Assembly (NCBI GenBank): GCA_002256425.1
Contig: NKIZ01000001.1
Coordinates: 1,385,943 to 1,449,942, forward strand
Direction: 5' to 3'
Length of the DNA stretch: 64,000 nt
Source of the DNA: Alphaproteobacteria bacterium PA2
GTDB lineage: Bacteria; Pseudomonadota; Alphaproteobacteria; Caulobacterales; Caulobacteraceae
The number at the start of each line of letters is the position of its first letter. The stretch's first letter is position 1. The translations under genes and the position numbers were made by a program. This document shows, in pieces, positions 1-64,000 of the stretch. The notes below the pieces were generated by a model. It did not search any database, had not been told where the DNA came from, and saw nothing but the letters and a program-made list of their open reading frames with translations.

Positions 1-687
1 CTTTCTGACCTCAGATTGGTCAATCCAAGGGATGGATGGCCCCAGGAAAGGGCCTGGGCGACGGCGTCCGGCGCCGAATGGCCCCTGAATGCGGCGCGGG
101 TCTATGACAGCGTCGAGGCGGCGATTTCCGACCTGCATCTGGTCTATGCGACCACAGCGCGGCCCCGGGAGCTGCAGACACCGATTCTCACCCCGCGGGA
201 GGCCTGCGCCGAACTGGTGCGGGAGGTCAGCGCAGGCCGGCAGGTCGGTCTGCTGTTCGGCGGCGAGCGGGCGGGGCTGGAAACCGCCGATATCGCCCTC
301 TGCCAGTCTGTGGTCACCCTGCCGATTGATCCGAGGTTCCGGTCGCTGAACCTGGCCCAGGCGGTGATCATCCTGGCCTATGAGTGGCGGATGAGCCTGA
401 CGGCCGGGGTCCCGCCGGCCTTCCGGGATGCGCCTGCGCCAGCCGAGGCCGCCGCCATGCTGGGCCTCTATGAGCATTTCGAGAACGAGCTGGACGCCGC
501 CGGCTTCTTCCACCCGCCGGAAAAGAAGCCCTCCATGGTGCAGAACCTGCGTTCGGCCCTGGCCCGGGCCCGGTTCTCTGATCAGGAAGTCCGCACCTTC
601 CGGGGTGTGGTCACCGCACTCTCGAAGGGGCGTGGCCGCATGCTGGAAAAACTCGTCAAGAAGACCGTTCAGGGGAGCCCGAAATGA
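1..687 (+). CDS. TrmJ-like tRNA/rRNA methyltransferase (SpoU family), 5' end outside window
   Basis: SAM-dependent SpoU/TrmH-fold RNA 2'-O-methyltransferase, closest in feel to TrmJ, which methylates the ribose at tRNA position 32. The reading frame is open from base 1 and the first residues (LSDLRLVNPRDGWP) match the interior N-terminal part of the family, so the gene starts upstream of the window. Visible family motifs are FGGERAGL, the proline-rich VTLPIDPRFRSLN, and the knot helix LAQAVIILAYEW. A C-terminal helical extension with the conserved FFHPPEKK segment follows, as in TrmJ. The next gene overlaps its stop by 4 bases, suggesting translational coupling. The exact target RNA cannot be told from this fragment. 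Confidence 0.85.
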   Translation, partial: LSDLRLVNPRDGWPQERAWATASGAEWPLNAARVYDSVEAAISDLHLVYATTARPRELQTPILTPREACAELVREVSAGRQVGLLFGGERAGLETADIALCQSVVTLPIDPRFRSLNLAQAVIILAYEWRMSLTAGVPPAFRDAPAPAEAAAMLGLYEHFENELDAAGFFHPPEKKPSMVQNLRSALARARFSDQEVRTFRGVVTALSKGRGRMLEKLVKKTVQGSPK

Positions 688-1937
688 GCACTGACAAACT
701 GCATGACCTGAAGGTCGCCGCCGCTACAGCCTGGCGGTTCACCCTGCCGCTGATCGAGATCTCGACCACCCGCAGCCGCGGTCAGATGAATGGCTCGCAG
801 ATGAATGTCTTTGGCCACATGCGCCGCTTGGCCGATCACCGGGCCCGGGCCGTCACCACGCCCAACAATGACACCTTCTATTCCACCGCCCAGGTCGACC
901 TGTCCCAGGGGCCGGTCACCGTCACCCTGCCACCGACGGGGGATCGCTACCTGTCCCTGCAGCTGATGGACGCCTACACCAACTCCTTCGCAATCCTGGG
1001 AACCCGGACGACGGGCAATGAGGGCGGGACCTTTACCCTGGTCGGCCCACGGGATGCTGCGGAAGGCGCTCAGGTCGTGCGCTGCCCGACCAATCATGTC
1101 TGGGCCCTGGCGCGGATTCTGGTGGACGGACCCCATGACGTCGATGCGGCCAAGGCGGTCCAGCAGGGCATTTCCATGCAGGGCCCCGCCACAGAAACGC
1201 CAGGACCCTTCGCCCATCGCGGCGCCGGATGGCAGGACTATTTCGCCTCCGCCGCCCAGCTGATGAAGCTCAATCCGCCCATTGTGACCGATCGCACCGA
1301 GCTGGCGCTAATGGCCCCGCTCGGCCTGGACGACTTCAGGCCGGAGCGGTTCTCGCCCGAAGAGGTCGCCGCCATCGAGGCCGGCGTCGCCGAGGCCAAG
1401 TCAGCTTCCAAGCGGGGCGGACTCTCCGGCGCAGGCTTTGTCGAGGGCTGGTCCTATCCCGCTGCGCGGCTTGGAGACTTCGGACAGGACTATGCCCTGC
1501 GGGCTTCCGTCGCCGTTTCAGGACTGGCCGCCCTGCCGCCCATCGAGGCCATGTACATGCGGGCCAAGGGAGATCTGCCGGGCGGACTGTTTGAAGGCCT
1601 GCGCAACTGGCGCCTGCATTTCCCGGCCGACGCCCTGCCGCCGGTCCATTCCTTCTGGTCCCTCAGCCTCTATGAGGCCACCGAGGACGGGCAGTTCTAC
1701 TTCACGGACAATCCGATCAACCGCTACGCCATTGGCGACCGCACCGAAGGCCTGACCTGGAATGCCGACGGCTCCCTCGACATCTGGATCGGCCACGCCC
1801 AGCCGGAAGGTGACCGGGCGGCGAACTGGCTGCCGGCGCCGGAGGGGCCCTTCGCCCTGTTCATGCGGGCCTATCTGCCAAAGCCTGAACTGCTGGATGG
1901 CGGCTACCGTTTCCCGGCGGTCCAGCTGGCCGATTGA
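684..1937 (+). CDS. DUF1254/DUF1214 domain protein
   Basis: 417-residue protein of the DUF1254 plus DUF1214 architecture, whose biochemical role is not established. The N-terminal half has the DUF1254-like segment around TPNNDTFYSTAQVDLSQGPV (residues about 60-80). The C-terminal third has the DUF1214 hallmarks: FWSLSLYEATEDGQFY, NPINRYAIGDR, and LPAPEGPFALFMRAYLPKPE near the end. No signal peptide is evident, although many relatives are exported. The ATG overlaps the stop of the upstream methyltransferase (ATGA), so the two are probably co-transcribed, but no functional link is obvious. Confidence 0.8.
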   Translation: MSTDKLHDLKVAAATAWRFTLPLIEISTTRSRGQMNGSQMNVFGHMRRLADHRARAVTTPNNDTFYSTAQVDLSQGPVTVTLPPTGDRYLSLQLMDAYTNSFAILGTRTTGNEGGTFTLVGPRDAAEGAQVVRCPTNHVWALARILVDGPHDVDAAKAVQQGISMQGPATETPGPFAHRGAGWQDYFASAAQLMKLNPPIVTDRTELALMAPLGLDDFRPERFSPEEVAAIEAGVAEAKSASKRGGLSGAGFVEGWSYPAARLGDFGQDYALRASVAVSGLAALPPIEAMYMRAKGDLPGGLFEGLRNWRLHFPADALPPVHSFWSLSLYEATEDGQFYFTDNPINRYAIGDRTEGLTWNADGSLDIWIGHAQPEGDRAANWLPAPEGPFALFMRAYLPKPELLDGGYRFPAVQLAD

Positions 1938-2105
1938 CCTGAAAGGTTGACTCAGGGCCCGGGGCGAAGCATACACCGCGCCTTCGCGCCTGGGGGCTTG
2001 CCCTTCGGGACCGCGAACCTATGACGGGATGATGCGCCGCCGCCGTTGAAATTGCGTCTCCAAATATGGAGGGGCCGGCTCGCGTCAAATGAAGAGAGAC
2101 GACAC

Positions 2106-2723
2106 ATGTCGAAGCGCCACTCGGCGAAGTACAAGATCGACCGGCGGATGGGCGAGAACATCTGGGGTCGCCCGAAGTCCCCGATCAACACCCGCGCCTA
2201 CGGCCCTGGCCAGCATGGTCAGCGACGCAAGCAGAAGGTCTCCGATTTCGGCCTGCAGCTCCGCGCCAAGCAGAAGCTGAAGGGCTATTACGGCAACCTG
2301 ACTGAAAAGCAGTTCAGCCGCACCTATACCGAGGCCGCCCGTCGCAAGGGCAACACCTCCGAGAACCTGATCGCCCTGCTGGAAAGCCGCCTGGACGCCA
2401 TCGTCTATCGCGCCAAGTTCGTGCCGACCGTGTTCGCGGCCCGTCAGTTCGTGAACCACGGCCACGTCCTGGTGAACGGCAAGCGCGTCAACATCGCGTC
2501 CTACCGCGTGAAGGTCGGCGACGTCGTCTCCGTCCGCGAGCGCTCTAAGAACATGGCTCTGGTCCTCGAAGCCCTGCAGTCCAGCGAACGTGAATTCGCC
2601 GACTATGTGGAAGTGGACGTCAAGGCCATGTCCGCCACCTTCCTCCGCGCGCCGGAACTTTCCGAAGTTCCCTATCCGGTGAAGATGGAACCCAATCTGG
2701 TCGTCGAATTCTACGCGTCCTAA
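2106..2723 (+). CDS. rpsD: 30S ribosomal protein S4
   Basis: 205-residue ribosomal protein uS4, a primary 16S rRNA binder that starts assembly of the small-subunit body. The start [20 protein letters not shown] and the S4 RNA-binding domain ([21 protein letters not shown], about residues 107-127) are typical, and the length fits alphaproteobacterial S4. I chose the ATG at 2106 rather than an in-frame start at 2046 because the conserved protein begins there and a purine-rich GAAGAGAGAC lies just upstream. It stands alone rather than in the large ribosomal operon and is followed by a strong terminator. Confidence 0.98.
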
Positions 2724-2752
2724 TCGGCGCCGGACTTCGAAGACGTCTCAAG

Positions 2753-2779
2753 GGCCCCGGTGCAAACCGGGGCCTTTTT
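2753..2779 (+). terminator. Rho-independent terminator of rpsD
   Basis: Perfect 8-bp stem GGCCCCGG / CCGGGGCC around the loop TGCAAA, followed at once by five T. It starts 30 bases after the rpsD stop codon. Confidence 0.93.
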
Positions 2780-2824
2780 GCTGGCGGGCTTGTCCTCGCG
2801 TCCTGATGGGCGTGGAATGGCGGA

Positions 2825-3196
2825 ATGATCCCCAGACGGTCCCTGTTGTTCAGCGCCCTGGCCCTGGCCGGTTGCGCCAGTCTTCCGACGGAAGGCGCCT
2901 TTCCGGCAGCGGGCCCCTATCCCGAGCTGGAACCTGTTCGCTTGTTGCGCCGTGACGGCGACGGGGTGGTCATCGAAATCGCCAGTCGGGGCTGCCAGAC
3001 CCGTCCTGACCTGGTCTTTCACGTGGAGCGCAAGGGCGGCGTCGCCACCCTGGCCTTCGCCCGGCGTCGCCTGCAATCCTGTGCCGGACCAGTGCCGGAT
3101 TGGGTGGAGGTCGCCTTCACCCGTGCTGAACTGGGGCTGGCTGCAGGTGAGCCGGTCTTCCTGCTCAATCCGCTTGCGGCGGCAGGGGTCAGATAA
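2825..3196 (+). CDS. small putative lipoprotein of unknown function
   Basis: 123-residue protein with a short basic N-terminus, a hydrophobic segment and a lipobox LAGC (Cys at about residue 17), so it is predicted to be exported and lipid-modified. The mature part is small, contains two further cysteines (SRGC and LQSC) that could form a disulfide, and matches no family I recognise. It lies between the rpsD terminator and a convergent thioesterase gene whose last bases it overlaps by 8. The function is unknown. Confidence 0.65.
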   Translation: MIPRRSLLFSALALAGCASLPTEGAFPAAGPYPELEPVRLLRRDGDGVVIEIASRGCQTRPDLVFHVERKGGVATLAFARRRLQSCAGPVPDWVEVAFTRAELGLAAGEPVFLLNPLAAAGVR

Positions 3197-3608
3197 GGCG
3201 GTCAACCAGTTCGCCCGGAACACGCCTCGGGCGTCCGCTCGGCCTTTCGATCAGGCACCAGGTGGTGACCACCTGGGCGCACATGGCGCCGTCCGGGCCG
3301 TCGATCCGTACATAACGGTCAAAGCGCGGGCCATCGGCCCTGTCGGCGACCCAGGTGCGGCCTCTCGCGGTTTCGTCCGGCATGAGGGAGCGGCGATAGT
3401 CCACCTCGTGCCGCAGGCAGATCCAGGCCCAGCGACCCTTGGCCTCTTCCGTCTGGCGGGAGTCCCAGTGGGCAATGGCCAGATCCTGGGCCCAGGACAG
3501 GTAGACCACATTGTTCACATGGCCGTTGTCGTCGATGTCAGCCGGGGTCGGTCTGAAATCGAGACTGAAGACCTGCCGGCCTTCCGGGGGTTCAAGGAGT
3601 CGGCTCAC
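3189..3608 (-). CDS. acyl-CoA thioesterase, 4-hydroxybenzoyl-CoA thioesterase (hot-dog) family
   Basis: 139-residue single hot-dog-fold protein predicted to hydrolyse acyl-CoA or acyl-ACP thioesters. The segment FRPTPADIDDNGHVNNVVYLSWAQ contains the family's catalytic Asp and the N-G-H-V-N-N loop (about residues 18-40). The later segment HEVDYRRSLMPDE is the usual second strand. It is 22 bases downstream of grxD on the same strand and is likely the last gene of that transcription unit. The substrate cannot be read from sequence. Confidence 0.85.
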   Translation of the reverse strand: MSRLLEPPEGRQVFSLDFRPTPADIDDNGHVNNVVYLSWAQDLAIAHWDSRQTEEAKGRWAWICLRHEVDYRRSLMPDETARGRTWVADRADGPRFDRYVRIDGPDGAMCAQVVTTWCLIERPSGRPRRVPGELVDRLI

Positions 3609-3630
3609 CCGTCGGACCCTGGGGCGGCCT

Positions 3631-3966
3631 TCAGGGCAGCAGGCCCTGCTCAGCCATCAGGCCTTTCAGCTCGCCGGTCTGGAACATTTCCTTGACGATG
3701 TCGGCGCCGCCGACGAACTCGCCCTTCACATAGAGCTGGGGAATGGTCGGCCAGTCAGAGAAGGTCTTGATGCCGTTGCGCAGCTCGTCGTCCTGCAGGA
3801 CATCGACCCCGACAAAGTCCACGGCCATGTGGTCCAGCACCTGGACGACCATGGCGGAGAATCCGCAGCGGGGCTGCTCGGGCACGCCCTTCATGAACAG
3901 GACAACGTCATTGGCGGCGATGGTCTGGCCGATGAAATCGTGAGCGGGGTTTGCGGCGTCGGTCAT
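3631..3966 (-). CDS. grxD: monothiol glutaredoxin, Grx4/GrxD family
   Basis: 111-residue CGFS-type monothiol glutaredoxin that binds a [2Fe-2S] cluster with glutathione and passes it to apoproteins. The active-site motif CGFS begins at Cys34, preceded by MKG and followed by the conserved [18 protein letters not shown] segment that binds glutathione. Grx4 proteins form a cluster-bridged heterodimer with BolA proteins, and a bolA gene lies close by on the same strand, separated by one aldo/keto-reductase-like gene. The length is normal for the family. Confidence 0.96.
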
Positions 3967-4037
3967 GGCGGGGGACTCTTGAGGTTTCGACCCTAGAGCT
4001 AGGGAGGCCCAGCCTCCGGGTCAAGGCGTCTGGAGGC

Positions 4038-4937
4038 TCAGGCCCGGCGGCGGGGCTGATCTTCTTCGGCGAAACGGGCCATTTCCACCTGGGCCGGAAC
4101 CCCTGTTGGCAGTTCACGGTCAGCGACCGAGGCCCAGTCCGCAATGATGTCGGGCTTGTGCGCCTCGATCATCACCGTCGCCATGGTGGGTTCGGTGAGC
4201 AGATAGGCCAGGCAGATGTCTTCCGGCGTCCAGTCAGGTGTGGTGTGCAGGAACTGGAAGGTCCCGACGCCGGCCAGGGTGTCCCGCGGCTTCAGACCGA
4301 AGAAGCTGCCCGCCTTGCGGCCCAGGGAAAGCTGACTGCCCCTGATCAGGTCAGTAGGGATCGGATTGCGGGCGACGACGATGATGTCCTGATGGGCCGC
4401 TTCACGGAGCCGCCGGCGCACCTGGCCGTCAGAGGTGACGTCGCACGAGGTGGACAGGACATCGAAGGCGCCTGCTACAAGACAGCGGTCGACCACATCG
4501 CCTTCGCCGACAATGCCGATGCGCTTGCACAGGCCCGCCGCCTTCAGGTCCTCCAGGCACTGGTGACCATCGCGGTTCAGGCAATTGAACGCATTGTCGT
4601 CCAGCATGAGGGTGTCGAAATAGCCGGCGCCGGTCCGGGCCAGGCCGCCCTGGATATTGTCCATCAGGCTGCGACCGGTCAGGGGAACCCGCCCCTGATG
4701 CTGGATCCGCCAGCCCAGCAGGACCAGACGGCGCTCCAGGGTGCTGATGGCGGCGCCGACGCCAATCGGCAGGGCCTCGCCCGAGGCGCTCAGTTCAAAA
4801 TAGTTGATGCCGTTTTCAAGGCCGGCGATCGCGGTCGCACGCCAGGCCGCAGGGCTGGACACGGCTCCGGACTCCCTCAGCAGCAGGCTGATGGCGGAAA
4901 CCACCTTCCCGGATCTTCCAAACGGACGGTAGCGCAT
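4038..4937 (-). CDS. aldo/keto reductase-fold protein, probably degenerate
   Basis: 299-residue protein related to aldo/keto reductases: it starts MRYRPFGRSGKVVSAI and keeps the barrel pattern, including GLENGINYFELSA, GYFDTLMLDD and a C-terminal TMATVMIEA segment. The catalytic tetrad seems lost. The usual Asp of the FFDTA strand reads ELSA, the YGxSE tyrosine is absent, and the Lys and His strand ends read GWRI and LDDNA. It may therefore be a non-catalytic relative. It sits between grxD and bolA, with its start 3 bases from the bolA stop, so the three are probably one operon. Confidence 0.75.
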   Translation of the reverse strand: MRYRPFGRSGKVVSAISLLLRESGAVSSPAAWRATAIAGLENGINYFELSASGEALPIGVGAAISTLERRLVLLGWRIQHQGRVPLTGRSLMDNIQGGLARTGAGYFDTLMLDDNAFNCLNRDGHQCLEDLKAAGLCKRIGIVGEGDVVDRCLVAGAFDVLSTSCDVTSDGQVRRRLREAAHQDIIVVARNPIPTDLIRGSQLSLGRKAGSFFGLKPRDTLAGVGTFQFLHTTPDWTPEDICLAYLLTEPTMATVMIEAHKPDIIADWASVADRELPTGVPAQVEMARFAEEDQPRRRA

Positions 4938-4939
4938 GA

Positions 4940-5173
4940 TCAGGCCGGCGCCCGGGTTTCCAGCGCCAGGGCGTGCAGTTCCCCGCCCACCTTGCCCTTG
5001 AGGGCGGCATAGACCAGCTGGTGCTGGCGCACGCGACTGAGACCCGCGAATACGCCTGAGACGATAATCGCCTTGTAGTGGTCGCCGTCACCGGCCAAGT
5101 CTTGAATTTCTATCTCTGCGTCAGGAAAAGCGGACTGCAATTCCGCCTTCAGGACCGAGAGGGGCATAGGCAT
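4940..5173 (-). CDS. BolA family protein
   Basis: 77-residue BolA-like protein, partner of monothiol glutaredoxins in iron-sulfur trafficking or iron sensing. The pattern GDGDHYKAIIVSGVFAGLSRVRQHQLVYAAL carries the family's central His and the second conserved His (about residues 29-60), with HALALETRAP at the end. The short form resembles IbaG/BolA3-type proteins more than long E. coli BolA. It is the first gene of a unit running through the aldo/keto-reductase-like gene to grxD, which supports joint function with GrxD. Confidence 0.92.
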   Translation of the reverse strand: MPMPLSVLKAELQSAFPDAEIEIQDLAGDGDHYKAIIVSGVFAGLSRVRQHQLVYAALKGKVGGELHALALETRAPA

Positions 5174-5199
5174 CTGGTAAGCTCCAACGGAGGGTCTGT

Positions 5200-5835
5200 T
5201 TGTCGGCGCTATTGGTTAATAACAGCCATACGAAGGCCTGGAACGCCGTCGGCGCCGCGCTCCTTTTCGCGGCCTGCGTCGGGCTCTCCGGATGTGGCAT
5301 GGTGGTGTCCACCCAGCCGCTCTTTGACCCGCAAGCGGCGGGCAATCTGCAACCGCGCCCGGGCCTCTGGGCCCTGGCCGAACCTGACTGCCATTTCAAC
5401 ACCTCCGCCCCGCCCGCCGACTGGCCCGGCTGTGTCCAGGCCCTGAGCATCAGGGACGGTGTGGCCGTCAACGCCAGACCTCAGGGGCAGGGTGAACTGC
5501 TGGACCAGCCCGTCGCCTTCACCATGGCCGGCGGCAGCCCGGGGGTCATCCAGATCGCCCGGCCGATCAGCAAGGACTTCTCCCGCTGGGGCCACGGCTA
5601 TTACGGTTACCGGCCCCTGGCTTCCGACGCCGAGGGCAGGGTGGTCTCCGCCCGGGTCTGGCCCGCCTTCTGCGCCCGCCCGGCGCCCGGAAATCCCCCC
5701 GGCAAGGACTGCTGGACCCCGTCCGCGGAAGAGGTCCGGCTGGCCCTCAAGGACAGCGAGATCTGGGCCTATGAAGACCGCCTCAGCGACCTGGGTCTGA
5801 AGGCGGTCTGGGTGCGGTATGAGGCAGGGAAGTAA
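5200..5835 (+). CDS. putative lipoprotein of unknown function
   Basis: 211-residue protein without a recognised domain. I chose the TTG start because it follows a good ribosome-binding site (GGAGGG) and gives an N-terminus with a hydrophobic stretch and lipobox LSGC at about residue 32. The mature part has several cysteines (PDCHFNT, WPGC, FCARP, DCW), which suggests an oxidised extracytoplasmic protein. It is divergent from bolA and lies just before an Rhs-derived gene, 10 bases downstream. Chromosomal codon usage suggests it is older than the Rhs fragment that follows. Confidence 0.65.
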   Translation: MSALLVNNSHTKAWNAVGAALLFAACVGLSGCGMVVSTQPLFDPQAAGNLQPRPGLWALAEPDCHFNTSAPPADWPGCVQALSIRDGVAVNARPQGQGELLDQPVAFTMAGGSPGVIQIARPISKDFSRWGHGYYGYRPLASDAEGRVVSARVWPAFCARPAPGNPPGKDCWTPSAEEVRLALKDSEIWAYEDRLSDLGLKAVWVRYEAGK

Positions 5836-5845
5836 GGGCGGGGAC

Positions 5846-6499
5846 ATGACCGACGCCGCCAAGGCCAAGGTCTGGGACGCCTATGTTGAGCCCTATGGCC
5901 AGGCCAAGGTGTTCGGGACCCCCAGCGCGGGGCTGGACATCCGCCTGCCAGGCCAGTTCCTCGAGGCCGAGAGCGGTGGCCTGCACCAGAACTGGTTCCG
6001 GAACTATGACCCGACCCTGGGGCGGTATATCGAGGCCGACCCCCTGGGCATTGATGCGGGGCAGAATCCGTATGCTTATGTGGATGGGAGACCTACGGAG
6101 TATTCTGACCCTGAGGGCTTGATAATTCCGCTAATAATTGAAGGAGCGCTCGTCGGTGGAGGTATCGACCTCGGCTTACAACTGCTGAACAACGGCGGTC
6201 ATTTTGAGTGTGTAAATTGGAAGCAAGTGGGCAAGGAAGCTCTTATCGGCGCTGCGTTTGGAGGTATAGCCGAGGTGGGCAGCCTAGCTCTGGTTGGAAA
6301 GGAATTCACAATAGCTAAGAATCTTCGAATTGCGCCGTTTGGCAATAGAACTGGTCACCCGACAGGAGAGCTTCCCCATTATCATCGGAGTGTTCCAAAT
6401 CCCAAGCGGGCGGGCCATTCGATGCCAGGTCAAAGCATGAAAAGGCATAGGCCCTGGGATTCAAAGCCAAGTGATCGACGGTTTCTGGATCGGTTCTAG
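5846..6499 (+). CDS. orphan Rhs C-terminal fragment with toxin-like tip
   Basis: 217-residue protein consisting of the very end of an Rhs core followed by a variable tip. Residues about 20-92 contain the Rhs-associated core signature (GLHQNWFRNYDPTLGRYIEADPLG, then NPYAYVDGRPTEYSDPEGL). After it the base composition drops sharply and the sequence changes to a hydrophobic stretch and a basic His-rich end (PHYHR, KRHRPW). That layout is typical of polymorphic toxin tips; I cannot name the toxin fold or confirm activity. The thousands of residues of a complete Rhs protein are missing, so this is a displaced orphan tip module or a remnant. A candidate immunity gene starts 5 bases after its stop. 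Confidence 0.75.
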   Translation: MTDAAKAKVWDAYVEPYGQAKVFGTPSAGLDIRLPGQFLEAESGGLHQNWFRNYDPTLGRYIEADPLGIDAGQNPYAYVDGRPTEYSDPEGLIIPLIIEGALVGGGIDLGLQLLNNGGHFECVNWKQVGKEALIGAAFGGIAEVGSLALVGKEFTIAKNLRIAPFGNRTGHPTGELPHYHRSVPNPKRAGHSMPGQSMKRHRPWDSKPSDRRFLDRF

Positions 6500-6503
6500 G
6501 GCA

Positions 6504-6881
6504 ATGAGAAAGAGAGCCCAGCGCATTCCACAGGTAGTATTGTTGGCTTCTGATGGGGCGGATTTCTTTGAATCCCGGGAGGCTGCTGAAAGGTCAATGG
6601 AGGCAATTGATGTCTTGGATGGCGAATACAAAGCAGCCTGGATGCGGGACGGGACTGTTCTGGACATTAAAACAAACCTGAAAAGGCCAGCATCTAAATC
6701 GAATTATTTCTCATCTGTGGAAAGTGCCCCCGTCTATCTCAACGCTAGGGAAGGGAGTCCGAAAGATTTGGTGGGACTGGAGGTCGCGGTTCGAGAATAT
6801 TTTCAGAGTTTGGAGATAGATTGCGATAATCTGAATCTGCAACAACTTCTTGAAATGGCTTCCGATTATTTGAGTCGATAA
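6504..6881 (+). CDS. candidate immunity protein for the Rhs tip
   Basis: 125-residue acidic, lower-GC protein with no recognised family. It starts 5 bases after the Rhs fragment, the standard position of an immunity gene. I preferred the ATG at 6504 to an in-frame start 33 bases upstream inside the toxin gene. It shows alternating polar and hydrophobic segments and an acidic, leucine-rich C-terminus (YFQSLEIDCDNLNLQQLLEM), without signal peptide or membrane segment, fitting a cytosolic binder of the basic toxin tip. The immunity role is inferred from position and composition only. Confidence 0.55.
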   Translation: MRKRAQRIPQVVLLASDGADFFESREAAERSMEAIDVLDGEYKAAWMRDGTVLDIKTNLKRPASKSNYFSSVESAPVYLNAREGSPKDLVGLEVAVREYFQSLEIDCDNLNLQQLLEMASDYLSR

Positions 6882-7128
6882 ACCTTAACAGGGGTGGTGC
6901 GTGATATTGGCCGCATGTTTGCAACGCATGGTGTGGTTGAGGGGCATTCCCATCGGGCTGGCCGATTCAAGACAGATCCATTCTCACTAATGTGGAAATT
7001 GCGTCGCGGGAAAATTGGTGCGGCTATTGAGTGGGTAGGGTTGGAGTTGTATTTGGAATTACGCTTTCAGCAATCTAAGGTGCATGGACTGGCAATTTTG
7101 TCACAAAGACAATGACCGGAAAGCACTG

Positions 7129-7485
7129 ATGTTCCTATATGTAGCCTATTTGGCGAGAAGAACTATTGTTGGCTTGATGGCATCTGTTATATTTATGACA
7201 ATATTGTTTTTATTTATGTTTCTTGTAAGTTATGCAATGCAGGAAGGGCCTTCTGTTTCCAAATATTTGCATAATTTTCCAAGTCTTGTGCTAAAAGGCG
7301 CGCCGTACTGGATCGCCATTGCTGTCCTGATACCCCTGTGCCGTGATTGGCTTGGTCCCAAGCCCCGCAGGATCAATCCGCGGTTATTGGCGGAGAACGC
7401 CAGGGGTATTACCCTTGCGGACTGTTTCAAGATCCGGAAGTTCAACGAGGCTCTGGATCGTTCGCGATACGGTGAGGAGGCATAG
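7129..7485 (+). CDS. small two-TM membrane protein in the Rhs region
   Basis: 118-residue protein (133 if an upstream ATG at 7084 is used) with two strongly hydrophobic segments, one at the N-terminus (IVGLMASVIFMTILFLFMF) and one after residue 60 (YWIAIAVLIPLC), then a basic C-terminal tail. Base composition is low-GC in the first half, as in the neighbouring Rhs tip genes, and more host-like towards the end. Membrane proteins of this size occur as immunity proteins or as orphan tip-associated genes, but nothing identifies its role. The 247 bases between the upstream immunity candidate and this gene hold only a doubtful 73-codon GTG-started frame at 6894-7115. Confidence 0.4.
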   Translation: MFLYVAYLARRTIVGLMASVIFMTILFLFMFLVSYAMQEGPSVSKYLHNFPSLVLKGAPYWIAIAVLIPLCRDWLGPKPRRINPRLLAENARGITLADCFKIRKFNEALDRSRYGEEA

Positions 7486-7554
7486 GGGTATGGGAGGCAA
7501 GCCTGTGGGTATTCCCGTCGGTCTGCCTTACGCTGTGCAGGTCCATTCGCGCCC

Positions 7555-7674
7555 ATGAGAAAATCCCGCCGCGCCGGATTTGTCGTTTCTGTGAGCCTGC
7601 ATGCGGCCCTGCTGGCCGCCATTGTGGTTCAGCGTGAACAGGGCGCCTTCGGCGTCGCGGGACCGACCCCCTAG
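7555..7674 (+). pseudogene. fragment with a TonB-like N-terminus
   Basis: 39-codon frame of normal GC that reads like the start of a TonB-type or similar inner-membrane-anchored protein: basic start MRKSRR followed by the single hydrophobic segment VSVSLHAALLAAIVV. The frame then ends in a stop where the DNA switches, in another frame, to a copy of the Rhs core end. The most likely reading is the 5' end of a host gene cut off by Rhs-associated recombination. Identity is weak because only the anchor remains. Confidence 0.35.
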
Positions 7675-7711
7675 GCATCGATGCGGGGCGGAATCCGTAT
7701 GGGTATGTGGA
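7662..7711 (+). repeat. second copy of the Rhs core end (recombination scar)
   Basis: These 50 bases match 6035-6084, the end of the Rhs core, at 44 of 50 positions and would encode TDPLGIDAGRNPYGYV. The match ends where the core normally leads into the tip. The codons continue in frame into the small ORF that follows. Confidence 0.8.
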
Positions 7712-7964
7712 GGTTATTATGGACCGTAATGTTGCCAAGCAATTCGCCACTCATGCATCCATCAGCATCGCGGAATTGACGAAGGCCTTGCAGTGTATAA
7801 AAAATTCGATAGAACCAGAAGAATATGATCGAATATTAAGTATAATTGGGTCAATATCTGGAGATATATTATTGAATATTATTAATCCAATAATCGACGT
7901 GTACCCGGAAATTGAAGAAGAAATAGACAGGAATATTGAAAGTTACATGTCGCCTGACCGCTAA
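7707..7964 (+). CDS. orphan small acidic protein behind Rhs scar, possible displaced immunity gene
   Basis: 85-residue (81 from the ATG at 7719) low-GC protein, mostly helical and acidic, with a C-terminal run of glutamates and isoleucines (DVYPEIEEEIDRNIES). A GGAGG sequence lies 5-7 bases before the ATG at 7719, inside the Rhs-derived stretch. No family is recognised. Its location directly behind an Rhs core remnant suggests that it was once part of a tip-plus-immunity cassette, either as immunity protein or as the remains of a tip. Expression is uncertain. Confidence 0.45.
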   Translation: MEVIMDRNVAKQFATHASISIAELTKALQCIKNSIEPEEYDRILSIIGSISGDILLNIINPIIDVYPEIEEEIDRNIESYMSPDR

Positions 7965-8148
7965 CCGGCTGGTGCAGGCACTGCCCTGCAGTGCGGCCCC
8001 TATGACATTGAGGGTCTCAAGGGGCAGGTCGTGCCCCTGGCGGCCGATTTCACGGCCCTGAACCCTGCTCAGGTCGCAGAGTCGACACCCAGCCTCCCCA
8101 GGTCGCATTCTTTCTGGGGAGGCCTGTTCGGCCGCACGCCTAGTCGGT
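7965..8148 (+). pseudogene. 3' fragment of an unidentified host-type gene
   Basis: High-GC frame open from about 7965 to a TGA at 8146-8148, reading through ALQCGPYDIEGL, VVPLAADFTALNP and a C-terminal FWGGLFGRTPSR, with no plausible start codon and ribosome site. It follows abruptly after the low-GC ORF. It looks like the C-terminal end of a protein whose 5' part was lost; the identity is unknown. The last 9 bases overlap the 3' end of the convergent hydrolase gene. Confidence 0.35.
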
Positions 8149-9372
8149 GATGGCCGAATAGATCAGGCTCTTCAGCTGGCCGCGGAAGTTGAAGGTTCCG
8201 GACGGCATGAGCTGGGTCATGAAGACCATGGTCAGGTCTTCCTTGGGGTCTACCAGGAAGATGGTCGAGGCCGCCCCGCCCCAGTAATAGTCGCCAACCC
8301 CCAGGGAGCCGGTCTCGACAACGCCCATGGTCGAGGCGAAGCCCAGGCCGAAGCCCACGCCTTCATTGGCGGTTTCCGAGAAGGCGCCCAGGGCCAGCTG
8401 GGTCAGGTCCTTGCCGTCCTTCAGGTGGTTCATGTGCATCATTTCCAGGGTGCGGGGTCCCACTATGCGCACGCCGTCCAGCTCGCCGCCGCGACGGAGC
8501 ATTTCGCAGAACCGCATGTAGTCGGCCGTGGTTCCGGTCAGGCCGCCGCCGCCGGACTTGAAGCCCGGATCGGAGATGAAGCTGCTGGTGGCCGGATCGT
8601 CGATCAGCTTGAGGGTCTTGTTCGGGCCGCGCTGATAATTGGCGGCGAACCGGCCGACCTTTTCCGGGGCCACGAAGAACGAGGTGTCCACCATGCCCAG
8701 GGGGCCGAAGATCTCGTCCTGCAGGTACTGGGCGAAGGGCTTGCCGGAGATGATCTCCACCAGGGCGCCGCAGACATCGGTGGCCAGGGAATACATCCAC
8801 TGTTCGCCGGGGTGATAGCGCAGGGGCACCTGACCCAGCTTGTCCATGAACTCCATCATGGTGTCCTGGCTGCCGGCGCTGCGGATCTTCAGGCCGCGAT
8901 AGATGTGGTCGATGGGGTGCTGGACGCCGATGCCCGGCAGGCCGCCCCCATAGGTCAGGCCCGCCGTGTGGCAGAGGACGTCCCGGAAGGTCACCGGGCG
9001 GTTGGGCTTTTCGGTGACCATGTCGTCGCCTTCGCCTGACACCCAGACCCGGTGGTTCTTCCACGACGGGACATAGCGGCTGACCGGATCGTTCAGCTGG
9101 AAATAGCCCTTCTCGAACAGGGTCATCAGGGCGATCGAGGTGATCGGCTTGGTCATGGAATAGATGCGGAAGATGGTGTCGTCGGCCATGGGCTTGCCGC
9201 GCTCGACATCCATGCTGCCAAAGGTGCGGGAATAGGCCGTGTGGCCATGACGGGCGACGGCGATCTGGCAACCGGCGATCTTCTGCGGCTCGATATAGTT
9301 GCGGTTGATGTGGTCGGTAATGCGTTCAAGGCGCGAGGCGTCGAGGCCGGTCCACTGAGAATGCGCGTCCAT
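8140..9372 (-). CDS. serine hydrolase, class C beta-lactamase/EstB family
   Basis: 410-residue beta-lactamase-fold serine hydrolase (Pfam Beta-lactamase), likely an esterase or peptidase rather than a true antibiotic resistance enzyme. The catalytic SxxK is SMTK at residues 72-75. The Tyr-x-x motif region is around EQWMYSLATDVCG. The third element lies near WGGAASTIFLVDP at the C-terminus, lacking a canonical KTG, as in EstB-like esterases. No signal peptide is visible, suggesting a cytoplasmic enzyme. GGGAGGA upstream of the ATG supports the start. It is divergent from the CinA-type gene. Confidence 0.88.
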   Translation of the reverse strand: MDAHSQWTGLDASRLERITDHINRNYIEPQKIAGCQIAVARHGHTAYSRTFGSMDVERGKPMADDTIFRIYSMTKPITSIALMTLFEKGYFQLNDPVSRYVPSWKNHRVWVSGEGDDMVTEKPNRPVTFRDVLCHTAGLTYGGGLPGIGVQHPIDHIYRGLKIRSAGSQDTMMEFMDKLGQVPLRYHPGEQWMYSLATDVCGALVEIISGKPFAQYLQDEIFGPLGMVDTSFFVAPEKVGRFAANYQRGPNKTLKLIDDPATSSFISDPGFKSGGGGLTGTTADYMRFCEMLRRGGELDGVRIVGPRTLEMMHMNHLKDGKDLTQLALGAFSETANEGVGFGLGFASTMGVVETGSLGVGDYYWGGAASTIFLVDPKEDLTMVFMTQLMPSGTFNFRGQLKSLIYSAITD

Positions 9373-9480
9373 GTGAAAAATTCCTCCCGGGAAATGGCGA
9401 TTGGTCTAATTGGAAGCCATCATGCGCGCGAGTTTTGCGCCAAGCCAAGAAAATCATGCCCCGGTCGGGGAGGAGATCAC

Positions 9481-9966
9481 ATGAATCCGACACTGCTGGC
9501 CCTGGGCGAGACCCTGGGCGAACGCCTGAAGGCCCGCAAGGAAACGGTCGCCGTGGCTGAAAGCTCGTCCGGGGGGCTGATCTCGGCGGCCCTGCTGAGC
9601 GTGGCGGGGGCCTCGGCCTATTATCTGGGGGGCGGGGTCGTCTATACCGGCAAGGCGCGGATGAGCCTGCTGGACCTGCCCCGGGAGGCGGTGGCGGGCA
9701 TGCGCTCGGCCAGCGAACCCTATGCCCTGCTGCTGGCGCGCACGGTGCGCGAGCGGTTCGGGACCACCTGGGGGATTTCAGAGACCGGCGCTGCAGGTCC
9801 GACCGGCAATGGCTATGGCGACGCCGCCGGCCATACCGTGGTGGCGGTTTCCGGCCCGGTTGAATTCGCCATTGTCATCGAGACGGCTTCAAGCGACCGC
9901 ATCGCCAACATGGACGCCTTCGCCGCCGCCGCCCTCGACCTGCTGGTCAGGGCGACCGAGGCCTAG
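9481..9966 (+). CDS. CinA C-terminal domain protein (nicotinamide-nucleotide amidase, PncC-type)
   Basis: 161-residue stand-alone CinA C-terminal domain. Members deamidate nicotinamide mononucleotide to nicotinate mononucleotide in NAD salvage. Family signatures are VAESSSGGLISAALLSVAGAS (residues about 22-42), the YYLGGGVVYTGKA strand, and ISETGAAGPTGNGYGD. The start at 9481 is set by GGGGAGGAG just upstream; the frame is open much further upstream but without homology. The stop TAG is part of the repeat element that separates this gene from purL. Some relatives lack activity, so the precise reaction is inferred. Confidence 0.88.
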   Translation: MNPTLLALGETLGERLKARKETVAVAESSSGGLISAALLSVAGASAYYLGGGVVYTGKARMSLLDLPREAVAGMRSASEPYALLLARTVRERFGTTWGISETGAAGPTGNGYGDAAGHTVVAVSGPVEFAIVIETASSDRIANMDAFAAAALDLLVRATEA

Positions 9967-10074
9967 AGCGCGTTCCCTTTAGACGGAATCGTCTAAAGGG
10001 TAAAACTGCGCTCTAATTCAAAGGTTTAGAGCACGCTTGTCGCGATAACCGGTTCCCACTTATCGCGGCGGGCT

Positions 10075-10077
<3 letters not shown>
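9964..10077. repeat. two-hairpin intergenic repeat (REP-like) between convergent genes
   Basis: Two nested stem-loops fill the whole gap. First, TAGAGCGC (9964-9971) pairs with GCGCTCTA (10008-10015) around an inner perfect stem CCCTTTAGACG / CGTCTAAAGGG with loop GAAT (9975-10000). Second, TAGAGC pairs with GCTCTA (10072-10077) around CGCGATAA / TTATCGCG (10041-10067). Short elements of this style, including the ACCGGTTCCCACTT loop, recur in alphaproteobacterial genomes. Both flanking genes take their TAG stop from the element, which may also act as a bidirectional terminator. Confidence 0.75.
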
Positions 10078-12270
<2,193 letters not shown>

Positions 12271-12371
12271 GGGCCTGCTTCTAGCGGGACTCGGCCGCCA
12301 GAGCGATAGCCGCAATTGCCCCGACCTGTGCATTTCCGCACCGCAGCCGAAAGGAAATGCAAGTTGCCGCC

Positions 12372-12394
12372 ATAAATTTCCAGTGTAAATTTAT
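12372..12394. promoter_or_regulatory. palindrome in promoter region of the DUF4188 gene
   Basis: Perfect 8-bp inverted repeat ATAAATTT / AAATTTAT with a 7-base spacer, AT-rich against a GC-rich background, ending 23 bases before the start codon at 12418. The position and symmetry suggest a repressor operator overlapping the promoter. No regulator is identified. Confidence 0.4.
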
Positions 12395-12417
12395 CTTCAG
12401 TGAAACGGAGTTCGCCC

Positions 12418-12900
12418 ATGTCGGAAATCATCGCCAAGCGCGTCTGCGCGGAGATCGAGGGCGATTTCGTGGTCTTCCTGATCGGCATGCGGATCAACCG
12501 GCCCTGGAAGTTCTGGAAATGGGCGCCTGTGGCGGCGGCCATGCCCCGCATGCTGATCGAACTTGGCAAGCAGCCTGACCTGGGCCTGCTGCACGCCAGA
12601 TCCATGTTCGGCTTTCCCGATATTGTGGTCACCCAGTACTGGCGGAGTTTCGACCACCTGGAAGCCTATGCGAAGTCGCGGGAGGCGGCCCACCTGCCAG
12701 CCTGGCAGGCCTTCAACAAGGCCATCGGTTCAAATGGCGATGTGGGCATCTGGCATGAGACCTACCTGATCGAGAATGGCAGGTATGAGAACGTCTACAA
12801 CAACATGCCGGCCTTCGGCCTGGGCCTTGCGGGAACCCTCAGGGACGCCTCGGGGGGCCGCAAGGAGGCCCGTGGTCGCGTGGCGACCGCGAAGCTCTAG
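12418..12900 (+). CDS. DUF4188 domain protein (monooxygenase-like fold)
   Basis: 160-residue protein of the DUF4188 family, whose members resemble small dimeric alpha-beta-barrel haem or monooxygenase-type proteins; no reaction is established here. Characteristic segments are GDFVVFLIGMRINRPWKFWKW, LLHARSMFGFPDIVVTQYWRSFDHLEAYA, and the late EIYVYNNMPAFGLG-like end (YENVYNNMPAFGL). The ATG follows CGGAG at good spacing, preferred to an upstream in-frame ATG at 12400. An AT-rich palindrome lies 23 bases upstream. Confidence 0.75.
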   Translation: MSEIIAKRVCAEIEGDFVVFLIGMRINRPWKFWKWAPVAAAMPRMLIELGKQPDLGLLHARSMFGFPDIVVTQYWRSFDHLEAYAKSREAAHLPAWQAFNKAIGSNGDVGIWHETYLIENGRYENVYNNMPAFGLGLAGTLRDASGGRKEARGRVATAKL

Positions 12901-13118
12901 GGTAGTTCCTGCCGGAGCATGTCGAGCTCGGCCTGGACAAGGGTGAGCAGCTTGCGTGCGACGGTATGGTTGGCCTGGGCAGCCGGATCTTCAGGCGCAA
13001 CATCCAGCAGGCCTCCGGCCTCCAGCGCCTGGAACATGGTCGTCATGTTGTCGACCCGGGTGCGGGCGCGGCGGAGACCAAACTCCGCTCGGCTCGCCAG
13101 ATGCACCACTTCACTCAC
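12897..13118 (-). CDS. small conserved-looking protein of unknown function
   Basis: 73-residue, mostly helical protein (VSEVVHLASRAEFGLRRART ... LLTLVQAELDMLRQELP). I chose GTG at 13118 because GGGGGAT precedes it at proper spacing, rather than an ATG 78 bases upstream. It has no signal peptide or recognised domain. Its 3' end overlaps the convergent DUF4188 gene by 4 bases. The function is unknown. Confidence 0.5.
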   Translation of the reverse strand: MSEVVHLASRAEFGLRRARTRVDNMTTMFQALEAGGLLDVAPEDPAAQANHTVARKLLTLVQAELDMLRQELP

Positions 13119-13356
13119 GGAATCCCCCAATGCAGTCCCATCGTCACCGACAGTGCTCGGAAGCGACCCGCCTGTGGGCTGCAAGCTTCCGAGCACCCGG
13201 ACGCTAGCCGTGCTTCAGAGGGGTGAAAACCTCAAAATGAGCATAGGCCATACAAGATTTCTAGGGGGTGCTCCTGGCGGGGGCAACATAACCCATTGAA
13301 AAATATAACCAGATTCCTGTCGGGACCATTGGTCGCGGTCCATGCACCCGTGGCCG

Positions 13357-13797
13357 TCAGCTCCTGGAGGGGGCCACCTGATCCAGGATCGACACCATGA
13401 ACACCAGGAGGGCGAAGGCGAATATCAGCACCACAACGGATACGCCCATGAAGATCAGCTTCTGCACAATGGTCCAATGGCTGGTGTCGATCATGCGCTC
13501 GAAGGCGCTGCGGGTGTCGACCGGCTCGGGGGTCGGCGGGCTTTCGGGATGCTCTGCAATGAAGAGCATGTTCGCCGCCTGGGTCCGGTTCTTGGCGCCC
13601 AGGGTCCGCATGGCCTTGGCTATGTGGGAATCGATGGTCGCTCCGGTTATGCCAAGAGCCGCCGAAATGTGCTTGGTGCGGCCGTAGGACAGGACGCCCC
13701 GCAGGCAATCCTTTTCCCGCTCTGACAGCAAGGCAATGCGCGTCGCCAGCGCCTGGCGGTGCTCATTGTCCATCAAGTGGGTCGGTCCGAAATCCAT
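13357..13797 (-). CDS. LuxR-type helix-turn-helix protein with C-terminal membrane anchor
   Basis: 146-residue protein with a GerE/LuxR DNA-binding domain at residues about 20-80 (LSEREKDCLRGVLSYGRTKHISAALGITGATIDSHIAKAMRTLG) and a single hydrophobic segment at about 115-138. No receiver or ligand-binding domain is present. This gives a membrane-tethered transcription factor with its HTH in the cytoplasm. AGGGCGAG just before the ATG supports the start. The target genes are unknown; nearest is the divergent amino-acid permease about 240 bases away. Confidence 0.8.
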   Translation of the reverse strand: MDFGPTHLMDNEHRQALATRIALLSEREKDCLRGVLSYGRTKHISAALGITGATIDSHIAKAMRTLGAKNRTQAANMLFIAEHPESPPTPEPVDTRSAFERMIDTSHWTIVQKLIFMGVSVVVLIFAFALLVFMVSILDQVAPSRS

Positions 13798-14039
13798 CTC
13801 GCCCTGTAGTTATCCGGATTCGCCTATGGAACCCTGGAGCGACCCAGCGTTTACGGAAATTCGTTCAGGACAACAAGTTGCGCCTGATGGGGGAAGTTGC
13901 AGCCCCTGTTTCGCCTGTTTTTGCGGCGGCGGCTTCGGTGAATACCGCGATCGACGCCTCGGTGATTGCCCGTTCCCGCAATGCCGTCTAGCGTCTGGTC
14001 AAGCTGGCCGCTCAGATCGGCCACCAATTGGAGAGACAG

Positions 14040-15632
14040 ATGGCGAATGCAGGCGGGGTCGGAGGAATTTTCCGACGGAAGAGTATCGGACAGATTCAGG
14101 CCGAGCATGAACAAGGGGAACTGACGAGGTCCCTTGGGGCGCTGAACCTGATCCTGCTGGGGATCGGCTGCATCATCGGCACGGGCATTTTTGTTCTGAC
14201 CGGTCGCGCCGCCGCCCAGTTCGCTGGTCCCGGCATCATGATCTCCTTCATCATTACCGGCACGCTCTGCGCTTTCGTGGCCCTTTGCTACGCTGAACTG
14301 GCCTCGGCCATTCCCGTGTCGGGATCGGCCTATTCCTATTCCTATGCCTCCATGGGCGAGATTGTCGCCTGGGTCATGGGCCTGCTCCTGATCCTGGAAT
14401 ATGGCCTGGCGGCCTCCACCGTGGCGGTTGGCTGGTCGGGCTATCTGGCGAGTCTGTTGAAGGACATGCACATCGTCATCCCACCGGAGTTAACCGCAGC
14501 GCCGGGTGTTCTTGTAAAGAATGACGCCGGTGAAGTGATCGCCCATGGTGTGATGAACCTTCCGGCCATTGTCGCCATCGCCATGGTCACCGGCCTTCTG
14601 GTCATGGGCGTTTCAGAGTCCGCCCGGGTGAACAATATCGTGGTCGCCATCAAGCTGACCGTGGTCATCGCCTTCATCGTGATCGGCTCGCGCTATGTGA
14701 ACACCGACAACTGGCATCCGCTCATTCCGGCGCAAATTCCGCCGCCCCCCGCCGGAACCCCGACGGATATCTGGAGTCAGATCGGCCACGCCCTCATGGG
14801 CGTCATGACCGGCGACAATTCCACCAAGTACGGGGTCGGCGGCGTGATCCACGCTGCAGCCGTGATCTTCTTCGCCTATCTGGGCTTTGAGGCGGTCTCC
14901 ACCGCTGGCGCAGAAAGCCGCAATCCGGCCAAGGACATGCCCATCGGCATTCTGGGCGCCCTGGCCATCTGCACCCTTCTCTATATCGCGACCTCGGCGG
15001 TCCTGGTCGGCATCGTGCCCTACGCGTCCCTGGACAATCCTGCCCCGATCGCCACGGCGGTTAACGCCATCGGCCTGCCCTGGTTCGCGGTGCTGGTGAA
15101 GATCGGCGCCATCGCCGGTCTGTCCTCGGTCATGCTGGTCCTGCTCTATGGCCAGACCCGCATCTTCTACACCATGAGCCGCGACGGCCTGCTGCCCAAG
15201 GCCCTGTCCGTGGTGCATTCGCGCTTCAAGACCCCCTGGATCAACACCATCATCGTCGGTGTTGCGGCCAGCTGCGCCGCAGGCTTCATGTCCCTGGACC
15301 GCCTGGCGGACCTGTCCAATGTCGGCTCCCTGGCGGCCTTCGCCATTGTCTGCCTGACGGTGGTCTATCTGCGGTTCTCGGCGCCTGATCTTGCGCGTCC
15401 GTTCCGCACGCCGCTCTTCCCGCTGGTGCCGATCCTGGGCGCGCTCATGTGCCTGGTTCTGCTGATGAGCCTGATGGCGGCCGACCACACCCGGAATTTC
15501 TTCCTGATCTATCTGGTTGGCGGCATCGCGCTCTACTTCATCTTCGGTCGCAACAGCTCGAACCTGGGCAAGGGCATACTGGTCGAGGGCCATGAAGCCG
15601 CGCCCATGGAAATTCCCCACAAGGAAGACTGA
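14040..15632 (+). CDS. APC-family amino acid permease (cationic amino acid transporter-like)
   Basis: 530-residue polytopic inner-membrane transporter of the amino acid-polyamine-organocation superfamily, resembling bacterial CAT/YfnA permeases. The first transmembrane helix has the APC signature GIGCIIGTGIFVLTGRAA (residues about 40-57). The region FFAYLGFEAVSTAGAESRNPAKDMP is the TM6 unwound segment and following loop typical of the family. About 12 hydrophobic segments are visible. The start at 14040 follows GGAGAG and is preferred to an ATG 12 bases upstream. Substrate is probably a neutral or cationic amino acid, not determinable here. Confidence 0.88.
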   Translation: MANAGGVGGIFRRKSIGQIQAEHEQGELTRSLGALNLILLGIGCIIGTGIFVLTGRAAAQFAGPGIMISFIITGTLCAFVALCYAELASAIPVSGSAYSYSYASMGEIVAWVMGLLLILEYGLAASTVAVGWSGYLASLLKDMHIVIPPELTAAPGVLVKNDAGEVIAHGVMNLPAIVAIAMVTGLLVMGVSESARVNNIVVAIKLTVVIAFIVIGSRYVNTDNWHPLIPAQIPPPPAGTPTDIWSQIGHALMGVMTGDNSTKYGVGGVIHAAAVIFFAYLGFEAVSTAGAESRNPAKDMPIGILGALAICTLLYIATSAVLVGIVPYASLDNPAPIATAVNAIGLPWFAVLVKIGAIAGLSSVMLVLLYGQTRIFYTMSRDGLLPKALSVVHSRFKTPWINTIIVGVAASCAAGFMSLDRLADLSNVGSLAAFAIVCLTVVYLRFSAPDLARPFRTPLFPLVPILGALMCLVLLMSLMAADHTRNFFLIYLVGGIALYFIFGRNSSNLGKGILVEGHEAAPMEIPHKED

Positions 15633-15681
15633 GTTCAGTCTCGTCCGGCGGGCCTTGCGGCGCGCCGGACGAAGATCTCCC

Positions 15682-16191
15682 ATGGCCGAAGCTTTCAATG
15701 ATCTGACCCTGCCTGAAGACCGTGCAGAGCGGTATGCGGTCCTGGCTGAGGAAATCGCCTCGGTGCTGGAGGGCGAAACAAACCTTGTGGCGCAGATGGC
15801 CACGGTCGCCTCCATGCTGGCGGCCAGCTTCCAGCACTTCTTCTGGACCGGCTTCTATGTGGTCGATCCAGCTAAATCAGACGAACTGGTGGTTGGTCCC
15901 TATCAGGGAACCCTTGGCTGTCTGCGCATTGCCTTCGGCAGGGGGGTCTGCGGAGCGGCTGCGGCGTCCGGCAAGACACAGATTGTCCCGGATGTTCATG
16001 CCTTTCCCGGCCATATTGCCTGCGACGGGCGGTCCGCCAGCGAGATCGTGGTCCCGGTTTTCGGCGCAGAGGGAAGGCTGATCGCTGTCCTCGACGTCGA
16101 TTCAGAAACGCCTGCCGCCTTTGACGAGGTTGATGGTCACTGGCTGGAGGCGATTTTGTCCGCGACGTTCAGTCGATCCACACTTCGATAA
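15682..16191 (+). CDS. msrC: free methionine-(R)-sulfoxide reductase, GAF-domain (fRMsr/YebR type)
   Basis: 169-residue single GAF-domain enzyme that reduces free methionine-R-sulfoxide. The three conserved cysteines are at 80 (GTLGC), 90 (GRGVC) and 114 (GHIAC), with the same 10- and 24-residue spacing as in E. coli fRMsr, where the last is catalytic. The segment HIACDGRSASEIVVP and the end LDVDSETPAAFDEVD are standard. It lies 50 bases after the permease on the same strand. The full catalytic set suggests an active enzyme. Confidence 0.92.
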   Translation: MAEAFNDLTLPEDRAERYAVLAEEIASVLEGETNLVAQMATVASMLAASFQHFFWTGFYVVDPAKSDELVVGPYQGTLGCLRIAFGRGVCGAAAASGKTQIVPDVHAFPGHIACDGRSASEIVVPVFGAEGRLIAVLDVDSETPAAFDEVDGHWLEAILSATFSRSTLR

Positions 16192-16215
16192 CCGCCACCC
16201 GGTAGCCTGTGGTCA

Positions 16216-17157
16216 ATGAATACCGCGGCCCCTCAGATCAGCATCATCATCCCGACCCAGCGGCGTCCGGTCGGCCTGGAAGTCGCTGCGAGATCGGTTT
16301 TTGCCCAGACCGATGTTGATCTCTCCCGGATCGAACTGGTCATCGTCGACAATGATCAGGCGCCATCAGCGCGGGATCTCGTGACCCGGCTCTCAGGGGA
16401 TGCTCCATTCCCCGTCACATATGTACATGAGGCTGCCCCGGGCGTGGCCAATGCCCGGAATGCAGCCATGGCCGCCGCGCAGGGAGACTGGATCGCTTTC
16501 CTTGATGATGACGAGGAGGCAGGTCCTGGCTGGCTCAACGCCCTCCTGCAGGCCCAGGCCAGGTTTGACGCTGATGCGGTTTTCGGCCCGGTGCGCGGTC
16601 GTGCGCCCGCCTCCGTAGTGGCGCATTGGGCCTATCTCGAGTGGTTCTTTTCCAGGCTCGGGCCCGAAACCGCGCAGGTGCTGGACGGTTACTATGGCTG
16701 CGGCGACAGCCTGGTCCGCCGGTCGTCCATGCCCCACCCGACAGCGCCGTTCTCGCCGGCGCGCAATCACTCCGGGGGTGAAGACGACCTTCTGTTTGGA
16801 CAGATGAAGCAGGCCGGAGCCCGGTTTGCCTGGTCTCCGGAAGCCTGGGTCTGGGAAGACCCCCAGCCGGAACGCCTGACCCTCAGCTATACCCTCTCCC
16901 GAGCCTTCGCCTACGGCCAGGGGCCGACAGAGGCCGCAGTGGCCGAGTCTGACTGGACTGCTGTTGCACGGTGGATGGTCATTGGCCTGGGGCAGGGGAT
17001 CGTAGAGGGCCTGGCAGCAGGGCTGCTGGCCCTGACCGGATCGGACCGGGCTGTCTTCCGGCTGGACAAGGCAATGCGCGGACTGGGCAAGACCTTCTGG
17101 TGGGGGCCATTCCGCAAGACCTTCTACGGACACACGCCTGCAGCCAGGGCTGAATAG
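16216..17157 (+). CDS. family 2 glycosyltransferase
   Basis: 313-residue GT-A-fold glycosyltransferase using a nucleotide-sugar donor. The N-terminus ISIIIPTQRRPVGLEVAARSVFAQT, the nucleotide-binding VDND, and the acidic metal-binding FLDDDEEAGPGWL (about residue 95) are all diagnostic of GT2. The C-terminal quarter has a hydrophobic helix (WMVIGLGQGIVEGLAAGLLAL) that may associate with the membrane. It stands alone between fRMsr and a thiolase, so its acceptor (cell-surface polysaccharide or other) cannot be inferred. Confidence 0.88.
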   Translation: MNTAAPQISIIIPTQRRPVGLEVAARSVFAQTDVDLSRIELVIVDNDQAPSARDLVTRLSGDAPFPVTYVHEAAPGVANARNAAMAAAQGDWIAFLDDDEEAGPGWLNALLQAQARFDADAVFGPVRGRAPASVVAHWAYLEWFFSRLGPETAQVLDGYYGCGDSLVRRSSMPHPTAPFSPARNHSGGEDDLLFGQMKQAGARFAWSPEAWVWEDPQPERLTLSYTLSRAFAYGQGPTEAAVAESDWTAVARWMVIGLGQGIVEGLAAGLLALTGSDRAVFRLDKAMRGLGKTFWWGPFRKTFYGHTPAARAE

Positions 17158-17286
17158 CCGCCTTCGCACCGTCACTGCGAAAAACCCGCTGACCTTCAGC
17201 CTCGGGCAGTTGGCTTCCGCCACGTCGTAGGATTATGTACCTCCCAATCCCGCCGGAAGTCCGGCGCCAAACCAAGGGAGCAGACC

Positions 17287-18459
17287 ATGGGTGAAGCTTA
17301 CATCGTGGCCGCAGGCCGCACCGCCGGCGGCAAGAAGGGCGGCAAGCTGAAGGATTGGCACCCCGCCGACCTCGCCGCCGTTGTCCTCAACGAACTGGTC
17401 GATCGCACCGGCGCTGATCCGGCCCTCATCGAAGACGTCATCATGGGCTGCGTTGGTCAGGTGGGCGAGCAGGGCATCAATATCGGCCGCAACGCCGTCC
17501 TGGCTTCCAGGCTGCCGGAAAGCGTTCCCGGCACCAGCGTCGACCGCCAGTGCGGCTCCTCGCAGCAGGCCCTGCAGTTCGCGGCCCAGGCCGTGATGAG
17601 CGGCACCATGGACATTGTCATCGCCGCCGGCGTTGAGAGCATGACCCGGGTGCCGATGGGCCTTTCGGCAGCCCTGCCGGCCCAGAACGGCTTTGGCACC
17701 TATATGAGCCCGCGCATCCAGGCCGCCTATCCGAACATCCAGTTCTCCCAGTTCATGGGCGCTGAAATGGTCGCTGAGAAGTACGGCCTGACCAAGGATG
17801 AGATCGACGAGTACTCTTACCAAAGCCACCAGCGGGCCATCTCCGCTACCCAGGCCGGCGCCTTCAAGAACGAAATCATCGGTCTTGAGATCACCGACGC
17901 CGACGGCAATGTCTCGATCCACACGGTCGATGAAGGCATCCGCTTCGACGCCAGCCTTGAAGGCATCAAGGGCGTGAAGCTGCTGCGGGAAAACGGCCGC
18001 CTGACCGCCGCCTCGTCCAGCCAGATCTGCGACGGCGCCTCGGGCGTGATGGTTGTTTCCGAAAAGGGCCTCAAGGACCTGGGCGTCGAGCCCCTGGCCC
18101 GCATCCACCACCTGTCCCTGCTGGGCCACGACCCGGTGATCATGCTGGAAGCTCCGATCCCGGCGACCGAGCGCGCCCTGAAGAAGGCCGGCATGAAGAT
18201 CGACGACATCGACCTGTTCGAAGTCAACGAAGCCTTCGGCTCGGTCCCGGTGGCCTTCATCAAGCACCTGGGTGTCGATCCCGCGAAGATCAACGCCAAT
18301 GGCGGCGCCATCGCCCTTGGGCACCCCCTCGGCGCATCCGGCACCAAGCTGATGGCAACCCTGATCAACGGCCTGCAGGCCCGGGGCGGCAAGTATGGTC
18401 TCCAGACCATGTGTGAAGGCGGCGGCATGGCCAATGTGACCATCGTCGAGCGTCTCTAG
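17287..18459 (+). CDS. acetyl-CoA C-acyltransferase (thiolase)
   Basis: 390-residue thiolase, catalysing reversible Claisen condensation or thiolysis in fatty-acid or PHB-type metabolism. The nucleophilic Cys is residue 89 in VDRQCGSS. The NEAFG loop, the GHPLGASG histidine and the C-terminal CEGGGMAN cysteine complete the active site. AGGGAGC precedes the ATG. It is a single gene without a 3-hydroxyacyl-CoA dehydrogenase partner nearby, so degradative versus biosynthetic role remains open. Confidence 0.94.
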   Translation: MGEAYIVAAGRTAGGKKGGKLKDWHPADLAAVVLNELVDRTGADPALIEDVIMGCVGQVGEQGINIGRNAVLASRLPESVPGTSVDRQCGSSQQALQFAAQAVMSGTMDIVIAAGVESMTRVPMGLSAALPAQNGFGTYMSPRIQAAYPNIQFSQFMGAEMVAEKYGLTKDEIDEYSYQSHQRAISATQAGAFKNEIIGLEITDADGNVSIHTVDEGIRFDASLEGIKGVKLLRENGRLTAASSSQICDGASGVMVVSEKGLKDLGVEPLARIHHLSLLGHDPVIMLEAPIPATERALKKAGMKIDDIDLFEVNEAFGSVPVAFIKHLGVDPAKINANGGAIALGHPLGASGTKLMATLINGLQARGGKYGLQTMCEGGGMANVTIVERL

Positions 18460-18767
18460 AACGGACCTGGCCGGGCGCGCTCGAGGGCGCGTCCGGCTTA
18501 CCCGCCTGACAATTCCATGTCGGCGGCGTACCTCTCTACTTGTGTCATTATGGGCACAGGGAGGTAATGGCGTGCGACTTCCGCCGCCTGCCGGGGGAAA
18601 GCGTGGCCCCTGCGACCCCTTCGACTCTTGCGCGATCCGGCAACCGGTGCGAGGGGAACCCACGGTTTTGCTGCCGTGATTTTGGCGGCGGGACTTCTGA
18701 TTTTTTCGACTTCAGCCATTTCCAACTACCGGGCCATTTTTGACGGCCGGGGCGGGGGCCTCAAGAC
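18460..18767. other. intergenic region between thiolase and TonB receptor
   Basis: 308 bases. A GC-rich hairpin (GCCGGGCGCGC, loop TCGAG, then GCGCGTCCGGC at 18487-18497, one G-T pair) lies 11 bases after the thiolase stop and may terminate it, though no T run follows. The rest includes a good GGGAGG site before a 58-codon frame and a 49-codon TTG-started frame with one hydrophobic segment ending inside the receptor start. I do not consider either established. Confidence 0.4.
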
Positions 18768-20792
18768 ATGCGTATGACGGGTTGGGCGGCGCTGGCCGCA
18801 GCCTTGGCGGTTTCGGGCACGGCTTTCGCAGAGAATGACGCACAACCGGGCGTCATTTCATATTCAGCGGCCTTCTTTGCAGAGTCAGGACCCAACACGG
18901 CCCTGGACATGGTCCAGCGTCTGCCGGGCTTCACCTTTGAGCGGGGCGTTGCGGTGCGCGGCCTTGAGGGCGGTGGCGGCAATGTGCTGATTGATGGCGA
19001 ACCGGTCGTCTCCAAGAATGACGGCCTGGATGACATTCTGCGGCGGATCCCAGTCGGATCGGTCCTCAGGGTCGAGGTGATCCGTGGCGGCGCCCCTGGC
19101 ATCGACATGCGCGGCCGCACGGTGGTGGCGAATGTGGTCCGCAAATCCCAGTCAGGGTTCAACGGCGCCATCAGCGCCACGAACTGGAACATCTATGACG
19201 GAAGGACCATGAACGGCGTACGCGCCGAGGGCCAATGGCGGTGGAACGGCAAGCTGCTTGAACTCTCCATGGTCTTGGGCTCTGGCCCTGACGACCTGCT
19301 GGGCGACGGGCGTCGCACGCGGACAACACCGACCGGCGCCGTCCTGATCCGCAGCCAGGTGGACGCTGACGCTGGGGGCAAGAAGAAGTTCCTGATCGGG
19401 GCCTATGAGACACCCCTCTATGGTGGCCGCCTCAAGCTCAATGCGGCCTTCATGCCCAATCCCTACAGCGCCGAGATCACCGACCGCCTGTCGGTTCCTG
19501 GCGGTCGGGAATACGAATACAACACCATGGACAAGCTGCAGGGTGAGTTCGGCGCGCGCTATTCCAGGGGTCTCGGCGCCAAGGGCGGCCTGGAGGCGGT
19601 GTTCTTCCAGCAGTGGAACAATAACGACACCAAGGCCCATTTTGAGTCGGCCGCAGTGAACCGTGACTTCACGTCCGACAAGAAGCTGACCGAAACAGTC
19701 GGGCGGCTCCTGGTGCGGCGGAAGCAGTCTGACAAGCTGGCCCTGGAAGGCTATGTCGAGGGCGCCTTCAATGGTCTCGACAGCACTACCGGCTTCACCC
19801 TGAACGGCAAAAAGGTTGTGCTTCCCGCCGCCAATGTCCGGGTCGAGGAGAAGCGCGGGGAGGCCTCCCTCCAGGCGTCGCTGACCCTGTCCCCGGCCCT
19901 GAAGGTGGAGGGGCAGGTCCGCGAGGAAACCTCAACGATTTCCTCGACCGGAGATCTGGTGCTGGAAAAGACTCTCAGCTTTTTCAAGCCCCGCCTTGGC
20001 CTGACATGGTCGCCGGACGCATCTGATCAGGTGCGCCTGCGGATCGAGCGGGAAGTCAGCCAGCTGAACTTCGATGACTATATCGCCTCGTCTTCGACAG
20101 CGAGCACGGGCGCTGTGCTGGCCGGCAATCCGGACCTCTCGCCCCAACAGGCCTGGGTTGCCGAGGCGGCCTTTGAGCGCCGGTTCTGGGGCGCGGGTGC
20201 GGCCGTTCTGACCGTGCGCCACTCCGAACTTACCGACGTCATCGACCGGGCGCCGATCTATGTGAAGGGTGTGCCTGTCGCCGACGCGCCGGGCAATATC
20301 GGCAATGGAACCAGTGACGAGATCACCGCCAGCCTCGCCATTCCCTTGCAGAGGTTCGGTCTCAAGGCCACCCAGTTGAAGGGGCAGGTTACGCGCCGGT
20401 TCACCTCCGTGATCGACCCGGCCACGGGCCGCCGGCGCGAGATCTCCAACCTGCATCCGGTCGATTGGGAACTGCACTTCAATCAGGACCTGCCCCAATG
20501 GCGCACCAATTGGGGCATAGATGTCTACACGGGCGGAATTCGCGAAAGGGCCTTCAGGCTCTCCGAAATCGAAACCAAGAAGGTGGGCATTCCCATCTGG
20601 ATCTTCGCAGAAACCCGGCTGCGCCCCGACCTGCTGCTCCGTATGGAAGTGCAGAATATCGGCGAGCGCAACGCCAAGCGCATCCGCGAGGTCTATGCCG
20701 GTCCCCGCGGATCCTCGGCCCTGCTCTACACCGACGCCCGCGATCTCGAATTCGGCCGTAACATCCTGATCCGTATCAAGAAGACGCTTTGA
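18768..20792 (+). CDS. TonB-dependent outer-membrane receptor
   Basis: 674-residue TonB-dependent receptor. A signal peptide ends around AVSGTAFA (residue 21). A plug domain follows ([33 protein letters not shown], then [19 protein letters not shown]), and the rest has alternating beta-barrel strands up to the final [13 protein letters not shown]. It is on the short side for TonB receptors. The ligand is unknown. The convergent neighbour is a sorbosone-dehydrogenase-like lipoprotein, which overlaps its 3' end by 17 bases, but convergent orientation argues against an operon. Confidence 0.9.
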
Positions 20793-22101
20793 CTTCAGGC
20801 GGCCGGGCGCTGACGCGCCAGATGATGTCGCCGACATCGTCCGCAACCAGCAGGCCGCCGGACTTGTCCACTGCGACCCCAACGGGACGGCCGCGCGCCT
20901 CGCCCTTTTCGGTCAGGAAGCCGCTCAGGAAGACCTCCGGGCGATTGACCGGCTTGCCGTTCTCAAAGGGCACGAAGACGACCCGATAGCCGTTCAGCGG
21001 CTTGCGGTTCCACGACCCATGCTGGCCGATGAAGACCCCGCCGCGATAGCGATCCGGAAAGTTCTCCGCCTTGTAGAAGGCAAGCCCCAGGGACGCCGTG
21101 TGCGGGCCAAGGGCGAAGTCAGGGGCTATGGCCTTCGCCACCATGTCCGGCTTCTGGGGCTGGACGCGTACGTCCACATGCTGGCCGTAATAGCTGTAGG
21201 GCCATCCGTAGAAGGCGCCGTCCTTCACGCTGGTCATATAGTCCGGGACCAGGTCCGGGCCGATCTCGTCCCGCTCGTTGACAGCCGTCCACAGGGCGCC
21301 GGTGACCGGTTCGAAATCAAGACCATTGGGATTGCGGATACCCGTCGCAAAAGGACGGCTTGGCCCCTTGGGCAGGGTGAATTCGGTGATCTGGGCCCGG
21401 CCTTCCTCTGCCGCCATGCCGTTCTCGCCCACGTTGGAATTCGAACCCACCGTGGCGTAGAGCTTGGTCCCGTCCTGGCTGGCGATGATGTTCTTGGTCC
21501 AGTGGTGATTGATCGGGTCGCCCGGCAGGTCGAACACCTTCTCGCCGGGACCCTCCACCCGGGTGTCGCCATCCTTGTAGGGATAGCTGACTATGGCGTT
21601 GTCGGCGGCGACATAGAGGGTCTGTCCCACAAGGGCCATGCCGAATGGGCGTTTGGTCCCTTCTGCAAAGACGGTCTTCAACTCCGCCACGCCATCCCCA
21701 TTGGCGTCGCGAAGCAGGATGATCCTGTTGGGGCTTTTCCTGTTTGCGCCGGCGCTCTTCATGATGAAGGCGGCCGCGTGGTCGCGGAAGGTCTTGGGCG
21801 GCTTGGCTTCCGAGGATGACTCCGCCACCAGCACATCGCCATTGGGCAGGACATAGACCCACCTGGGGTGGTCCAGGCCTTCGGCGAACCGTGTGACCGT
21901 GAAGCCTTCGGGCGCCTTGGGCTGTTCACCTGCGCTCCACGGGGCGACCTTGGCGATGGCGACCTGGGGCAGGAGACCCTTGTGGGGTTCCGGCAAGGCG
22001 GGGTTTGGCCCGAAGCCGACGAAAGGATCCAGGGCGCCTGGCTGGCCGCAGCCGGCAAGGGTGAGGCCCATCAGGCCCAGAATGATTGGCGTCCGGCGCA
22101 T
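20776..22101 (-). CDS. PQQ-dependent sugar dehydrogenase family lipoprotein (sorbosone dehydrogenase-like)
   Basis: 441-residue exported six-bladed beta-propeller protein of the glucose/sorbosone dehydrogenase family. A lipobox LAGC gives lipidation at Cys18. Propeller repeats are visible: [69 protein letters not shown], and [19 protein letters not shown]. Family members oxidise sugars in the periplasm with PQQ or related cofactors. Cofactor and substrate are not provable from sequence. Both strand partners are in opposite orientation. Confidence 0.87.
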
Positions 22102-22238
22102 GCAAAGCTCCTGAAATCAGCGCCCTGGCGACAGAGTCGACAGGTCGCGCAAGGTTGACGCCTTCCGGCGAAGGACGGAAGGTCAAAACACAGATCGGGC
22201 CAAAAAGGATCCGGTCAGATCTTCAAAGGGGTGGAACC

Positions 22239-22637
22239 ATGACAACTGAACTGACCATGCTGACCTATTCGGTTGGCCTTCTCTTCGTTCTGATCATCAT
22301 TCAGGCGACCGCAGGCATCAGGGCCCAAGGCCTCAAGCCGCTGGCCAATTCCCGGGACAACCTGCCGCCTCCAGGCGTCTTCCAGGCGCGGGCGAAGCGC
22401 TGTGTCGACAATCACCGTGAGGGCCTCACGCTGTTTGCGCCACTGATCCTGGTCGCCGCCCTGGCGCAGGTTTCCAATCACGCCACGGTCCTTGGCGCCC
22501 AGCTGTTCTTCATTGGTCGGGTGGCCCATGCCGGCATCTATCTGGCCGGTCTTCCGATGATCCGTCCCCTGGCCTGGGCCGTGAGTATTGTCGGAACGGT
22601 CATGGTCTTCGCAGCCCTGATGGGGTGGGCTGGTTAA
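22239..22637 (+). CDS. MAPEG family membrane protein
   Basis: 132-residue protein of the MAPEG superfamily (membrane-associated proteins in eicosanoid and glutathione metabolism). Four hydrophobic segments are visible, with the family's conserved stretch FQARAKRCVDNHREGLTLFAPLILVAAL (about residues 48-75) and FFIGRVAHAGIYLAGLPMIR before the last segment. The start at 22239 follows AAAGGGGTGG. Bacterial members are mostly uncharacterised, and glutathione transferase or peroxidase activity is possible but unproven. Confidence 0.85.
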   Translation: MTTELTMLTYSVGLLFVLIIIQATAGIRAQGLKPLANSRDNLPPPGVFQARAKRCVDNHREGLTLFAPLILVAALAQVSNHATVLGAQLFFIGRVAHAGIYLAGLPMIRPLAWAVSIVGTVMVFAALMGWAG

Positions 22638-22647
22638 GGTCTTGAGC

Positions 22648-22679
22648 GGCGGCGTCCAGATCAGAACCTGAACGCCGCC
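22648..22679. terminator. hairpin between convergent MAPEG and hup genes
   Basis: 8-bp stem GGCGGCGT (22648-22655) / ACGCCGCC (22672-22679) with a 16-base loop, placed between two converging stops. There is no T run on either strand, so an intrinsic terminator function is only likely by position. Confidence 0.35.
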
Positions 22680-22692
22680 GGCTCGAAACGGC

Positions 22693-22971
22693 TTAGCCGT
22701 TGACGGCGTCCTTCAGGGCCTTGGCGGCCTGGAACACGATCTTCTTGGAGGCCGCGATTTCGATCGCTGCGCCCGTGGAAGGGTTGCGACCCGTGCGGGC
22801 CGGCTTGGACTGGACCTTGAACTTGCCAAAGCCGGGGACGGAAACTTCGTCGCCCTTCACGGCGGCGCCACGGATGGCGCCGAAGACCGCGTCAACAATG
22901 GCCTTGGCCTGAGCCTTGGTCAGCTTGTCGTCAGAGGCGGCAACCTGATCGATGAGGTCGGAAATGGTCAT
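22693..22971 (-). CDS. hupB: HU family DNA-binding protein
   Basis: 92-residue histone-like HU protein that bends and compacts DNA as a dimer. The body has the helical N-terminus MTISDLIDQVAASDDKLTKAQAKA, the signature VPGFGKFKVQSKPARTGRNPSTG (residues about 45-67) that forms the DNA-clasping arms, and the C-terminal helix AAKALKDAVNG. I set the start at MTISDL, the normal family start, rather than an upstream ATG 42 bases away. It borders the left edge of the island and faces away from it. Confidence 0.95.
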   Translation of the reverse strand: MTISDLIDQVAASDDKLTKAQAKAIVDAVFGAIRGAAVKGDEVSVPGFGKFKVQSKPARTGRNPSTGAAIEIAASKKIVFQAAKALKDAVNG

Positions 22972-23093
22972 ATGTCGTCTTTCGTAAGAGAATCGAAGGC
23001 CCGACCCTGCCAAGCTCTCATGCGGATGTCACGTGCATGTGGCGCCCCGAATGGCTATGAAACGGGCAAAATCGCCCCTGAGACCTCAAAATC

Positions 23094-23204
23094 GTGCCTT
23101 CGCTCCCCGATCAGCGACTTTCCGTCGCGCCCATGATGGACTGGACAAATTCAATATATTTTTCAACTAATTACCGGGGGACGTGTGCACTCTTCGTACC
23201 CTAG
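23094..23204 (+). pseudogene. dusA: truncated 5' end of dusA at left island edge
   Basis: A GTG-started frame reads VPSLPDQRLSVAPMMDWT, the normal start of tRNA-dihydrouridine synthase A, and then switches to unrelated residues and a stop at 23202-23204. The intact dusA, 22.5 kb to the right, has LSIAPMMDWTDRHCR at the same place. This is therefore the displaced native start of dusA left behind by integration. Confidence 0.85.
23130..23146 (+). repeat. left attachment site (attL) of the dusA island
   Basis: 17-bp sequence CCCATGATGGACTGGAC, identical to 45672-45688 inside the intact dusA. It marks the point where similarity to dusA ends on the left and begins on the right, as expected of an integrase crossover core. 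Confidence 0.85.
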
Positions 23205-23586
23205 ATGTTCTCTTTCGCCAGGGTTTTCGGTCCTTCGCCAGGGTGCGAAATGTCGCGACACAATTTCTCGTGCCTGAAAACCACCATCCAGCGAATTGGA
23301 TAGGCACAACAGGCTGTACCCAAGCAAGTTTCCGGCCAAACGGCCGTACGCGGCCGGTTTTGTCGTCAGTGACTCACCATTGAATGTACCCAAAACGGAC
23401 GCCCCTACCGCCCAAGGGGCGGCCTGCAAGGATGGATCCGATCCGGGTTGAAACTGACACAACGTAACCATTGCCGGTTGGTCCCGGACCGACAAATTTT
23501 GTGGCGATCACGAAGAGTTCGCGCATTCGAATCCGAAGCGTCTTTGAGGGTCAGCACACTCCCAACTCTCAGATGGGGGTAGACAC
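23147..23586. other. left-end noncoding region of the island
   Basis: 440 bases between attL and the TonB receptor. A hairpin AAACGGCCG, loop TACG, CGGCCGGTTT (23338-23361) ending in TTTT-like sequence could be a terminator or regulatory fold. The sequence TGTACCCAA occurs at 23315-23323 and again near 23387. It must hold the promoter of the receptor gene, but I see no convincing -35/-10 pair. Confidence 0.4.
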
Positions 23587-26166
23587 ATGCGTCTTCAGAT
23601 CAGCTTACGCCAGTCCGTCATGGGTGGAGTTGCGCTTGCAGCGCTCGCGACTTCGCTGATTTCTTTCACACCGGCCCGGGCGGAAGCCACAGCGGCGGAT
23701 GCTGGAGCCGTTGGCCTGGAGGAGGTGATCGTCACCGCCCAGAAGCGGTCCGAGAACCTTCAGAAGACGCCAGCATCGGTTTCCGTTGTCAGCGCCCAGG
23801 CGATGGAAGACCGCCACATCTACTCACTGACCGACTTGAATGACGGTGCGGCCCCAGGGCTGACGGTGACGCCATTCGCAAGCCGCCCGTTCAGCATCAT
23901 CCTCAACATTCGCGGCGTCGGCATCATGGCCGATACAAACCAGCCGTCCGGCGAGTCTGGGATCGGGGTCTATCTTGACGGGGTCTATCTTGGCCGCCCG
24001 CAAGGCCTCGATGCCGGCCTTTATGATCTCCAGGCCATCGAAGTCCTGAAGGGGCCACAAGGCACCCTGTTTGGACGCAATACCCTGGGCGGGGCCTTGA
24101 ATATCACGACCAAGAAGCCTTCCGGCAAGTACGGCATGGAAGTGGTGGGCGGTGTCGGGAACTTCGGCAGCTATGAAAGCCAGTTCCATCTGAACCTTCC
24201 TGAATTCCATGATGTCTCGGTCAAGCTCGACGCCATGATCCAGGCCCATGACGGGTGGGTCAAAAATCCCATGCAGGATCAGCACGACTGGAGCGAGGTC
24301 GCACGTCGCGGTTTCCGCGCCCAGGTTCGCTGGACACCGACGTCCAAGTTCACCGCAGACTATGCCTTTGACACCAGCCACACCGAAGACACCACGATCT
24401 TCGGCTACATCGTCAAGCCTGCCAATAATGTGACGATTTCGCCGCTTTCGCTGATCCCGAAGGGCCGTATCAAAGTCGCGCCGATCGGCGCGATCCTGCA
24501 GCCCAGCCTCGGCGACCAATGGGGCCACTCCCTGACCCTGAACTGGGATGTCGCGCCCTGGGTGACCTTGAAGTCCATCTCCTCTTACCGGGATCTCTAT
24601 CAGGACCAGTATTCCCAGCCGGGCACCACGGGTGTGGCGATCACAAACAGTCTTGGCGCCGGCCAGAATTTCCAGCGCCTGTCTGTCGCGAAATTCGAAC
24701 AGAGCCAGTACAGCGAGGAAATTCAGGCGATCGGAAAAATTGATCGCCTCAACTTTATCCTCGGCACCACCTATTTTCATGAGAGCACGACCGATCAGGC
24801 CCAGGCTTTCAACACCTTGCACTGGGACACCAGCGGCATAGCGTCGACGATCTCGCCGATCGTCTACACGCCATTCGGGAATTCCGTGCTTGGCCCGAAC
24901 GCCTGCATCACAACACCAGCGAGCTGCAATTCAAACTACAACAACTTCTATGGACAGCCAGGGCAGACGACGCTGGTGCAAGGCCTCTATCCCAATATCG
25001 GCGTAGATCGCGCCAGCCGGGCGACAACGGATAGCTTCAGTCTCTACGGCCAGGCGACCTGGACGCCGCCCATCCTTGATGAACGGCTTCGTCTGACAGC
25101 CGGGGTGAGCTGGAACGAGGACCGCAAGGAAGGCGTTCTGCTGGTCGTCAACAACGCCTTGCCGTTCCTGCCTGACGCCAACGGGCAGCTGACTAAGGTC
25201 CAGGGCGTTGTCCCGCGCAGCCAGACATGGCGGCGGGTCAACCCGATGGTCAATCTGGCTTACGATGTCTCTGAAACCGTCTCGGTCTACGGAAAGTGGA
25301 GTACCGGCTACAGAGCCGGCGGCTTCAATTCCCGCTCGATCGTCTTTTCCTCATACGATCCCGAAGAAATCTCCATGGTCGAAGTTGGCCTGAAGAGCGA
25401 GTTCTTCGACAGACGTATGCGCTTCAATGTCGCTGCATATGCAGGTGACTACAAGAACGTCTATTATAACATCACGGCAAACTACAACACATTCGCCTCG
25501 GATCCGAAGACTGGTCAATTGATTGTCGTCAGCGGATCTACACGAACTATTGAAGACACCTATAACATGAAGGGCGTTGGAAAGGTTTCCGGGGTCGAGG
25601 TGGAAGTCAATTTGGCGCCGATGGAAGGGCTGACGATCTCTTCCAGTTACACCTACGCCAAGGAAGACATGCCGCTGTTTACAGATCCTGTGGCGCGCCC
25701 CCAAATCAACAGCGCCGGCGTAGTGACTGGATACGCGCAGAATACGCCGACCACCTACCACCAACTTTATACACCTGAAAACAGGGTGACCGGATCTATC
25801 GACTATCGCCGGGAAGTACTGGATGGTGCGACGCTCAGACTGCACCTCGACGGAAACTGGAATGACGGCCAGTACAGTTCCCCAGGCGACGTCAGCACCG
25901 GCACGAAGGACGCCAGTGGCGCCACCATCTATCTTCCGCAGCTGAAGACCCAGATCGGCGCAATCTTCAATGCCCGGATTTCAGTGGGAGATATCGAGGT
26001 CGGGGACTCAGGCGCAAGGCTCACCATGGCAATCTGGGCCCGCAACCTGTTTGACAACACGCTGATGATCGGCCGCAGCGGCAGTTATGTTCAGCCTTCC
26101 AGCAATGTTTCGGGCAGCTTCAACGACCCGCGGACCTATGGGGCGACAGTTTCCGTGAAGTTCTAG
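23587..26166 (+). CDS. TonB-dependent outer-membrane receptor, first gene of the phosphonate island
   Basis: 859-residue TonB-dependent receptor. After a signal peptide ending near TPARAEA, a TonB-box region (LEEVIVTAQKRSENLQ, about residues 44-60) leads into the plug (ILNIRGVG, GVYLDGVYLGRPQG, IEVLKGPQGTLFGRNTLGGALNI). A long barrel with the late YGKWSTGYRAGGFN strand and a C-terminal aromatic strand ending in VSVKF follows. It is directly upstream and co-directional with phnD (150 bases), suggesting that the imported ligand is a phosphonate or a phosphonate-bearing compound. That assignment rests on context only. Confidence 0.92.
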   Translation: MRLQISLRQSVMGGVALAALATSLISFTPARAEATAADAGAVGLEEVIVTAQKRSENLQKTPASVSVVSAQAMEDRHIYSLTDLNDGAAPGLTVTPFASRPFSIILNIRGVGIMADTNQPSGESGIGVYLDGVYLGRPQGLDAGLYDLQAIEVLKGPQGTLFGRNTLGGALNITTKKPSGKYGMEVVGGVGNFGSYESQFHLNLPEFHDVSVKLDAMIQAHDGWVKNPMQDQHDWSEVARRGFRAQVRWTPTSKFTADYAFDTSHTEDTTIFGYIVKPANNVTISPLSLIPKGRIKVAPIGAILQPSLGDQWGHSLTLNWDVAPWVTLKSISSYRDLYQDQYSQPGTTGVAITNSLGAGQNFQRLSVAKFEQSQYSEEIQAIGKIDRLNFILGTTYFHESTTDQAQAFNTLHWDTSGIASTISPIVYTPFGNSVLGPNACITTPASCNSNYNNFYGQPGQTTLVQGLYPNIGVDRASRATTDSFSLYGQATWTPPILDERLRLTAGVSWNEDRKEGVLLVVNNALPFLPDANGQLTKVQGVVPRSQTWRRVNPMVNLAYDVSETVSVYGKWSTGYRAGGFNSRSIVFSSYDPEEISMVEVGLKSEFFDRRMRFNVAAYAGDYKNVYYNITANYNTFASDPKTGQLIVVSGSTRTIEDTYNMKGVGKVSGVEVEVNLAPMEGLTISSSYTYAKEDMPLFTDPVARPQINSAGVVTGYAQNTPTTYHQLYTPENRVTGSIDYRREVLDGATLRLHLDGNWNDGQYSSPGDVSTGTKDASGATIYLPQLKTQIGAIFNARISVGDIEVGDSGARLTMAIWARNLFDNTLMIGRSGSYVQPSSNVSGSFNDPRTYGATVSVKF

Positions 26167-26316
26167 GGCCCGCGAGGCGCCCGGACTTACCGGACAAGTT
26201 CAGGATGGGTTCGGCCAGGCGGGCTTCCTCCGTCATCCGCACGACATGACTCTGGTTCAAAGGACGGGGAGGCCAAAGGTCGCTCCCGTCATCGGACACC
26301 GCGAACGGATTAATGA

Positions 26317-27267
26317 ATGCGAAGGCTGATCGTACTGCTTTTCGCCGGAAGCTTCCTGGCAGGTCTGAGCGCATGTGGCGCCAAGCCGGAGACGGATCAC
26401 CTGAAGGGTGAGCTGCGGATGTCCATGCAGGGCTCCAATGACGACCCGGCCATCGTCAAGCGCCGTGAGGCTTACAGAAAGTATCTCGGGGAAGTGACGG
26501 GGCGGCCAGTGAAGCTCTACGAGGCCTCGGACTATAACGGGGTCATTCAGGCCCTTGCGTCGGGACAGGTGGATGTCGCTACCCTCGCAGGCGGCGGCTA
26601 TGCAAACGTCGATGCGCAAGTGGGTGGCAAGGTTACGCCTATCCTTACAACCCGCAGGTCGGATGGCGGTACGGGCTATTATTCCGCCCTCATCGTTAAG
26701 GCTGACAGTCCCTTCAGATCCATCGCAGACCTGAAGGGGCATAGCCTTGGCTATGTCGATTTCAATTCGACCTCTGGCTATCTCTATCCCCGGGCGAAAA
26801 TGCGCGCCACTGGGATCGATCCCGACACCTATTTCGCCAAGGAGGCGTTCGCCGGCGGCCATACCCAGGCGGTCATGGCTCTCGCGAATGGTCAGTTCGA
26901 CGCGACCTTCGTACAGGTATCAGGTGGGGATCCGGCGCATGGGTTCACCACGGGCGCTGTCTACACCATGGCGCGGCGCGGCCTGGTAGACATCAAGGAC
27001 TTTCGAACAATCTGGGTGGTGGGTCCGGTTCCCGATACCGCCATCGTCGTGCGGACGGATCGACCTCAATCGCAGATCGACATCATAAGGGGCGCCATGG
27101 CCGCCCTGGCCTACGACCAGCCAGACCTGTGGACTGACATCGGTCAGCCGGCAGGATCTGAATACACAGCGATCGGGCGTCAGCACTACGCCGAGGTCAT
27201 CGCCCTCCGAAATGAGGACATTGCGCAGCGCCGGACTGGCTCGAAGGACGTTGGGGTCCCGAAATGA
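26317..27267 (+). CDS. phnD: phosphonate ABC transporter substrate-binding lipoprotein
   Basis: 316-residue PhnD-family periplasmic binding protein that captures phosphonates for the PhnCE importer. The N-terminus has a lipobox (LSAC, Cys about 20), so it is anchored to the membrane. The family pattern is clear: GELRMSMQGSNDDPAIVKR, YNGVIQALASGQVDVATLAGGGYA, SLGYVDFNSTSGYLYPRAKM, and FAGGHTQAVMALANGQFDATFVQ. The next binding protein overlaps its stop (ATGA), indicating tight coupling. Confidence 0.93.
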   Translation: MRRLIVLLFAGSFLAGLSACGAKPETDHLKGELRMSMQGSNDDPAIVKRREAYRKYLGEVTGRPVKLYEASDYNGVIQALASGQVDVATLAGGGYANVDAQVGGKVTPILTTRRSDGGTGYYSALIVKADSPFRSIADLKGHSLGYVDFNSTSGYLYPRAKMRATGIDPDTYFAKEAFAGGHTQAVMALANGQFDATFVQVSGGDPAHGFTTGAVYTMARRGLVDIKDFRTIWVVGPVPDTAIVVRTDRPQSQIDIIRGAMAALAYDQPDLWTDIGQPAGSEYTAIGRQHYAEVIALRNEDIAQRRTGSKDVGVPK

Positions 27268-28112
27268 AAGCGTTGCTTGCCCTGGTCAGCCTGTTGGCAT
27301 TGGCGCCTGAGCTGGTCTTGGCGGCGCCATTCCGGTTAGCAACCAACGCGGCGACAAGCGCTCCCTGTGGTCCGCTTGGCTCAGACGCCAATGCGAGCAA
27401 ACGCGCCCTGTTCAAATTACTTGCTCAAAGGCTTGACGCCGAAGTTCTGGATTGCCCGGTGGCCGGATTTCGTGGTGCGGCCGAAGCACTTGCGGCAGGG
27501 CAGGTCGACATGGGGACGCTTGATCCGGAGTCGTATGCACCCGTGGCCGCCAAGGTCCGGGCCATTCTGACCTTGCGGCCAAAGGATGGATTGATCCGAA
27601 CCCAGGTCGTCACCGCTGTTCGGGGCGGTTCTTCCTTCAAGTCTCTGGGTGATCTCCGTGGTCAGCGCCTCGTATTCATTGGCGTCGCCCCATATGACCG
27701 TGATCTGCCAAGAAAGGCCCTTGCAGACCAGGGTGCCGGATCATCGTATTTTTCAAAAGAGGTCGTCGCCGCGTCTGCTGAAGAGGCTCTCTCGCAGCTA
27801 CGCAAGCAGGATGCCGATGTCGTTGTGATGAACGCCGACGCTTGGCAGCGGAGTTGCCGCGGCGCCAAGCCACAGGATCAGCCGTGCGGCGATCTTCGTA
27901 TAGTCTGGAAGGGCCGACCCCGCGCGGCGAACGCGGTCGTGGTGCACCTGGACATGCCACCGCGCCTGCGCTTTCAGCTCATGGGAATTTACGTCGCCAT
28001 GCACCTGGAGGCGCCTGACGCCTTCATCGCGGCTTCCGCCTTTGCACCCGGCAATGAGAATTTTGACGGGGCTGAAGCTGCCGCGCTTTCACCGTCACAC
28101 GTGATCAAATAG
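27264..28112 (+). CDS. second PhnD-superfamily periplasmic binding protein
   Basis: 282-residue exported binding protein (signal peptide ending LVLAA, no lipobox) of the phosphate/phosphite/phosphonate-binding PhnD group. The pattern AAEALAAGQVDMGTLDPESYAPVAAKV and LGDLRGQRLVFIGVAP parallels PhnD, but overall divergence from the preceding gene is large and four cysteines (SAPC, VLDC, RSCRG, QPCG) are unique to it. Two binding proteins feeding one transporter suggest a wider substrate range. It overlaps phnD by 4 bases and precedes the first permease by 2. Confidence 0.8.
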   Translation: MKALLALVSLLALAPELVLAAPFRLATNAATSAPCGPLGSDANASKRALFKLLAQRLDAEVLDCPVAGFRGAAEALAAGQVDMGTLDPESYAPVAAKVRAILTLRPKDGLIRTQVVTAVRGGSSFKSLGDLRGQRLVFIGVAPYDRDLPRKALADQGAGSSYFSKEVVAASAEEALSQLRKQDADVVVMNADAWQRSCRGAKPQDQPCGDLRIVWKGRPRAANAVVVHLDMPPRLRFQLMGIYVAMHLEAPDAFIAASAFAPGNENFDGAEAAALSPSHVIK

Positions 28113-28114
28113 GC

Positions 28115-29011
28115 ATGTCGACAGGATCTGAAGCCGTCGTCGAAAACTTCGAGACGCGCCGTCGTCGGGCCCTGCGTCGCCACTGGTTGCAATCGGGCGT
28201 GGGGCTGCTGATCTTCAGTATGGTCCTCGCCGCATCATTCCAGGAAAGCCAGTTTTTCAGTTCAGATATTGGCGGGGATCCCCTGGGCCGGATCGGCGAA
28301 TTCCTGGTGCGCATGACCCCAAGCCTGCAAGGGCCGGTCTTGTTCGAAGGGCGTTCAACTCCAGGGTCGCTGGCGTCCTGGTTCTATGATCTGCCGGGGT
28401 GGCTCGCGGCCATCTGGCAGACCATTGAAATGGCCATTGTCGCCACGGTCTTTGGATCTTTGGGGGCTGTGGGCGCCTCGCTCCTCTGTGCATCCAACCT
28501 CATGCCCTGGCGCCCGGTGAGGTTCCTAGTGCGCCGCAGCCTTGAGGTGACCAGGACCATCCCGGATCTGGTCCTCGCCCTCATTCTTGTCGCCGCGTTC
28601 GGCGTAGGACCCTTGCCCGGCGTTATTACGCTCTCGATCTCGACCATGGGGGGGCTTGGCAAGCTGTTTGCAGAAATCAATGAAGAGGTCGATCCACGGC
28701 AGCTCGAGGCCCTGGATGCCGCCGGAGCGGGGCTGCTGAACAAGATCCGCTTTGGGGTCTTTCCCCAGGTGTTCCCGGCCTATGCCTCCTACGGACTTCT
28801 GCGGCTGGAAGGAAACCTGGCCGGAGCGGCCGCCCTGGGAATCGTCGGGGCCGGCGGGATCGGGCTCGAACTACAGCGCGCCATCACCTACACCGAATAC
28901 AATACCTATCTGGCGATCCTGATCCTCATGGTCGCGATGATCTTCCTGATCGACCTGATGTCAGAGGCCATTCGCCACCGCCTGATCCGACTGGATGAGG
29001 GCGGGCAATGA
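28115..29011 (+). CDS. phnE: phosphonate ABC transporter permease PhnE (first copy)
   Basis: 298-residue inner-membrane permease of the PhnE type with about six hydrophobic segments. It contains the family helix-loop ALDAAGAGLLNKIRFGVFPQVFPAYASYGL, corresponding to the EAA loop that contacts the ATPase, followed by AALGIVGAGGIGLEL. The segment RRSLEVTRTIPDLVLALILVAAFGVGPLPGV is also standard. It works with the second PhnE and PhnC; the start of the second permease overlaps its stop by 4 bases. Confidence 0.92.
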   Translation: MSTGSEAVVENFETRRRRALRRHWLQSGVGLLIFSMVLAASFQESQFFSSDIGGDPLGRIGEFLVRMTPSLQGPVLFEGRSTPGSLASWFYDLPGWLAAIWQTIEMAIVATVFGSLGAVGASLLCASNLMPWRPVRFLVRRSLEVTRTIPDLVLALILVAAFGVGPLPGVITLSISTMGGLGKLFAEINEEVDPRQLEALDAAGAGLLNKIRFGVFPQVFPAYASYGLLRLEGNLAGAAALGIVGAGGIGLELQRAITYTEYNTYLAILILMVAMIFLIDLMSEAIRHRLIRLDEGGQ

Positions 29012-29814
29012 CCACCGGAATACCGACGGCTCTACCCGCCGTGCATTCGCCATGGCCTGGACTCATCCGGGGGGCGGCTGCGTCGGCAGTCTGCCTCATA
29101 GCCCTGCTCGCGATGATGGCTGACCTCAACCTGTCGCCGGACGCGCTTGCCAGCGGATCCTCCAAGCTCGGGCGGTTTATGGCCTCAATGGTCCCGCCCA
29201 GCGACGGTGGCGATAGCATCAGGATCCTGAAATCACTTGCCGAGACCTTCGCCATGGCTGTTGCGGGAACCGCACTGGCGGTCCTGGCGGCCGTGCCCTT
29301 GGGTTTGGTTGGCGCAAAGACAGTGGTCAGCAATGGCCTGCTTCATTTCCTTTTCCGCCGATGCCTCGACATTTTCCGTGGCGTTCCGGCGCTTGTCTGG
29401 GCGCTGATCTTCATTTCCGCCTTTGGCCTAGGGCCCTTCGCCGGCGTCGTCGCCCTGGCATTTGCCGACATTCCCAATCTGGCGAAACTCTTCGCTGAGA
29501 CCCTGGAGAATTGCGACCGGGGTCCGGTCGAGGGCGCGCGCGCCTCCGGCGTTTCCAAGATCCTTGAAATCCGGTTTGGTCTCGCGCCACAGGTCGCGCC
29601 GGTGATGGCCAGCCAGTGTCTCTACTATCTCGAGAGCAATTTTCGGCACGCCGCTGTTCTTGGCATTGTCGGCGCAGGGGGCATTGGCTTCGAACTGGAT
29701 GAACGGATCAGGATCTTCGCCTTCGATCAGGTCGCCTATATCGTCCTGCTCTACATGGTCTGCGTCGCTGCGCTCGACTTTGTTTCGCGACAGCTCCGGG
29801 CACGACTGGCCTGA
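29008..29814 (+). CDS. phnE: phosphonate ABC transporter permease PhnE (second copy)
   Basis: 268-residue PhnE-type permease paralogous to the preceding gene, with the matching loop GARASGVSKILEIRFGLAPQVAPVMASQ and AAVLGIVGAGGIGFEL. The pair presumably forms a heterodimeric channel, as in many alphaproteobacterial phosphonate importers with tandem phnE genes. The N-terminal part differs substantially from the first copy. It is followed by phnC after 112 bases. Confidence 0.92.
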   Translation: MTTGIPTALPAVHSPWPGLIRGAAASAVCLIALLAMMADLNLSPDALASGSSKLGRFMASMVPPSDGGDSIRILKSLAETFAMAVAGTALAVLAAVPLGLVGAKTVVSNGLLHFLFRRCLDIFRGVPALVWALIFISAFGLGPFAGVVALAFADIPNLAKLFAETLENCDRGPVEGARASGVSKILEIRFGLAPQVAPVMASQCLYYLESNFRHAAVLGIVGAGGIGFELDERIRIFAFDQVAYIVLLYMVCVAALDFVSRQLRARLA

Positions 29815-29926
29815 GCCTGCCACAAATTCCGTAATTGTCCCTGAGCTCCTGCCTCGTCCGTCACGACGGGGTCACAGCGGTGTCCTAGTTTCCAGGTCCG
29901 GTCGGACGTCGCCCTGGGGAGTCCCC

Positions 29927-30709
29927 ATGCTTGAACTGAATGAGCTGTCAAAGCGCTTCGGAGACACCCTGGCTGTGGACCGTGTCTCCCTGTCCATTGG
30001 GCGCGGAGAACTGGTCGGCATCATCGGTCGGTCCGGATCGGGAAAATCGACATTACTGCGCCTCATCAACAGGCTTGCGACGCCGACTGACGGGTCTGTC
30101 GCCTGGGATGGCTCACCGATTAATGGCCTGCGGGGCACGGAGTTGAGGCGCTGGCGACACAGCTGCGCCATGATTTTCCAGCAGTTCAACCTCTCACCCC
30201 GACTGGACGTGATCACCAATGTGCTGATTGGCGTTGCAGCGAAGCGTCCGCTCTGGACCTCCATGATCAAGTTCTTTCCGGCGGCGGATCGAGCCCGGGC
30301 AGTTCTTGAACTCGACGCTCTGGATATGGCCGCCGCCGCACTTCAAAGAGCCGGCACCCTGTCGGGAGGCCAGCAACAGCGGGTGGCGATCGCCCGTGCG
30401 CTGATGCAGGACCCGAACATCATCCTTGCCGATGAACCCGTGGCGTCCCTTGATCCCGTAAATGCAGAAGTCGTGATGTGCGCCCTGCAGAGGGCCTGTG
30501 CTGAGCGTGACATCCCGGTGCTGGTAAGCCTTCACAGTCTTGATATCGCCAGGCGCTACTGCACGCGGATTGTCGCCATGGCGAAGGGGCGCATTGTGTT
30601 CGATGGGCCGCCTGCGGCCTTGTCCCAGTCGATTGTCGATCAGATCTATGCCGGCCGGAATAATCGGCCGTCGCCCGCCCTGGTCGAGCCTGAGGTGGCG
30701 GCGGCATGA
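29927..30709 (+). CDS. phnC: phosphonate ABC transporter ATPase
   Basis: 260-residue ABC ATPase energising the PhnE channel. Walker A is GRSGSGKST (about residues 34-42), the Q loop is MIFQQFNL, the signature is LSGGQQQR, and Walker B is ILADEPVASLDP. The distinctive AKRPLWTSMIKFFPAADR insert is a known PhnC feature. The start at 29927 is the first ATG before the conserved MLELNELSKRFG. It overlaps the downstream acyltransferase gene by 4 bases. Confidence 0.94.
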   Translation: MLELNELSKRFGDTLAVDRVSLSIGRGELVGIIGRSGSGKSTLLRLINRLATPTDGSVAWDGSPINGLRGTELRRWRHSCAMIFQQFNLSPRLDVITNVLIGVAAKRPLWTSMIKFFPAADRARAVLELDALDMAAAALQRAGTLSGGQQQRVAIARALMQDPNIILADEPVASLDPVNAEVVMCALQRACAERDIPVLVSLHSLDIARRYCTRIVAMAKGRIVFDGPPAALSQSIVDQIYAGRNNRPSPALVEPEVAAA

Positions 30710-31401
30710 GCGGACCCAAGCTAGCTGACCGCCCTCTGGGTGCTGGAGAGGTCTATATCGGTCGGTTTCTTGGCCTCACCGATCCCTTGTCAACGAGCGC
30801 CGGGCCACAGCCCTACATCGATGCTCAGGCCAGTGTTAACGACAGCATACTGGGCCCCTGGACAAGGGTAGGCGGCCGAACCAGCCTCTCCGAGGTGACT
30901 ATGGGCGCCTACAGTTACATCGTCACAGACTCCAGCGCTGCCTATTCGGATATCGGGAAATTCTGCTCCATAGCTCGGGACGTCCGCATCAACCCGGGCA
31001 ACCATCCCACCTGGCGCGCGGCTCAACACCATTTCAGCTATCGGGCGGTGTCCTACAATCTTGGCGAAGCCGACGACGATGCCTTCTTCGACTGGCGCAG
31101 ATCCCATGATGTGAAGATCGGCCACGATGTCTGGATCGGCCATGGTGCAACCCTATTGGCGGGGGTCTCGGTGGGGACCGGCGCCGTGGTTGGCGCGGGC
31201 GCCGTGGTGTCCAAGGATGTCGCGCCTTTCACCATTGTCGGGGGCGTGCCGTCACATCCGATCCGTGAGCGGTTTCCGAAGGCCGTCCAGGGTGGTCTAT
31301 TGTCCCTCGAATGGTGGCATTGGGAGCATGACCGCTTGGCTGGAGCCCTGGAAGATTTCCGAGAGCTGGACGCCGACGCGTTCCTCGAGAAGCATGCCTG
31401 A
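30706..31401 (+). CDS. hexapeptide-repeat acyltransferase of phosphonate operons
   Basis: 231-residue left-handed beta-helix acetyltransferase of the type found in phosphonate-utilisation clusters (phn threonine-rich/hexapeptide family). Hexapeptide turns are visible through VGGRTSLSEVTMGAYSYIVTDSSAAYSDIG and IGHDVWIGHGATLLAGVSVGTGAVVGAGAVVSKDV. No phnO-type GNAT gene is present, so this protein could acetylate aminophosphonates or another intermediate, but the substrate has not been determined. The start overlaps phnC and the end overlaps phnN by 8 bases. Confidence 0.85.
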   Translation: MSGPKLADRPLGAGEVYIGRFLGLTDPLSTSAGPQPYIDAQASVNDSILGPWTRVGGRTSLSEVTMGAYSYIVTDSSAAYSDIGKFCSIARDVRINPGNHPTWRAAQHHFSYRAVSYNLGEADDDAFFDWRRSHDVKIGHDVWIGHGATLLAGVSVGTGAVVGAGAVVSKDVAPFTIVGGVPSHPIRERFPKAVQGGLLSLEWWHWEHDRLAGALEDFRELDADAFLEKHA

Positions 31402-31930
31402 AGGCGGTCGGCTGGTCCTGGTGGTGGGTCCTTCAGGGGTGGGCAAGGACACCCTGATCGAGGCCGCGAAGAACCTCCGCCTCAGCGGCGTGCGGATTGT
31501 GAAGCGTGACATTACGCGTTCTGCCGAACTGGGCGGCGAAGACTATGCGTCCATCAGCGAAGCTGATTTTGCCCGGCGGGAATCCGCCGGCCGATACGCA
31601 CTTAGCTGGCGAGCGCACGGTCTCAGCTATGGCATCCCTGGGGACATCCTTGAGGATCTGGCTGCAGGCCAAACCGTGGTCGCCAACGTGTCGAGAACAG
31701 TGCTCATGGAAGCTCGGCAAAGGTACAGAAATCTCGTGGTTGTCTCGGTAACCGCAAGTCCTGAAACCATCCGGGCGCGGCTTACGGCGCGTGGCCGCGA
31801 GACGGACGCCGAGATCGAAGGGCGCATATCCCGGGCTGCAGTGTTCGTTGTCGACGGCGAAGACGTGATTGAACTTTGCAATGATGGCTCCCGGGCGGAA
31901 GCCGTGGCCGCGTTCGTCGCGCTTCTGTAG
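31394..31930 (+). CDS. phnN: ribose 1,5-bisphosphate phosphokinase
   Basis: 178-residue P-loop kinase related to guanylate kinase that phosphorylates ribose 1,5-bisphosphate to PRPP, the last step of the C-P lyase pathway. The P-loop is GPSGVGKDT at about residues 13-21. The segment IVKRDITRSAELGGEDYASIS holds the substrate region, followed by LTARGRETDAEIEGRISRA. I took the ATG at 31394 inside the end of the acyltransferase gene; the frame stays open further upstream without homology. It converges on the DUF1045 gene 9 bases away. Confidence 0.9.
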   Translation: MPEGGRLVLVVGPSGVGKDTLIEAAKNLRLSGVRIVKRDITRSAELGGEDYASISEADFARRESAGRYALSWRAHGLSYGIPGDILEDLAAGQTVVANVSRTVLMEARQRYRNLVVVSVTASPETIRARLTARGRETDAEIEGRISRAAVFVVDGEDVIELCNDGSRAEAVAAFVALL

Positions 31931-31939
31931 TCGGCGGCT

Positions 31940-32632
31940 CTAAGCCGCTTCGAAGGCCAGACGAGCGATGATGTCGAAGGGGCTTTCACGATCCGGCTGT
32001 CGGAAGATCGCGAGGGCGTCAAACAGGTGTGCGCCGGCGTCTTCGCCAAACTGATCCATCAGAACCGCGCCGACCCGCGCGGAGACCGCATCATCGCGAA
32101 TGGTGCCCGTCAGGGTCATGTGGAACCTGAACTCATCAAAGATGTAGGGATAGCCCCAGGCTACGAGCTTACTGTCCTGATCTTCCGTGAGTTTGGCCCG
32201 TCGGCGTCGGGCCAGATCTTGATCGGATAGAGGGGCCCTGAACCTGTCAAAGGCTTTGACGCACGCTTCATGGAGGGCCGACATGCCTGGCGAGATTTCG
32301 GCCAGGCGCAGGGCGTGGAACAGTCCGATGCGACCCGGCTCAATAGCGGCGGTGAAACTGGCTTGAGTTCTCACGAAGTCTGCAGCAAATGCCAGTAGTT
32401 CACCTTCGGATACCTCCGCTGCAAGTTCGAAGGGCGCCTTGAGTGTGGCGTGAAACCCGTAACCCCTCGGGTCAGATGTCAGGGCGTCTACGTCGAGACC
32501 TTCCAGGGCAGGAATGTCAGGTCGATTGACAACCGCCCCGGTATAGGCGTCACGGCCAAGCCACGCGGATGCTTTTTCCCAGAGACGGCTTCCCTGATCG
32601 GGCGCGTAATAAACGGCGTAGCGGGCCGTCAT
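31940..32632 (-). CDS. DUF1045 phosphonate-operon protein, 2H phosphoesterase-like
   Basis: 230-residue protein of the DUF1045 family seen in phosphonate operons. It has both HxT motifs of the 2H phosphoesterase fold: HAT at residues 61-63 (GYGFHATLKAPF) and HMT at 171-173 (FRFHMTLTG). 2H enzymes open cyclic phosphodiesters, and the C-P lyase pathway produces a 5-phosphoribosyl 1,2-cyclic phosphate that PhnP normally opens. Because phnP is absent here, this is the prime candidate for that step, an inference. Its ATG overlaps the phnM stop by 4 bases. Confidence 0.88.
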   Translation of the reverse strand: MTARYAVYYAPDQGSRLWEKASAWLGRDAYTGAVVNRPDIPALEGLDVDALTSDPRGYGFHATLKAPFELAAEVSEGELLAFAADFVRTQASFTAAIEPGRIGLFHALRLAEISPGMSALHEACVKAFDRFRAPLSDQDLARRRRAKLTEDQDSKLVAWGYPYIFDEFRFHMTLTGTIRDDAVSARVGAVLMDQFGEDAGAHLFDALAIFRQPDRESPFDIIARLAFEAA

Positions 32633-33777
32633 GCCACCCGCATCCCGGCGCGCCAGACTTCCTTCGGCGTTGGCCATCCCTGGGCGCCGCGGGACACCCG
32701 GACAAAATCCGCCAATTGGCCCGCTGCAATTTCCCCCCGGTCTGTGAGGCCGACGCTTCGTGCCGGGTTTACGGTCACGGTCGCCAGGGCCTTTTCCGGC
32801 GCCCAACCCAGCAATTCTATCAGCATGAAGGCGGAACGCAGCATGGAGAGGGGTACGTAATCGGACGCGATGATGTCGAGAATATCTGCCTCAGCGCAGG
32901 CGCGGGCGCTGAGATTTCCGGAATGGCTTCCCCCGCGCACAAAGTTCGGGCCGCCCATGGCATTCATCATTCCGAGTTCCCGCGCGCGTTTCGCCGCTTC
33001 CAGGGTAACCGGAAACTCCGAAATCGTGCAGCCGTCGCGGTGCGCCTCTTCAACATGATCGAGGGTCGCGTCGTCGTGGGCGGCCAGCGGCACCCCGGTC
33101 TCCCGAGCTAGAGCCACCACCCTTGATCGGTTCTGGACGGAAACGGACGGATCTCGTCCTTCGAAACGGAAGGACAGGATCCTGGAAATCTCATCCGGCC
33201 CATGGCCGGCCTCGACCAGCTGCCGCTCCATACGTCCCACGTCGGAGACCTGTCGCTGGCCAGGCGTGTGGTCCATGACAGACAGGAGTCGAAGCTTCGA
33301 ATGATTGCTGAATGGCGCAACGAGATCCATCAGCTCCGGATTGGTGATTTCGCACCGCAGGTGCAGAAGGTGATCAGCGCGCAGGGCGCCGTCCGCCGCA
33401 GCGGAATCCATGGCTTCAATCATAGGCGCTAGGGCTGTCTTGCGATCCAGCCCATCCTTGGAGCCGTGCAGGGCAAGGCTGTCGAGGACTGTCGTGATGC
33501 CTGCCGACGCGCACTGCCCATCCTGGGCGAGGGCTGCGCCATATGCGTCCCAAAGGGCGCCTGGTCGCGGCTGATAGTGCTTTTCGAAATTGTCGGTGTG
33601 GATGTCGACGAGGCCGGCGATCAAGGAGTCGCCGCTCCAGTCGATGGCCTTGGTTCGTGCGGAAGAGCAGGGTTCCACAGCAACAATACGACCATCACGG
33701 ACGATGATTTCGCCGCTGACTTGGCCTTCCGGGGTGATTACCGCCTTGGAGAAGATACGTATCTCATCCTGCACCAT
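32629..33777 (-). CDS. phnM: alpha-D-ribose 1-methylphosphonate 5-triphosphate diphosphatase (first copy)
   Basis: 382-residue amidohydrolase-fold PhnM that removes pyrophosphate from the triphosphoribosyl phosphonate made by PhnI and its partners. The metal-binding start is LVDIHTDNFEKHYQPRPG. Other family marks are SVMDHTPGQRQ, AHDDATLDHVEEA, MGGPNFVRGGSHSGN and ASDYVPLSML. It lies 2 bases after phnL in the same unit. A second PhnM is encoded downstream of phnF on the other strand. Confidence 0.94.
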   Translation of the reverse strand: MVQDEIRIFSKAVITPEGQVSGEIIVRDGRIVAVEPCSSARTKAIDWSGDSLIAGLVDIHTDNFEKHYQPRPGALWDAYGAALAQDGQCASAGITTVLDSLALHGSKDGLDRKTALAPMIEAMDSAAADGALRADHLLHLRCEITNPELMDLVAPFSNHSKLRLLSVMDHTPGQRQVSDVGRMERQLVEAGHGPDEISRILSFRFEGRDPSVSVQNRSRVVALARETGVPLAAHDDATLDHVEEAHRDGCTISEFPVTLEAAKRARELGMMNAMGGPNFVRGGSHSGNLSARACAEADILDIIASDYVPLSMLRSAFMLIELLGWAPEKALATVTVNPARSVGLTDRGEIAAGQLADFVRVSRGAQGWPTPKEVWRAGMRVA

Positions 33778-33779
33778 GG

Positions 33780-34490
33780 TCAGGCCGCCGCCTTGAATTC
33801 AGCGACCGGGAACAGGCGCGTGGCCACCGCGTCACGGACGTCGTGATCGTGGAAGATGCCGATCATGGCTGCGCCGCCATCCAGGGCTTCCCGGATCAGT
33901 TCAACTACGATCGCCCTGTTTTCGGCGTCCAGCGACGCTGTCGGCTCATCGAGCAGGAGCACTGGATACTGGCGAATGAAGCTACGCGCGATGTTCACCC
34001 TTTGCTGTTCGCCGCCCGAGAAGGTGGCTGGCGGCAAACGCCAATGGGCTTCCGGCAGGCGCAGGGCCGACAGCATCCTGGTGGCGCGGGCCTCGGCTTC
34101 CGCAGGATCAACGCCATTTTCGAGGAGGGGCTCCATCACCAGGCGCAGGGTGGAGATCCGCGGAATGACCCTCAGGAACTGGCTGACATAGCCAAGGGTC
34201 CGCCGGCGGATATCAAGGATGGTGTGCGGGCTGGACTGCGTGATGTCGACATATTCGCCATCATGGAGAACCCTGACCGACCCTGTGGTCGGGCAATAAT
34301 TTCCATAGATCGACCGCATGAGGGTCGACTTCCCGACACCGGAATTGCCGGAGAGTACGAGGCACTCTCCTGCGCCGACCTCCATGCGAAGCTGGCGGAA
34401 GACGGGAATGACGGCTGAGTCAGCATTGTGCAGGACGAAGGTCTTGCTCAGGTCTTCGACGATGATGAGCGGCTGGCTGGGCGATGACAT
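33780..34490 (-). CDS. phnL: C-P lyase accessory ABC-type ATPase PhnL
   Basis: 236-residue ABC-type ATPase of the C-P lyase machine; PhnK and PhnL together bind the PhnGHIJ core and drive conformational cycling rather than transport. Walker A is LSGNSGVGKSTLM, the signature is FSGGEQQRVNIAR, and Walker B is VLLLDEPTASLD. The protein is shorter than a transporter subunit and its gene has no permease partner in the operon. It sits 6 bases after phnK and 2 before phnM. Confidence 0.94.
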   Translation of the reverse strand: MSSPSQPLIIVEDLSKTFVLHNADSAVIPVFRQLRMEVGAGECLVLSGNSGVGKSTLMRSIYGNYCPTTGSVRVLHDGEYVDITQSSPHTILDIRRRTLGYVSQFLRVIPRISTLRLVMEPLLENGVDPAEAEARATRMLSALRLPEAHWRLPPATFSGGEQQRVNIARSFIRQYPVLLLDEPTASLDAENRAIVVELIREALDGGAAMIGIFHDHDVRDAVATRLFPVAEFKAAA

Positions 34491-34496
34491 GGTGGC

Positions 34497-35291
34497 CTAG
34501 ATCTGCAGAACGGAGGAGACGAGGAGCTGGGTGTAGGCGTGTTGCGGGTCGTCCAGGACCTGATCGGTCAGGCCGGTTTCAACCACCTGGCCGCGGCGCA
34601 TCACCAGGAGCCGGTCGGCCATGAGCCGGGCGACCGCCATGTCATGGGTGACGATGATGACGGCCAGATCCAGATCGCGCACAAGTTCACGCAGCAGGTC
34701 GAGAAGGCGCGCTTGAACCGAAACATCAAGACCTCCGGTGGGCTCGTCCATGAAGACCAGCTTGGGGCCATGGATGAGGTTGCGGGCGACCTGGATCCGC
34801 TGCTGCATGCCGCCGGAAAAATTGCGGGGCTTGTCGTCGATACGTGTGGTGTCGAGTTCCACCCGCGAAAGCCAGTCCAGGGTCGCCTGGCGCATGGCTC
34901 CATAGTGGCGCTGGCCCATATTCATGAGGGGCTCGGCGACATTGGCACCGCCGGACACGCGCATGCGAAGGCCGTCCCGGGGGTTCTGGTGAACAAAGCC
35001 CCAGTCCTCCCGCTGCATCCGCCGGCGGTCAGGTTCGGACAGGGTGTAGATGTCCCGAAGTCCGAAGCGCCGCGTGTCGAATTCGATCCGACCTGCCGAA
35101 GGTGGCAGACGTCCGGAGAGGCAGTTCAGCAGGGTCGTCTTACCCGACCCGCTCTCACCAACGATGCCGACCACCTCGCCTGGGCGCATCTCGAAGCTCA
35201 CATCCATGCAGCCAGGGATGTGGCCGTACCATTTTGACAGGCCCTCGACCTTCAGAAGAGGGGCCGCCTCAACCTTGGACATCGCATTCAT
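34497..35291 (-). CDS. phnK: C-P lyase ABC-type ATPase PhnK
   Basis: 264-residue ABC-type ATPase that docks on PhnJ of the C-P lyase core. Walker A is GIVGESGSGKTTLL, signature FSGGMQQRIQVARN, Walker B LVFMDEPTGGLD. Regions GRIEFDTRRFGLRDIY and EDWGFVHQNPRDGLRM are typical of PhnK rather than of oligopeptide importers. Its start overlaps the phnJ stop by 4 bases. Confidence 0.94.
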   Translation of the reverse strand: MNAMSKVEAAPLLKVEGLSKWYGHIPGCMDVSFEMRPGEVVGIVGESGSGKTTLLNCLSGRLPPSAGRIEFDTRRFGLRDIYTLSEPDRRRMQREDWGFVHQNPRDGLRMRVSGGANVAEPLMNMGQRHYGAMRQATLDWLSRVELDTTRIDDKPRNFSGGMQQRIQVARNLIHGPKLVFMDEPTGGLDVSVQARLLDLLRELVRDLDLAVIIVTHDMAVARLMADRLLVMRRGQVVETGLTDQVLDDPQHAYTQLLVSSVLQI

Positions 35292-36211
35292 TGAGCAGCC
35301 TCCGCTTCGCCTTGCGCCAGCTGGTGGCCAGCCATGGGGCCAACATGGCCAGCGTCTCGCCTTTGGCCGCAGTGGTGACTGTCAGAACAGACAAACATCT
35401 TGGCGCCCGCATCATCGAGGACAACCTCGTCGAGATAGGCGTCGTCCGCCCCGCACAGGGCGCAGTTTTCTTCCCAGGTCTGGACTTCGAAGGGATAGTC
35501 CTCGAAATCCAGGCTGCGCACCTGGGTATGTGGCGGGACCGCATAGATCCGCTTTTCCCGACCGGCGCCGAACAGGAGGATGGCCTCGTTGTCATCCATT
35601 TTCGGGTTGTCGAACTTGGGAATTGGCGAAGGCGACATCAGATATCGCTCCCCAACCATCACGGGATAGCCGGCCGTCGCCGCGATCCGACCGTAGGCCG
35701 AGACGTTTTCGTAAAGCGAGACGTACTGGAGGCCGTATTCCTCATAGGCGTGCATGGCTCGGGTTTCGGTCTCACGCGCCTCAAGTCCCCGAAGGGGTTC
35801 GGGCTGCGGAACCTGGAAGACCAGGACCTGTCCGGCCTTCAGCGTCTGCTCGGGAATGCGGTGACGGCTCTGGATGATGGTGGCTTCGGCGGTATCTTCC
35901 GTCGTTGCGACGTCGGCAACCTTTGCGAAGAAGCGCCGGATCGATACCGCGTTGGTCGTGTCATCGGCGCCCTGGTCAATGCACTTGTAGACATCGTCAG
36001 GGCCGATGATCGCAGCGGTCAGCTGGATGCCGCCTGTGCCCCAGCCGTAAGGCACAGGCATTTCCCGGGAGCCGAAGGGAACCTGATATCCCGGGATTGC
36101 CAGAGCCTTGAGAATGGCCCGGCGGATCATCCTCTTGGTCTGCTCATCCAGATAGGCGTAGTTGTAATAGCGCTCGGCCTCATTGGACCGGGGCGTGGAG
36201 GTCGCAATCAT
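35288..36211 (-). CDS. phnJ: C-P lyase catalytic subunit (radical SAM)
   Basis: 307-residue radical-SAM enzyme that cleaves the C-P bond of ribose-1-phosphonate 5-phosphate, releasing a hydrocarbon. The unusual cluster motif CX2CX21C is intact at Cys250, 253 and 275. The further catalytic Cys is 281 (SDSHHC) and the glycine that carries the radical in E. coli corresponds to Gly41 (IPGYQVPFGSREMP). All spacings equal those of the E. coli protein, so it should be active. It overlaps phnI and phnK by 4 bases on either side. Confidence 0.97.
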   Translation of the reverse strand: MIATSTPRSNEAERYYNYAYLDEQTKRMIRRAILKALAIPGYQVPFGSREMPVPYGWGTGGIQLTAAIIGPDDVYKCIDQGADDTTNAVSIRRFFAKVADVATTEDTAEATIIQSRHRIPEQTLKAGQVLVFQVPQPEPLRGLEARETETRAMHAYEEYGLQYVSLYENVSAYGRIAATAGYPVMVGERYLMSPSPIPKFDNPKMDDNEAILLFGAGREKRIYAVPPHTQVRSLDFEDYPFEVQTWEENCALCGADDAYLDEVVLDDAGAKMFVCSDSHHCGQRRDAGHVGPMAGHQLAQGEAEAAQ

Positions 36212-37317
36212 TCTGCGGCTACCTTCATGGGGTTATTTCGTTCGAAGTGCTCGCGACGGAGCCGGCGGATCAGCTGAAGATCGGCCTGGAAGTCGACATA
36301 GTGGGGCAATTTCAGGTGCTGGACGAAGCCGGAGGCTTCGACATTGTCGGAGTGGTAGAGGACGAACTCCTCGTCCTGCACCGGGGCGTCGGCCTGTTCA
36401 CCAACTTCACGGTGACGAAGGGCGCGATCGACAATCGCCATGCTCATGGCCTTGCGTTCACAATGCCCGAAGGTCAGGCCATATCCCCGGGTGTATTGTG
36501 GCGCCCGCTCGGCAGAACCGGCAAAACCGGAAAGCATCTGGCATTCCGTGACACTCAGCTCGCCTATCTCGATGGCGAAGCCCAGTTCTTCCGGTACGAA
36601 TTCGACGGCGACATCGCCAAACCTGATTTCGCCGCAGAGCGGGTGGGTGCTGCCCCAGCCCCGCTGCGATGAATAGGCGAGGCTTAGCAGGAAGCCTTCA
36701 TCGCCCCGGGCAAGGGCCTGGAGCCGCTGGTCCCGCCCTGCAGGGAAAGCCATGGGCTCCCGCGTCAGGTCGAAGGGCGCCTCTGCGTCTTCGGGCCTTT
36801 CATCGCGTTCAAGGAGATCTTCGTGGGCGAAGACCGACCCGATGGTTGGCATGGGGTAGGGCTGCGGCGTTTCCGCCAAAGCCGCGGCTTCAGGCAGCGA
36901 AGAGCCCTCGGCGGCAAGAGCGAAGTCGAGCAGGCGATGGGTGTAGTCGAAGGTCGGGCCGAGGATCTGCCCGCCGGGAATGTCCTTGAAGGCCGCAGAG
37001 ATACGGCGAAGAACCGACATGTCTTCGGTTTCCACCGCTTCCGAGGCGCCGAAGCGGGGCAGGGTGGTCCGAAAGGCGCGGACAAGGAAGATGGCTTCCG
37101 GAAGGTCGCCGCGCGCCTGCTTGATGGCCAAGGCCGCCAGATCCGGATCATAGCACGACCCTTCGGCCATCACCCTGTCGACCGCGAGCGTCATCTGTTC
37201 GCGGATCTGGGCGACGTCGAGCTCAGGGACTGCGGCGTCTCCGCGCCGCGCTTCCGCCAGCCAGGCGTGGGCGTTGGTGATCGCCTTCTCGCCACCCTTT
37301 ACGGATACATAGGCCAT
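36208..37317 (-). CDS. phnI: C-P lyase core subunit, nucleosidase/phosphonylase
   Basis: 369-residue PhnI, which with PhnG, PhnH and PhnL swaps the adenine of ATP for the phosphonate to give a ribose 1-phosphonate triphosphate. The start MAYVSVKGGEKAITNAHAWL is canonical, and LSLAYSSQRGWGSTHPLCGEIRFGDVAVEF and GYGLTFGHCERKAMSMAIVDRAL are strongly conserved family segments. It follows phnH by 2 bases and overlaps phnJ by 4. Confidence 0.96.
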   Translation of the reverse strand: MAYVSVKGGEKAITNAHAWLAEARRGDAAVPELDVAQIREQMTLAVDRVMAEGSCYDPDLAALAIKQARGDLPEAIFLVRAFRTTLPRFGASEAVETEDMSVLRRISAAFKDIPGGQILGPTFDYTHRLLDFALAAEGSSLPEAAALAETPQPYPMPTIGSVFAHEDLLERDERPEDAEAPFDLTREPMAFPAGRDQRLQALARGDEGFLLSLAYSSQRGWGSTHPLCGEIRFGDVAVEFVPEELGFAIEIGELSVTECQMLSGFAGSAERAPQYTRGYGLTFGHCERKAMSMAIVDRALRHREVGEQADAPVQDEEFVLYHSDNVEASGFVQHLKLPHYVDFQADLQLIRRLRREHFERNNPMKVAAE

Positions 37318-37319
37318 GT

Positions 37320-37937
37320 TCAGACTCCTTCCGTCTGGATGCGTGTTGAGCGGGGCAGGGCCATCAGCTGATCGCCTGCCACCAGGAGGACATCGACGCC
37401 GAACTGGAACTGGGCGCCGTTCTCTGAAAGCTGTCCCCAGAAGTCCTTTGGCAGTCCCGTGGGAGACACCACGGTCTGGCCCTTGATCCCGGGGCCCCGG
37501 AGGGCGACTGAGGGTCCACCTGTCAGGGCAGCGACCTCGATAAGCACGGTCGTGGACCTGTCAGGGTATTTTGCATCTCCGATGTTGAAGACGCCCAGGG
37601 CAGGCGCGCTTTCCGGATTGCAGACAATGGCGAACGCCGCCTGGAGGGGATCGGCTGTCAATGGACACCCGCAATGGAAGCGCAGCCACGCCTGGGCCCC
37701 CTGCTGATCAATGGATGGGTCCAGCCAGACCGGGGTCTCGAAATCAAAAAGCGTCAGCGCCACAGCGCCGGCGGCCCGACCGAGCCCCATCGGGGGCTCA
37801 GGTGCAAAGGATAGGTCTGCGATTGAGCCGGGACGGGCGACAGCGTCCATCACGGCCCTGAATACGGATTGGGATCCGAAAACCGGGTCAGGAAAGCCGG
37901 GTTCGATCTGCGTAAGGTCAATTCCCGTAGTCATCAT
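37320..37937 (-). CDS. phnH: C-P lyase core subunit PhnH
   Basis: 205-residue PhnH, a structural subunit of the PhnGHIJ core. Recognisable features are the start IEPGFPDPVFGSQSVFRAVMDAVARPG, the TLFDFETPVWLDPS strand region, the GPGIKGQ turn and the C-terminal VLLVAGDQLMALPRSTRI. Its start overlaps the phnG stop by 4 bases. Confidence 0.94.
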   Translation of the reverse strand: MMTTGIDLTQIEPGFPDPVFGSQSVFRAVMDAVARPGSIADLSFAPEPPMGLGRAAGAVALTLFDFETPVWLDPSIDQQGAQAWLRFHCGCPLTADPLQAAFAIVCNPESAPALGVFNIGDAKYPDRSTTVLIEVAALTGGPSVALRGPGIKGQTVVSPTGLPKDFWGQLSENGAQFQFGVDVLLVAGDQLMALPRSTRIQTEGV

Positions 37938-38407
37938 GCTGGTCCCCGATCACGCACCATGGTGAAGAAGTCGACGCGGGTGGCTGCGGCCTTGCGTGCG
38001 GCCAGCTGGCGCCGCGTTTCGTGAGCCTTTTTCAGAAGATCGACGATGTCGGCCTGCACCAGCGGCCGGAGCGCAGCAGATTGCATCATCGCGTCGACGG
38101 CAGCCGCGATCTCGGCATGCTCGCGACTGCGCCCGGCGACATAGCTGACGCCGGTCTCTCCGGTTTCCAGCCGGACAGCAGCCCGCGTCACGGTCATTTC
38201 CCCGACATTGAATGGCGCGCCGGCGCCACCCATCCGGCCGCGGACCAGCACAAGTCCGTGTTCGGGAGCTCGGAGGGCTGAGAACCGCGGGCGCTCCGGC
38301 AGGCTGTTCCAGGCGGCGATCAGGTCCTGTGATTTCGCCTTCGCCAGGGTCGACATCCAATCGCGGCGAGCGTCCTGCGCCGGGGGGGAGGTTGTATGGT
38401 CGGGCAA
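37934..38407 (-). CDS. phnG: C-P lyase core subunit PhnG, first gene of minus-strand phn operon
   Basis: 157-residue PhnG, the smallest subunit of the C-P lyase core. The pattern RDWMSTLAKAKSQDLIAAWN, LRAPEHGLVLVRGRMGGAGAPFNVGEMTVTRAAVRLETGETGVSYVAGR and the basic helix near the end are typical. The start appears to be a TTG preceded by GGAG, as no upstream ATG fits. It heads an operon of eight overlapping or nearly abutting genes ending with the DUF1045 gene, and is divergent from phnF across an AT-rich 155-base spacer. Confidence 0.94.
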   Translation of the reverse strand: MPDHTTSPPAQDARRDWMSTLAKAKSQDLIAAWNSLPERPRFSALRAPEHGLVLVRGRMGGAGAPFNVGEMTVTRAAVRLETGETGVSYVAGRSREHAEIAAAVDAMMQSAALRPLVQADIVDLLKKAHETRRQLAARKAAATRVDFFTMVRDRGPA

Positions 38408-38562
38408 GATGCCAACTCCGACAATTGAGCAAGTTGTTGCGTTGTTATGTGTATAGACTTAGTGTAGTCACCAATTAGCGGCAATAAATGAAGTATGAAG
38501 CTTATTTGACAGTAGTAAAACTTGTCTACATCGCCCGAATACAATTGAAATGAGTCAGGCAA
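38408..38562. promoter_or_regulatory. divergent phnG-phnF promoter region
   Basis: 155 bases, distinctly AT-rich against both neighbours. It contains TTGACA at 38506-38511, reading toward phnF, and two related sequences in opposite orientation (GTATAGACTTA near 38451 and ACTTGTCTAC near 38521) that could be half-sites for the GntR-type regulator PhnF. The -10 elements are not convincing by eye. Confidence 0.5.
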
Positions 38563-39282
38563 ATGATGATGACGCAGACGCTGTGGCGGAAGATTTCGCA
38601 GAATATCGAACGTCAGATCGAGGAGAAGGAGCTCAGTCCCGGGGATAAACTGCCGACGGAATACGAGCTTTCGCGCCAGTTCATGGTCAACCGCCATACG
38701 GTTCGACGCGCTTTGTCCTACTTGCAGGACAAGGGATTCATTGAATCCACCCAGGGCCGCGGAACTTTTGTTCGTCGGCCGACGCGCCCGGTGACCCTCA
38801 ACCGTCGCCCCCGCTTCGCCGAGGCGGTCATACTCCAGGGGCGCAGCCCGAGCGTGAAGGTTCTGCGCCTGGATATCCGGTCATCCGAGCCCCATGTCGC
38901 AGCTGAACTGGGACTTGCGGCGGGAGCGCCCATCGTATTCCTGGAGCGACTACGTCTCGTGGACGATGAGCCGACCGGGCTCAGCCTGCATCACTTCAGC
39001 GCCGAGCGGTTTCCGACCTTCCCCGAAATGTACCGGGCGCGCGGAACAATTACCCAGACCCTCATCGACAGTGGCGTGCCTGACTATACCCGCCGTCGCA
39101 CCTCCATCTCGTCGCGCCTCTCCATGCCCATGGAGGCCGAGCTGCTGCATGTCCCGCGACACATTCCGCTTCTGATCCAGCGCTATCTCAATGTGGATGG
39201 CTTGGGTCGCCCCCTCGAATACGGCGAATCCCGCGGCACGGGCGAGGTCACGGTCGAGTTTCCCCCACCCCCTACAGATTGA
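38563..39282 (+). CDS. phnF: GntR/HutC-family regulator of the phn genes
   Basis: 239-residue regulator with an N-terminal winged helix-turn-helix (LSPGDKLPTEYELSRQFMVNRHTVRRALSYLQDKGFIESTQGRGTFV, about residues 25-70) and a C-terminal UTRA effector-binding domain. It is the PhnF type that usually represses phosphonate or phosphate-related genes. It is divergent from phnG and in one unit with the second phnM, so probably controls both. Three consecutive ATG codons leave the exact first residue open. Confidence 0.9.
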   Translation: MMMTQTLWRKISQNIERQIEEKELSPGDKLPTEYELSRQFMVNRHTVRRALSYLQDKGFIESTQGRGTFVRRPTRPVTLNRRPRFAEAVILQGRSPSVKVLRLDIRSSEPHVAAELGLAAGAPIVFLERLRLVDDEPTGLSLHHFSAERFPTFPEMYRARGTITQTLIDSGVPDYTRRRTSISSRLSMPMEAELLHVPRHIPLLIQRYLNVDGLGRPLEYGESRGTGEVTVEFPPPPTD

Positions 39283-39298
39283 TCAGTTGGAGAGTTCC

Positions 39299-40432
39299 TT
39301 GGAGTACGCGCTTAAAAATGCCCGCGTCGTGACGCGAGACGAAGACTTCATCGGATCAGTCCTGGTCCGCGATGGGTGCATTGCCTCTGTCGATCGGGGA
39401 GTCAGTCAGACGGGTGAGGATCTGTCGGGGGATGTCCTGATGCCCGGCATCATCGACATCCACACGGACAATCTGGAAAAACACTTCTACCCGCGCCCGA
39501 ATATCGACTGGGATCCGGTATCGGCCGCTGTCGTCCACGATGGAGGATGTCTGTCCGTCGGTGTCACGACCGTGTTCGATTCCCTGAGCCTTGGCGCCTA
39601 CAATGGCTCTGCCGCACGGGGAAAGGCGAACCTGCACCGTCTGACAGAAGGCCTCGCCGCCGCGGAACGGGCAGATATGCTCAAGGCCGAGCACCGCATT
39701 CACTGGCGATGTGAGACGACGTCTGATGTCATGCACGACTGGCTGCTCGAGCTTTCCGAGCACCCCATGACTTCGATGTTTTCCCTGATGGATCACACTC
39801 CGGGCCAGCGACAGTACCGGAACATCGAAAATCACCTCAAGAACTGGCGTGATAACGGCATGAACCAAGAGGCGATCGACCTTAGGCTGGCAGACTGTCG
39901 CGAACGACAGGTGCGAAATGCAGACATAAACGCTGCCTTGGTGGCCAAAGTCGCCAAGGCGAGAAACGCCACCCTGATCAGTCACGACGATGAGACCCCC
40001 GAACACGTTGACCGGGCGGCTGACTTCGGCGCCACGGTCGCTGAGTTTCCGGTCACGCTCGAGGCCGCCGCCCGGGCCCAAGCCCGGGGAATGACGATTG
40101 TCATGGGCGGTCCGAACCTGATGCGTGGTGGTTCCTATTCGGGAAATGTGCCGGCCGCTGAGTTGGCCAAGAAGAACCTGCTGGAGGCCTTCGCCTCCGA
40201 TTACGTGCCGCGCAGCCTGATCGAATGTGCTTTCCGCCTCACAGCCCCAGGGTTTGACTGGCCCCTCGCCAAAGGGGTGGCAACCGTAACTGCAACAGTT
40301 GCCGAGGCCGCCGATCTCGGTGACCGGGGCGTTATAGAACCTGGAAAGCGGGCTGACCTGCTGAGGGTCAGGGTTGTCGGCGACCTGCCGATCCTGCGAG
40401 GGGTTTGGGTTCAGGGGCTTAGGGTGGCCTGA
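39299..40432 (+). CDS. phnM: second PhnM-type alpha-D-ribose 1-methylphosphonate 5-triphosphate diphosphatase
   Basis: 377-residue PhnM paralogue with the same marks as the first copy (DIHTDNLEKHFYPRPN, MDHTPGQRQYRN, SHDDETPEHVDRA, MGGPNLMRGGSYSGN, ASDYVPRSLIE). The catalytic motifs are complete, so it is likely active. A TTG start follows GGAGAG, 16 bases after the phnF stop, giving MEYALKNARVV, typical of the family. Its divergence from the first copy suggests separate acquisition or specialisation for another substrate. Confidence 0.9.
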   Translation: MEYALKNARVVTRDEDFIGSVLVRDGCIASVDRGVSQTGEDLSGDVLMPGIIDIHTDNLEKHFYPRPNIDWDPVSAAVVHDGGCLSVGVTTVFDSLSLGAYNGSAARGKANLHRLTEGLAAAERADMLKAEHRIHWRCETTSDVMHDWLLELSEHPMTSMFSLMDHTPGQRQYRNIENHLKNWRDNGMNQEAIDLRLADCRERQVRNADINAALVAKVAKARNATLISHDDETPEHVDRAADFGATVAEFPVTLEAAARAQARGMTIVMGGPNLMRGGSYSGNVPAAELAKKNLLEAFASDYVPRSLIECAFRLTAPGFDWPLAKGVATVTATVAEAADLGDRGVIEPGKRADLLRVRVVGDLPILRGVWVQGLRVA

Positions 40433-40553
40433 GCCTGAATGGGGCCCTCTCGGCGCTCGCGGTCCCGACCTGTTAAGGGCCTTGCCATTGCGCCTTTTGG
40501 GGCGTGTCAAAGCCTTTAACCAAGCTTTCGATCGTAGTGCCACCAGAGTAGCG

Positions 40554-40655
40554 CCCGGGCCCAAGCGTCTCCTTACGCCAGAAGGTCTCACTGGTATGGC
40601 GGTGTGTCCGTTGCGCAATGGCCCGCCAGGGCCCTGATGGAAGCTTCACCAAAGA
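40554..40655 (-). pseudogene. truncated 5' end of a second tyrosine integrase
   Basis: The minus-strand frame reads SLVKLPSGPWRAIAQRTHR then TSETFWRKE, nearly the same as residues 3-32 of the intact integrase at 44461-45522 (SFVKLPSGSWRAIVRRKSR, ISETFRRKD). The DNA similarity extends on the promoter side to about 40705. The remaining 300 or so codons are missing. Confidence 0.8.
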
Positions 40656-40836
40656 ACACCGATTTCGTGTTCTCTTTGTGCGCACTGGGTGGGAGAAACA
40701 TAGCGAATAGTCGCGTTCGTTCCCACTCCCTCTCTGGCGAAGACATCGCCTCCGCCGGTGGTCCTTTCGGCTAGGTCATCGCCGGGCTTGATGGCGCTGC
40801 GCGTTCAGCGGAGTGTAAGGCCCATGTCACCGCCTG

Positions 40837-40866
40837 GCGCCAGCTCAGTTTGTTCTGAACTGGCGC
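40837..40866 (+). terminator. hairpin downstream of the second phnM
   Basis: 12-bp stem GCGCCAGCTCAG / CTGAACTGGCGC with one mismatch and loop TTTGTT, followed by TTTG. It is a plausible weak terminator or leftover repeat. Confidence 0.4.
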
Positions 40867-40877
40867 TTTGAAGCGAG

Positions 40878-40910
40878 GCGGATATGTCCGTTCGGAACGG
40901 ACATATCCGC
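40878..40910. repeat. perfect 33-bp palindrome between island modules
   Basis: Arms GCGGATATGTCCGTTC and GAACGGACATATCCGC, 16 bp each, pair without mismatch around a single G. It ends 27 bases from the hipA stop on the hipA 3' side. No T run follows on either strand, so it is more like a protein-binding site or recombination site than an intrinsic terminator. Confidence 0.8.
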
Positions 40911-40937
40911 TTATTGCCAAAGTGTTTGCTGGTCAGA

Positions 40938-42266
40938 TCAGAGAGCGTCCCACGCCGTTTCGAGCTGTCGCAGACGGCCCGTCATCGCATTGACGACCGA
41001 GGTGTGGATGTCGGCATGGAAATCCTGAGGCATCAGGCTAAGGGCCCTTTCCGTCGCAGGCAGTGCGTCTTGGAAGACCTCATCCAGAACCTGTTTGATA
41101 ATCGTTGAGCCCAAGCCTGCTTCCTTCGCCGTCTCGACAAAGTGCCGGCCGTGCACATCCTGGATTTCGTAGTGTCGGCTCGTGCCGACTGACATCGCCA
41201 GCTTGTACTTGTTGTGTGGAATGCGCTTGGCATCAAAGGCCGGTTGCGCGCTCAGGACGTCATAGAATGGCGTCAGTTCGAAGCGCCCTCCGGGCCGCAG
41301 GAAGACGCTGAAATTCTTACCGTGGCCGTCGGTCGCGCCGATGAGCCAGAAGATGATCTGACTTTTGAAGAAGGCCGCTTGGTCCGTGATCGGGTTATCG
41401 CTTTCCTTGAGTAGCGTCATGATGTCGACGGCGCTCGGCCCTTGCTGGTTTTGATATTTGCGGCTCGACGGGATCGAGAGCGCTTGGCAGCAATCTTCTT
41501 GTGGAAGACGCAGGATCTGGTCGTTGCTCCGCCAGCGACGATCGAAACGCTCGACGACAAGGACGCGGCGCGCTCCGAACCTTGCGATCTCGGTCTTCGC
41601 GATTGGCAACCGAAACCCTTCGAGAAGTTTCAGGCAATAGTGCTCGTTCTCGACGCTGTTCGAGAGATCGATCATGCCCCAGGGCGTCGGGATTTCTCCC
41701 AACTGCGGCTTAAGGATGTGCGTTGTCGGTGTGGCGCCGATGGGGCGTTTCCAGCGTCCGTCATGGAAGAGGAGCGCCGTCTTTTCCTGGGCGCCGGCGA
41801 CTGAAATCCGGAACTCCTGTTCGGTGTCGATACCGAGCGGCGCGCTGGCGAGGTTGGCGAGGATCGCCTCGATCTCCTCGTCGCTGACAGGCTCGCCTGC
41901 AATCGGCTGGAGGGTGTTGACCGCCATACCGTCGGGCAGAAACTGCATCGCCCCAGCGCAGTCACGGCCGATCTGCTCCAGCAGGCTGTAGGAGTCTGTC
42001 CCCAGCGCGCCCGTTTTCTCCGCTACGAGGCGGCGGACCATCGGATTATCGGGCAGGAGGTTGTCGAAGACTGCGACCACCGGCTCGCCCCGGAAGGTGG
42101 CCTTCCGTGGTGGCAGAGATAGCGAAATCGGGAAATGGGGTGGCCAATCCAGCCAGCTCTGATCGTACTGAAACTCGATCGCCCCACCGGGTTCTTTCTC
42201 CAACCGTCCCACAAGACGATTGTTGATCAGGACCTTGAGCGGGGCATGGGTCTTGCGGCGGCCCAT
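40938..42266 (-). CDS. hipA: HipA-type serine/threonine kinase toxin
   Basis: 442-residue HipA toxin, a kinase that in E. coli phosphorylates glutamyl-tRNA synthetase and induces dormancy. The autophosphorylation loop is present (ISVAGAQEKTAL, Ser155), as is the catalytic ATDGHGKN with Asp313. The C-terminal domain has the PFYDVLSAQPA metal-binding Asp. All key residues appear intact. The start shares one base with the hipB stop (TGATG). It belongs to the class preceded by a short XRE antitoxin. Confidence 0.94.
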   Translation of the reverse strand: MGRRKTHAPLKVLINNRLVGRLEKEPGGAIEFQYDQSWLDWPPHFPISLSLPPRKATFRGEPVVAVFDNLLPDNPMVRRLVAEKTGALGTDSYSLLEQIGRDCAGAMQFLPDGMAVNTLQPIAGEPVSDEEIEAILANLASAPLGIDTEQEFRISVAGAQEKTALLFHDGRWKRPIGATPTTHILKPQLGEIPTPWGMIDLSNSVENEHYCLKLLEGFRLPIAKTEIARFGARRVLVVERFDRRWRSNDQILRLPQEDCCQALSIPSSRKYQNQQGPSAVDIMTLLKESDNPITDQAAFFKSQIIFWLIGATDGHGKNFSVFLRPGGRFELTPFYDVLSAQPAFDAKRIPHNKYKLAMSVGTSRHYEIQDVHGRHFVETAKEAGLGSTIIKQVLDEVFQDALPATERALSLMPQDFHADIHTSVVNAMTGRLRQLETAWDAL

Positions 42267-42517
42267 CAGAATATGTCCTCGATATCAGCCGAAGAGCTTT
42301 TCGTTCGGGGACCGATCGTCATCTCCAGATCGAGCGCGGCAAGGAGATCGCTGATCGACGAGATTTTTGCGCCGTTGTGACCGCTTTCGATTTTTGAGAT
42401 GAGTTCCTGGCGCATGCCAGACCGCTCAGCCAGTTCAGTCTGACTCATTCCCTTCAGTTTCCTGAATTTTTGGATGAGGTTGCCGACCTGGCTCGGGGAG
42501 CGCGCAATCTGGGTCAT
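42266..42517 (-). CDS. hipB: HipB-type antitoxin, XRE helix-turn-helix
   Basis: 83-residue XRE protein with the HTH at about residues 10-60 (VGNLIQKFRKLKGMSQTELAERSGMRQELISKIESGHNG) that neutralises HipA and represses the operon. The C-terminal tail is short, as in HipB. It begins the hipBA operon, 21 bases from a large perfect palindrome, with GAAGGAGAT as ribosome-binding site. Confidence 0.93.
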   Translation of the reverse strand: MTQIARSPSQVGNLIQKFRKLKGMSQTELAERSGMRQELISKIESGHNGAKISSISDLLAALDLEMTIGPRTKSSSADIEDIF

Positions 42518-42537
42518 GAGAATCTCCTTCTCACAAT

Positions 42538-42582
42538 TATGCCCTAAATCGCATAAAATATCAATATGCGATTTAGGGCATA
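42538..42582. promoter_or_regulatory. hipBA operator, perfect 17-bp inverted repeat
   Basis: TATGCCCTAAATCGCAT and its exact complement ATGCGATTTAGGGCATA are separated by 11 AT-rich bases, immediately upstream of hipB. Further dyads follow: ATCCGA / TCGGAT (about 42593-42618) and GCATAA / TTATGC (about 42606-42625). Multiple operators of this kind are the norm for HipB autorepression. Confidence 0.8.
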
Positions 42583-42625
42583 ATAAGATGATATCCGATA
42601 AAGAGCATAAAGTCGGATTATGCGG

Positions 42626-42975
42626 TTTTTCGCATTAGCGGCTCGGTGTTGATTTTCACTGAGAACTGACCCGCCTGTGATGGTGGATTAGCTTGTTTTG
42701 ATGGTCCAGATCGGCCGAAGAGGCCCTGAAATGACTGAAATTCAGCCCTCTGCGGACATCGTACAATTGGCCAGGAAATCGCAGAATTGGCGGGATCGGG
42801 GCCTAGAAAATTTCGATGGCAGGATAAAAGCCGCGAGGTGCGTCGGGGTGTTTGGGGCGAAAAGTTCAGTAAAATCAGCTGCCTAGAGTGAGGTATAGCA
42901 AGTGCTTTTGATGTGCGGTTTTCGGTAAGGGGTTGAATAGAAAGAAGGTTTTACACCTCGTGCCCTTTTAGAGAG
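42626..42975. other. noncoding part of the island between hipBA and the nested inverted repeat
   Basis: 350 bases. The only frame of note is 62 codons at 42698-42886 without a recognisable domain or good ribosome site. I see nothing else that I can support. Confidence 0.4.
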
Positions 42976-43121
42976 AGCCTTAAACGCATGGTGGAACGAG
43001 GGCCGGGCTAGGGTCGGACCGTCAAGGGTGCGCGCCCTTGGCGCGCATCGCGGAGCGACGGCCAGGCCGCCCTTGACAGCCCGTCCCGACCCCGGCGGAG
43101 GCTGGCCATGCGCTTAAGGCT
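42976..43121. repeat. large nested inverted repeat of unknown function
   Basis: Outer arms AGCCTTAAACGCATGG (42976-42991) and CCATGCGCTTAAGGCT (43106-43121) match except for one base. Inside, GGGTCGGACCGTCAAGGG (43011-43028) pairs with a slightly interrupted complement at 43070-43092. The centre carries a further hairpin CAAGGG / CCCTTG with GC-rich loops. No coding frame crosses it. It could be a transfer or replication origin, a structured RNA, or an insertion-element end. Confidence 0.75.
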
Positions 43122-43295
43122 GACAGTGGCTTGGCCTATGATAGAGCCGATTTTCTGCCGGCCTCATTTGAGAGGAGTAGCCGCCTTTAGTGGGCGCTAG
43201 GCGATGGGGTTTGGCATCGCCTCAAGTCCTGGATAGCTAGTTTCTCAGAGGCCTTCCGGATGGGCCATGGACGCGGCATCGTCCTTACGCAAACC

Positions 43296-43718
43296 TCAAG
43301 CGTATCCGCCCTCGGCCAGGTGATCGACATAGTCGCGAACGGCGGCGGCGTTGCCTGACTTAACGAGCGCTTCAGCTGTACGACCGCCAAAGGCCGGAAT
43401 GGGTTCCGCGCGATACCAGGCCATGGCTTGCGCAGCGCTCCCCGCCCAGCTTTCCACGAGGTAGATGATCTCCAGCATTTCCCGAATTCGGGTCTGCGCT
43501 TTGGGACCATTGCGGCGGCGAGTCTTCTGGAAGACTTCACGAGCGAGGCCGGCGGTGTCCGCCAATTGAGCTCTGGACATGGCGAAGGCTTCGGCCAGGT
43601 CATCAACCTTCATAGCGCCGGGTTCTTCCAGCAGGCTGATGATTGATATGCGGCGCGAGGGCAGGGCCTTTCTAGCCTCAGGACCACTGGCGGCTTGTGC
43701 TGACACATGGTCACGCAA
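43296..43718 (-). CDS. MbcA/ParS/Xre-type antitoxin (DUF2384), no partner toxin seen
   Basis: 140-residue protein with the Xre-like N-terminal part (VDDLAEAFAMSRAQLADTAGLAREVF, about residues 37-62) and the C-terminal toxin-binding domain (AWYRAEPIPAFGGRTAEALVKSGNAAAVRDYVDHLAEGGYA). Members neutralise RES-domain NAD-degrading toxins encoded just downstream. Downstream here (43140-43295) there is no RES gene, only noncoding sequence. It may be an orphan antitoxin, an anti-addiction gene, or the survivor of a deletion. The start could also be an internal ATG. Confidence 0.75.
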   Translation of the reverse strand: MRDHVSAQAASGPEARKALPSRRISIISLLEEPGAMKVDDLAEAFAMSRAQLADTAGLAREVFQKTRRRNGPKAQTRIREMLEIIYLVESWAGSAAQAMAWYRAEPIPAFGGRTAEALVKSGNAAAVRDYVDHLAEGGYA

Positions 43719-44037
43719 TTGCCTGCAGTCCTTTAGACTTCACCAGGCTCAGCAGTTTCAGCGATGGGCCGTCAGGTCGTTTTTCGCCGCGCTCCCATTT
43801 GCTGACTGCATCCTTGCGAACGTTCAGATAGCTGGCGAAGACGGGCTGGGAGACCTGCTCGCGTTCCCGTAGCGCCTTGATTTCCTCGGGCGCCATGGGC
43901 GTCACCGGCGTCAGGCACAGGGTGTCGAACTCGCGCATGGTCGCCTTGTCGATGACGCCGGCGCGATGCAGGCCGGCAGCGGTCTTGTGAACCGTCCCGA
44001 GTATGCCGCCTTCAGTCTTGCCCGCCGTCTTCGCCAT
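43711..44037 (-). CDS. XRE-family antitoxin of a RelE/HigB-type pair
   Basis: 108-residue helix-turn-helix protein with the HTH at about residues 45-85 (PEEIKALREREQVSQPVFASYLNVRKDAVSKWERGEKRPDGPSLKLL). It resembles HigA/NadS antitoxins and follows its toxin gene, the reverse of the common antitoxin-first order but usual for HigBA. Its start at 44037 lies inside the toxin gene's last codons, a 26-base overlap. It also touches the next antitoxin gene by 8 bases at its end. Confidence 0.87.
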   Translation of the reverse strand: MAKTAGKTEGGILGTVHKTAAGLHRAGVIDKATMREFDTLCLTPVTPMAPEEIKALREREQVSQPVFASYLNVRKDAVSKWERGEKRPDGPSLKLLSLVKSKGLQAIA

Positions 44038-44404
44038 CGATCCTAACCTCTTCAATCTCACCGGCGGCTTTCGCCGTCTCCAGGGCGCTCGGGTCGAGGG
44101 CCAGGAAGGTGGCCGCCAACACCTTCAGCGCCTTTAGTTCCCTGGGTGTGATGTTCGCCTTCTCGTTCTTGGCAAAGCCATGGACGAAGAAACTATGTCC
44201 ACCGACTTTGAACAGGATGATCGTCCGAAAGCCGCCGGACTTGCCGCCACCATCCCGGGCGATCCTCTGCTTGAAAACGCCACCGCCGAGGTCGGCGTCC
44301 CATTGACCGGACGCCACAGCCTTGGCGACATCAAGCAGATCTGCACTTTTCAAATCCGCCTTGCGTGCGAACCTCGAAAACTCCTTGGTCTTGTAGACGC
44401 TCAT
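44012..44404 (-). CDS. RelE/HigB-like toxin of a type II toxin-antitoxin pair
   Basis: 130-residue protein of the RelE/ParE superfamily (HigB-like, COG4737 type). The pattern YKTKEFSRFARKADL, GVFKQRIARDGGGKSGGFRTIILFKVGGHSFFVHGFAKNEKANIT matches this toxin group, whose best-known members cleave mRNA on the ribosome. The basic residues of the fold are kept (Lys, Arg in the FKQRIAR strand). The paired XRE antitoxin overlaps its 3' end. The C-terminal tail is longer than typical. Confidence 0.87.
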   Translation of the reverse strand: MSVYKTKEFSRFARKADLKSADLLDVAKAVASGQWDADLGGGVFKQRIARDGGGKSGGFRTIILFKVGGHSFFVHGFAKNEKANITPRELKALKVLAATFLALDPSALETAKAAGEIEEVRIDGEDGGQD

Positions 44405-44460
44405 CGCCTAATGAACCTCAAAGAGTGTAGCTCCAAGAGCTATGATTTTCAAGGTCGAGA

Positions 44461-45522
44461 TCATGCCGCCCTCGACGCCGCGATGGCGTGCAGTGACTCT
44501 GGCTTCAGGTGCGTATAGCGCCGCAGCATCTTCCAGTCCTTGTGACCAGTCACGAGAGCTACTTGCTCAATCGCGAACCCCGCCTCGAACAGGCGGCTTG
44601 TGCCTTCGTGGCGTAGGTCGTGGAAGTGGAGATCCTTGATGGCCAGGTCCTTACAGGCTCGGGTGAAGGCCGTTCCCGCTGACTTGTGGTGATAGGGGAA
44701 GATCCGGTCATCCTCATTGGCCCGGATGGTGCGCTGTTCCTCGATCAGGGCCAGGGCGTCAAAGCCGGAGACGCTGAGCAGGGGGATGCGCTGATCATTG
44801 CCTCGCTTCTCGCGCGGGTCCTTACGGTCGCGGATGGTCAGCATCTTGGTGCGCTCATTCAGGTCGCTCCAGGTCACCCGGCAGATTTCTTCCTGACGCA
44901 TGGCGGTGGCGACGGCGAACTGGATGATCCGACCCATGGGGATGATCTGACGGTCATTTCCCTCGAAGTGTGCGATAAGCTTGGCCAGCTCTTCGTCGGT
45001 CGGGCGCCGGTCACGCTCATTGCCCTTGCCCACAAGGCCAAGGCGCTTGAGGGCGATACGCGCCAGATCGATCGGCTCAACAGGTACCGAGACGCCGTGC
45101 ACTGCCGCCGCGTGGGACAGGATGAGCTTGATCATCCCGATATCAATGCTGAGGGTCACCGGCCCAGCGCCCTGTTCGGCCCTGGCGCGGCCAAAGCGGA
45201 TGATCCGCTCGCGGTCCAGCTCGATCATGTTCAGGCCGCCCAGCTGACGCTTGAGCATGGCCAGGGTTGCGTCCTTGGACCGACCCGGCGCGCGACCGAC
45301 TTCCTTCATGTCTTCGATGTGCAGGTCGATCAGATCGCCAAAAGTTGTCAGCCTTGCCGCCCGCGCCCCCTTGGGCGCCTCGCCGCGATCAATTTGTCGC
45401 TCGGCGTTGAGCGCCCAGGACCGGGCGTCGTCCTTGCGCCGGAAGGTCTCACTGATATAGCGGCTCTTGCGTCGCACTATGGCTCGCCAGGACCCGGATG
45501 GAAGCTTCACGAAGGAGGCCAA
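44461..45522 (-). CDS. site-specific tyrosine recombinase (island integrase)
   Basis: 353-residue phage-type integrase. The catalytic set is visible: Arg209 (TAMRQEEICRVTW), His301-x-x-Arg304 (HDLRHEGTSRL), His327 (TGHKDW), and the nucleophile Tyr336 (RRYTHLKP). The N-terminal KLPSGSWRAIVRRKSRYISETFRRK forms an arm-binding-like domain. It starts 113 bases from dusA and is transcribed away from it, consistent with an integrase that uses dusA as attachment site. All catalytic residues are present, so it may be active. Confidence 0.95.
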   Translation of the reverse strand: MASFVKLPSGSWRAIVRRKSRYISETFRRKDDARSWALNAERQIDRGEAPKGARAARLTTFGDLIDLHIEDMKEVGRAPGRSKDATLAMLKRQLGGLNMIELDRERIIRFGRARAEQGAGPVTLSIDIGMIKLILSHAAAVHGVSVPVEPIDLARIALKRLGLVGKGNERDRRPTDEELAKLIAHFEGNDRQIIPMGRIIQFAVATAMRQEEICRVTWSDLNERTKMLTIRDRKDPREKRGNDQRIPLLSVSGFDALALIEEQRTIRANEDDRIFPYHHKSAGTAFTRACKDLAIKDLHFHDLRHEGTSRLFEAGFAIEQVALVTGHKDWKMLRRYTHLKPESLHAIAASRAA

Positions 45523-45635
45523 TTTTGTGTCCTCTATGTGTACAGTGAGACGGAGAAACGTAGCGAAAAGTAGCGTATTGGGTCGTAAAATCGGCGGCGA
45601 GGCGGCCGATCCAACGAATTGAAGTTAAATAAAAA

Positions 45636-46631
45636 ATGCAGCAATTTCAAGTGCATAGATTGTCTATTGCACCCATGATGGACTGGACCGACCGGCATTG
45701 CCGGGCTTTTCACCGTGTCCTGAGCACGCGCACCCACCTTTATACCGAGATGGTCACCACAGGCGCCGTGCTGCATGGGGACCGGGAAAGGCTGCTGGGC
45801 TTTGATCCTTCAGAGCATACGGTGGCCCTGCAACTGGGTGGGTCCGATCCCGTGGACCTGGCCGCCGCCGCCCGGATCGGCGCGGACTATGGCTATGACG
45901 AAATCAATCTCAATGTCGGTTGTCCGTCAGACCGGGTGCAATCGGGGCGGTTCGGCGCCTGCCTGATGCGGGAGCCTCAGCTGGTGGCCGAATGCATGTC
46001 CGCCATGGGCGCCGCAGTCGATATTCCGGTGACCGTGAAGTGCCGGATCGGGGTGGATGACCAGGATCCGGAAGAGAGCCTTTTCACCCTGGTCGAGCAC
46101 TGCGCAAGGGCTGGCGTGACGACCTTCATCGTCCACGCCCGCAAGGCCCTGCTCAAGGGGCTGTCTCCCAAGGAAAACCGGGACGTGCCGCCCCTGAACT
46201 ATCCCCTGGTCTATCGGCTGAAGGCCGGGCGCCCGGACCTGACCATCGCCATCAACGGCGGCGTCGGGACGCTGGAAGACGCGGTCAGCCATCTGGACCA
46301 TGTGGACGGCGTGATGATCGGTCGGGCGGCCTACCACACGCCAGGCATTCTGGGTGAAGCCGATCGGGTGATCTTCGGCGAGGGCGAAGCCTGTGACCCT
46401 TTCGAGGCGGTCGAGGCCTACAAGCCCTATCTCTCCAGGCAGTTGTCACAGGGCGTGCACCTTGCCCACATGACCCGTCACATGCTGGGGCTTTTCCATG
46501 GTCGACCGGGGGCCCGGACCTGGCGTCGCATTCTGACGGTGGAGAGCATAAGGCCCGGCGCCGGCCTGGAGGTCGTCGACCAGGCCCTTGCGGCGGTGCG
46601 TAGACCTGCCCTGACCGAAGCCCTGGCCTAG
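45636..46631 (+). CDS. dusA: tRNA-dihydrouridine synthase A, 5' end supplied by the island
   Basis: 331-residue FMN enzyme that reduces U20/U20a of tRNA to dihydrouridine. The active-site cysteine is Cys96 (NLNVGCPSDRVQSG); INGGVGTLEDAV and DGVMIGRAAYHTP bind FMN phosphate. The first dozen codons (MQQFQVHRLSIA) lie left of the 17-bp attachment core and belong to the island, replacing the native start that remains at 23094. The protein should be functional because only the poorly conserved N-terminus was exchanged, but the promoter is now the island's. Confidence 0.96.
   Translation: MQQFQVHRLSIAPMMDWTDRHCRAFHRVLSTRTHLYTEMVTTGAVLHGDRERLLGFDPSEHTVALQLGGSDPVDLAAAARIGADYGYDEINLNVGCPSDRVQSGRFGACLMREPQLVAECMSAMGAAVDIPVTVKCRIGVDDQDPEESLFTLVEHCARAGVTTFIVHARKALLKGLSPKENRDVPPLNYPLVYRLKAGRPDLTIAINGGVGTLEDAVSHLDHVDGVMIGRAAYHTPGILGEADRVIFGEGEACDPFEAVEAYKPYLSRQLSQGVHLAHMTRHMLGLFHGRPGARTWRRILTVESIRPGAGLEVVDQALAAVRRPALTEALA
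45672..45688 (+). repeat. right attachment site (attR) in dusA
   Basis: CCCATGATGGACTGGAC, identical to 23130-23146, encoding PMMDW of DusA. Upstream sequence differs from the native dusA start and downstream sequence is the normal gene. Confidence 0.85.
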
Positions 46632-47137
46632 GGCCGCAGGATCAGCGAGGTCTTGGTGGCTTCGAACCGGGACAGGCGTCCCAGATAGGTCATGCCCAGC
46701 AGGGACGTATCCAGACCCTTGTCCAGCACCAGGGCGTCCACATCCGCCACATGGGCGCCCGCGACCGAGACACTGGCCAGCTTCACGGCGGCAGCGTGGG
46801 CCTCGCCATTGGCGGTCATGACCTTGTAGTTATAGTTCAGGTGGCCGGGGTCGAAGCCCAGACGCTGGGCGTCGGTGGTGGTGAGGGCGACCGTGCTGGC
46901 GCCGGTGTCCACCAGGAATTTCACGGCCGTGCCATTGACGCTGGCTTGGGCCCAGTAGTGCCCGTCAGCGGCCTTGGCGATGGAAGCGGCGCTGCCTTCG
47001 GACTCGGCGACCACCGGTTGAGGCTGAATGAGGGTCAGGGTTTCGGCATGGTTGGAGGGCGCAAAGGCCGCAACAGCCTGCGCCGCGCCGACCGCAGAGA
47101 CGGCGCCCACCAATGACAGAACCGCAAGTCGCAACAT
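46628..47137 (-). CDS. retropepsin-like aspartic protease family protein (TIGR02281-type)
   Basis: 169-residue exported protein with a signal-anchor (LAVLSLVGAVSAVGAAQAVAA) and a single retropepsin domain. The catalytic Asp lies in FLVDTGASTVAL (about residue 80), followed by the flap-like GEAHAAAVKLASVSVAG and the LDTSLLGMTYLGRL psi-loop end. Such proteins are periplasmic clan AA proteases acting as dimers; substrates are unknown. I chose ATG 47137 since GGGG precedes it, rather than TTG 6 bases upstream. It overlaps the dusA stop by 4 bases, convergently. Confidence 0.87.
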   Translation of the reverse strand: MLRLAVLSLVGAVSAVGAAQAVAAFAPSNHAETLTLIQPQPVVAESEGSAASIAKAADGHYWAQASVNGTAVKFLVDTGASTVALTTTDAQRLGFDPGHLNYNYKVMTANGEAHAAAVKLASVSVAGAHVADVDALVLDKGLDTSLLGMTYLGRLSRFEATKTSLILRP

Positions 47138-47242
47138 GATCAAAACCCCGCCTTCCGGCGATTGACGGCCATTCTCGGCCCGATATCGCGATCAGACTAG
47201 GACAACGAGGTTTTCAAGGGATGAACGGCGAAACGTCCGCCG

Positions 47243-47461
47243 TCAGAACATGGCCAGTTTTTCCGGCCTTATCAGAGCCCGGCGCGATGGCAGTTCGAGC
47301 AGGATTTCATCCCTTTGCTCCGGCGAGAGTTTCGACCAGCCCGCCACTTCATTGAGCCGCCGGTAGCAGCCCATGCAGAGGCCGCTTTCCCCATCGACCA
47401 CGCAGACCTTGATGCAGGGAGTCTTGATGGGGGCGGGTGGTCTGTCGGGGATCTGTGTCAT
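47243..47461 (-). CDS. DUF1289 small cysteine-rich protein
   Basis: 72-residue DUF1289 protein. The pattern TPCIKVCVVDGESGLCMGCYRRLNEVAGW has four cysteines in CX3C...CX2C spacing that probably bind a metal or cluster. A short acidic-basic helix follows (SPEQRDEILLEL). The gene lies 7 bases after the PaaI-type thioesterase and is likely co-transcribed. The function of the family is not established. Confidence 0.88.
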   Translation of the reverse strand: MTQIPDRPPAPIKTPCIKVCVVDGESGLCMGCYRRLNEVAGWSKLSPEQRDEILLELPSRRALIRPEKLAMF

Positions 47462-47468
47462 CGTGGTC

Positions 47469-47912
47469 TCACGCACTCGGGATGGCGTAGGTGACGGTGG
47501 CCTGGGCGGCCGGGCGATCCGGGCTTTCGGTCCATATCCGAACATCGCACACGGCGATGCGGCGGCCCAGACGCAACATTTCAGCGCGCGCATGAATGTC
47601 ACCGGGTTTGGCGCCGCGCAGGAAATTCATGGTCAGGGAACTGGTGACCGCCATCAGCTGTTCGCCGATGTGGGCGAGCACGAGGGTGTAAGCCGCCAGA
47701 TCTGCAATCTCCATGAGATTGGGGCCGGAGATCACGCCGCCGGGGCGCAGGGTCCGGTCGCCCCCATAGGGGCGCACCACAAGCACCCACCCCGGGCCAA
47801 CTTCCCGGGCCAGGGCCAGGCTCCTGGGGTCCGCCAGGGGGAAGGCCTTCATGAGCAGGTTGTTGACGCCGTCCCGGTCGAGTTGCGGGGGAGGGCCGGT
47901 CCTGGTTCCCAT
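47469..47912 (-). CDS. PaaI-family hot-dog thioesterase
   Basis: 147-residue hot-dog-fold protein of the PaaI type. The central helix is GGVISGPNLMEIADLAAYTLVLAHIG (about residues 58-83), where the usual catalytic Asn/Asp positions fall, followed by SSLTMNFLRGAKPGDIHARAEMLRLGRRIAVCDVRIW. It is probably an acyl- or aryl-CoA thioesterase; the substrate is unknown. The ATG at 47912 is the first gene of a two-gene unit with the DUF1289 gene, divergent from the HlyD gene. Confidence 0.87.
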   Translation of the reverse strand: MGTRTGPPPQLDRDGVNNLLMKAFPLADPRSLALAREVGPGWVLVVRPYGGDRTLRPGGVISGPNLMEIADLAAYTLVLAHIGEQLMAVTSSLTMNFLRGAKPGDIHARAEMLRLGRRIAVCDVRIWTESPDRPAAQATVTYAIPSA

Positions 47913-48025
47913 TGGCGATCACCCTGTTGCGAAGTCCATGTTTGGCCCCCATTGTAGGGTCGCCTGACGGGCTTGAATATCCCGACCGACGACGGGGCAC
48001 GCGTCAGGCTTTGGGGCTGGTAATA

Positions 48026-49033
48026 GTGAGCGAAGACAAGTCAGAGCTCTTGAGGTCGTTGAGCATTGATCGCTCGCGTTCAGACGAGGATGAAGGCGGC
48101 GCAAAGTTCGGTCCGGTGGTGCTGGGCGCCCTGGCGGCCGGAAGCCTGCTGATCGGCGGCGCTGCGGGCTGGATCCTGAAGCCGACGCCCAAGGCCAAAC
48201 CCGTCATTGTGGAGGCCGCGCAGAGCGGACCTGCGAGGGCGGTTGCGCCTGCCGGAGGCCTGACGGCTTCGGGTTATGTGGTGGCCCGCACCCGTGCGAC
48301 CGTGGCGGCGGAAGTCACCGGCCGGGTCATTGAAGTGCGGGTCGAGGAGGGGCAGTCGGTTCAGGCTGGCCAGGTCCTGGCTGTGCTGGATGGCTCATTG
48401 GCCCGCGTCGATGCAGCGTCGACCCAGGCAAGGGCCGTTTCTGCCCAGGCCGCGCTCAATTCAGCCCAGGTCCAGTACGTTCAGGCCCAGAGGGATCTGG
48501 CCCGATACCAGACACTGGCCAAGACCGGCTATATCAGCGAGGCCAACCTTCAGGCCGCCATGCTGAAGGCCAAGGTGGCGGCGGCCCAGGAAGACCTTGC
48601 CCGTGCCCAGCTGGCGGCGGCCATTTCCGATTCGAACCGCACCCAGGTCCAGCTGAGCAGATATGAAATCCGGGCGCCCTTCACCGGCATGGTCATCGAC
48701 AAGGCCGCCCAGCCCGGGGAAATCATTTCGCCCCTGTCTGCGGGGGGCGGGTTCACCCGGACCGGCATCTGCACCATTGTCGACATGGACAGCCTCGAAA
48801 TCGAGGTCGACGTGAATGAGGCCTACATCGGTCGGGTTTCGCCTGGTCAGAAGGTCGAGGCCATTCTGGACGCCTATCCGGACTCGGTGCTTCCGGCCCA
48901 CGTCATCGCCACCATTCCCACCGCCAGCCGCGACAAGGCGACAGTGCGGGTCCGGATCGCCTTTGAATCCAGGGATGTCCGCATCCTCCCGGAGATGGGC
49001 GTGAAGGTGACCTTCCTCGACAAGAAATCTTGA
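48026..49033 (+). CDS. HlyD/MacA-type periplasmic adaptor protein
   Basis: 335-residue membrane-fusion protein of a MacAB-like export system. After a short cytoplasmic stretch, one transmembrane segment (VVLGALAAGSLLIGGAAGWIL, about residues 27-47) is followed by the lipoyl domain (TVAAEVTGRVIEVRVEEGQSVQAGQVLAVLDGS), a long coiled-coil hairpin (about 130-210) and a beta-barrel domain. The GTG at 48026 is chosen because the protein begins there in family-like fashion. It is followed by an ATPase and two permeases with short gaps, forming one operon. Confidence 0.88.
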   Translation: MSEDKSELLRSLSIDRSRSDEDEGGAKFGPVVLGALAAGSLLIGGAAGWILKPTPKAKPVIVEAAQSGPARAVAPAGGLTASGYVVARTRATVAAEVTGRVIEVRVEEGQSVQAGQVLAVLDGSLARVDAASTQARAVSAQAALNSAQVQYVQAQRDLARYQTLAKTGYISEANLQAAMLKAKVAAAQEDLARAQLAAAISDSNRTQVQLSRYEIRAPFTGMVIDKAAQPGEIISPLSAGGGFTRTGICTIVDMDSLEIEVDVNEAYIGRVSPGQKVEAILDAYPDSVLPAHVIATIPTASRDKATVRVRIAFESRDVRILPEMGVKVTFLDKKS

Positions 49034-49055
49034 ATCGGCCCTGCAGGATCCCCCG

Positions 49056-49739
49056 ATGAGCGCCCTTATCCAACTGAACAACGTCGTAAAGAACTACAGG
49101 CGGGGCAAGGAAGGCATAGCCATCTTTGACGGCCTGACCATGGGAATCGAAGAGGGCGATTTCGTCGCCATCATGGGCCCGTCCGGCTCGGGCAAGACGA
49201 CCCTTCTGAACCTCCTGGGCGGGACGGATCGTTGCGACGGCGGCGAGATCTGGTTCGATGGCGAGCGGATCGATGGCTATTCCGAAGGCCAGCTGGCGGC
49301 TTGGCGGGCGCGCAGCGTCGGCTTCATCTTCCAGTTCTACAATCTGATGCCTGTGCTCACCGCCGCCCAGAATGTTGAACTGCCCCTGATGCTCACCAAG
49401 CTGTCGCCCAAGAAGCGGCGGGACAATGTCGAGACGGCGCTGAAGATTGTCGAGCTGTCGGACCGCGCCAGGCACAAGCCCAAGGAACTGTCCGGCGGTC
49501 AGCAGCAGCGGGTGGCTATCGCCCGGGCCATTGTCTCCGACCCCAAGCTGATCCTGGCGGACGAACCGACCGGCGACCTCGATCGCGCCACGGCCAATGA
49601 CATCCTGCGGACCCTGCAGCTGCTGAACAAGGAACTGGGCAAGACCATCGTCATGGTCACCCACGACCCCGAAGCTGCCCGTTTCGCCACCCGCACCCTG
49701 CATCTCGACAAGGGCCGCTTTGTCGAGGCGACGGCATGA
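49056..49739 (+). CDS. ABC transporter ATPase, MacB/LolD type
   Basis: 227-residue ABC ATPase. Walker A is MGPSGSGKTTLL, Q loop FIFQFYNLMPVLTAAQNVELPL, signature LSGGQQQR, Walker B LILADEPTGDLD. These marks place it in the LolD/MacB/FtsE group, which power mechanotransmission rather than classic import. It lies between the adaptor and two FtsX-like permeases, whose first gene overlaps its stop by 4 bases. Confidence 0.95.
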   Translation: MSALIQLNNVVKNYRRGKEGIAIFDGLTMGIEEGDFVAIMGPSGSGKTTLLNLLGGTDRCDGGEIWFDGERIDGYSEGQLAAWRARSVGFIFQFYNLMPVLTAAQNVELPLMLTKLSPKKRRDNVETALKIVELSDRARHKPKELSGGQQQRVAIARAIVSDPKLILADEPTGDLDRATANDILRTLQLLNKELGKTIVMVTHDPEAARFATRTLHLDKGRFVEATA

Positions 49740-50905
49740 ACGACTTCGACCTCGTCCGGAAAAACCTGTTTCGCAAGCCGCTCAGGACCATCCTCCTGAC
49801 GGTGTCGATCTTCATGGCCTTCCTGATCTTCGGCATGCTGACCAGCCTGAATGTGGCGCTTAATGCGGCGTCGGAGACCGGAACGTCTGGCAACCGGCTG
49901 ATCGTGTCCAACAAGATCAACTTCACCCAGCCCCTGCCGATTTCCTATGTAAACCGGGTCGCCACCATCACCGGCGTCACCGGCGTCACCCACCAGAGCT
50001 GGTTCGGCGCCTATTTCCAGGACCAGAGGAAGAGCCGGTTTGTCGGTTTCTATGTGGACCCTGAGACCTATCTCGACCTCTACGGCAATGAAGTGAAACT
50101 GACCGAGGCCGAGAAGAAGGCCTTCCTGTCGGAGAGAACCGGCGTCCTGGTCGGGAAGTCTGTGGCTGAACAGTACGGCTGGAAGCTGGGCCAGACGGTT
50201 CCCATCAGCTCGAACATCTATGTAAAGCCGGATGGCAGCCGCACCTGGGACATGAAGATCACCGGGATATTCACGGGCGCCAAGCCGACGGATTCCACGT
50301 CGGCCATCTATTTCCATTATGACTATGTCAATGAAACCCGGACCTTCGGGCGCGACACCATCGGCAATATCTCGATCCGCACAGCCTCGCCGGACCTCAA
50401 TGACGCCATAGCCAAGGCTGTGGACGCCATGTTCGCCAATTCATCGGCGGAGACGTCAACGGTGGACGAAAAGACCTTCGCGCGGGCCTTCCTCAAACAG
50501 GCCGGCGACCTGAACTTCATAGTCACCATGGTGGTGGCCGCCGCCTTCACCGCAATCCTGATGATTGTCAGCACGACCCTGGTCTCGGCCATGCGCGAGC
50601 GGACCAAGGAGATTGGCGTCATGAAGACCCTGGGCTTTTCCAGCCCGCGGGTCCTTCGGATGGTGCTGGGCGAGGCCCTGTTGCTGTCGACCATGGGCGC
50701 TGTCCTTGGGCTGGCGGTTTCCGCCTTCATCCTCAAGGGGCTGGCCAAGTCGCCTGTGGGAGACCAGTTGGGGGAACTGTCCATGTCGCCAATCGTGGCC
50801 GTTTCCGGCCTGTTGCTGGCCATTACGCTTGGTCTGGTGACCGGCGCCATCCCGGCGGTTTCGGCCCTGCGGATGAGCATTATCGACGCCCTGAACCGGC
50901 GCTAG
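49736..50905 (+). CDS. FtsX-like ABC permease (MacB/LolE-type)
   Basis: 389-residue permease with the FtsX-like topology. There is one N-terminal transmembrane segment (PLRTILLTVSIFMAFLIFGMLTSL, residues about 13-36), a large periplasmic domain to about residue 255, then three transmembrane helices with VSAMRERTKEIGVMKTLGFSSPRVLRMVLGEALLLS. It overlaps the ATPase gene by 4 bases. Together with the following permease it makes a heterodimer. The cargo (lipid, peptide or antibiotic) is unknown. Confidence 0.9.
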   Translation: MNDFDLVRKNLFRKPLRTILLTVSIFMAFLIFGMLTSLNVALNAASETGTSGNRLIVSNKINFTQPLPISYVNRVATITGVTGVTHQSWFGAYFQDQRKSRFVGFYVDPETYLDLYGNEVKLTEAEKKAFLSERTGVLVGKSVAEQYGWKLGQTVPISSNIYVKPDGSRTWDMKITGIFTGAKPTDSTSAIYFHYDYVNETRTFGRDTIGNISIRTASPDLNDAIAKAVDAMFANSSAETSTVDEKTFARAFLKQAGDLNFIVTMVVAAAFTAILMIVSTTLVSAMRERTKEIGVMKTLGFSSPRVLRMVLGEALLLSTMGAVLGLAVSAFILKGLAKSPVGDQLGELSMSPIVAVSGLLLAITLGLVTGAIPAVSALRMSIIDALNRR

Positions 50906-50916
50906 GGAGACCAGAG

Positions 50917-52101
50917 ATGAGCCTGCTTCGCCAGACCGGTTCCGTGATCGCCTTGAATGTGCGCTCCATTCCCCAGCGCCTGTGGATGTCCCTGGCGACT
51001 GTGGTGTCCGTCGCCCTGGTGGTGGCGGTTCTGCTGGGCTTCCTGTCCCTCGCTAACGGGTTCAACCAGACCTTGAAGGGGTCCGGCGCGCCAGATGTCG
51101 CCATTGTCCTGCGGGACGGGGCCGAGGCCGAGCTGAACAGCTCCATGTCCCGGGAACAGGCCGACCTTCTGGGGCAGGGGCCAGGCGTCAAGGCAGGACC
51201 TGACGGCAGTCCCCTTGTGTCTTCCGAGCTCATGCTGGTGGTGGATGGCATCAAGAAATCTTCGGGAACGAAGGCCAACATGCCCATGCGTGGCATTGGC
51301 CCTGACGGCCTGCTGGTCCGCAAACAGGCCAGGATCAAGGAGGGCCGGATGTTTACCCCCGGCTCCAATGAAATCGTCGTAGGGGCAGGACTGCTGCGGG
51401 AATTCGCGGGCTTCGAGATGGGCAAGTCCATCCGTTTCGGCACCCAGAACTGGAAGGTGGTCGGCGTCTTCGAGGCTCCGGGCACCGTCTTTGAATCCGA
51501 ACTCTGGGCTGATGCACCGGTGGTGCAGAGCCTGTTCAACCGCGGCACATCCTTCCAGACAGCCCGGGTGGTCCTGACCAGTCCAGCTGCCATGCCGGCC
51601 TTTGTGAAGTATGTGAAGGACGAGCCGCGACTGCAGCTCAAGGCGCAGAGCGAACTCGATTTCTATGCCGCCCAGGCGGAGCGGTCGGGCCTGCTGATCA
51701 AGTATTTTGGCTGGCCCCTGGGTATCATCATGGCCATCGGCGCCCTGGCCGGCGCGCTGAACACCATGTACGCCTCGGTCTCCAGTCGCGCCGCCGAGAT
51801 CGCCACCCTGCGGGTCATCGGCTTTTCCGGTTTTTCCGCCTTCATGGGCACCATGGTTGAAGCCCTGGTCCTTTCAGCTCTTGGCGCGCTGCTGGGCGTC
51901 GCGATCTGCGCGATCGGCTTCAACAACCTGTCGGCCTCCACCTTGGGCGCCGGCTTTACCCAGGTCGCCTTCCGTCTGCAGATCGGGCCCGACATCATCG
52001 GTCAGGCCGTAACCCTGGCCCTGGTGATCGGTCTGATCGGCGGCATCTTCCCGGGTTGGCGCGCTGCCCGGCAGAAGCCCCTGTTGGCCCTGGCCGCCTG
52101 A
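50917..52101 (+). CDS. second FtsX-like ABC permease
   Basis: 394-residue FtsX-type permease with an N-terminal helix (SLATVVSVALVVAVLLGFLSL), a periplasmic domain and three C-terminal helices. The junction ASVSSRAAEIATLRVIGFSGFSAFMGTMVEALVLS is the characteristic coupling loop. It is paralogous to the preceding permease but divergent. It ends in TGATG overlapping a small TonB-C-like gene. Confidence 0.9.
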   Translation: MSLLRQTGSVIALNVRSIPQRLWMSLATVVSVALVVAVLLGFLSLANGFNQTLKGSGAPDVAIVLRDGAEAELNSSMSREQADLLGQGPGVKAGPDGSPLVSSELMLVVDGIKKSSGTKANMPMRGIGPDGLLVRKQARIKEGRMFTPGSNEIVVGAGLLREFAGFEMGKSIRFGTQNWKVVGVFEAPGTVFESELWADAPVVQSLFNRGTSFQTARVVLTSPAAMPAFVKYVKDEPRLQLKAQSELDFYAAQAERSGLLIKYFGWPLGIIMAIGALAGALNTMYASVSSRAAEIATLRVIGFSGFSAFMGTMVEALVLSALGALLGVAICAIGFNNLSASTLGAGFTQVAFRLQIGPDIIGQAVTLALVIGLIGGIFPGWRAARQKPLLALAA

Positions 52102-52340
52102 TGGATCACCCGCCACCGCCTCAGCAGGGCAAGGCGGTGGTGGCCTGCAAGGTTCTGCCGTCGAACCGGCTGCGCAATTGTCGTGTGGTTTCAGAGACGC
52201 CCATGCACGCCAATGTCGGCAGCTTCGCCCTGCAACTTGTCAGGAATTTCCACGTCGAACCGGGAGATCCCCGGGTCAAGGACGGCAGGATCACCATTCG
52301 CCTCCAGTTCAAAATGCCCGAGCCTGGTGAAAAATCCTGA
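52101..52340 (+). CDS. small TonB C-terminal-domain-like protein
   Basis: 79-residue protein with a pattern reminiscent of the TonB C-terminal domain: VACKVLPSNRLRNCRVVSETP, then FALQLVRNFHVEP and DGRITIRLQFKMPEP. No membrane anchor or signal sequence is present, so it would be a free C-terminal domain, which is unusual. Its ATG overlaps the permease stop (TGATG), tying it to the export operon by translation. It could also be a remnant of a longer tonB-like gene. Confidence 0.55.
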   Translation: MDHPPPPQQGKAVVACKVLPSNRLRNCRVVSETPMHANVGSFALQLVRNFHVEPGDPRVKDGRITIRLQFKMPEPGEKS

Positions 52341-52445
52341 AATCCTTCCGTTGACGTAAACGTCATCTTCCCAAATCGAAGACGTTTCGCTATGGATGCG
52401 CCGCTTAATTTTACGCTGCAGGCGTACGCGTCAGGGAGCCCCGAC

Positions 52446-53648
52446 ATGAACCTCGACTTTTCTGCGGAAGATAATGCGTTCCGGCTCGAAGCCCGGACCT
52501 TCATTGCCGAAAACTATCCCAAGGCCCTGCGGGAGAAACAGGACCGCGGCGAAACCCTGAGCAAGGAGGACTATCTCTCCTGGCATCGCATCCTGGCCAA
52601 AAAGGGTTGGTCGACGCCGTCCTGGCCCAAGGAACTGGGTGGAACAGACTGGACCCCGACCCAGAAGTACATCTGGTCCGAGGAACAGGCCCTGGCCGAC
52701 ACCATCGGCATCCTGCCCTTCGGCGTCGCCATGCTGGCGCCGGTGCTCTACACCTTCGGCACGCCCGAGCAGAAGGCCAAGTTCCTGCCCGACATCCGGG
52801 ACGGCAAGATCTGGTGGTGTCAGGGCTATTCCGAGCCGGGCGCCGGTTCCGACCTGGCCAGCCTGAAGACCAAGGCCGAGCGCTTCACTGCCGACGACGG
52901 CAAGGAATACTATCTGGTCAATGGCCAGAAGACCTGGACCACCCTTGGCCAGCACGCTGACTGGGGCTTCTTCCTGGTCCGCACCGATCCGGACTCCAAG
53001 CCGCAGTCGGGCATCAGCTTCCTGCTCATCGACATGAAGTCGCCGGGCATCGAGGTCCGCCGGATCACGACCCTGGAAGGCGGTCATGAGGTCAATGACG
53101 TCTTTCTGGACAATGTGAAGGTCCCGGTCGAGAACCGCATCTTCCACGAAAACCAGGGCTGGACCTGCGCCAAGGCCCTGCTGGCCCACGAGCGCTCCGG
53201 CATTGCCGGCGTGGCCCGTTCCAAGCGTGGCCTGGAACGCATCCGGGAAATGGCCTCCACGGAAATGTCCGATCTGGGCGGCGCCCTGCTGATGGATCCC
53301 TTCTTCCGTCGCAAGGTTGCTGAACTGGAGATCGACCTGACCGCGCTGGAATTCACCGAACTGCGCACCCTGGCCGGCGAAAGCAGCGGCAAGGGTCCGG
53401 GGACGGAAAGCTCGATCCTCAAGATCAAGGGCACCGAGATCCAGCAGCGTCTGACCGAACTGGCCCTGGAGGCTGCGGGCCATTACGGCGCGCCCTTCCT
53501 GGGTGAGACCGGCCACAATTCCGGGGTCGGTCCTCTGCACGCCCTGGATACGGCGGGCGACTATTTCAACACCCGCAAGACGTCGATCTATGGCGGGTCC
53601 AACGAGATCCAGCGCAACATCATCGCCAAGATGGTTCTGGGCCTCTAA
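52446..53648 (+). CDS. acyl-CoA dehydrogenase (larger of a pair)
   Basis: 400-residue FAD-dependent acyl-CoA dehydrogenase. Clear motifs are WWCQGYSEPGAGSDLASLKTKAER (FAD/substrate region), LVNGQKTWTTLGQHADW, VFLDNVKVPVENRI, and the C-terminal KTSIYGGSNEIQRNIIAKMVLGL. GGGAG precedes the ATG at 52446; an upstream in-frame ATG at 52392 is less likely. Followed 76 bases later by a second member, a pairing typical of heteromeric ACADs acting on steroid or branched side-chain CoA esters; the substrate is inferred only from that pairing. Confidence 0.93.
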   Translation: MNLDFSAEDNAFRLEARTFIAENYPKALREKQDRGETLSKEDYLSWHRILAKKGWSTPSWPKELGGTDWTPTQKYIWSEEQALADTIGILPFGVAMLAPVLYTFGTPEQKAKFLPDIRDGKIWWCQGYSEPGAGSDLASLKTKAERFTADDGKEYYLVNGQKTWTTLGQHADWGFFLVRTDPDSKPQSGISFLLIDMKSPGIEVRRITTLEGGHEVNDVFLDNVKVPVENRIFHENQGWTCAKALLAHERSGIAGVARSKRGLERIREMASTEMSDLGGALLMDPFFRRKVAELEIDLTALEFTELRTLAGESSGKGPGTESSILKIKGTEIQQRLTELALEAAGHYGAPFLGETGHNSGVGPLHALDTAGDYFNTRKTSIYGGSNEIQRNIIAKMVLGL

Positions 53649-53724
53649 TACCAAGCCTAACGCCGAAACATCCCACGAAATGCCGCTCCGTCACTGACGG
53701 GGCGGCGCACGACCCGAGGAACCC

Positions 53725-54870
53725 ATGGATTTCAGCTTCACCGACGAACAGTCCATGCTGCGCGATACGGTCGCCAGCTATCTGGCCGACAATTACAGCT
53801 TTGATCAGCGCCGCGCGGCCCTGAAAGCCGAACCGGGCTGGCGTCCGGACGTCTGGAAGGCCTTTGCAGACGAGCTGGGCATTCTGGGCGCTGCCTTCTC
53901 CGAAGAGCAGGGCGGCCTGGGCGGCGGCTACACCGAAAACATGGTGGTCATGGAAGAGCTGGGTAAGTCCCTGGTGGTCGAGCCCTACCTGCAGACCGTG
54001 GTCATCGGCGGCGGCTTCCTAAAGCACGGCAAGCCGGCGGGCGCCGATGAGCTGATCGGCAAGGTCATCGCCGGCGAGGCGATCATTTCCTTCGCCCACG
54101 CCGAACCCCAGGGCCGCTATAACTGGTCGGACCTGAAGACCACCGCCAAGAAGGACGGCTCTGGCTATGTCCTCAACGGCCACAAGGCCGTGGTCATCGG
54201 CGGCCCCTACGCCACCCACTTCATCGTCACCGCCCGCACCGGCGGCGGCCAGCGGGACGCCCAGGGCGTTTCGGTCTTCATCGTCGAGAAGTCGGCCAAG
54301 GGCGTGACCACCCGCGACTATCCCACGGTTGATGGTTTCCGCGCCGCGGAAGTCTATCTCGAGAACGTGTCCGTCGGCGGCGAAGCCCTGGTGGGTCCGG
54401 AAGGTCAGTCCCTGCCCCTGGTGGAACAGGTGATCGACGAAGCCGTCGCCGCCACCTGCGCCGAAGCCTGCGGCGTCCTGCGTCGCCTGCACGAGGGTAC
54501 GCTGGAATACACCAAGCAGCGCAAGCAGTTCGGCCAGCCGATCTCGTCCTTCCAGGTCCTGCAGCACCGGATGGTCGACATGTTCATCCAGCTGGAGCAG
54601 TCGGTTTCCATGACCTACATGGCGACCATCAAGCTGACCGACCCCGCCGAAGATCGCGCCAAGGCCGTCGCGGCGGCGAAGGTGCAGATCGGCAAGGCCT
54701 GCAAGTTTGTCGGCCAGAACGCCATCCAGCTGCATGGCGGCATGGGCATGACCGACGAAATGGCCATCGGCCACTATTTCAAGCGCGCCACCATGATCGA
54801 AGGCGCCTTCGGCTCCACCGACCATCACCTGGCCCGTTACGAAGCCCTGTCCCTGGGCAAGGTCGCATAA
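53725..54870 (+). CDS. acyl-CoA dehydrogenase (second of a pair)
   Basis: 381-residue acyl-CoA dehydrogenase with FAD and substrate motifs (FAHAEPQGRYNW, YVLNGHKAVVIGGPYA, VYLENVSVGGEALVG, RKQFGQPISSFQVLQHRMVDM, LHGGMGMTDEMAIGHYFKRATMIEGAFGSTDHH). It differs from the first gene in the central region, as expected for the partner subunit of a heteromeric enzyme. The GAGGAACCC upstream sequence supports the start. The next gene follows after 5 bases. Confidence 0.93.
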   Translation: MDFSFTDEQSMLRDTVASYLADNYSFDQRRAALKAEPGWRPDVWKAFADELGILGAAFSEEQGGLGGGYTENMVVMEELGKSLVVEPYLQTVVIGGGFLKHGKPAGADELIGKVIAGEAIISFAHAEPQGRYNWSDLKTTAKKDGSGYVLNGHKAVVIGGPYATHFIVTARTGGGQRDAQGVSVFIVEKSAKGVTTRDYPTVDGFRAAEVYLENVSVGGEALVGPEGQSLPLVEQVIDEAVAATCAEACGVLRRLHEGTLEYTKQRKQFGQPISSFQVLQHRMVDMFIQLEQSVSMTYMATIKLTDPAEDRAKAVAAAKVQIGKACKFVGQNAIQLHGGMGMTDEMAIGHYFKRATMIEGAFGSTDHHLARYEALSLGKVA

Positions 54871-54875
54871 GGGGA

Positions 54876-55463
54876 ATGGGCAAGGAGGCCGAGGTTCCAG
54901 CTGTCTTTCCGGACGGCGAAGACCTTGGCCGCCTCCAGCTTGAGGGTGCGCGTCTCATCTTCCGAGGCGCTGCCCGTAGGGTCTACGACGGCGAAGCCCT
55001 GCTCGGCGTCTCGGCTATGGGCGGTGACCTTATCCTCCCGGACGGCGCCCGCTTTCGCCTGGGCGAAAAGCAGGCCTCCGCCTGGGCTGACGCCATCCTC
55101 AATCCAAAGACCAGACTGGACAAGCTGGGCGTAAAGCCGGGCATGGCGGTGGCCATCCGGAATGTGGATGATGACGCTCTGGTCGACGAACTCACCGCCC
55201 GGGGTGTGACACTTGTCGACACCCGTTTCGACATCCTCTTCTACGGCGCCGACACCGTGGCCGAGGTGCAGGGCCTGGCAGGCCTGATGGAGGTCATGGC
55301 CCCCAAGGCTGCGGTCTGGATTGTTTCGCGCAAGGGCAAGGCCGCCACCATCAAGGATGTGGAGGTCATGACCGCCGCCAAGGCCCTGGGGCTTGTGGAC
55401 AGCAGGGTGGTGGGCTTCTCACCCACCCTGACCGCCCTGAGGTTTACGAAGCGCCGGCCATGA
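54876..55463 (+). CDS. uncharacterised protein, DUF3052-like
   Basis: 195-residue protein without an assigned function. The middle region resembles DUF3052 (LDKLGVKPGMAVAIRNVDDDALVDELTARG, about residues 85-115), followed by a Rossmann-like alternation (VDTRFDILFYGADTVAEV, APKAAVWIVSRKGKAATIKDVEVMTAA). No catalytic motif is evident. It begins 5 bases after the second acyl-CoA dehydrogenase and overlaps the convergent carbonic anhydrase by 20 bases. Confidence 0.65.
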   Translation: MGKEAEVPAVFPDGEDLGRLQLEGARLIFRGAARRVYDGEALLGVSAMGGDLILPDGARFRLGEKQASAWADAILNPKTRLDKLGVKPGMAVAIRNVDDDALVDELTARGVTLVDTRFDILFYGADTVAEVQGLAGLMEVMAPKAAVWIVSRKGKAATIKDVEVMTAAKALGLVDSRVVGFSPTLTALRFTKRRP

Positions 55464-56019
55464 GCCGGGCCCGCTCGGCCGCCATTTCCGTCCGGAACTC
55501 CACCTTGGACCAGACCCGGTAGTCGCCGACGGCGTAACCCTGTGCGTTCTTCAGATAGAGGAAGGCGTTCAGCCGGTTGGCGATCGTGTTGTCCCGGGTC
55601 TTGGTCACAGCACCGGGCGCACCCATGACGATGGAATGGGGCGGAATGATCGTACCTTCCTTCAGAAAGGCGCCGCCGGCGACAATGCTGCCTTCGCCGA
55701 TCTGGCAGCCATCCATGATGGTGGCGCCGATGCCGATGAGGCAGGCGTCGCCGATGGTGCAGCCGTGCAGGGTGACGTGGTGGGTGATGGAGCAGTCAGC
55801 CCCGACAAAGGTTCCTGTGCCCGAGCCTACGTGGATCATGACAAAATCCTGGATGTTGGCCCGGGGGCCAATCACCACCCGGTCGCTTTCCGCCCGGACC
55901 ACCACATTGCACCAGACCGAGGCGTCGGCGGCGATCTCCACATCGCCGAAGATCCGGGCTGAGGGGTCGATATAGGCTGCGCCGAGATTGCGGACATCGG
56001 GGCCAAGAAAGGGCGTCAT
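55444..56019 (-). CDS. gamma-carbonic anhydrase family protein
   Basis: 191-residue left-handed beta-helix trimer-forming protein of the gamma-class carbonic anhydrase family. Hexapeptide repeats run from about residue 15 to 150, and candidate zinc-binding histidines are at about 63 (VMIHVGSG), 80/81 (ITHHVTLHG) and 85. Most bacterial relatives (YrdA, CaiE, PaaY type) have unproven or other activity. It sits 8 bases downstream of an amidase on the same strand and may share its promoter. Confidence 0.88.
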   Translation of the reverse strand: MTPFLGPDVRNLGAAYIDPSARIFGDVEIAADASVWCNVVVRAESDRVVIGPRANIQDFVMIHVGSGTGTFVGADCSITHHVTLHGCTIGDACLIGIGATIMDGCQIGEGSIVAGGAFLKEGTIIPPHSIVMGAPGAVTKTRDNTIANRLNAFLYLKNAQGYAVGDYRVWSKVEFRTEMAAERARLMAGAS

Positions 56020-56027
56020 GGGTTTTC

Positions 56028-57422
56028 CTAACGGGGGTCGATGGGCGTTGTGACAGGTTGGTGGGCCTCGATGATCTCACCGGCGGCAAGACAGAGGTCC
56101 TCCCGGTATCGTGCGGAGATGATCTGGACGCCGAGGGGCTGACCTTCATGCTCGCCAAGGGGAACTGACAGGCCGGGCAGCCCAAGGACAGGGCACATGA
56201 ACTGAAGCCTGATCCCTTCCAGGGTTCGCAGGACACCCTCGCGACCTTCCGTGTCCAGTTCAGCAGGCAGGCTGGGCTCGGGGCAGTTCGGCGCAATAAT
56301 GACGGGATAGGTCTCGAAGAACTGGTTCCAGGCCGTGAGCAGCTGGTCGCGTCGTGCAAAGGCGCTGAGGAAGGTCGGCATGTCGGCCAGGCCTTTTTCA
56401 GCGATCCAGTGGGTGAAGAAACCGGTCAGGGCAGGATCACCGACCTGCTCGAGAATGGGGACCAGACTGATGCCGAAGTGGGGCAGGCCCATGGGCTCCC
56501 ACAGGTCGGCGACCTCGCGGAGGTTTGGCGGTTCGACCTCGACGATCTCATAGCCTGCGGCTGCAAGACGACGCCCCGCCTCCCGCACGGCGTCAGCAAC
56601 AGCGGGGTGAACCGAAAATCCCGCAGGAGACGCAACCAGTGCGGCGCGACGCGGCGCAGGCGGTCCGACCAGGGGCGCAGGGGTCCAGACCTGATCCCTG
56701 GGATCGCCAGGCGACATGGCCGCCAGGGCGAGGCGCGCGTCACGGACGCTTCGCGACAGCGGCCCCGCCACAGCCATCATCTGGCTGGCGAGATTTCGGC
56801 CATTGCGGGCCGTCGGGTTGAAGGACGGAATGCGGCCCGGGGAGGTCCGCAGACCCACCACCCCGTTGCAGTAGGCCGGCCAGCGGATGGATCCGCCAAT
56901 GTCAGAGCCGTGGGCGATGGCGCCAATTCCAGCCGCAAGGGAGGCGGCCGCGCCACCGCTGGACCCGCCGCAGGTCACATCACGGTTCCATGGATTAAAG
57001 GTCTGGCCATGCAGGGTGCTGCTGGTCATGGCCCGCATGGAAAAGGCCGGCGCTGCGGTGCGTCCGACAAGGATCGCCCCGGCGCGGCGCAGATTGGCGA
57101 CCACTGGCGCATCCTCCCGGGCGACCAGGTTCCTGAACATGACGACGCCATTGTCGGTGGCGCACCCCTTCTGGTCAGCGACAATCTTGATGGTTGCGGG
57201 AACCCCGTGCAGGGGCCCCAGGACCTCGCCACGGGCCTGGGCTTCATCCGCCGCCGCCGCCATGCTCAGGGCTTCATCCGCCAGGACGTGAACCACGGCG
57301 TTGAGGCGGGGATTCACCGCATCCAGCCGGGCAAGGCAGGACTGGACCGCTTCACGTGCCGAAACACGACCGGCGCGGATCAGCGCCGCAAGGTCCGTCG
57401 CATCAAGTCGCCAGAGTTCCAT
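56028..57422 (-). CDS. amidase signature family hydrolase
   Basis: 464-residue serine amidase related to GatA and fatty-acid amide hydrolase. The Lys-Ser-Ser triad is visible: Lys79 in PATIKIVADQKG, the cis-Ser in CGGSSGGAAAS (about 154-155), and the nucleophile Ser178 in GSDIGGSIRWPAY. The protein lacks a GatB partner gene here, so a catabolic amidase is more likely than tRNA amidotransferase. The downstream gamma carbonic anhydrase gene is 8 bases away. Confidence 0.92.
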   Translation of the reverse strand: MELWRLDATDLAALIRAGRVSAREAVQSCLARLDAVNPRLNAVVHVLADEALSMAAAADEAQARGEVLGPLHGVPATIKIVADQKGCATDNGVVMFRNLVAREDAPVVANLRRAGAILVGRTAAPAFSMRAMTSSTLHGQTFNPWNRDVTCGGSSGGAAASLAAGIGAIAHGSDIGGSIRWPAYCNGVVGLRTSPGRIPSFNPTARNGRNLASQMMAVAGPLSRSVRDARLALAAMSPGDPRDQVWTPAPLVGPPAPRRAALVASPAGFSVHPAVADAVREAGRRLAAAGYEIVEVEPPNLREVADLWEPMGLPHFGISLVPILEQVGDPALTGFFTHWIAEKGLADMPTFLSAFARRDQLLTAWNQFFETYPVIIAPNCPEPSLPAELDTEGREGVLRTLEGIRLQFMCPVLGLPGLSVPLGEHEGQPLGVQIISARYREDLCLAAGEIIEAHQPVTTPIDPR

Positions 57423-57557
57423 GTCCGCTCCGTTTTTGACTTTAGGGGGGAAGAATGCCGCCTCCGGCCTTGCAGCGGCAAGGCTTGAAGCGCGCCTCCA
57501 GAATGAAAGTGGCGATTTGAGTTGCTCCCCCGGGGCGAACGGGGCTTAAGCCACCCC

Positions 57558-58445
57558 ATGTCCGTTCGCGACTTCCTGCTGCTGGCCTTTGTCTGCCTTG
57601 CCTGGGCGGCCAACAATGTCGTGTCGAAGTATGTGGTCACCCATCTGGGTGCACCGCCCATGTTCTATGCGGCCATGCGGTTCGCCGTGGTCTCGATCGC
57701 GGTCTTTCCCTGGCTGCGGAACATGCCGCGCCCGCGATGGAAAATGGTCATGGTCGGCCTGATGATGGGCGGCGGAACCTTTTCCCTGGTCTTCATCGCC
57801 CTGAAAACCTCCAGTCCTTCTGCTGTCGCCATTGTCAGTCAGATGGGCGTGCCCCTGACGACGGTCCTGTCCTATTTCATGCTGGGCGAGCGCCTGACCC
57901 GGAGGCGGATAGTTGGCGTCGCCCTGACCCTGGCGGGCGTCCTTCTGGTCATGTGGGATCCGGGCGGGTTCAGGCTTTCTCCCGGGCTCATGCTGGTCGT
58001 CGCCGCATCGGTCCTTGGATCGCTGGGGGCTGTCATGATGAAGCAGATGGAAGGGGTCAAACCCCTCCAGTTCCAGGCCTGGGTGGGGGTGTCGTCCCTG
58101 GCCCCGACCCTGGCCTTTTCCCTGCTGTTCGAGCCGAACCAGGTGCAATTGGCCGTGGAGGCCGGCTGGCAGTTCTGGGCCGCCGCCCTCTTCTCAGGGC
58201 TGTTCGTCTCGGTTGTGGCTCATACCCTCTATTACGGCCTGATCCAGAGGTACGAGGCGACGCTGATTTCGCCCCTGACCCTGATGACGCCCCTGGCGAC
58301 CATTGCCCTGGGCGTGGTGTTCACCCACGACGCCTTCGGGTTCCGGATGGCCCTCGGCACAGCCCTGGCCCTGGCCGGCGTGCTGGTCATCGCCCTGCGC
58401 TGGAACCAGGTCATGGCTGTACTGTCGAGAAGCCGCGCCGCCTAG
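57558..58445 (+). CDS. EamA-family (DMT) transporter
   Basis: 295-residue drug/metabolite-superfamily transporter with ten hydrophobic segments and two EamA domains. Diagnostic pieces are FVCLAWAANNVVSKYVVTHLGAPPMFYAAMRF in the first half and LISPLTLMTPLATIALGVVFTHDAFG in the second. The start at 57558 lies in front of the typical SVRDFLLLAFV helix; an upstream ATG at 57522 is in frame but not conserved. Substrate unknown, possibly amino acid or metabolite export. Confidence 0.9.
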   Translation: MSVRDFLLLAFVCLAWAANNVVSKYVVTHLGAPPMFYAAMRFAVVSIAVFPWLRNMPRPRWKMVMVGLMMGGGTFSLVFIALKTSSPSAVAIVSQMGVPLTTVLSYFMLGERLTRRRIVGVALTLAGVLLVMWDPGGFRLSPGLMLVVAASVLGSLGAVMMKQMEGVKPLQFQAWVGVSSLAPTLAFSLLFEPNQVQLAVEAGWQFWAAALFSGLFVSVVAHTLYYGLIQRYEATLISPLTLMTPLATIALGVVFTHDAFGFRMALGTALALAGVLVIALRWNQVMAVLSRSRAA

Positions 58446-58479
58446 CCCTTGGCGGGAACACGCTCTAGGCTCGCGAGTC

Positions 58480-59199
58480 ATGGATTTCATCGACGCCCCA
58501 TCGCCGAATTTCGACGTGCGCAAGACGCCGCCGGACATGATCGTGCTCCACTATACCGGCATGAAGACGGGAGAGGGGGCCCTGGACCGCCTGCGGGACG
58601 CCCAGTCCAAGGTCAGTTCCCATTATCTGGTGGAGGAAGACGGACGGGTCTTCCGTCTTGTGGCCGAGGAACGCCGCGCCTGGCACGCCGGGGTCTCGTT
58701 CTGGAAGGGTGAGACCGACGTCAACAGCCGGTCCATCGGCATCGAGATCGTCAATCCCGGCCATGAATGGGGCTATCGCGCTTTTCCCGAGGCGCAGATC
58801 GCGGCGGTGATCGGCCTGCTTGCCGATATCCGAACCCGCTGGATAATCGAGGATGGCCGGATTGTCGGTCACTCCGACGTGGCGCCCGACCGCAAGGATG
58901 ATCCGGGCGAACTCTTCCCCTGGAAGACCCTGGCCGAGGCCGGGCATGGATTGTGGGTCGAGCCGCCGGCGGCGCCAGGCGCACCTCTGGGCGAAGGGGC
59001 TGAAGGGGCAGGGGTCTTCGCCCTGCAGGCCGGTTTCACCCGGCTGGGTTATGACTGCGCGCCCTCAGGGACCTTTGATGCTCATACGACCTCGGTGGTC
59101 CGGGCCTTCCAGCGCCACTGGCGTCAGGAGAAATTCGACGGCGTGGCCGATGGCGAGACGCGGGCAAGGCTGATTGCACTGTTGCGGGCGGCGGGCTGA
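58480..59199 (+). CDS. N-acetylmuramoyl-L-alanine amidase AmpD-type with peptidoglycan-binding domain
   Basis: 239-residue amidase_2 enzyme (zinc, T7-lysozyme fold) that removes the peptide from anhydro-muropeptides during recycling. Predicted zinc ligands are His24 (VLHYTG), His131 (GHSDVAP) and Asp141 (RKDDPGE). The C-terminal 60 residues form a peptidoglycan-binding helix bundle (LQAGFTRLGYDCAPSGTFDAHTTSVVRAFQRHW). No signal peptide is seen, so cytoplasmic recycling is likely. Its stop overlaps the next gene's ATG (TGATG). Confidence 0.9.
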   Translation: MDFIDAPSPNFDVRKTPPDMIVLHYTGMKTGEGALDRLRDAQSKVSSHYLVEEDGRVFRLVAEERRAWHAGVSFWKGETDVNSRSIGIEIVNPGHEWGYRAFPEAQIAAVIGLLADIRTRWIIEDGRIVGHSDVAPDRKDDPGELFPWKTLAEAGHGLWVEPPAAPGAPLGEGAEGAGVFALQAGFTRLGYDCAPSGTFDAHTTSVVRAFQRHWRQEKFDGVADGETRARLIALLRAAG

Positions 59200-59801
59200 T
59201 GCACCCGGCGCCGATCTTTGCGGTCGAGGCGATCGGGCCGATTCTCGAGCACCTGAAACGTCATCCCCTTGCCGCGATTTCCGCAGCGCCCGAGGGGCGA
59301 ATACGGGTCGCTCATGCGCCTGTCCTGGCGCGGGAACTCGAGGGCGGAACGGTCCTGGACTTTCACCTTTCCCGCAACAACGCCCTGGCGGGGCATATCG
59401 AAGCCGGCTTTGAAGCGGTCGCTGTCAGCATGGGCCCCGAGGCCTATGTCAGCCCGGACTGGTATGCTTCAGACGATCAGGTGCCGACCTGGAATTACAT
59501 GTCTGTGGAGCTGGAAGGTGTCGTCGCCCCGCTGGATGAGGCCGGCCTCGTCGCCCTGCTGGACGACCTTTCCGCCCAGGAGGAGGCGCGGCTGGCGCCC
59601 AAGCCGGCCTGGACCCGGAACAAGATGTCTGTCGGCAGGTTCGACGCCATGCTCCGGGGCATTGTCGGGGCCCGGCTGGCCATCACCCGCCTTGAGGCCA
59701 CCTTCAAGCTCAGCCAGAACAAGTCCGCCGATGACCGACAGGGTGTCATAGCCGCCCTCGGGGCCCATCCGTTGGCCCGGGCCATGCAGGCGCTCAAGTG
59801 A
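59199..59801 (+). CDS. FMN-binding negative transcriptional regulator (PaiB-like)
   Basis: 200-residue flavin-binding split-barrel protein of the PaiB family, named after a negative regulator of Bacillus sporulation and protease genes. The segment VAHAPVLARELEGGTVLDFHLSRNNALAGHI (about residues 37-67), the flavin-loop YVSPDWYASDDQVPTWNYMSVELEG, and the C-terminal LSQNKSADDRQGVI are family-specific. Whether it regulates transcription here is unknown; many relatives are simply flavin-binding enzymes. It is coupled to ampD (TGATG) and to the GNAT gene (GTGA). Confidence 0.9.
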   Translation: MHPAPIFAVEAIGPILEHLKRHPLAAISAAPEGRIRVAHAPVLARELEGGTVLDFHLSRNNALAGHIEAGFEAVAVSMGPEAYVSPDWYASDDQVPTWNYMSVELEGVVAPLDEAGLVALLDDLSAQEEARLAPKPAWTRNKMSVGRFDAMLRGIVGARLAITRLEATFKLSQNKSADDRQGVIAALGAHPLARAMQALK

Positions 59802-60343
59802 TCCCGCCCCTGGCTCGCCAGATCCTGACGGCGGGCCCCTACCGGTTGACGCCTCTGGCCGACGGCGACGCCCGCGATCTGCTGACCTTGTTTGGCGATC
59901 CGGCAGTGGCCGAATTCATGGATATCGACCCCCTCGTCAATTTCGCCGAGGCCAAAGACATTGTCGCCTGGGCCCGCGAAATGGCGGCGGGCAATCGCGG
60001 CCTGCGCTGGGCGATCCGGCGGGAAGGGGTGTCGCGCCTGATCGGGACGGTAGGCTTCAATACCCTTGAACTGGATCGCGGCCGCCGGGGCGAGATCGCC
60101 TATGACCTTGCTCAGGATCAGTGGGGGCAGGGGGTGATGAGCGAGATCCTGCCCTACGTCATGGCCTTCGGCTATGGAACCCTGGGGCTGCACCGGCTGG
60201 AGGCCATGGTGACGGTCGGCAATATCCGGTCCTGCAAACTGCTTGAGCGGCATGGGTTTGTCCTCGAGGGCAAGCTGCGGGATCACGCCTTCTGGAAGGG
60301 GCGGTTCTGGGACCAGCTCATCTATGGACGCCTCGCCGATTGA
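59798..60343 (+). CDS. GNAT-family N-acetyltransferase (RimJ/RimL-like)
   Basis: 181-residue GNAT protein with the usual regions: FGDPAVAEFMDIDPL, LRWAIRREGVSRLIGTVGFNTLELDRGRRGEIAYDLAQDQWGQGVM, and the acetyl-CoA-binding stretch LHRLEAMVTVGNIRSCKLLERHGFVLEGKLR. This resembles acetylation of ribosomal-protein or other amino groups; the acceptor is unknown. The GTG start overlaps the upstream stop by 4 bases, so the three genes from ampD on form one transcript. Confidence 0.9.
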   Translation: MIPPLARQILTAGPYRLTPLADGDARDLLTLFGDPAVAEFMDIDPLVNFAEAKDIVAWAREMAAGNRGLRWAIRREGVSRLIGTVGFNTLELDRGRRGEIAYDLAQDQWGQGVMSEILPYVMAFGYGTLGLHRLEAMVTVGNIRSCKLLERHGFVLEGKLRDHAFWKGRFWDQLIYGRLAD

Positions 60344-60374
60344 CCCGCGGGACCATAGCGGCCATTGCTGATGC

Positions 60375-60765
<391 letters not shown>

Positions 60766-60904
60766 CACTTTCCACAGAAACTCGAAAACACGGCGTTATG
60801 CTTAACGTGTTCAGTGTATGTTCTGTGAATTGTTTACGTATGTTAACTATAGATGCCCTGAACACCTTTGTTTTTGCCCGAATTCACCCCTGGGAGTCAT
60901 TGTA

Positions 60905-60929
60905 TCCCAATTGATCCCATGTTAACCCA
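60905..60929 (-). promoter_or_regulatory. MraZ operator boxes
   Basis: Three TGGGN boxes occur on the minus strand (complements TCCCA, TCCCA and ACCCA at 60905, 60915 and 60925) with exact 10-base periodicity. This is the pattern of MraZ-binding repeats found upstream of dcw clusters and implies autoregulation of mraZ and the division genes. The boxes lie 108-132 bases before the mraZ ATG. Confidence 0.75.
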
Positions 60930-61036
60930 ATCACGTTCGATTATGGATGTTGGAGGTCTGCGCAGAGTGCTGCGGCCGGGTCTCCAGGGGTGAATTTCAC
61001 ATTGGCCATTGCGGCCACGATTTGGGGCGCGGCGGG

Positions 61037-61504
61037 ATGTTCGTCTCGACGTTTGAAAAGCAGCTGGACGCCAAGCGGCGCATTGTGGTGCCACAGGAGT
61101 TCCGCGCCCTGATGTCTGGCCCCTTTGATGGCGTGGTCTGTTTTCCCTCCATCGAAGCTGATTGCATTGAAGGTGGCGGCCAGGCCCTGTTCGATCGCTA
61201 TGTGGGCGTAATCGAGGAACTGGATTTCGGTGACCCGATCCGCAGCGCCCTTGAAACCTCGATCTATGGCGGTCTGGCCCGCATGGCGTTTGACACCGCC
61301 GGGCGCATCACCCTGCCTGAGCATCTCTGCGACATGTTCGGTCTCGATGACTGGGTTGTGGTTGTTGGCCTTGGCGACCGGTTCCAGATCTGGGGTCGGG
61401 AGGCGTTTCAGGCCCATCGCTCGGCTCAGAGAGAGCTGGCGCGGGATGGCCTTGCCCAGCTGCGATCTGCACAGCGCGCCGCGCGCCTGGGAGGCGGCGC
61501 TTGA
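61037..61504 (+). CDS. mraZ: transcriptional regulator MraZ
   Basis: 155-residue MraZ with two AbrB-like halves, marked by [13 protein letters not shown] (about residue 12) and [12 protein letters not shown] (about 93). It forms rings that bind the TGGG repeats upstream and represses the division and cell-wall cluster. I set the start at [11 protein letters not shown], the canonical start; the frame is open to 60947 but is not conserved. Its stop overlaps the TTG start of rsmH. Confidence 0.95.
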
Positions 61505-62430
61505 GCGCCCCCCATGTTCCCGTCCTTCTTGAGCCGGTCCTTGCGGCCATGTCCCTGAAGCCTGGGCAGAAGATCGTCGATGGCACCTTCGGGGCGGGGG
61601 GCTACAGCCGCGCCTTCCTGGCTGCCGGCGTCGAGGTCGTTGCCTTTGATCGCGATCCTACCGCTGCACGCTTCGCAGACGGGCTCGGTGACAGGTTCAG
61701 GCTTATCGAGGCGCGTTTCTCCGACATGTCGGTGGAATTGGGCGCCGACTCCGTCGATGGCGTAGCCCTGGATCTCGGGGTTTCGTCCATGCAGCTGGAT
61801 GAGGCGGATCGAGGCTTTTCCTTCATGCGGGATGGCCCTCTCGACATGCGCATGAGCGACACAGGCCAGACGGCGGCAGACATTGTGAACACCGCCGACC
61901 TAAAGGACCTTGCCCGCATGCTCTGGGTCTATGGCGAAGAGCGCCAGTCCCGCCGCATCGCCGCCGCCATCGGACGGCGTCGGGTCGAAGAGCCCTTCAC
62001 CCGCACCCTTGATTTCGCTGAATTTGTCGAGCGGGTCCTCGGCGGACGGCGCGGCGCCAAGGTTCATCCGGCCACCCGGACCTTTCAGGGTCTTCGGATC
62101 GCTGTGAATGAAGAGTTGTCGGAACTGGAGGCGGGTCTGCTGGCTGCCGAGGAAGTCCTGAGAGCGGGGGGCTGTCTGGCTGTCGTGACCTTCCATTCCC
62201 TGGAAGATCGCATCGTGAAGGCCTTCTTCACCGAGCGGGCTGGTCGAACACCCGGCGGATCGCGCCATGCGCCGCCGGTCCAGGTCGGTGCTCCACCCAG
62301 TTTCCAGCTTGTTTTCAATGGCGCTCAGGGGCCCAGCGACGCGGAAGTCGCGGCCAATCCCCGCGCCCGTTCAGCCAAGCTTCGCGCGGCGATCCGGACG
62401 TCCGCGCCAGTCTGGAAGGAGGCGGCATGA
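61501..62430 (+). CDS. rsmH: 16S rRNA (cytosine-1402 N4) methyltransferase
   Basis: 309-residue RsmH (MraW) that N4-methylates C1402 in the ribosomal P site. The SAM motif is [18 protein letters not shown] (about residues 27-44). [30 protein letters not shown] and [21 protein letters not shown] are diagnostic. The start is a TTG overlapping the mraZ stop by 4 bases. The ftsL ATG overlaps its own stop in turn. Confidence 0.97.
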
Positions 62431-62768
62431 TCCTCTTTACCCGTCGTATCTGGGGCTTTCGCCTGATTGATGTCATGGCCTTCGGCCTGCTGATCGCCCT
62501 GATCCTCTCGGTTTACCTCGCCAAGACCATTGCCGGCAGTGAGCGCGGCGAAATCGCCCGGGTCGAGGACGAGATCGTCGTCGAACATGAACGCATCCGC
62601 CTTCTGCAGGCCGAGGTTTCCCATCTGGAGCGGCCTGACCGGATCGGCAGGCTCTCGGGCGCCTATCTTGGTCTGGCGCCGGTAAGGGCGACCCGGGAAG
62701 TTTCCCCCGAAGCTCTGTCCTCCGCCATGGCCGTTTCTCAGCCCGCACCCCTGGGAGGCAAGCTTTGA
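62427..62768 (+). CDS. ftsL: cell division protein FtsL
   Basis: 113-residue bitopic division protein with a short cytoplasmic start, one transmembrane segment ([23 protein letters not shown], about residues 15-37), and a periplasmic coiled coil ([32 protein letters not shown]). It acts with FtsB/FtsQ to activate FtsWI at the septum. FtsL is poorly conserved and the call leans on topology and position between rsmH and ftsI, both with 4-base overlaps. Confidence 0.9.
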
Positions 62769-64000
62769 GCCTGGTCCTCAATGGCATTCCCGCCCCGAAC
62801 TGGCGTTGGATCCGGGATCTTGTCTGGAAGCTCGAGCATTCGTTCGAGCGGGCCCGGGCGGCAGGCCGGGCGGAAGACGATACGCGCATCCGCATCCTGG
62901 TGGTTCTGGCGGCATTCTCGGTCGGGTTTGTTGTCCTGGCGGCAGGCGCTACGAAGATGGCCATGTATCCCGGGGTCAGCCGTGTCAGCGGCGGCGGGCT
63001 CGAGGGCGGCATGGCGCGTGCGGATCTCGTAGACCGCAATGGTTCCATGCTGGCCATCGATCTTGCGCACTACGGTCTCTATCTCGAGCCCAGGGAGATC
63101 TGGGACACCAATGAGACCCGACGCGCACTTCTGGCTGTGCTGCCCGACCTGCCCCAGGCCCGGATTGATCGGGCCCTGAAGTCAAAACACCGCGGCTTCC
63201 TGGTGGGTGGTCTCACACCGACGGTCAAGGCGCAGATCCATGACCTCGGCCTGCCAGGGATCAGCTTCGAGCCGGAGCAGAAGCGCATCTATCCCCTTGG
63301 ATCGACCGCAGCTCACATGATCGGCTTCGCCGACACAGGCGGTCGCGGTCTCGGCGGTGCGGAAGCCGCCTTCAATGACGACATCCGCAAGATGGCCGGC
63401 GACAAGGTTCCGTTCGCCCTCTCTGTTGATCTTCGGATCCAGGCGGCCCTTGAGGATGAGCTGACCAAGGCTGCGAGGGAGTTCAATCCACACGGCGCTG
63501 TAGGCATCGTCACCAACGTCAGGACGGGCGAAATCCTGGGTATGGCCAGCTGGCCGACCTTTGACCCCAATCATCCGGGTCAGGCCACCGATGAGCAGAA
63601 ACTCAATCGCGCGGCATCGGCGGTTTACGAGATGGGCTCGACCTTCAAGGCCTTTACCGTCGCCATTGGCCTGGACACCGGCGAGGCCACCCCCAACTCG
63701 ACCTTTGACGCCCGGGCGCCGTTCCGGATGGGCTATCGCACCATCCACGACTATCACGCCACCGGTAAGATCCTGAGCCTGGTGGAGGTCTTCCAGCACT
63801 CCTCCAACATCGGCACCGCGCGGCTGGCCGAGCGCATCGGCCCGACCCGCCTCAGCCATTATTTCGACGCCCTCGGCCTGACGCGTCCCGCCAAGGTCGA
63901 GCTGCGGGAGTCAGCCATGCCCCTGGTGCCCCGGAAGTGGGACGAGGACGCTGTCGCCTCGACCTCGTTTGGACATGGCATTGACGTCAGCCCCCTCGCG
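62765..64000 (+). CDS. ftsI: septal peptidoglycan transpeptidase FtsI (PBP3), cut by window end
   Basis: 412 codons of FtsI are visible, and the gene runs past the window. A TTG start overlaps the ftsL stop by 4 bases. A single anchor helix (IRILVVLAAFSVGFVVLAAGATKMA, about residues 42-66) leads into the dimerisation domain (LVDRNGSMLAIDLAHYGLYLEP). The transpeptidase domain shows SVDLRIQAALEDEL, the catalytic SxxK in GSTFK (about Ser292), and the SSN of the second motif. The third KTG motif lies outside. It should be essential for septation. Confidence 0.96.
   Translation, partial: MSLVLNGIPAPNWRWIRDLVWKLEHSFERARAAGRAEDDTRIRILVVLAAFSVGFVVLAAGATKMAMYPGVSRVSGGGLEGGMARADLVDRNGSMLAIDLAHYGLYLEPREIWDTNETRRALLAVLPDLPQARIDRALKSKHRGFLVGGLTPTVKAQIHDLGLPGISFEPEQKRIYPLGSTAAHMIGFADTGGRGLGGAEAAFNDDIRKMAGDKVPFALSVDLRIQAALEDELTKAAREFNPHGAVGIVTNVRTGEILGMASWPTFDPNHPGQATDEQKLNRAASAVYEMGSTFKAFTVAIGLDTGEATPNSTFDARAPFRMGYRTIHDYHATGKILSLVEVFQHSSNIGTARLAERIGPTRLSHYFDALGLTRPAKVELRESAMPLVPRKWDEDAVASTSFGHGIDVSPLA

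Follow-up and report, generated by a model that had tools for sequence, protein, structure and literature searches.

The window analysed here is a stretch of 64,000 nucleotides from Alphaproteobacteria bacterium PA2, of the genus Phenylobacterium, whose genome is assembled as one contig of 3.47 Mb. Between an HU gene and an intact dusA, the window contains the following features:

22693..22971, minus strand: HU-type DNA-binding protein, the left chromosomal neighbour (Pfam Bac_DNA_binding; 99-100% identical and beside dusA in the empty-site genomes)
23094..23146, plus strand: attL, the original dusA 5' end with GTG start, ending in the core 23130-23146 (sequence, alignment with relatives)
23147..23240, plus strand: left arm of a dusA-specific element, as suggested by a weak left-arm profile match
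23587..26166, plus strand: TonB-dependent outer-membrane receptor (77% homologue beside the phn cluster of G009)
26317..28112, plus strand: two PhnD-like substrate-binding proteins
28115..29814, plus strand: two PhnE permeases
29927..30709, plus strand: PhnC ATPase (match starts at residue 90 of a longer ORF)
30706..31930, plus strand: hexapeptide transferase of phn clusters (TIGR03308) and PhnN
31940..32626, minus strand: DUF1045 phn-operon protein
32629..38407, minus strand: phnM-L-K-J-I-H-G, the C-P lyase core
38563..39282, plus strand: PhnF-type GntR regulator
39302..40432, plus strand: PhnM-like amidohydrolase (matches the G083 phnM product at 43%)
40569..40716, minus strand: stub of a second dusA-type integrase, leader plus at least codons 2-31 (repeat, tblastn, right-arm profile)
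40938..42517, minus strand: HipBA toxin-antitoxin pair
43296..44404, minus strand: ORF with Xre/MbcA/ParS C-terminal domain, HTH protein and RelE-like toxin
44461..45522, minus strand: intact dusA-type tyrosine integrase, 353 aa (Pfam Phage_integrase)
45523..45688, plus strand: right arm and attR, with a new leader and ATG (45636) for dusA and the core 45672-45688 (right-arm profile)
45636..46631, plus strand: intact dusA, with 12 island-derived residues ahead of the core (Pfam Dus)

Elsewhere in the window, a class A RNase P RNA lies at 60379-60763, and ORFs at 5819-6881 fall in a stretch of about 50% G+C (6-8 kb). The ORF at 5819-6499 looked RHS-like by eye; it had no Pfam match, and we dropped that identity.

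Two copies of a 17-bp core, CCCATGATGGACTGGAC, stand 22,542 bp apart in the window sequence, in the same orientation and the same reading frame, with VPSLPDQRLSVAPMMDWT at the left copy and MQQFQVHRLSIAPMMDWTDRHC at the right. They are identical over the 17 bp and agree at 19 of 20 positions over GCNCCCATGATGGACTGGAC, in keeping with the semiconserved repeats of ~21 bp at both ends of dusA-specific islands. A degenerate form of the core, with at most one mismatch, matched exactly twice in the whole genome, both times at the island ends, while the reversed control gave no match; a 20-base core pattern with at most three mismatches was found twice against 0.06 expected. Four other exact 17-mers, representing three distinct repeats of 17 bases or more, also recur within the window, so that the length of the repeat says little by itself and the proof comes from the empty sites of relatives. 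A right-arm profile made from 26 sequences, window excluded, recognised the right end of the island at E 3e-56. The corresponding left-arm profile, likewise built without the window, from 13 left ends of 11 other genomes, matched the left end weakly, at 23163-23212 with E 5e-4, the next best match in the window having E 1.

Two genomes of the same genus provide such empty sites. The genome G086 aligns to the window as far as 23146 and resumes at 45669, and G083 has the same flanks and is likewise empty; both have dusA, with a single core, immediately after the HU gene. Their dusA starts (MSVFPDQRLSVAPMMDWTDRHC in G086, MSTSPNQRLSVAPMMDWTDRHC in G083) resemble the left remnant of the window, VPSLPDQRLSVA, and not its present start, MQQFQVHRLSIA. 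These two genomes and a third relative, G100, are draft assemblies with estimated contamination of 4% (G083), 4% (G086) and 9% (G100), and G086 is 86% complete. The natural empty sites settle the matter: the island is inserted in dusA. The sequence-only reading had claimed an island in the 5' end of dusA, marked by a 17-bp repeat in a truncated left and an intact right copy and by a tyrosine integrase beside the right core; the cores lie where it placed them with frame and direction in agreement, and the empty sites, the integrase with its catalytic residues kept and the intact dusA bear it out. It had also proposed that relatives should carry an uninterrupted dusA with one core, as G086 and G083 do, and the N-terminus it predicted came close to their starts.

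At the right end of the island, the 5' end of dusA has been replaced and the frame kept. Together, the anatomy of the locus and the natural empty sites show that recombination took place at about codons 13-18 of dusA. A dusA-family tyrosine integrase recombined the 17-bp core of the island with the same core at these codons, which left the old dusA start at the far end, while the right arm supplied the new leader and the 12 residues that keep dusA open. The sequence shows a dusA reading frame kept with a new start, and its expression is predicted by analogy with a Vibrio relative; a search for a sigma-70-type promoter at attR found none. Replaced dusA starts at such islands are already described in the accessible parts of two earlier papers (PMC4482086, PMC8409611).

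The intact integrase has R209, H301, R304, H327 and Y336 invariant in an alignment of 15 sequences, the window included, and by family we take these to be the RHRH and tyrosine catalytic residues. Homologues at E 1e-40 or better occur in 27 of the 101 genus genomes, its own included, and a core lies ~150 bp before the integrase start in 24 of the 28 integrase loci of the genus. Among the best 80 of 474 relatives, dusA is present in 75 of the 80 named loci, viewed with flanks of at most 10 kb and less at contig ends. The integrase matches those of the Burkholderia phages DC1 and BcepMigl at 38-40%; both phages are listed in the accessible part of the survey of dusA-associated integrases, for which the query protein was AGH34419 (PMC4482086). 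On the evidence of these homologue loci and phage integrases, the enzyme is assigned to the known dusA-specific kind.

The cargo is predicted from its families to be a complete cluster for phosphonate uptake and C-P lyase. All of phnG, H, I, J, K, L and M are present and open with no internal stops, and PhnJ matches the solved C-P lyase chains 4xb6/7z15 at E below 1e-130 and keeps the C-x2-C-x21-C-x5-C cysteines. With a Pho-box pattern, we found five sites against 3.6 expected, none of them positioned just ahead of a phn operon. Scanning of the island ORFs, though not of every short or antisense one, recognised no transfer genes, neither a relaxase nor type IV secretion genes; within that set the island does not have the make-up of an integrative and conjugative element, and its spread would need a helper. 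No phn genes appeared in the 80 integrase homologue loci (the best 80 of 474, flanks up to 10 kb), PhnC/K/L-type ATPase matches below 45% not being displayed. The claim that a dusA island carrying C-P lyase is not a standard example agrees with this survey as regards the cargo; the island type itself was already known.

Just past the last phn gene, and in the same orientation as the intact integrase, lies the stub of a second integrase, which the sequence-only reading had overlooked. Over 86 nt the stub repeats the integrase 5' end at 80%; it matches the integrase by tblastn (E 1e-6, 63% over 30 aa) and is also recognised by the right-arm profile at 40573-40714 (E 3e-10); by eye, the likeness continues to about 40525. 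No core was found beside it. Beyond the stub follow, in order, HipBA, a spacer, the Xre/HTH/RelE set and the intact integrase. Over 1,799 bp, the HipBA segment (40918-42716) shares 95.3% identity with a segment that G082 carries close to a dusA-type core, whereas the rpoB of G082 is 84.7% identical to that of the window, which suggests that HipBA probably moved recently. On the dusA contig of G082, three cores point in the same direction, two of them with one mismatch, and the similar segment is found outside the first.

Several smaller features accompany this part of the island. At 40878-40910, just past the 3' end of hipA, a perfect 16-bp inverted repeat with a 1-nt gap is a possible terminator. 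The spacer at 42700-43290 has a lower G+C content, and pieces of it (42815-42877 and 43028-43113) recur in other islands of the genus; compared with plasmids, the 42.6-43.3 kb region gave a single short match. Stretches 70-73% identical to 43711-45998, with integrase and dusA, occur in several alphaproteobacterial loci (Tistlia, a Caulobacterales bin, Phenylobacterium), and this block of HTH/RelE pair, integrase and arm may possibly act as a stabilising module.

The dusA site bears traces of other elements across the genus. We recovered left ends for 11 other genomes of the genus, in some cases on a different contig than the integrase and identified by the left arm; locus L262 of G014 had no clear core and was excluded from the count. 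In 5 of the 11 (G026, G006, G008, G051 and G022), the DNA outside the left core is the right arm of another such element, with the match extending at least ~95 bp outside the core, which indicates that another element had been there; G026 has an integrase fragment outside the left core as well. G082 is borderline, and in G035, G099, G037, G038 and G001 the match is ~40 bp or less. We also classified 29 dusA loci of other genomes: an integrase is adjacent in 8, divergent or broken in 1 (L028), and 1 is cut by a contig end (L013); a right arm stands without integrase in 4 (G100, G065, G057 and G097), and 15 look native. The orphan arm of G057 spans only about 60 bp. In G100, HU and dusA are 994 bp apart, the last part ahead of dusA is arm, and dusA starts MNQFQIHRLSVA. 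Beside the orphan arms no integrase was matched, the larger ORFs there belonging to other families or to none. Judged from these sequences, the dusA site is reused in the genus and leaves scars.

We also considered the distribution of the phn cluster. PhnJ occurs in 30 of the 101 genus genomes and in 34 of 390 family genomes, the window's own included in each count. In G083, the cluster lies elsewhere in the genome, and dusA is empty. There the cluster abuts an RND efflux operon (L117, 1-6600), another accessory junction at the same phn end; a search of six other genomes, that of the window among them, gave no match for the pump at E 1e-150. Where the flanking genes next to the phn clusters were compared, in seven genomes that do not include the window, G023, G060, G049 and G032 share many neighbours, G088 shares a few, and G009 and G083 share none.

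Our results identify the locus as an integrative, dusA-specific island of Phenylobacterium with 22.5 kb separating its cores and phn genes as cargo, a reading to which we give a probability of about 0.92. As to its build, we consider it likely that there were at least two steps, that two islands stood in tandem and that the inner att site was lost. A phn island, whose own integrase would now be the 5' stub, would have come first, and the HipBA/RelE/integrase block would then have joined it on the side facing dusA; the integrase that remains intact could excise both together as one putative circle. Between the stub and HipBA, the core pattern and the arm profiles found no inner core or inner left arm, and a faint core look-alike near 40820, seen by eye, was taken for chance. 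With no inner att site detectable, the case for two steps depends on the stub and on the separate history of HipBA. Could a single dusA element instead have arrived holding phn, HipBA and RelE, the stub being an internal relic? In its favour, we detected no more than two cores and one left arm, and the outer ends behave as one unit. However, the stub has the position and orientation expected of an integrase 5' end closing off the phn block, HipBA shows a recent history of its own in its closeness to G082, and 5 of the 11 genus genomes examined show serial insertion, so we regard a single arrival as rather unlikely.

That the island brought phn in recently from a distant donor is less probable still, and we rejected this reading on identities and trees. 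It would fit the G+C content of the island (60.5% against 63.5-64.0% in the flanks) and the three closest dusA relatives, two of which, G086 (86% complete) and G100, gave no PhnJ match, while the site is empty in G083 and G086. Yet identity to G083, a sister species, is alike for the phn DNA (76-81%) and the flanks (78-80%), and the trees of PhnJ-K and of rpoB both pair the window with G083. These trees hold 23 of the 30 PhnJ-positive genomes, the other seven having a missing or partial rpoB; placement next to G046/G005/G088 was not used, since the rpoB support for joining the window/G083 pair to them is 0.000. The best PhnJ outside the genus, among the 390 family genomes, reaches 89%, against 97% in G083. 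Because phn and flanks are equally close to G083, where phn lies elsewhere, the cluster is probably as old as the split or from a near relative and has changed place; we conclude that phn was probably re-homed within the lineage or from a near relative. Of the claim that a dusA island carries a whole C-P lyase pathway, the complete cluster thus stands, as an accessory cluster of the genus with no sign of recent distant import. That an ordinary chromosomal phn cluster merely lies near dusA, with the repeat a chance 17-mer, has next to no probability: exact 17-mers do recur by chance in the window, but the arms, the integrase, the replaced dusA start and above all the precise empty sites refute it.

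Much of this anatomy has precedent. As the accessible part of Farrugia et al. 2015 (PMC4482086) describes them, dusA-specific genomic islands have dusA-associated integrases, insert in the dusA 5' end, provide a new dusA start and carry very variable cargo, with Phenylobacterium zucineum and Caulobacter sp. K31 among the hosts it names. The present island is alike in integrase kind, insertion site, semiconserved end repeats, new dusA start and variable cargo; it differs in its phosphonate genes, which the main text of that paper does not mention, and in the truncated second integrase inside. Vibrio dusA elements, including IMEVchUSA3, are described in the accessible part of PMC8409611 with a lacZ test of dusA and with the tandem IEVpaBan1a/1b, and tandem insertion at dusA is therefore already published; unlike IMEVchUSA3 and its kin, which are mobilised by IncC plasmids, the window island has no recognised mobilisation gene. 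The fGIphn islands of marine HIMB59 similarly place a C-P lyase cluster and transporter on a variable island, but the main text of PMC10734472 mentions neither integrase nor dusA. ICEs at dusA in Mesorhizobium are mentioned in the part of PMC8627217 available to us. Within the literature in reach, which leaves out most subscription journals and supplementary tables, we found nothing on dusA, phosphonate and integrase together. The island type, the integrase family, the dusA target and the gene repair are thus already known, and what is new is, provisionally, the C-P lyase cargo of a dusA island, together with its likely layered history, the reuse and scarring of the site across the genus and the probable re-homing of phn.

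These findings place an entire pathway for phosphorus scavenging on a defined element that may be excisable and whose empty sites occur naturally, and the gain and loss of phosphonate use thereby become testable within one genus. Tentatively, and with somewhat less than even confidence, we picture dusA in Phenylobacterium as a layered site at which islands insert, decay and are overlaid, each one overwriting the DusA start and so making it a fossil record, and at which, here, a chromosomal accessory C-P lyase cluster already in the lineage became cargo that can be excised with its element. As the scars suggest, the start of a core tRNA-modification gene can be rewritten for good by a mobile element, the change outlasting the element.
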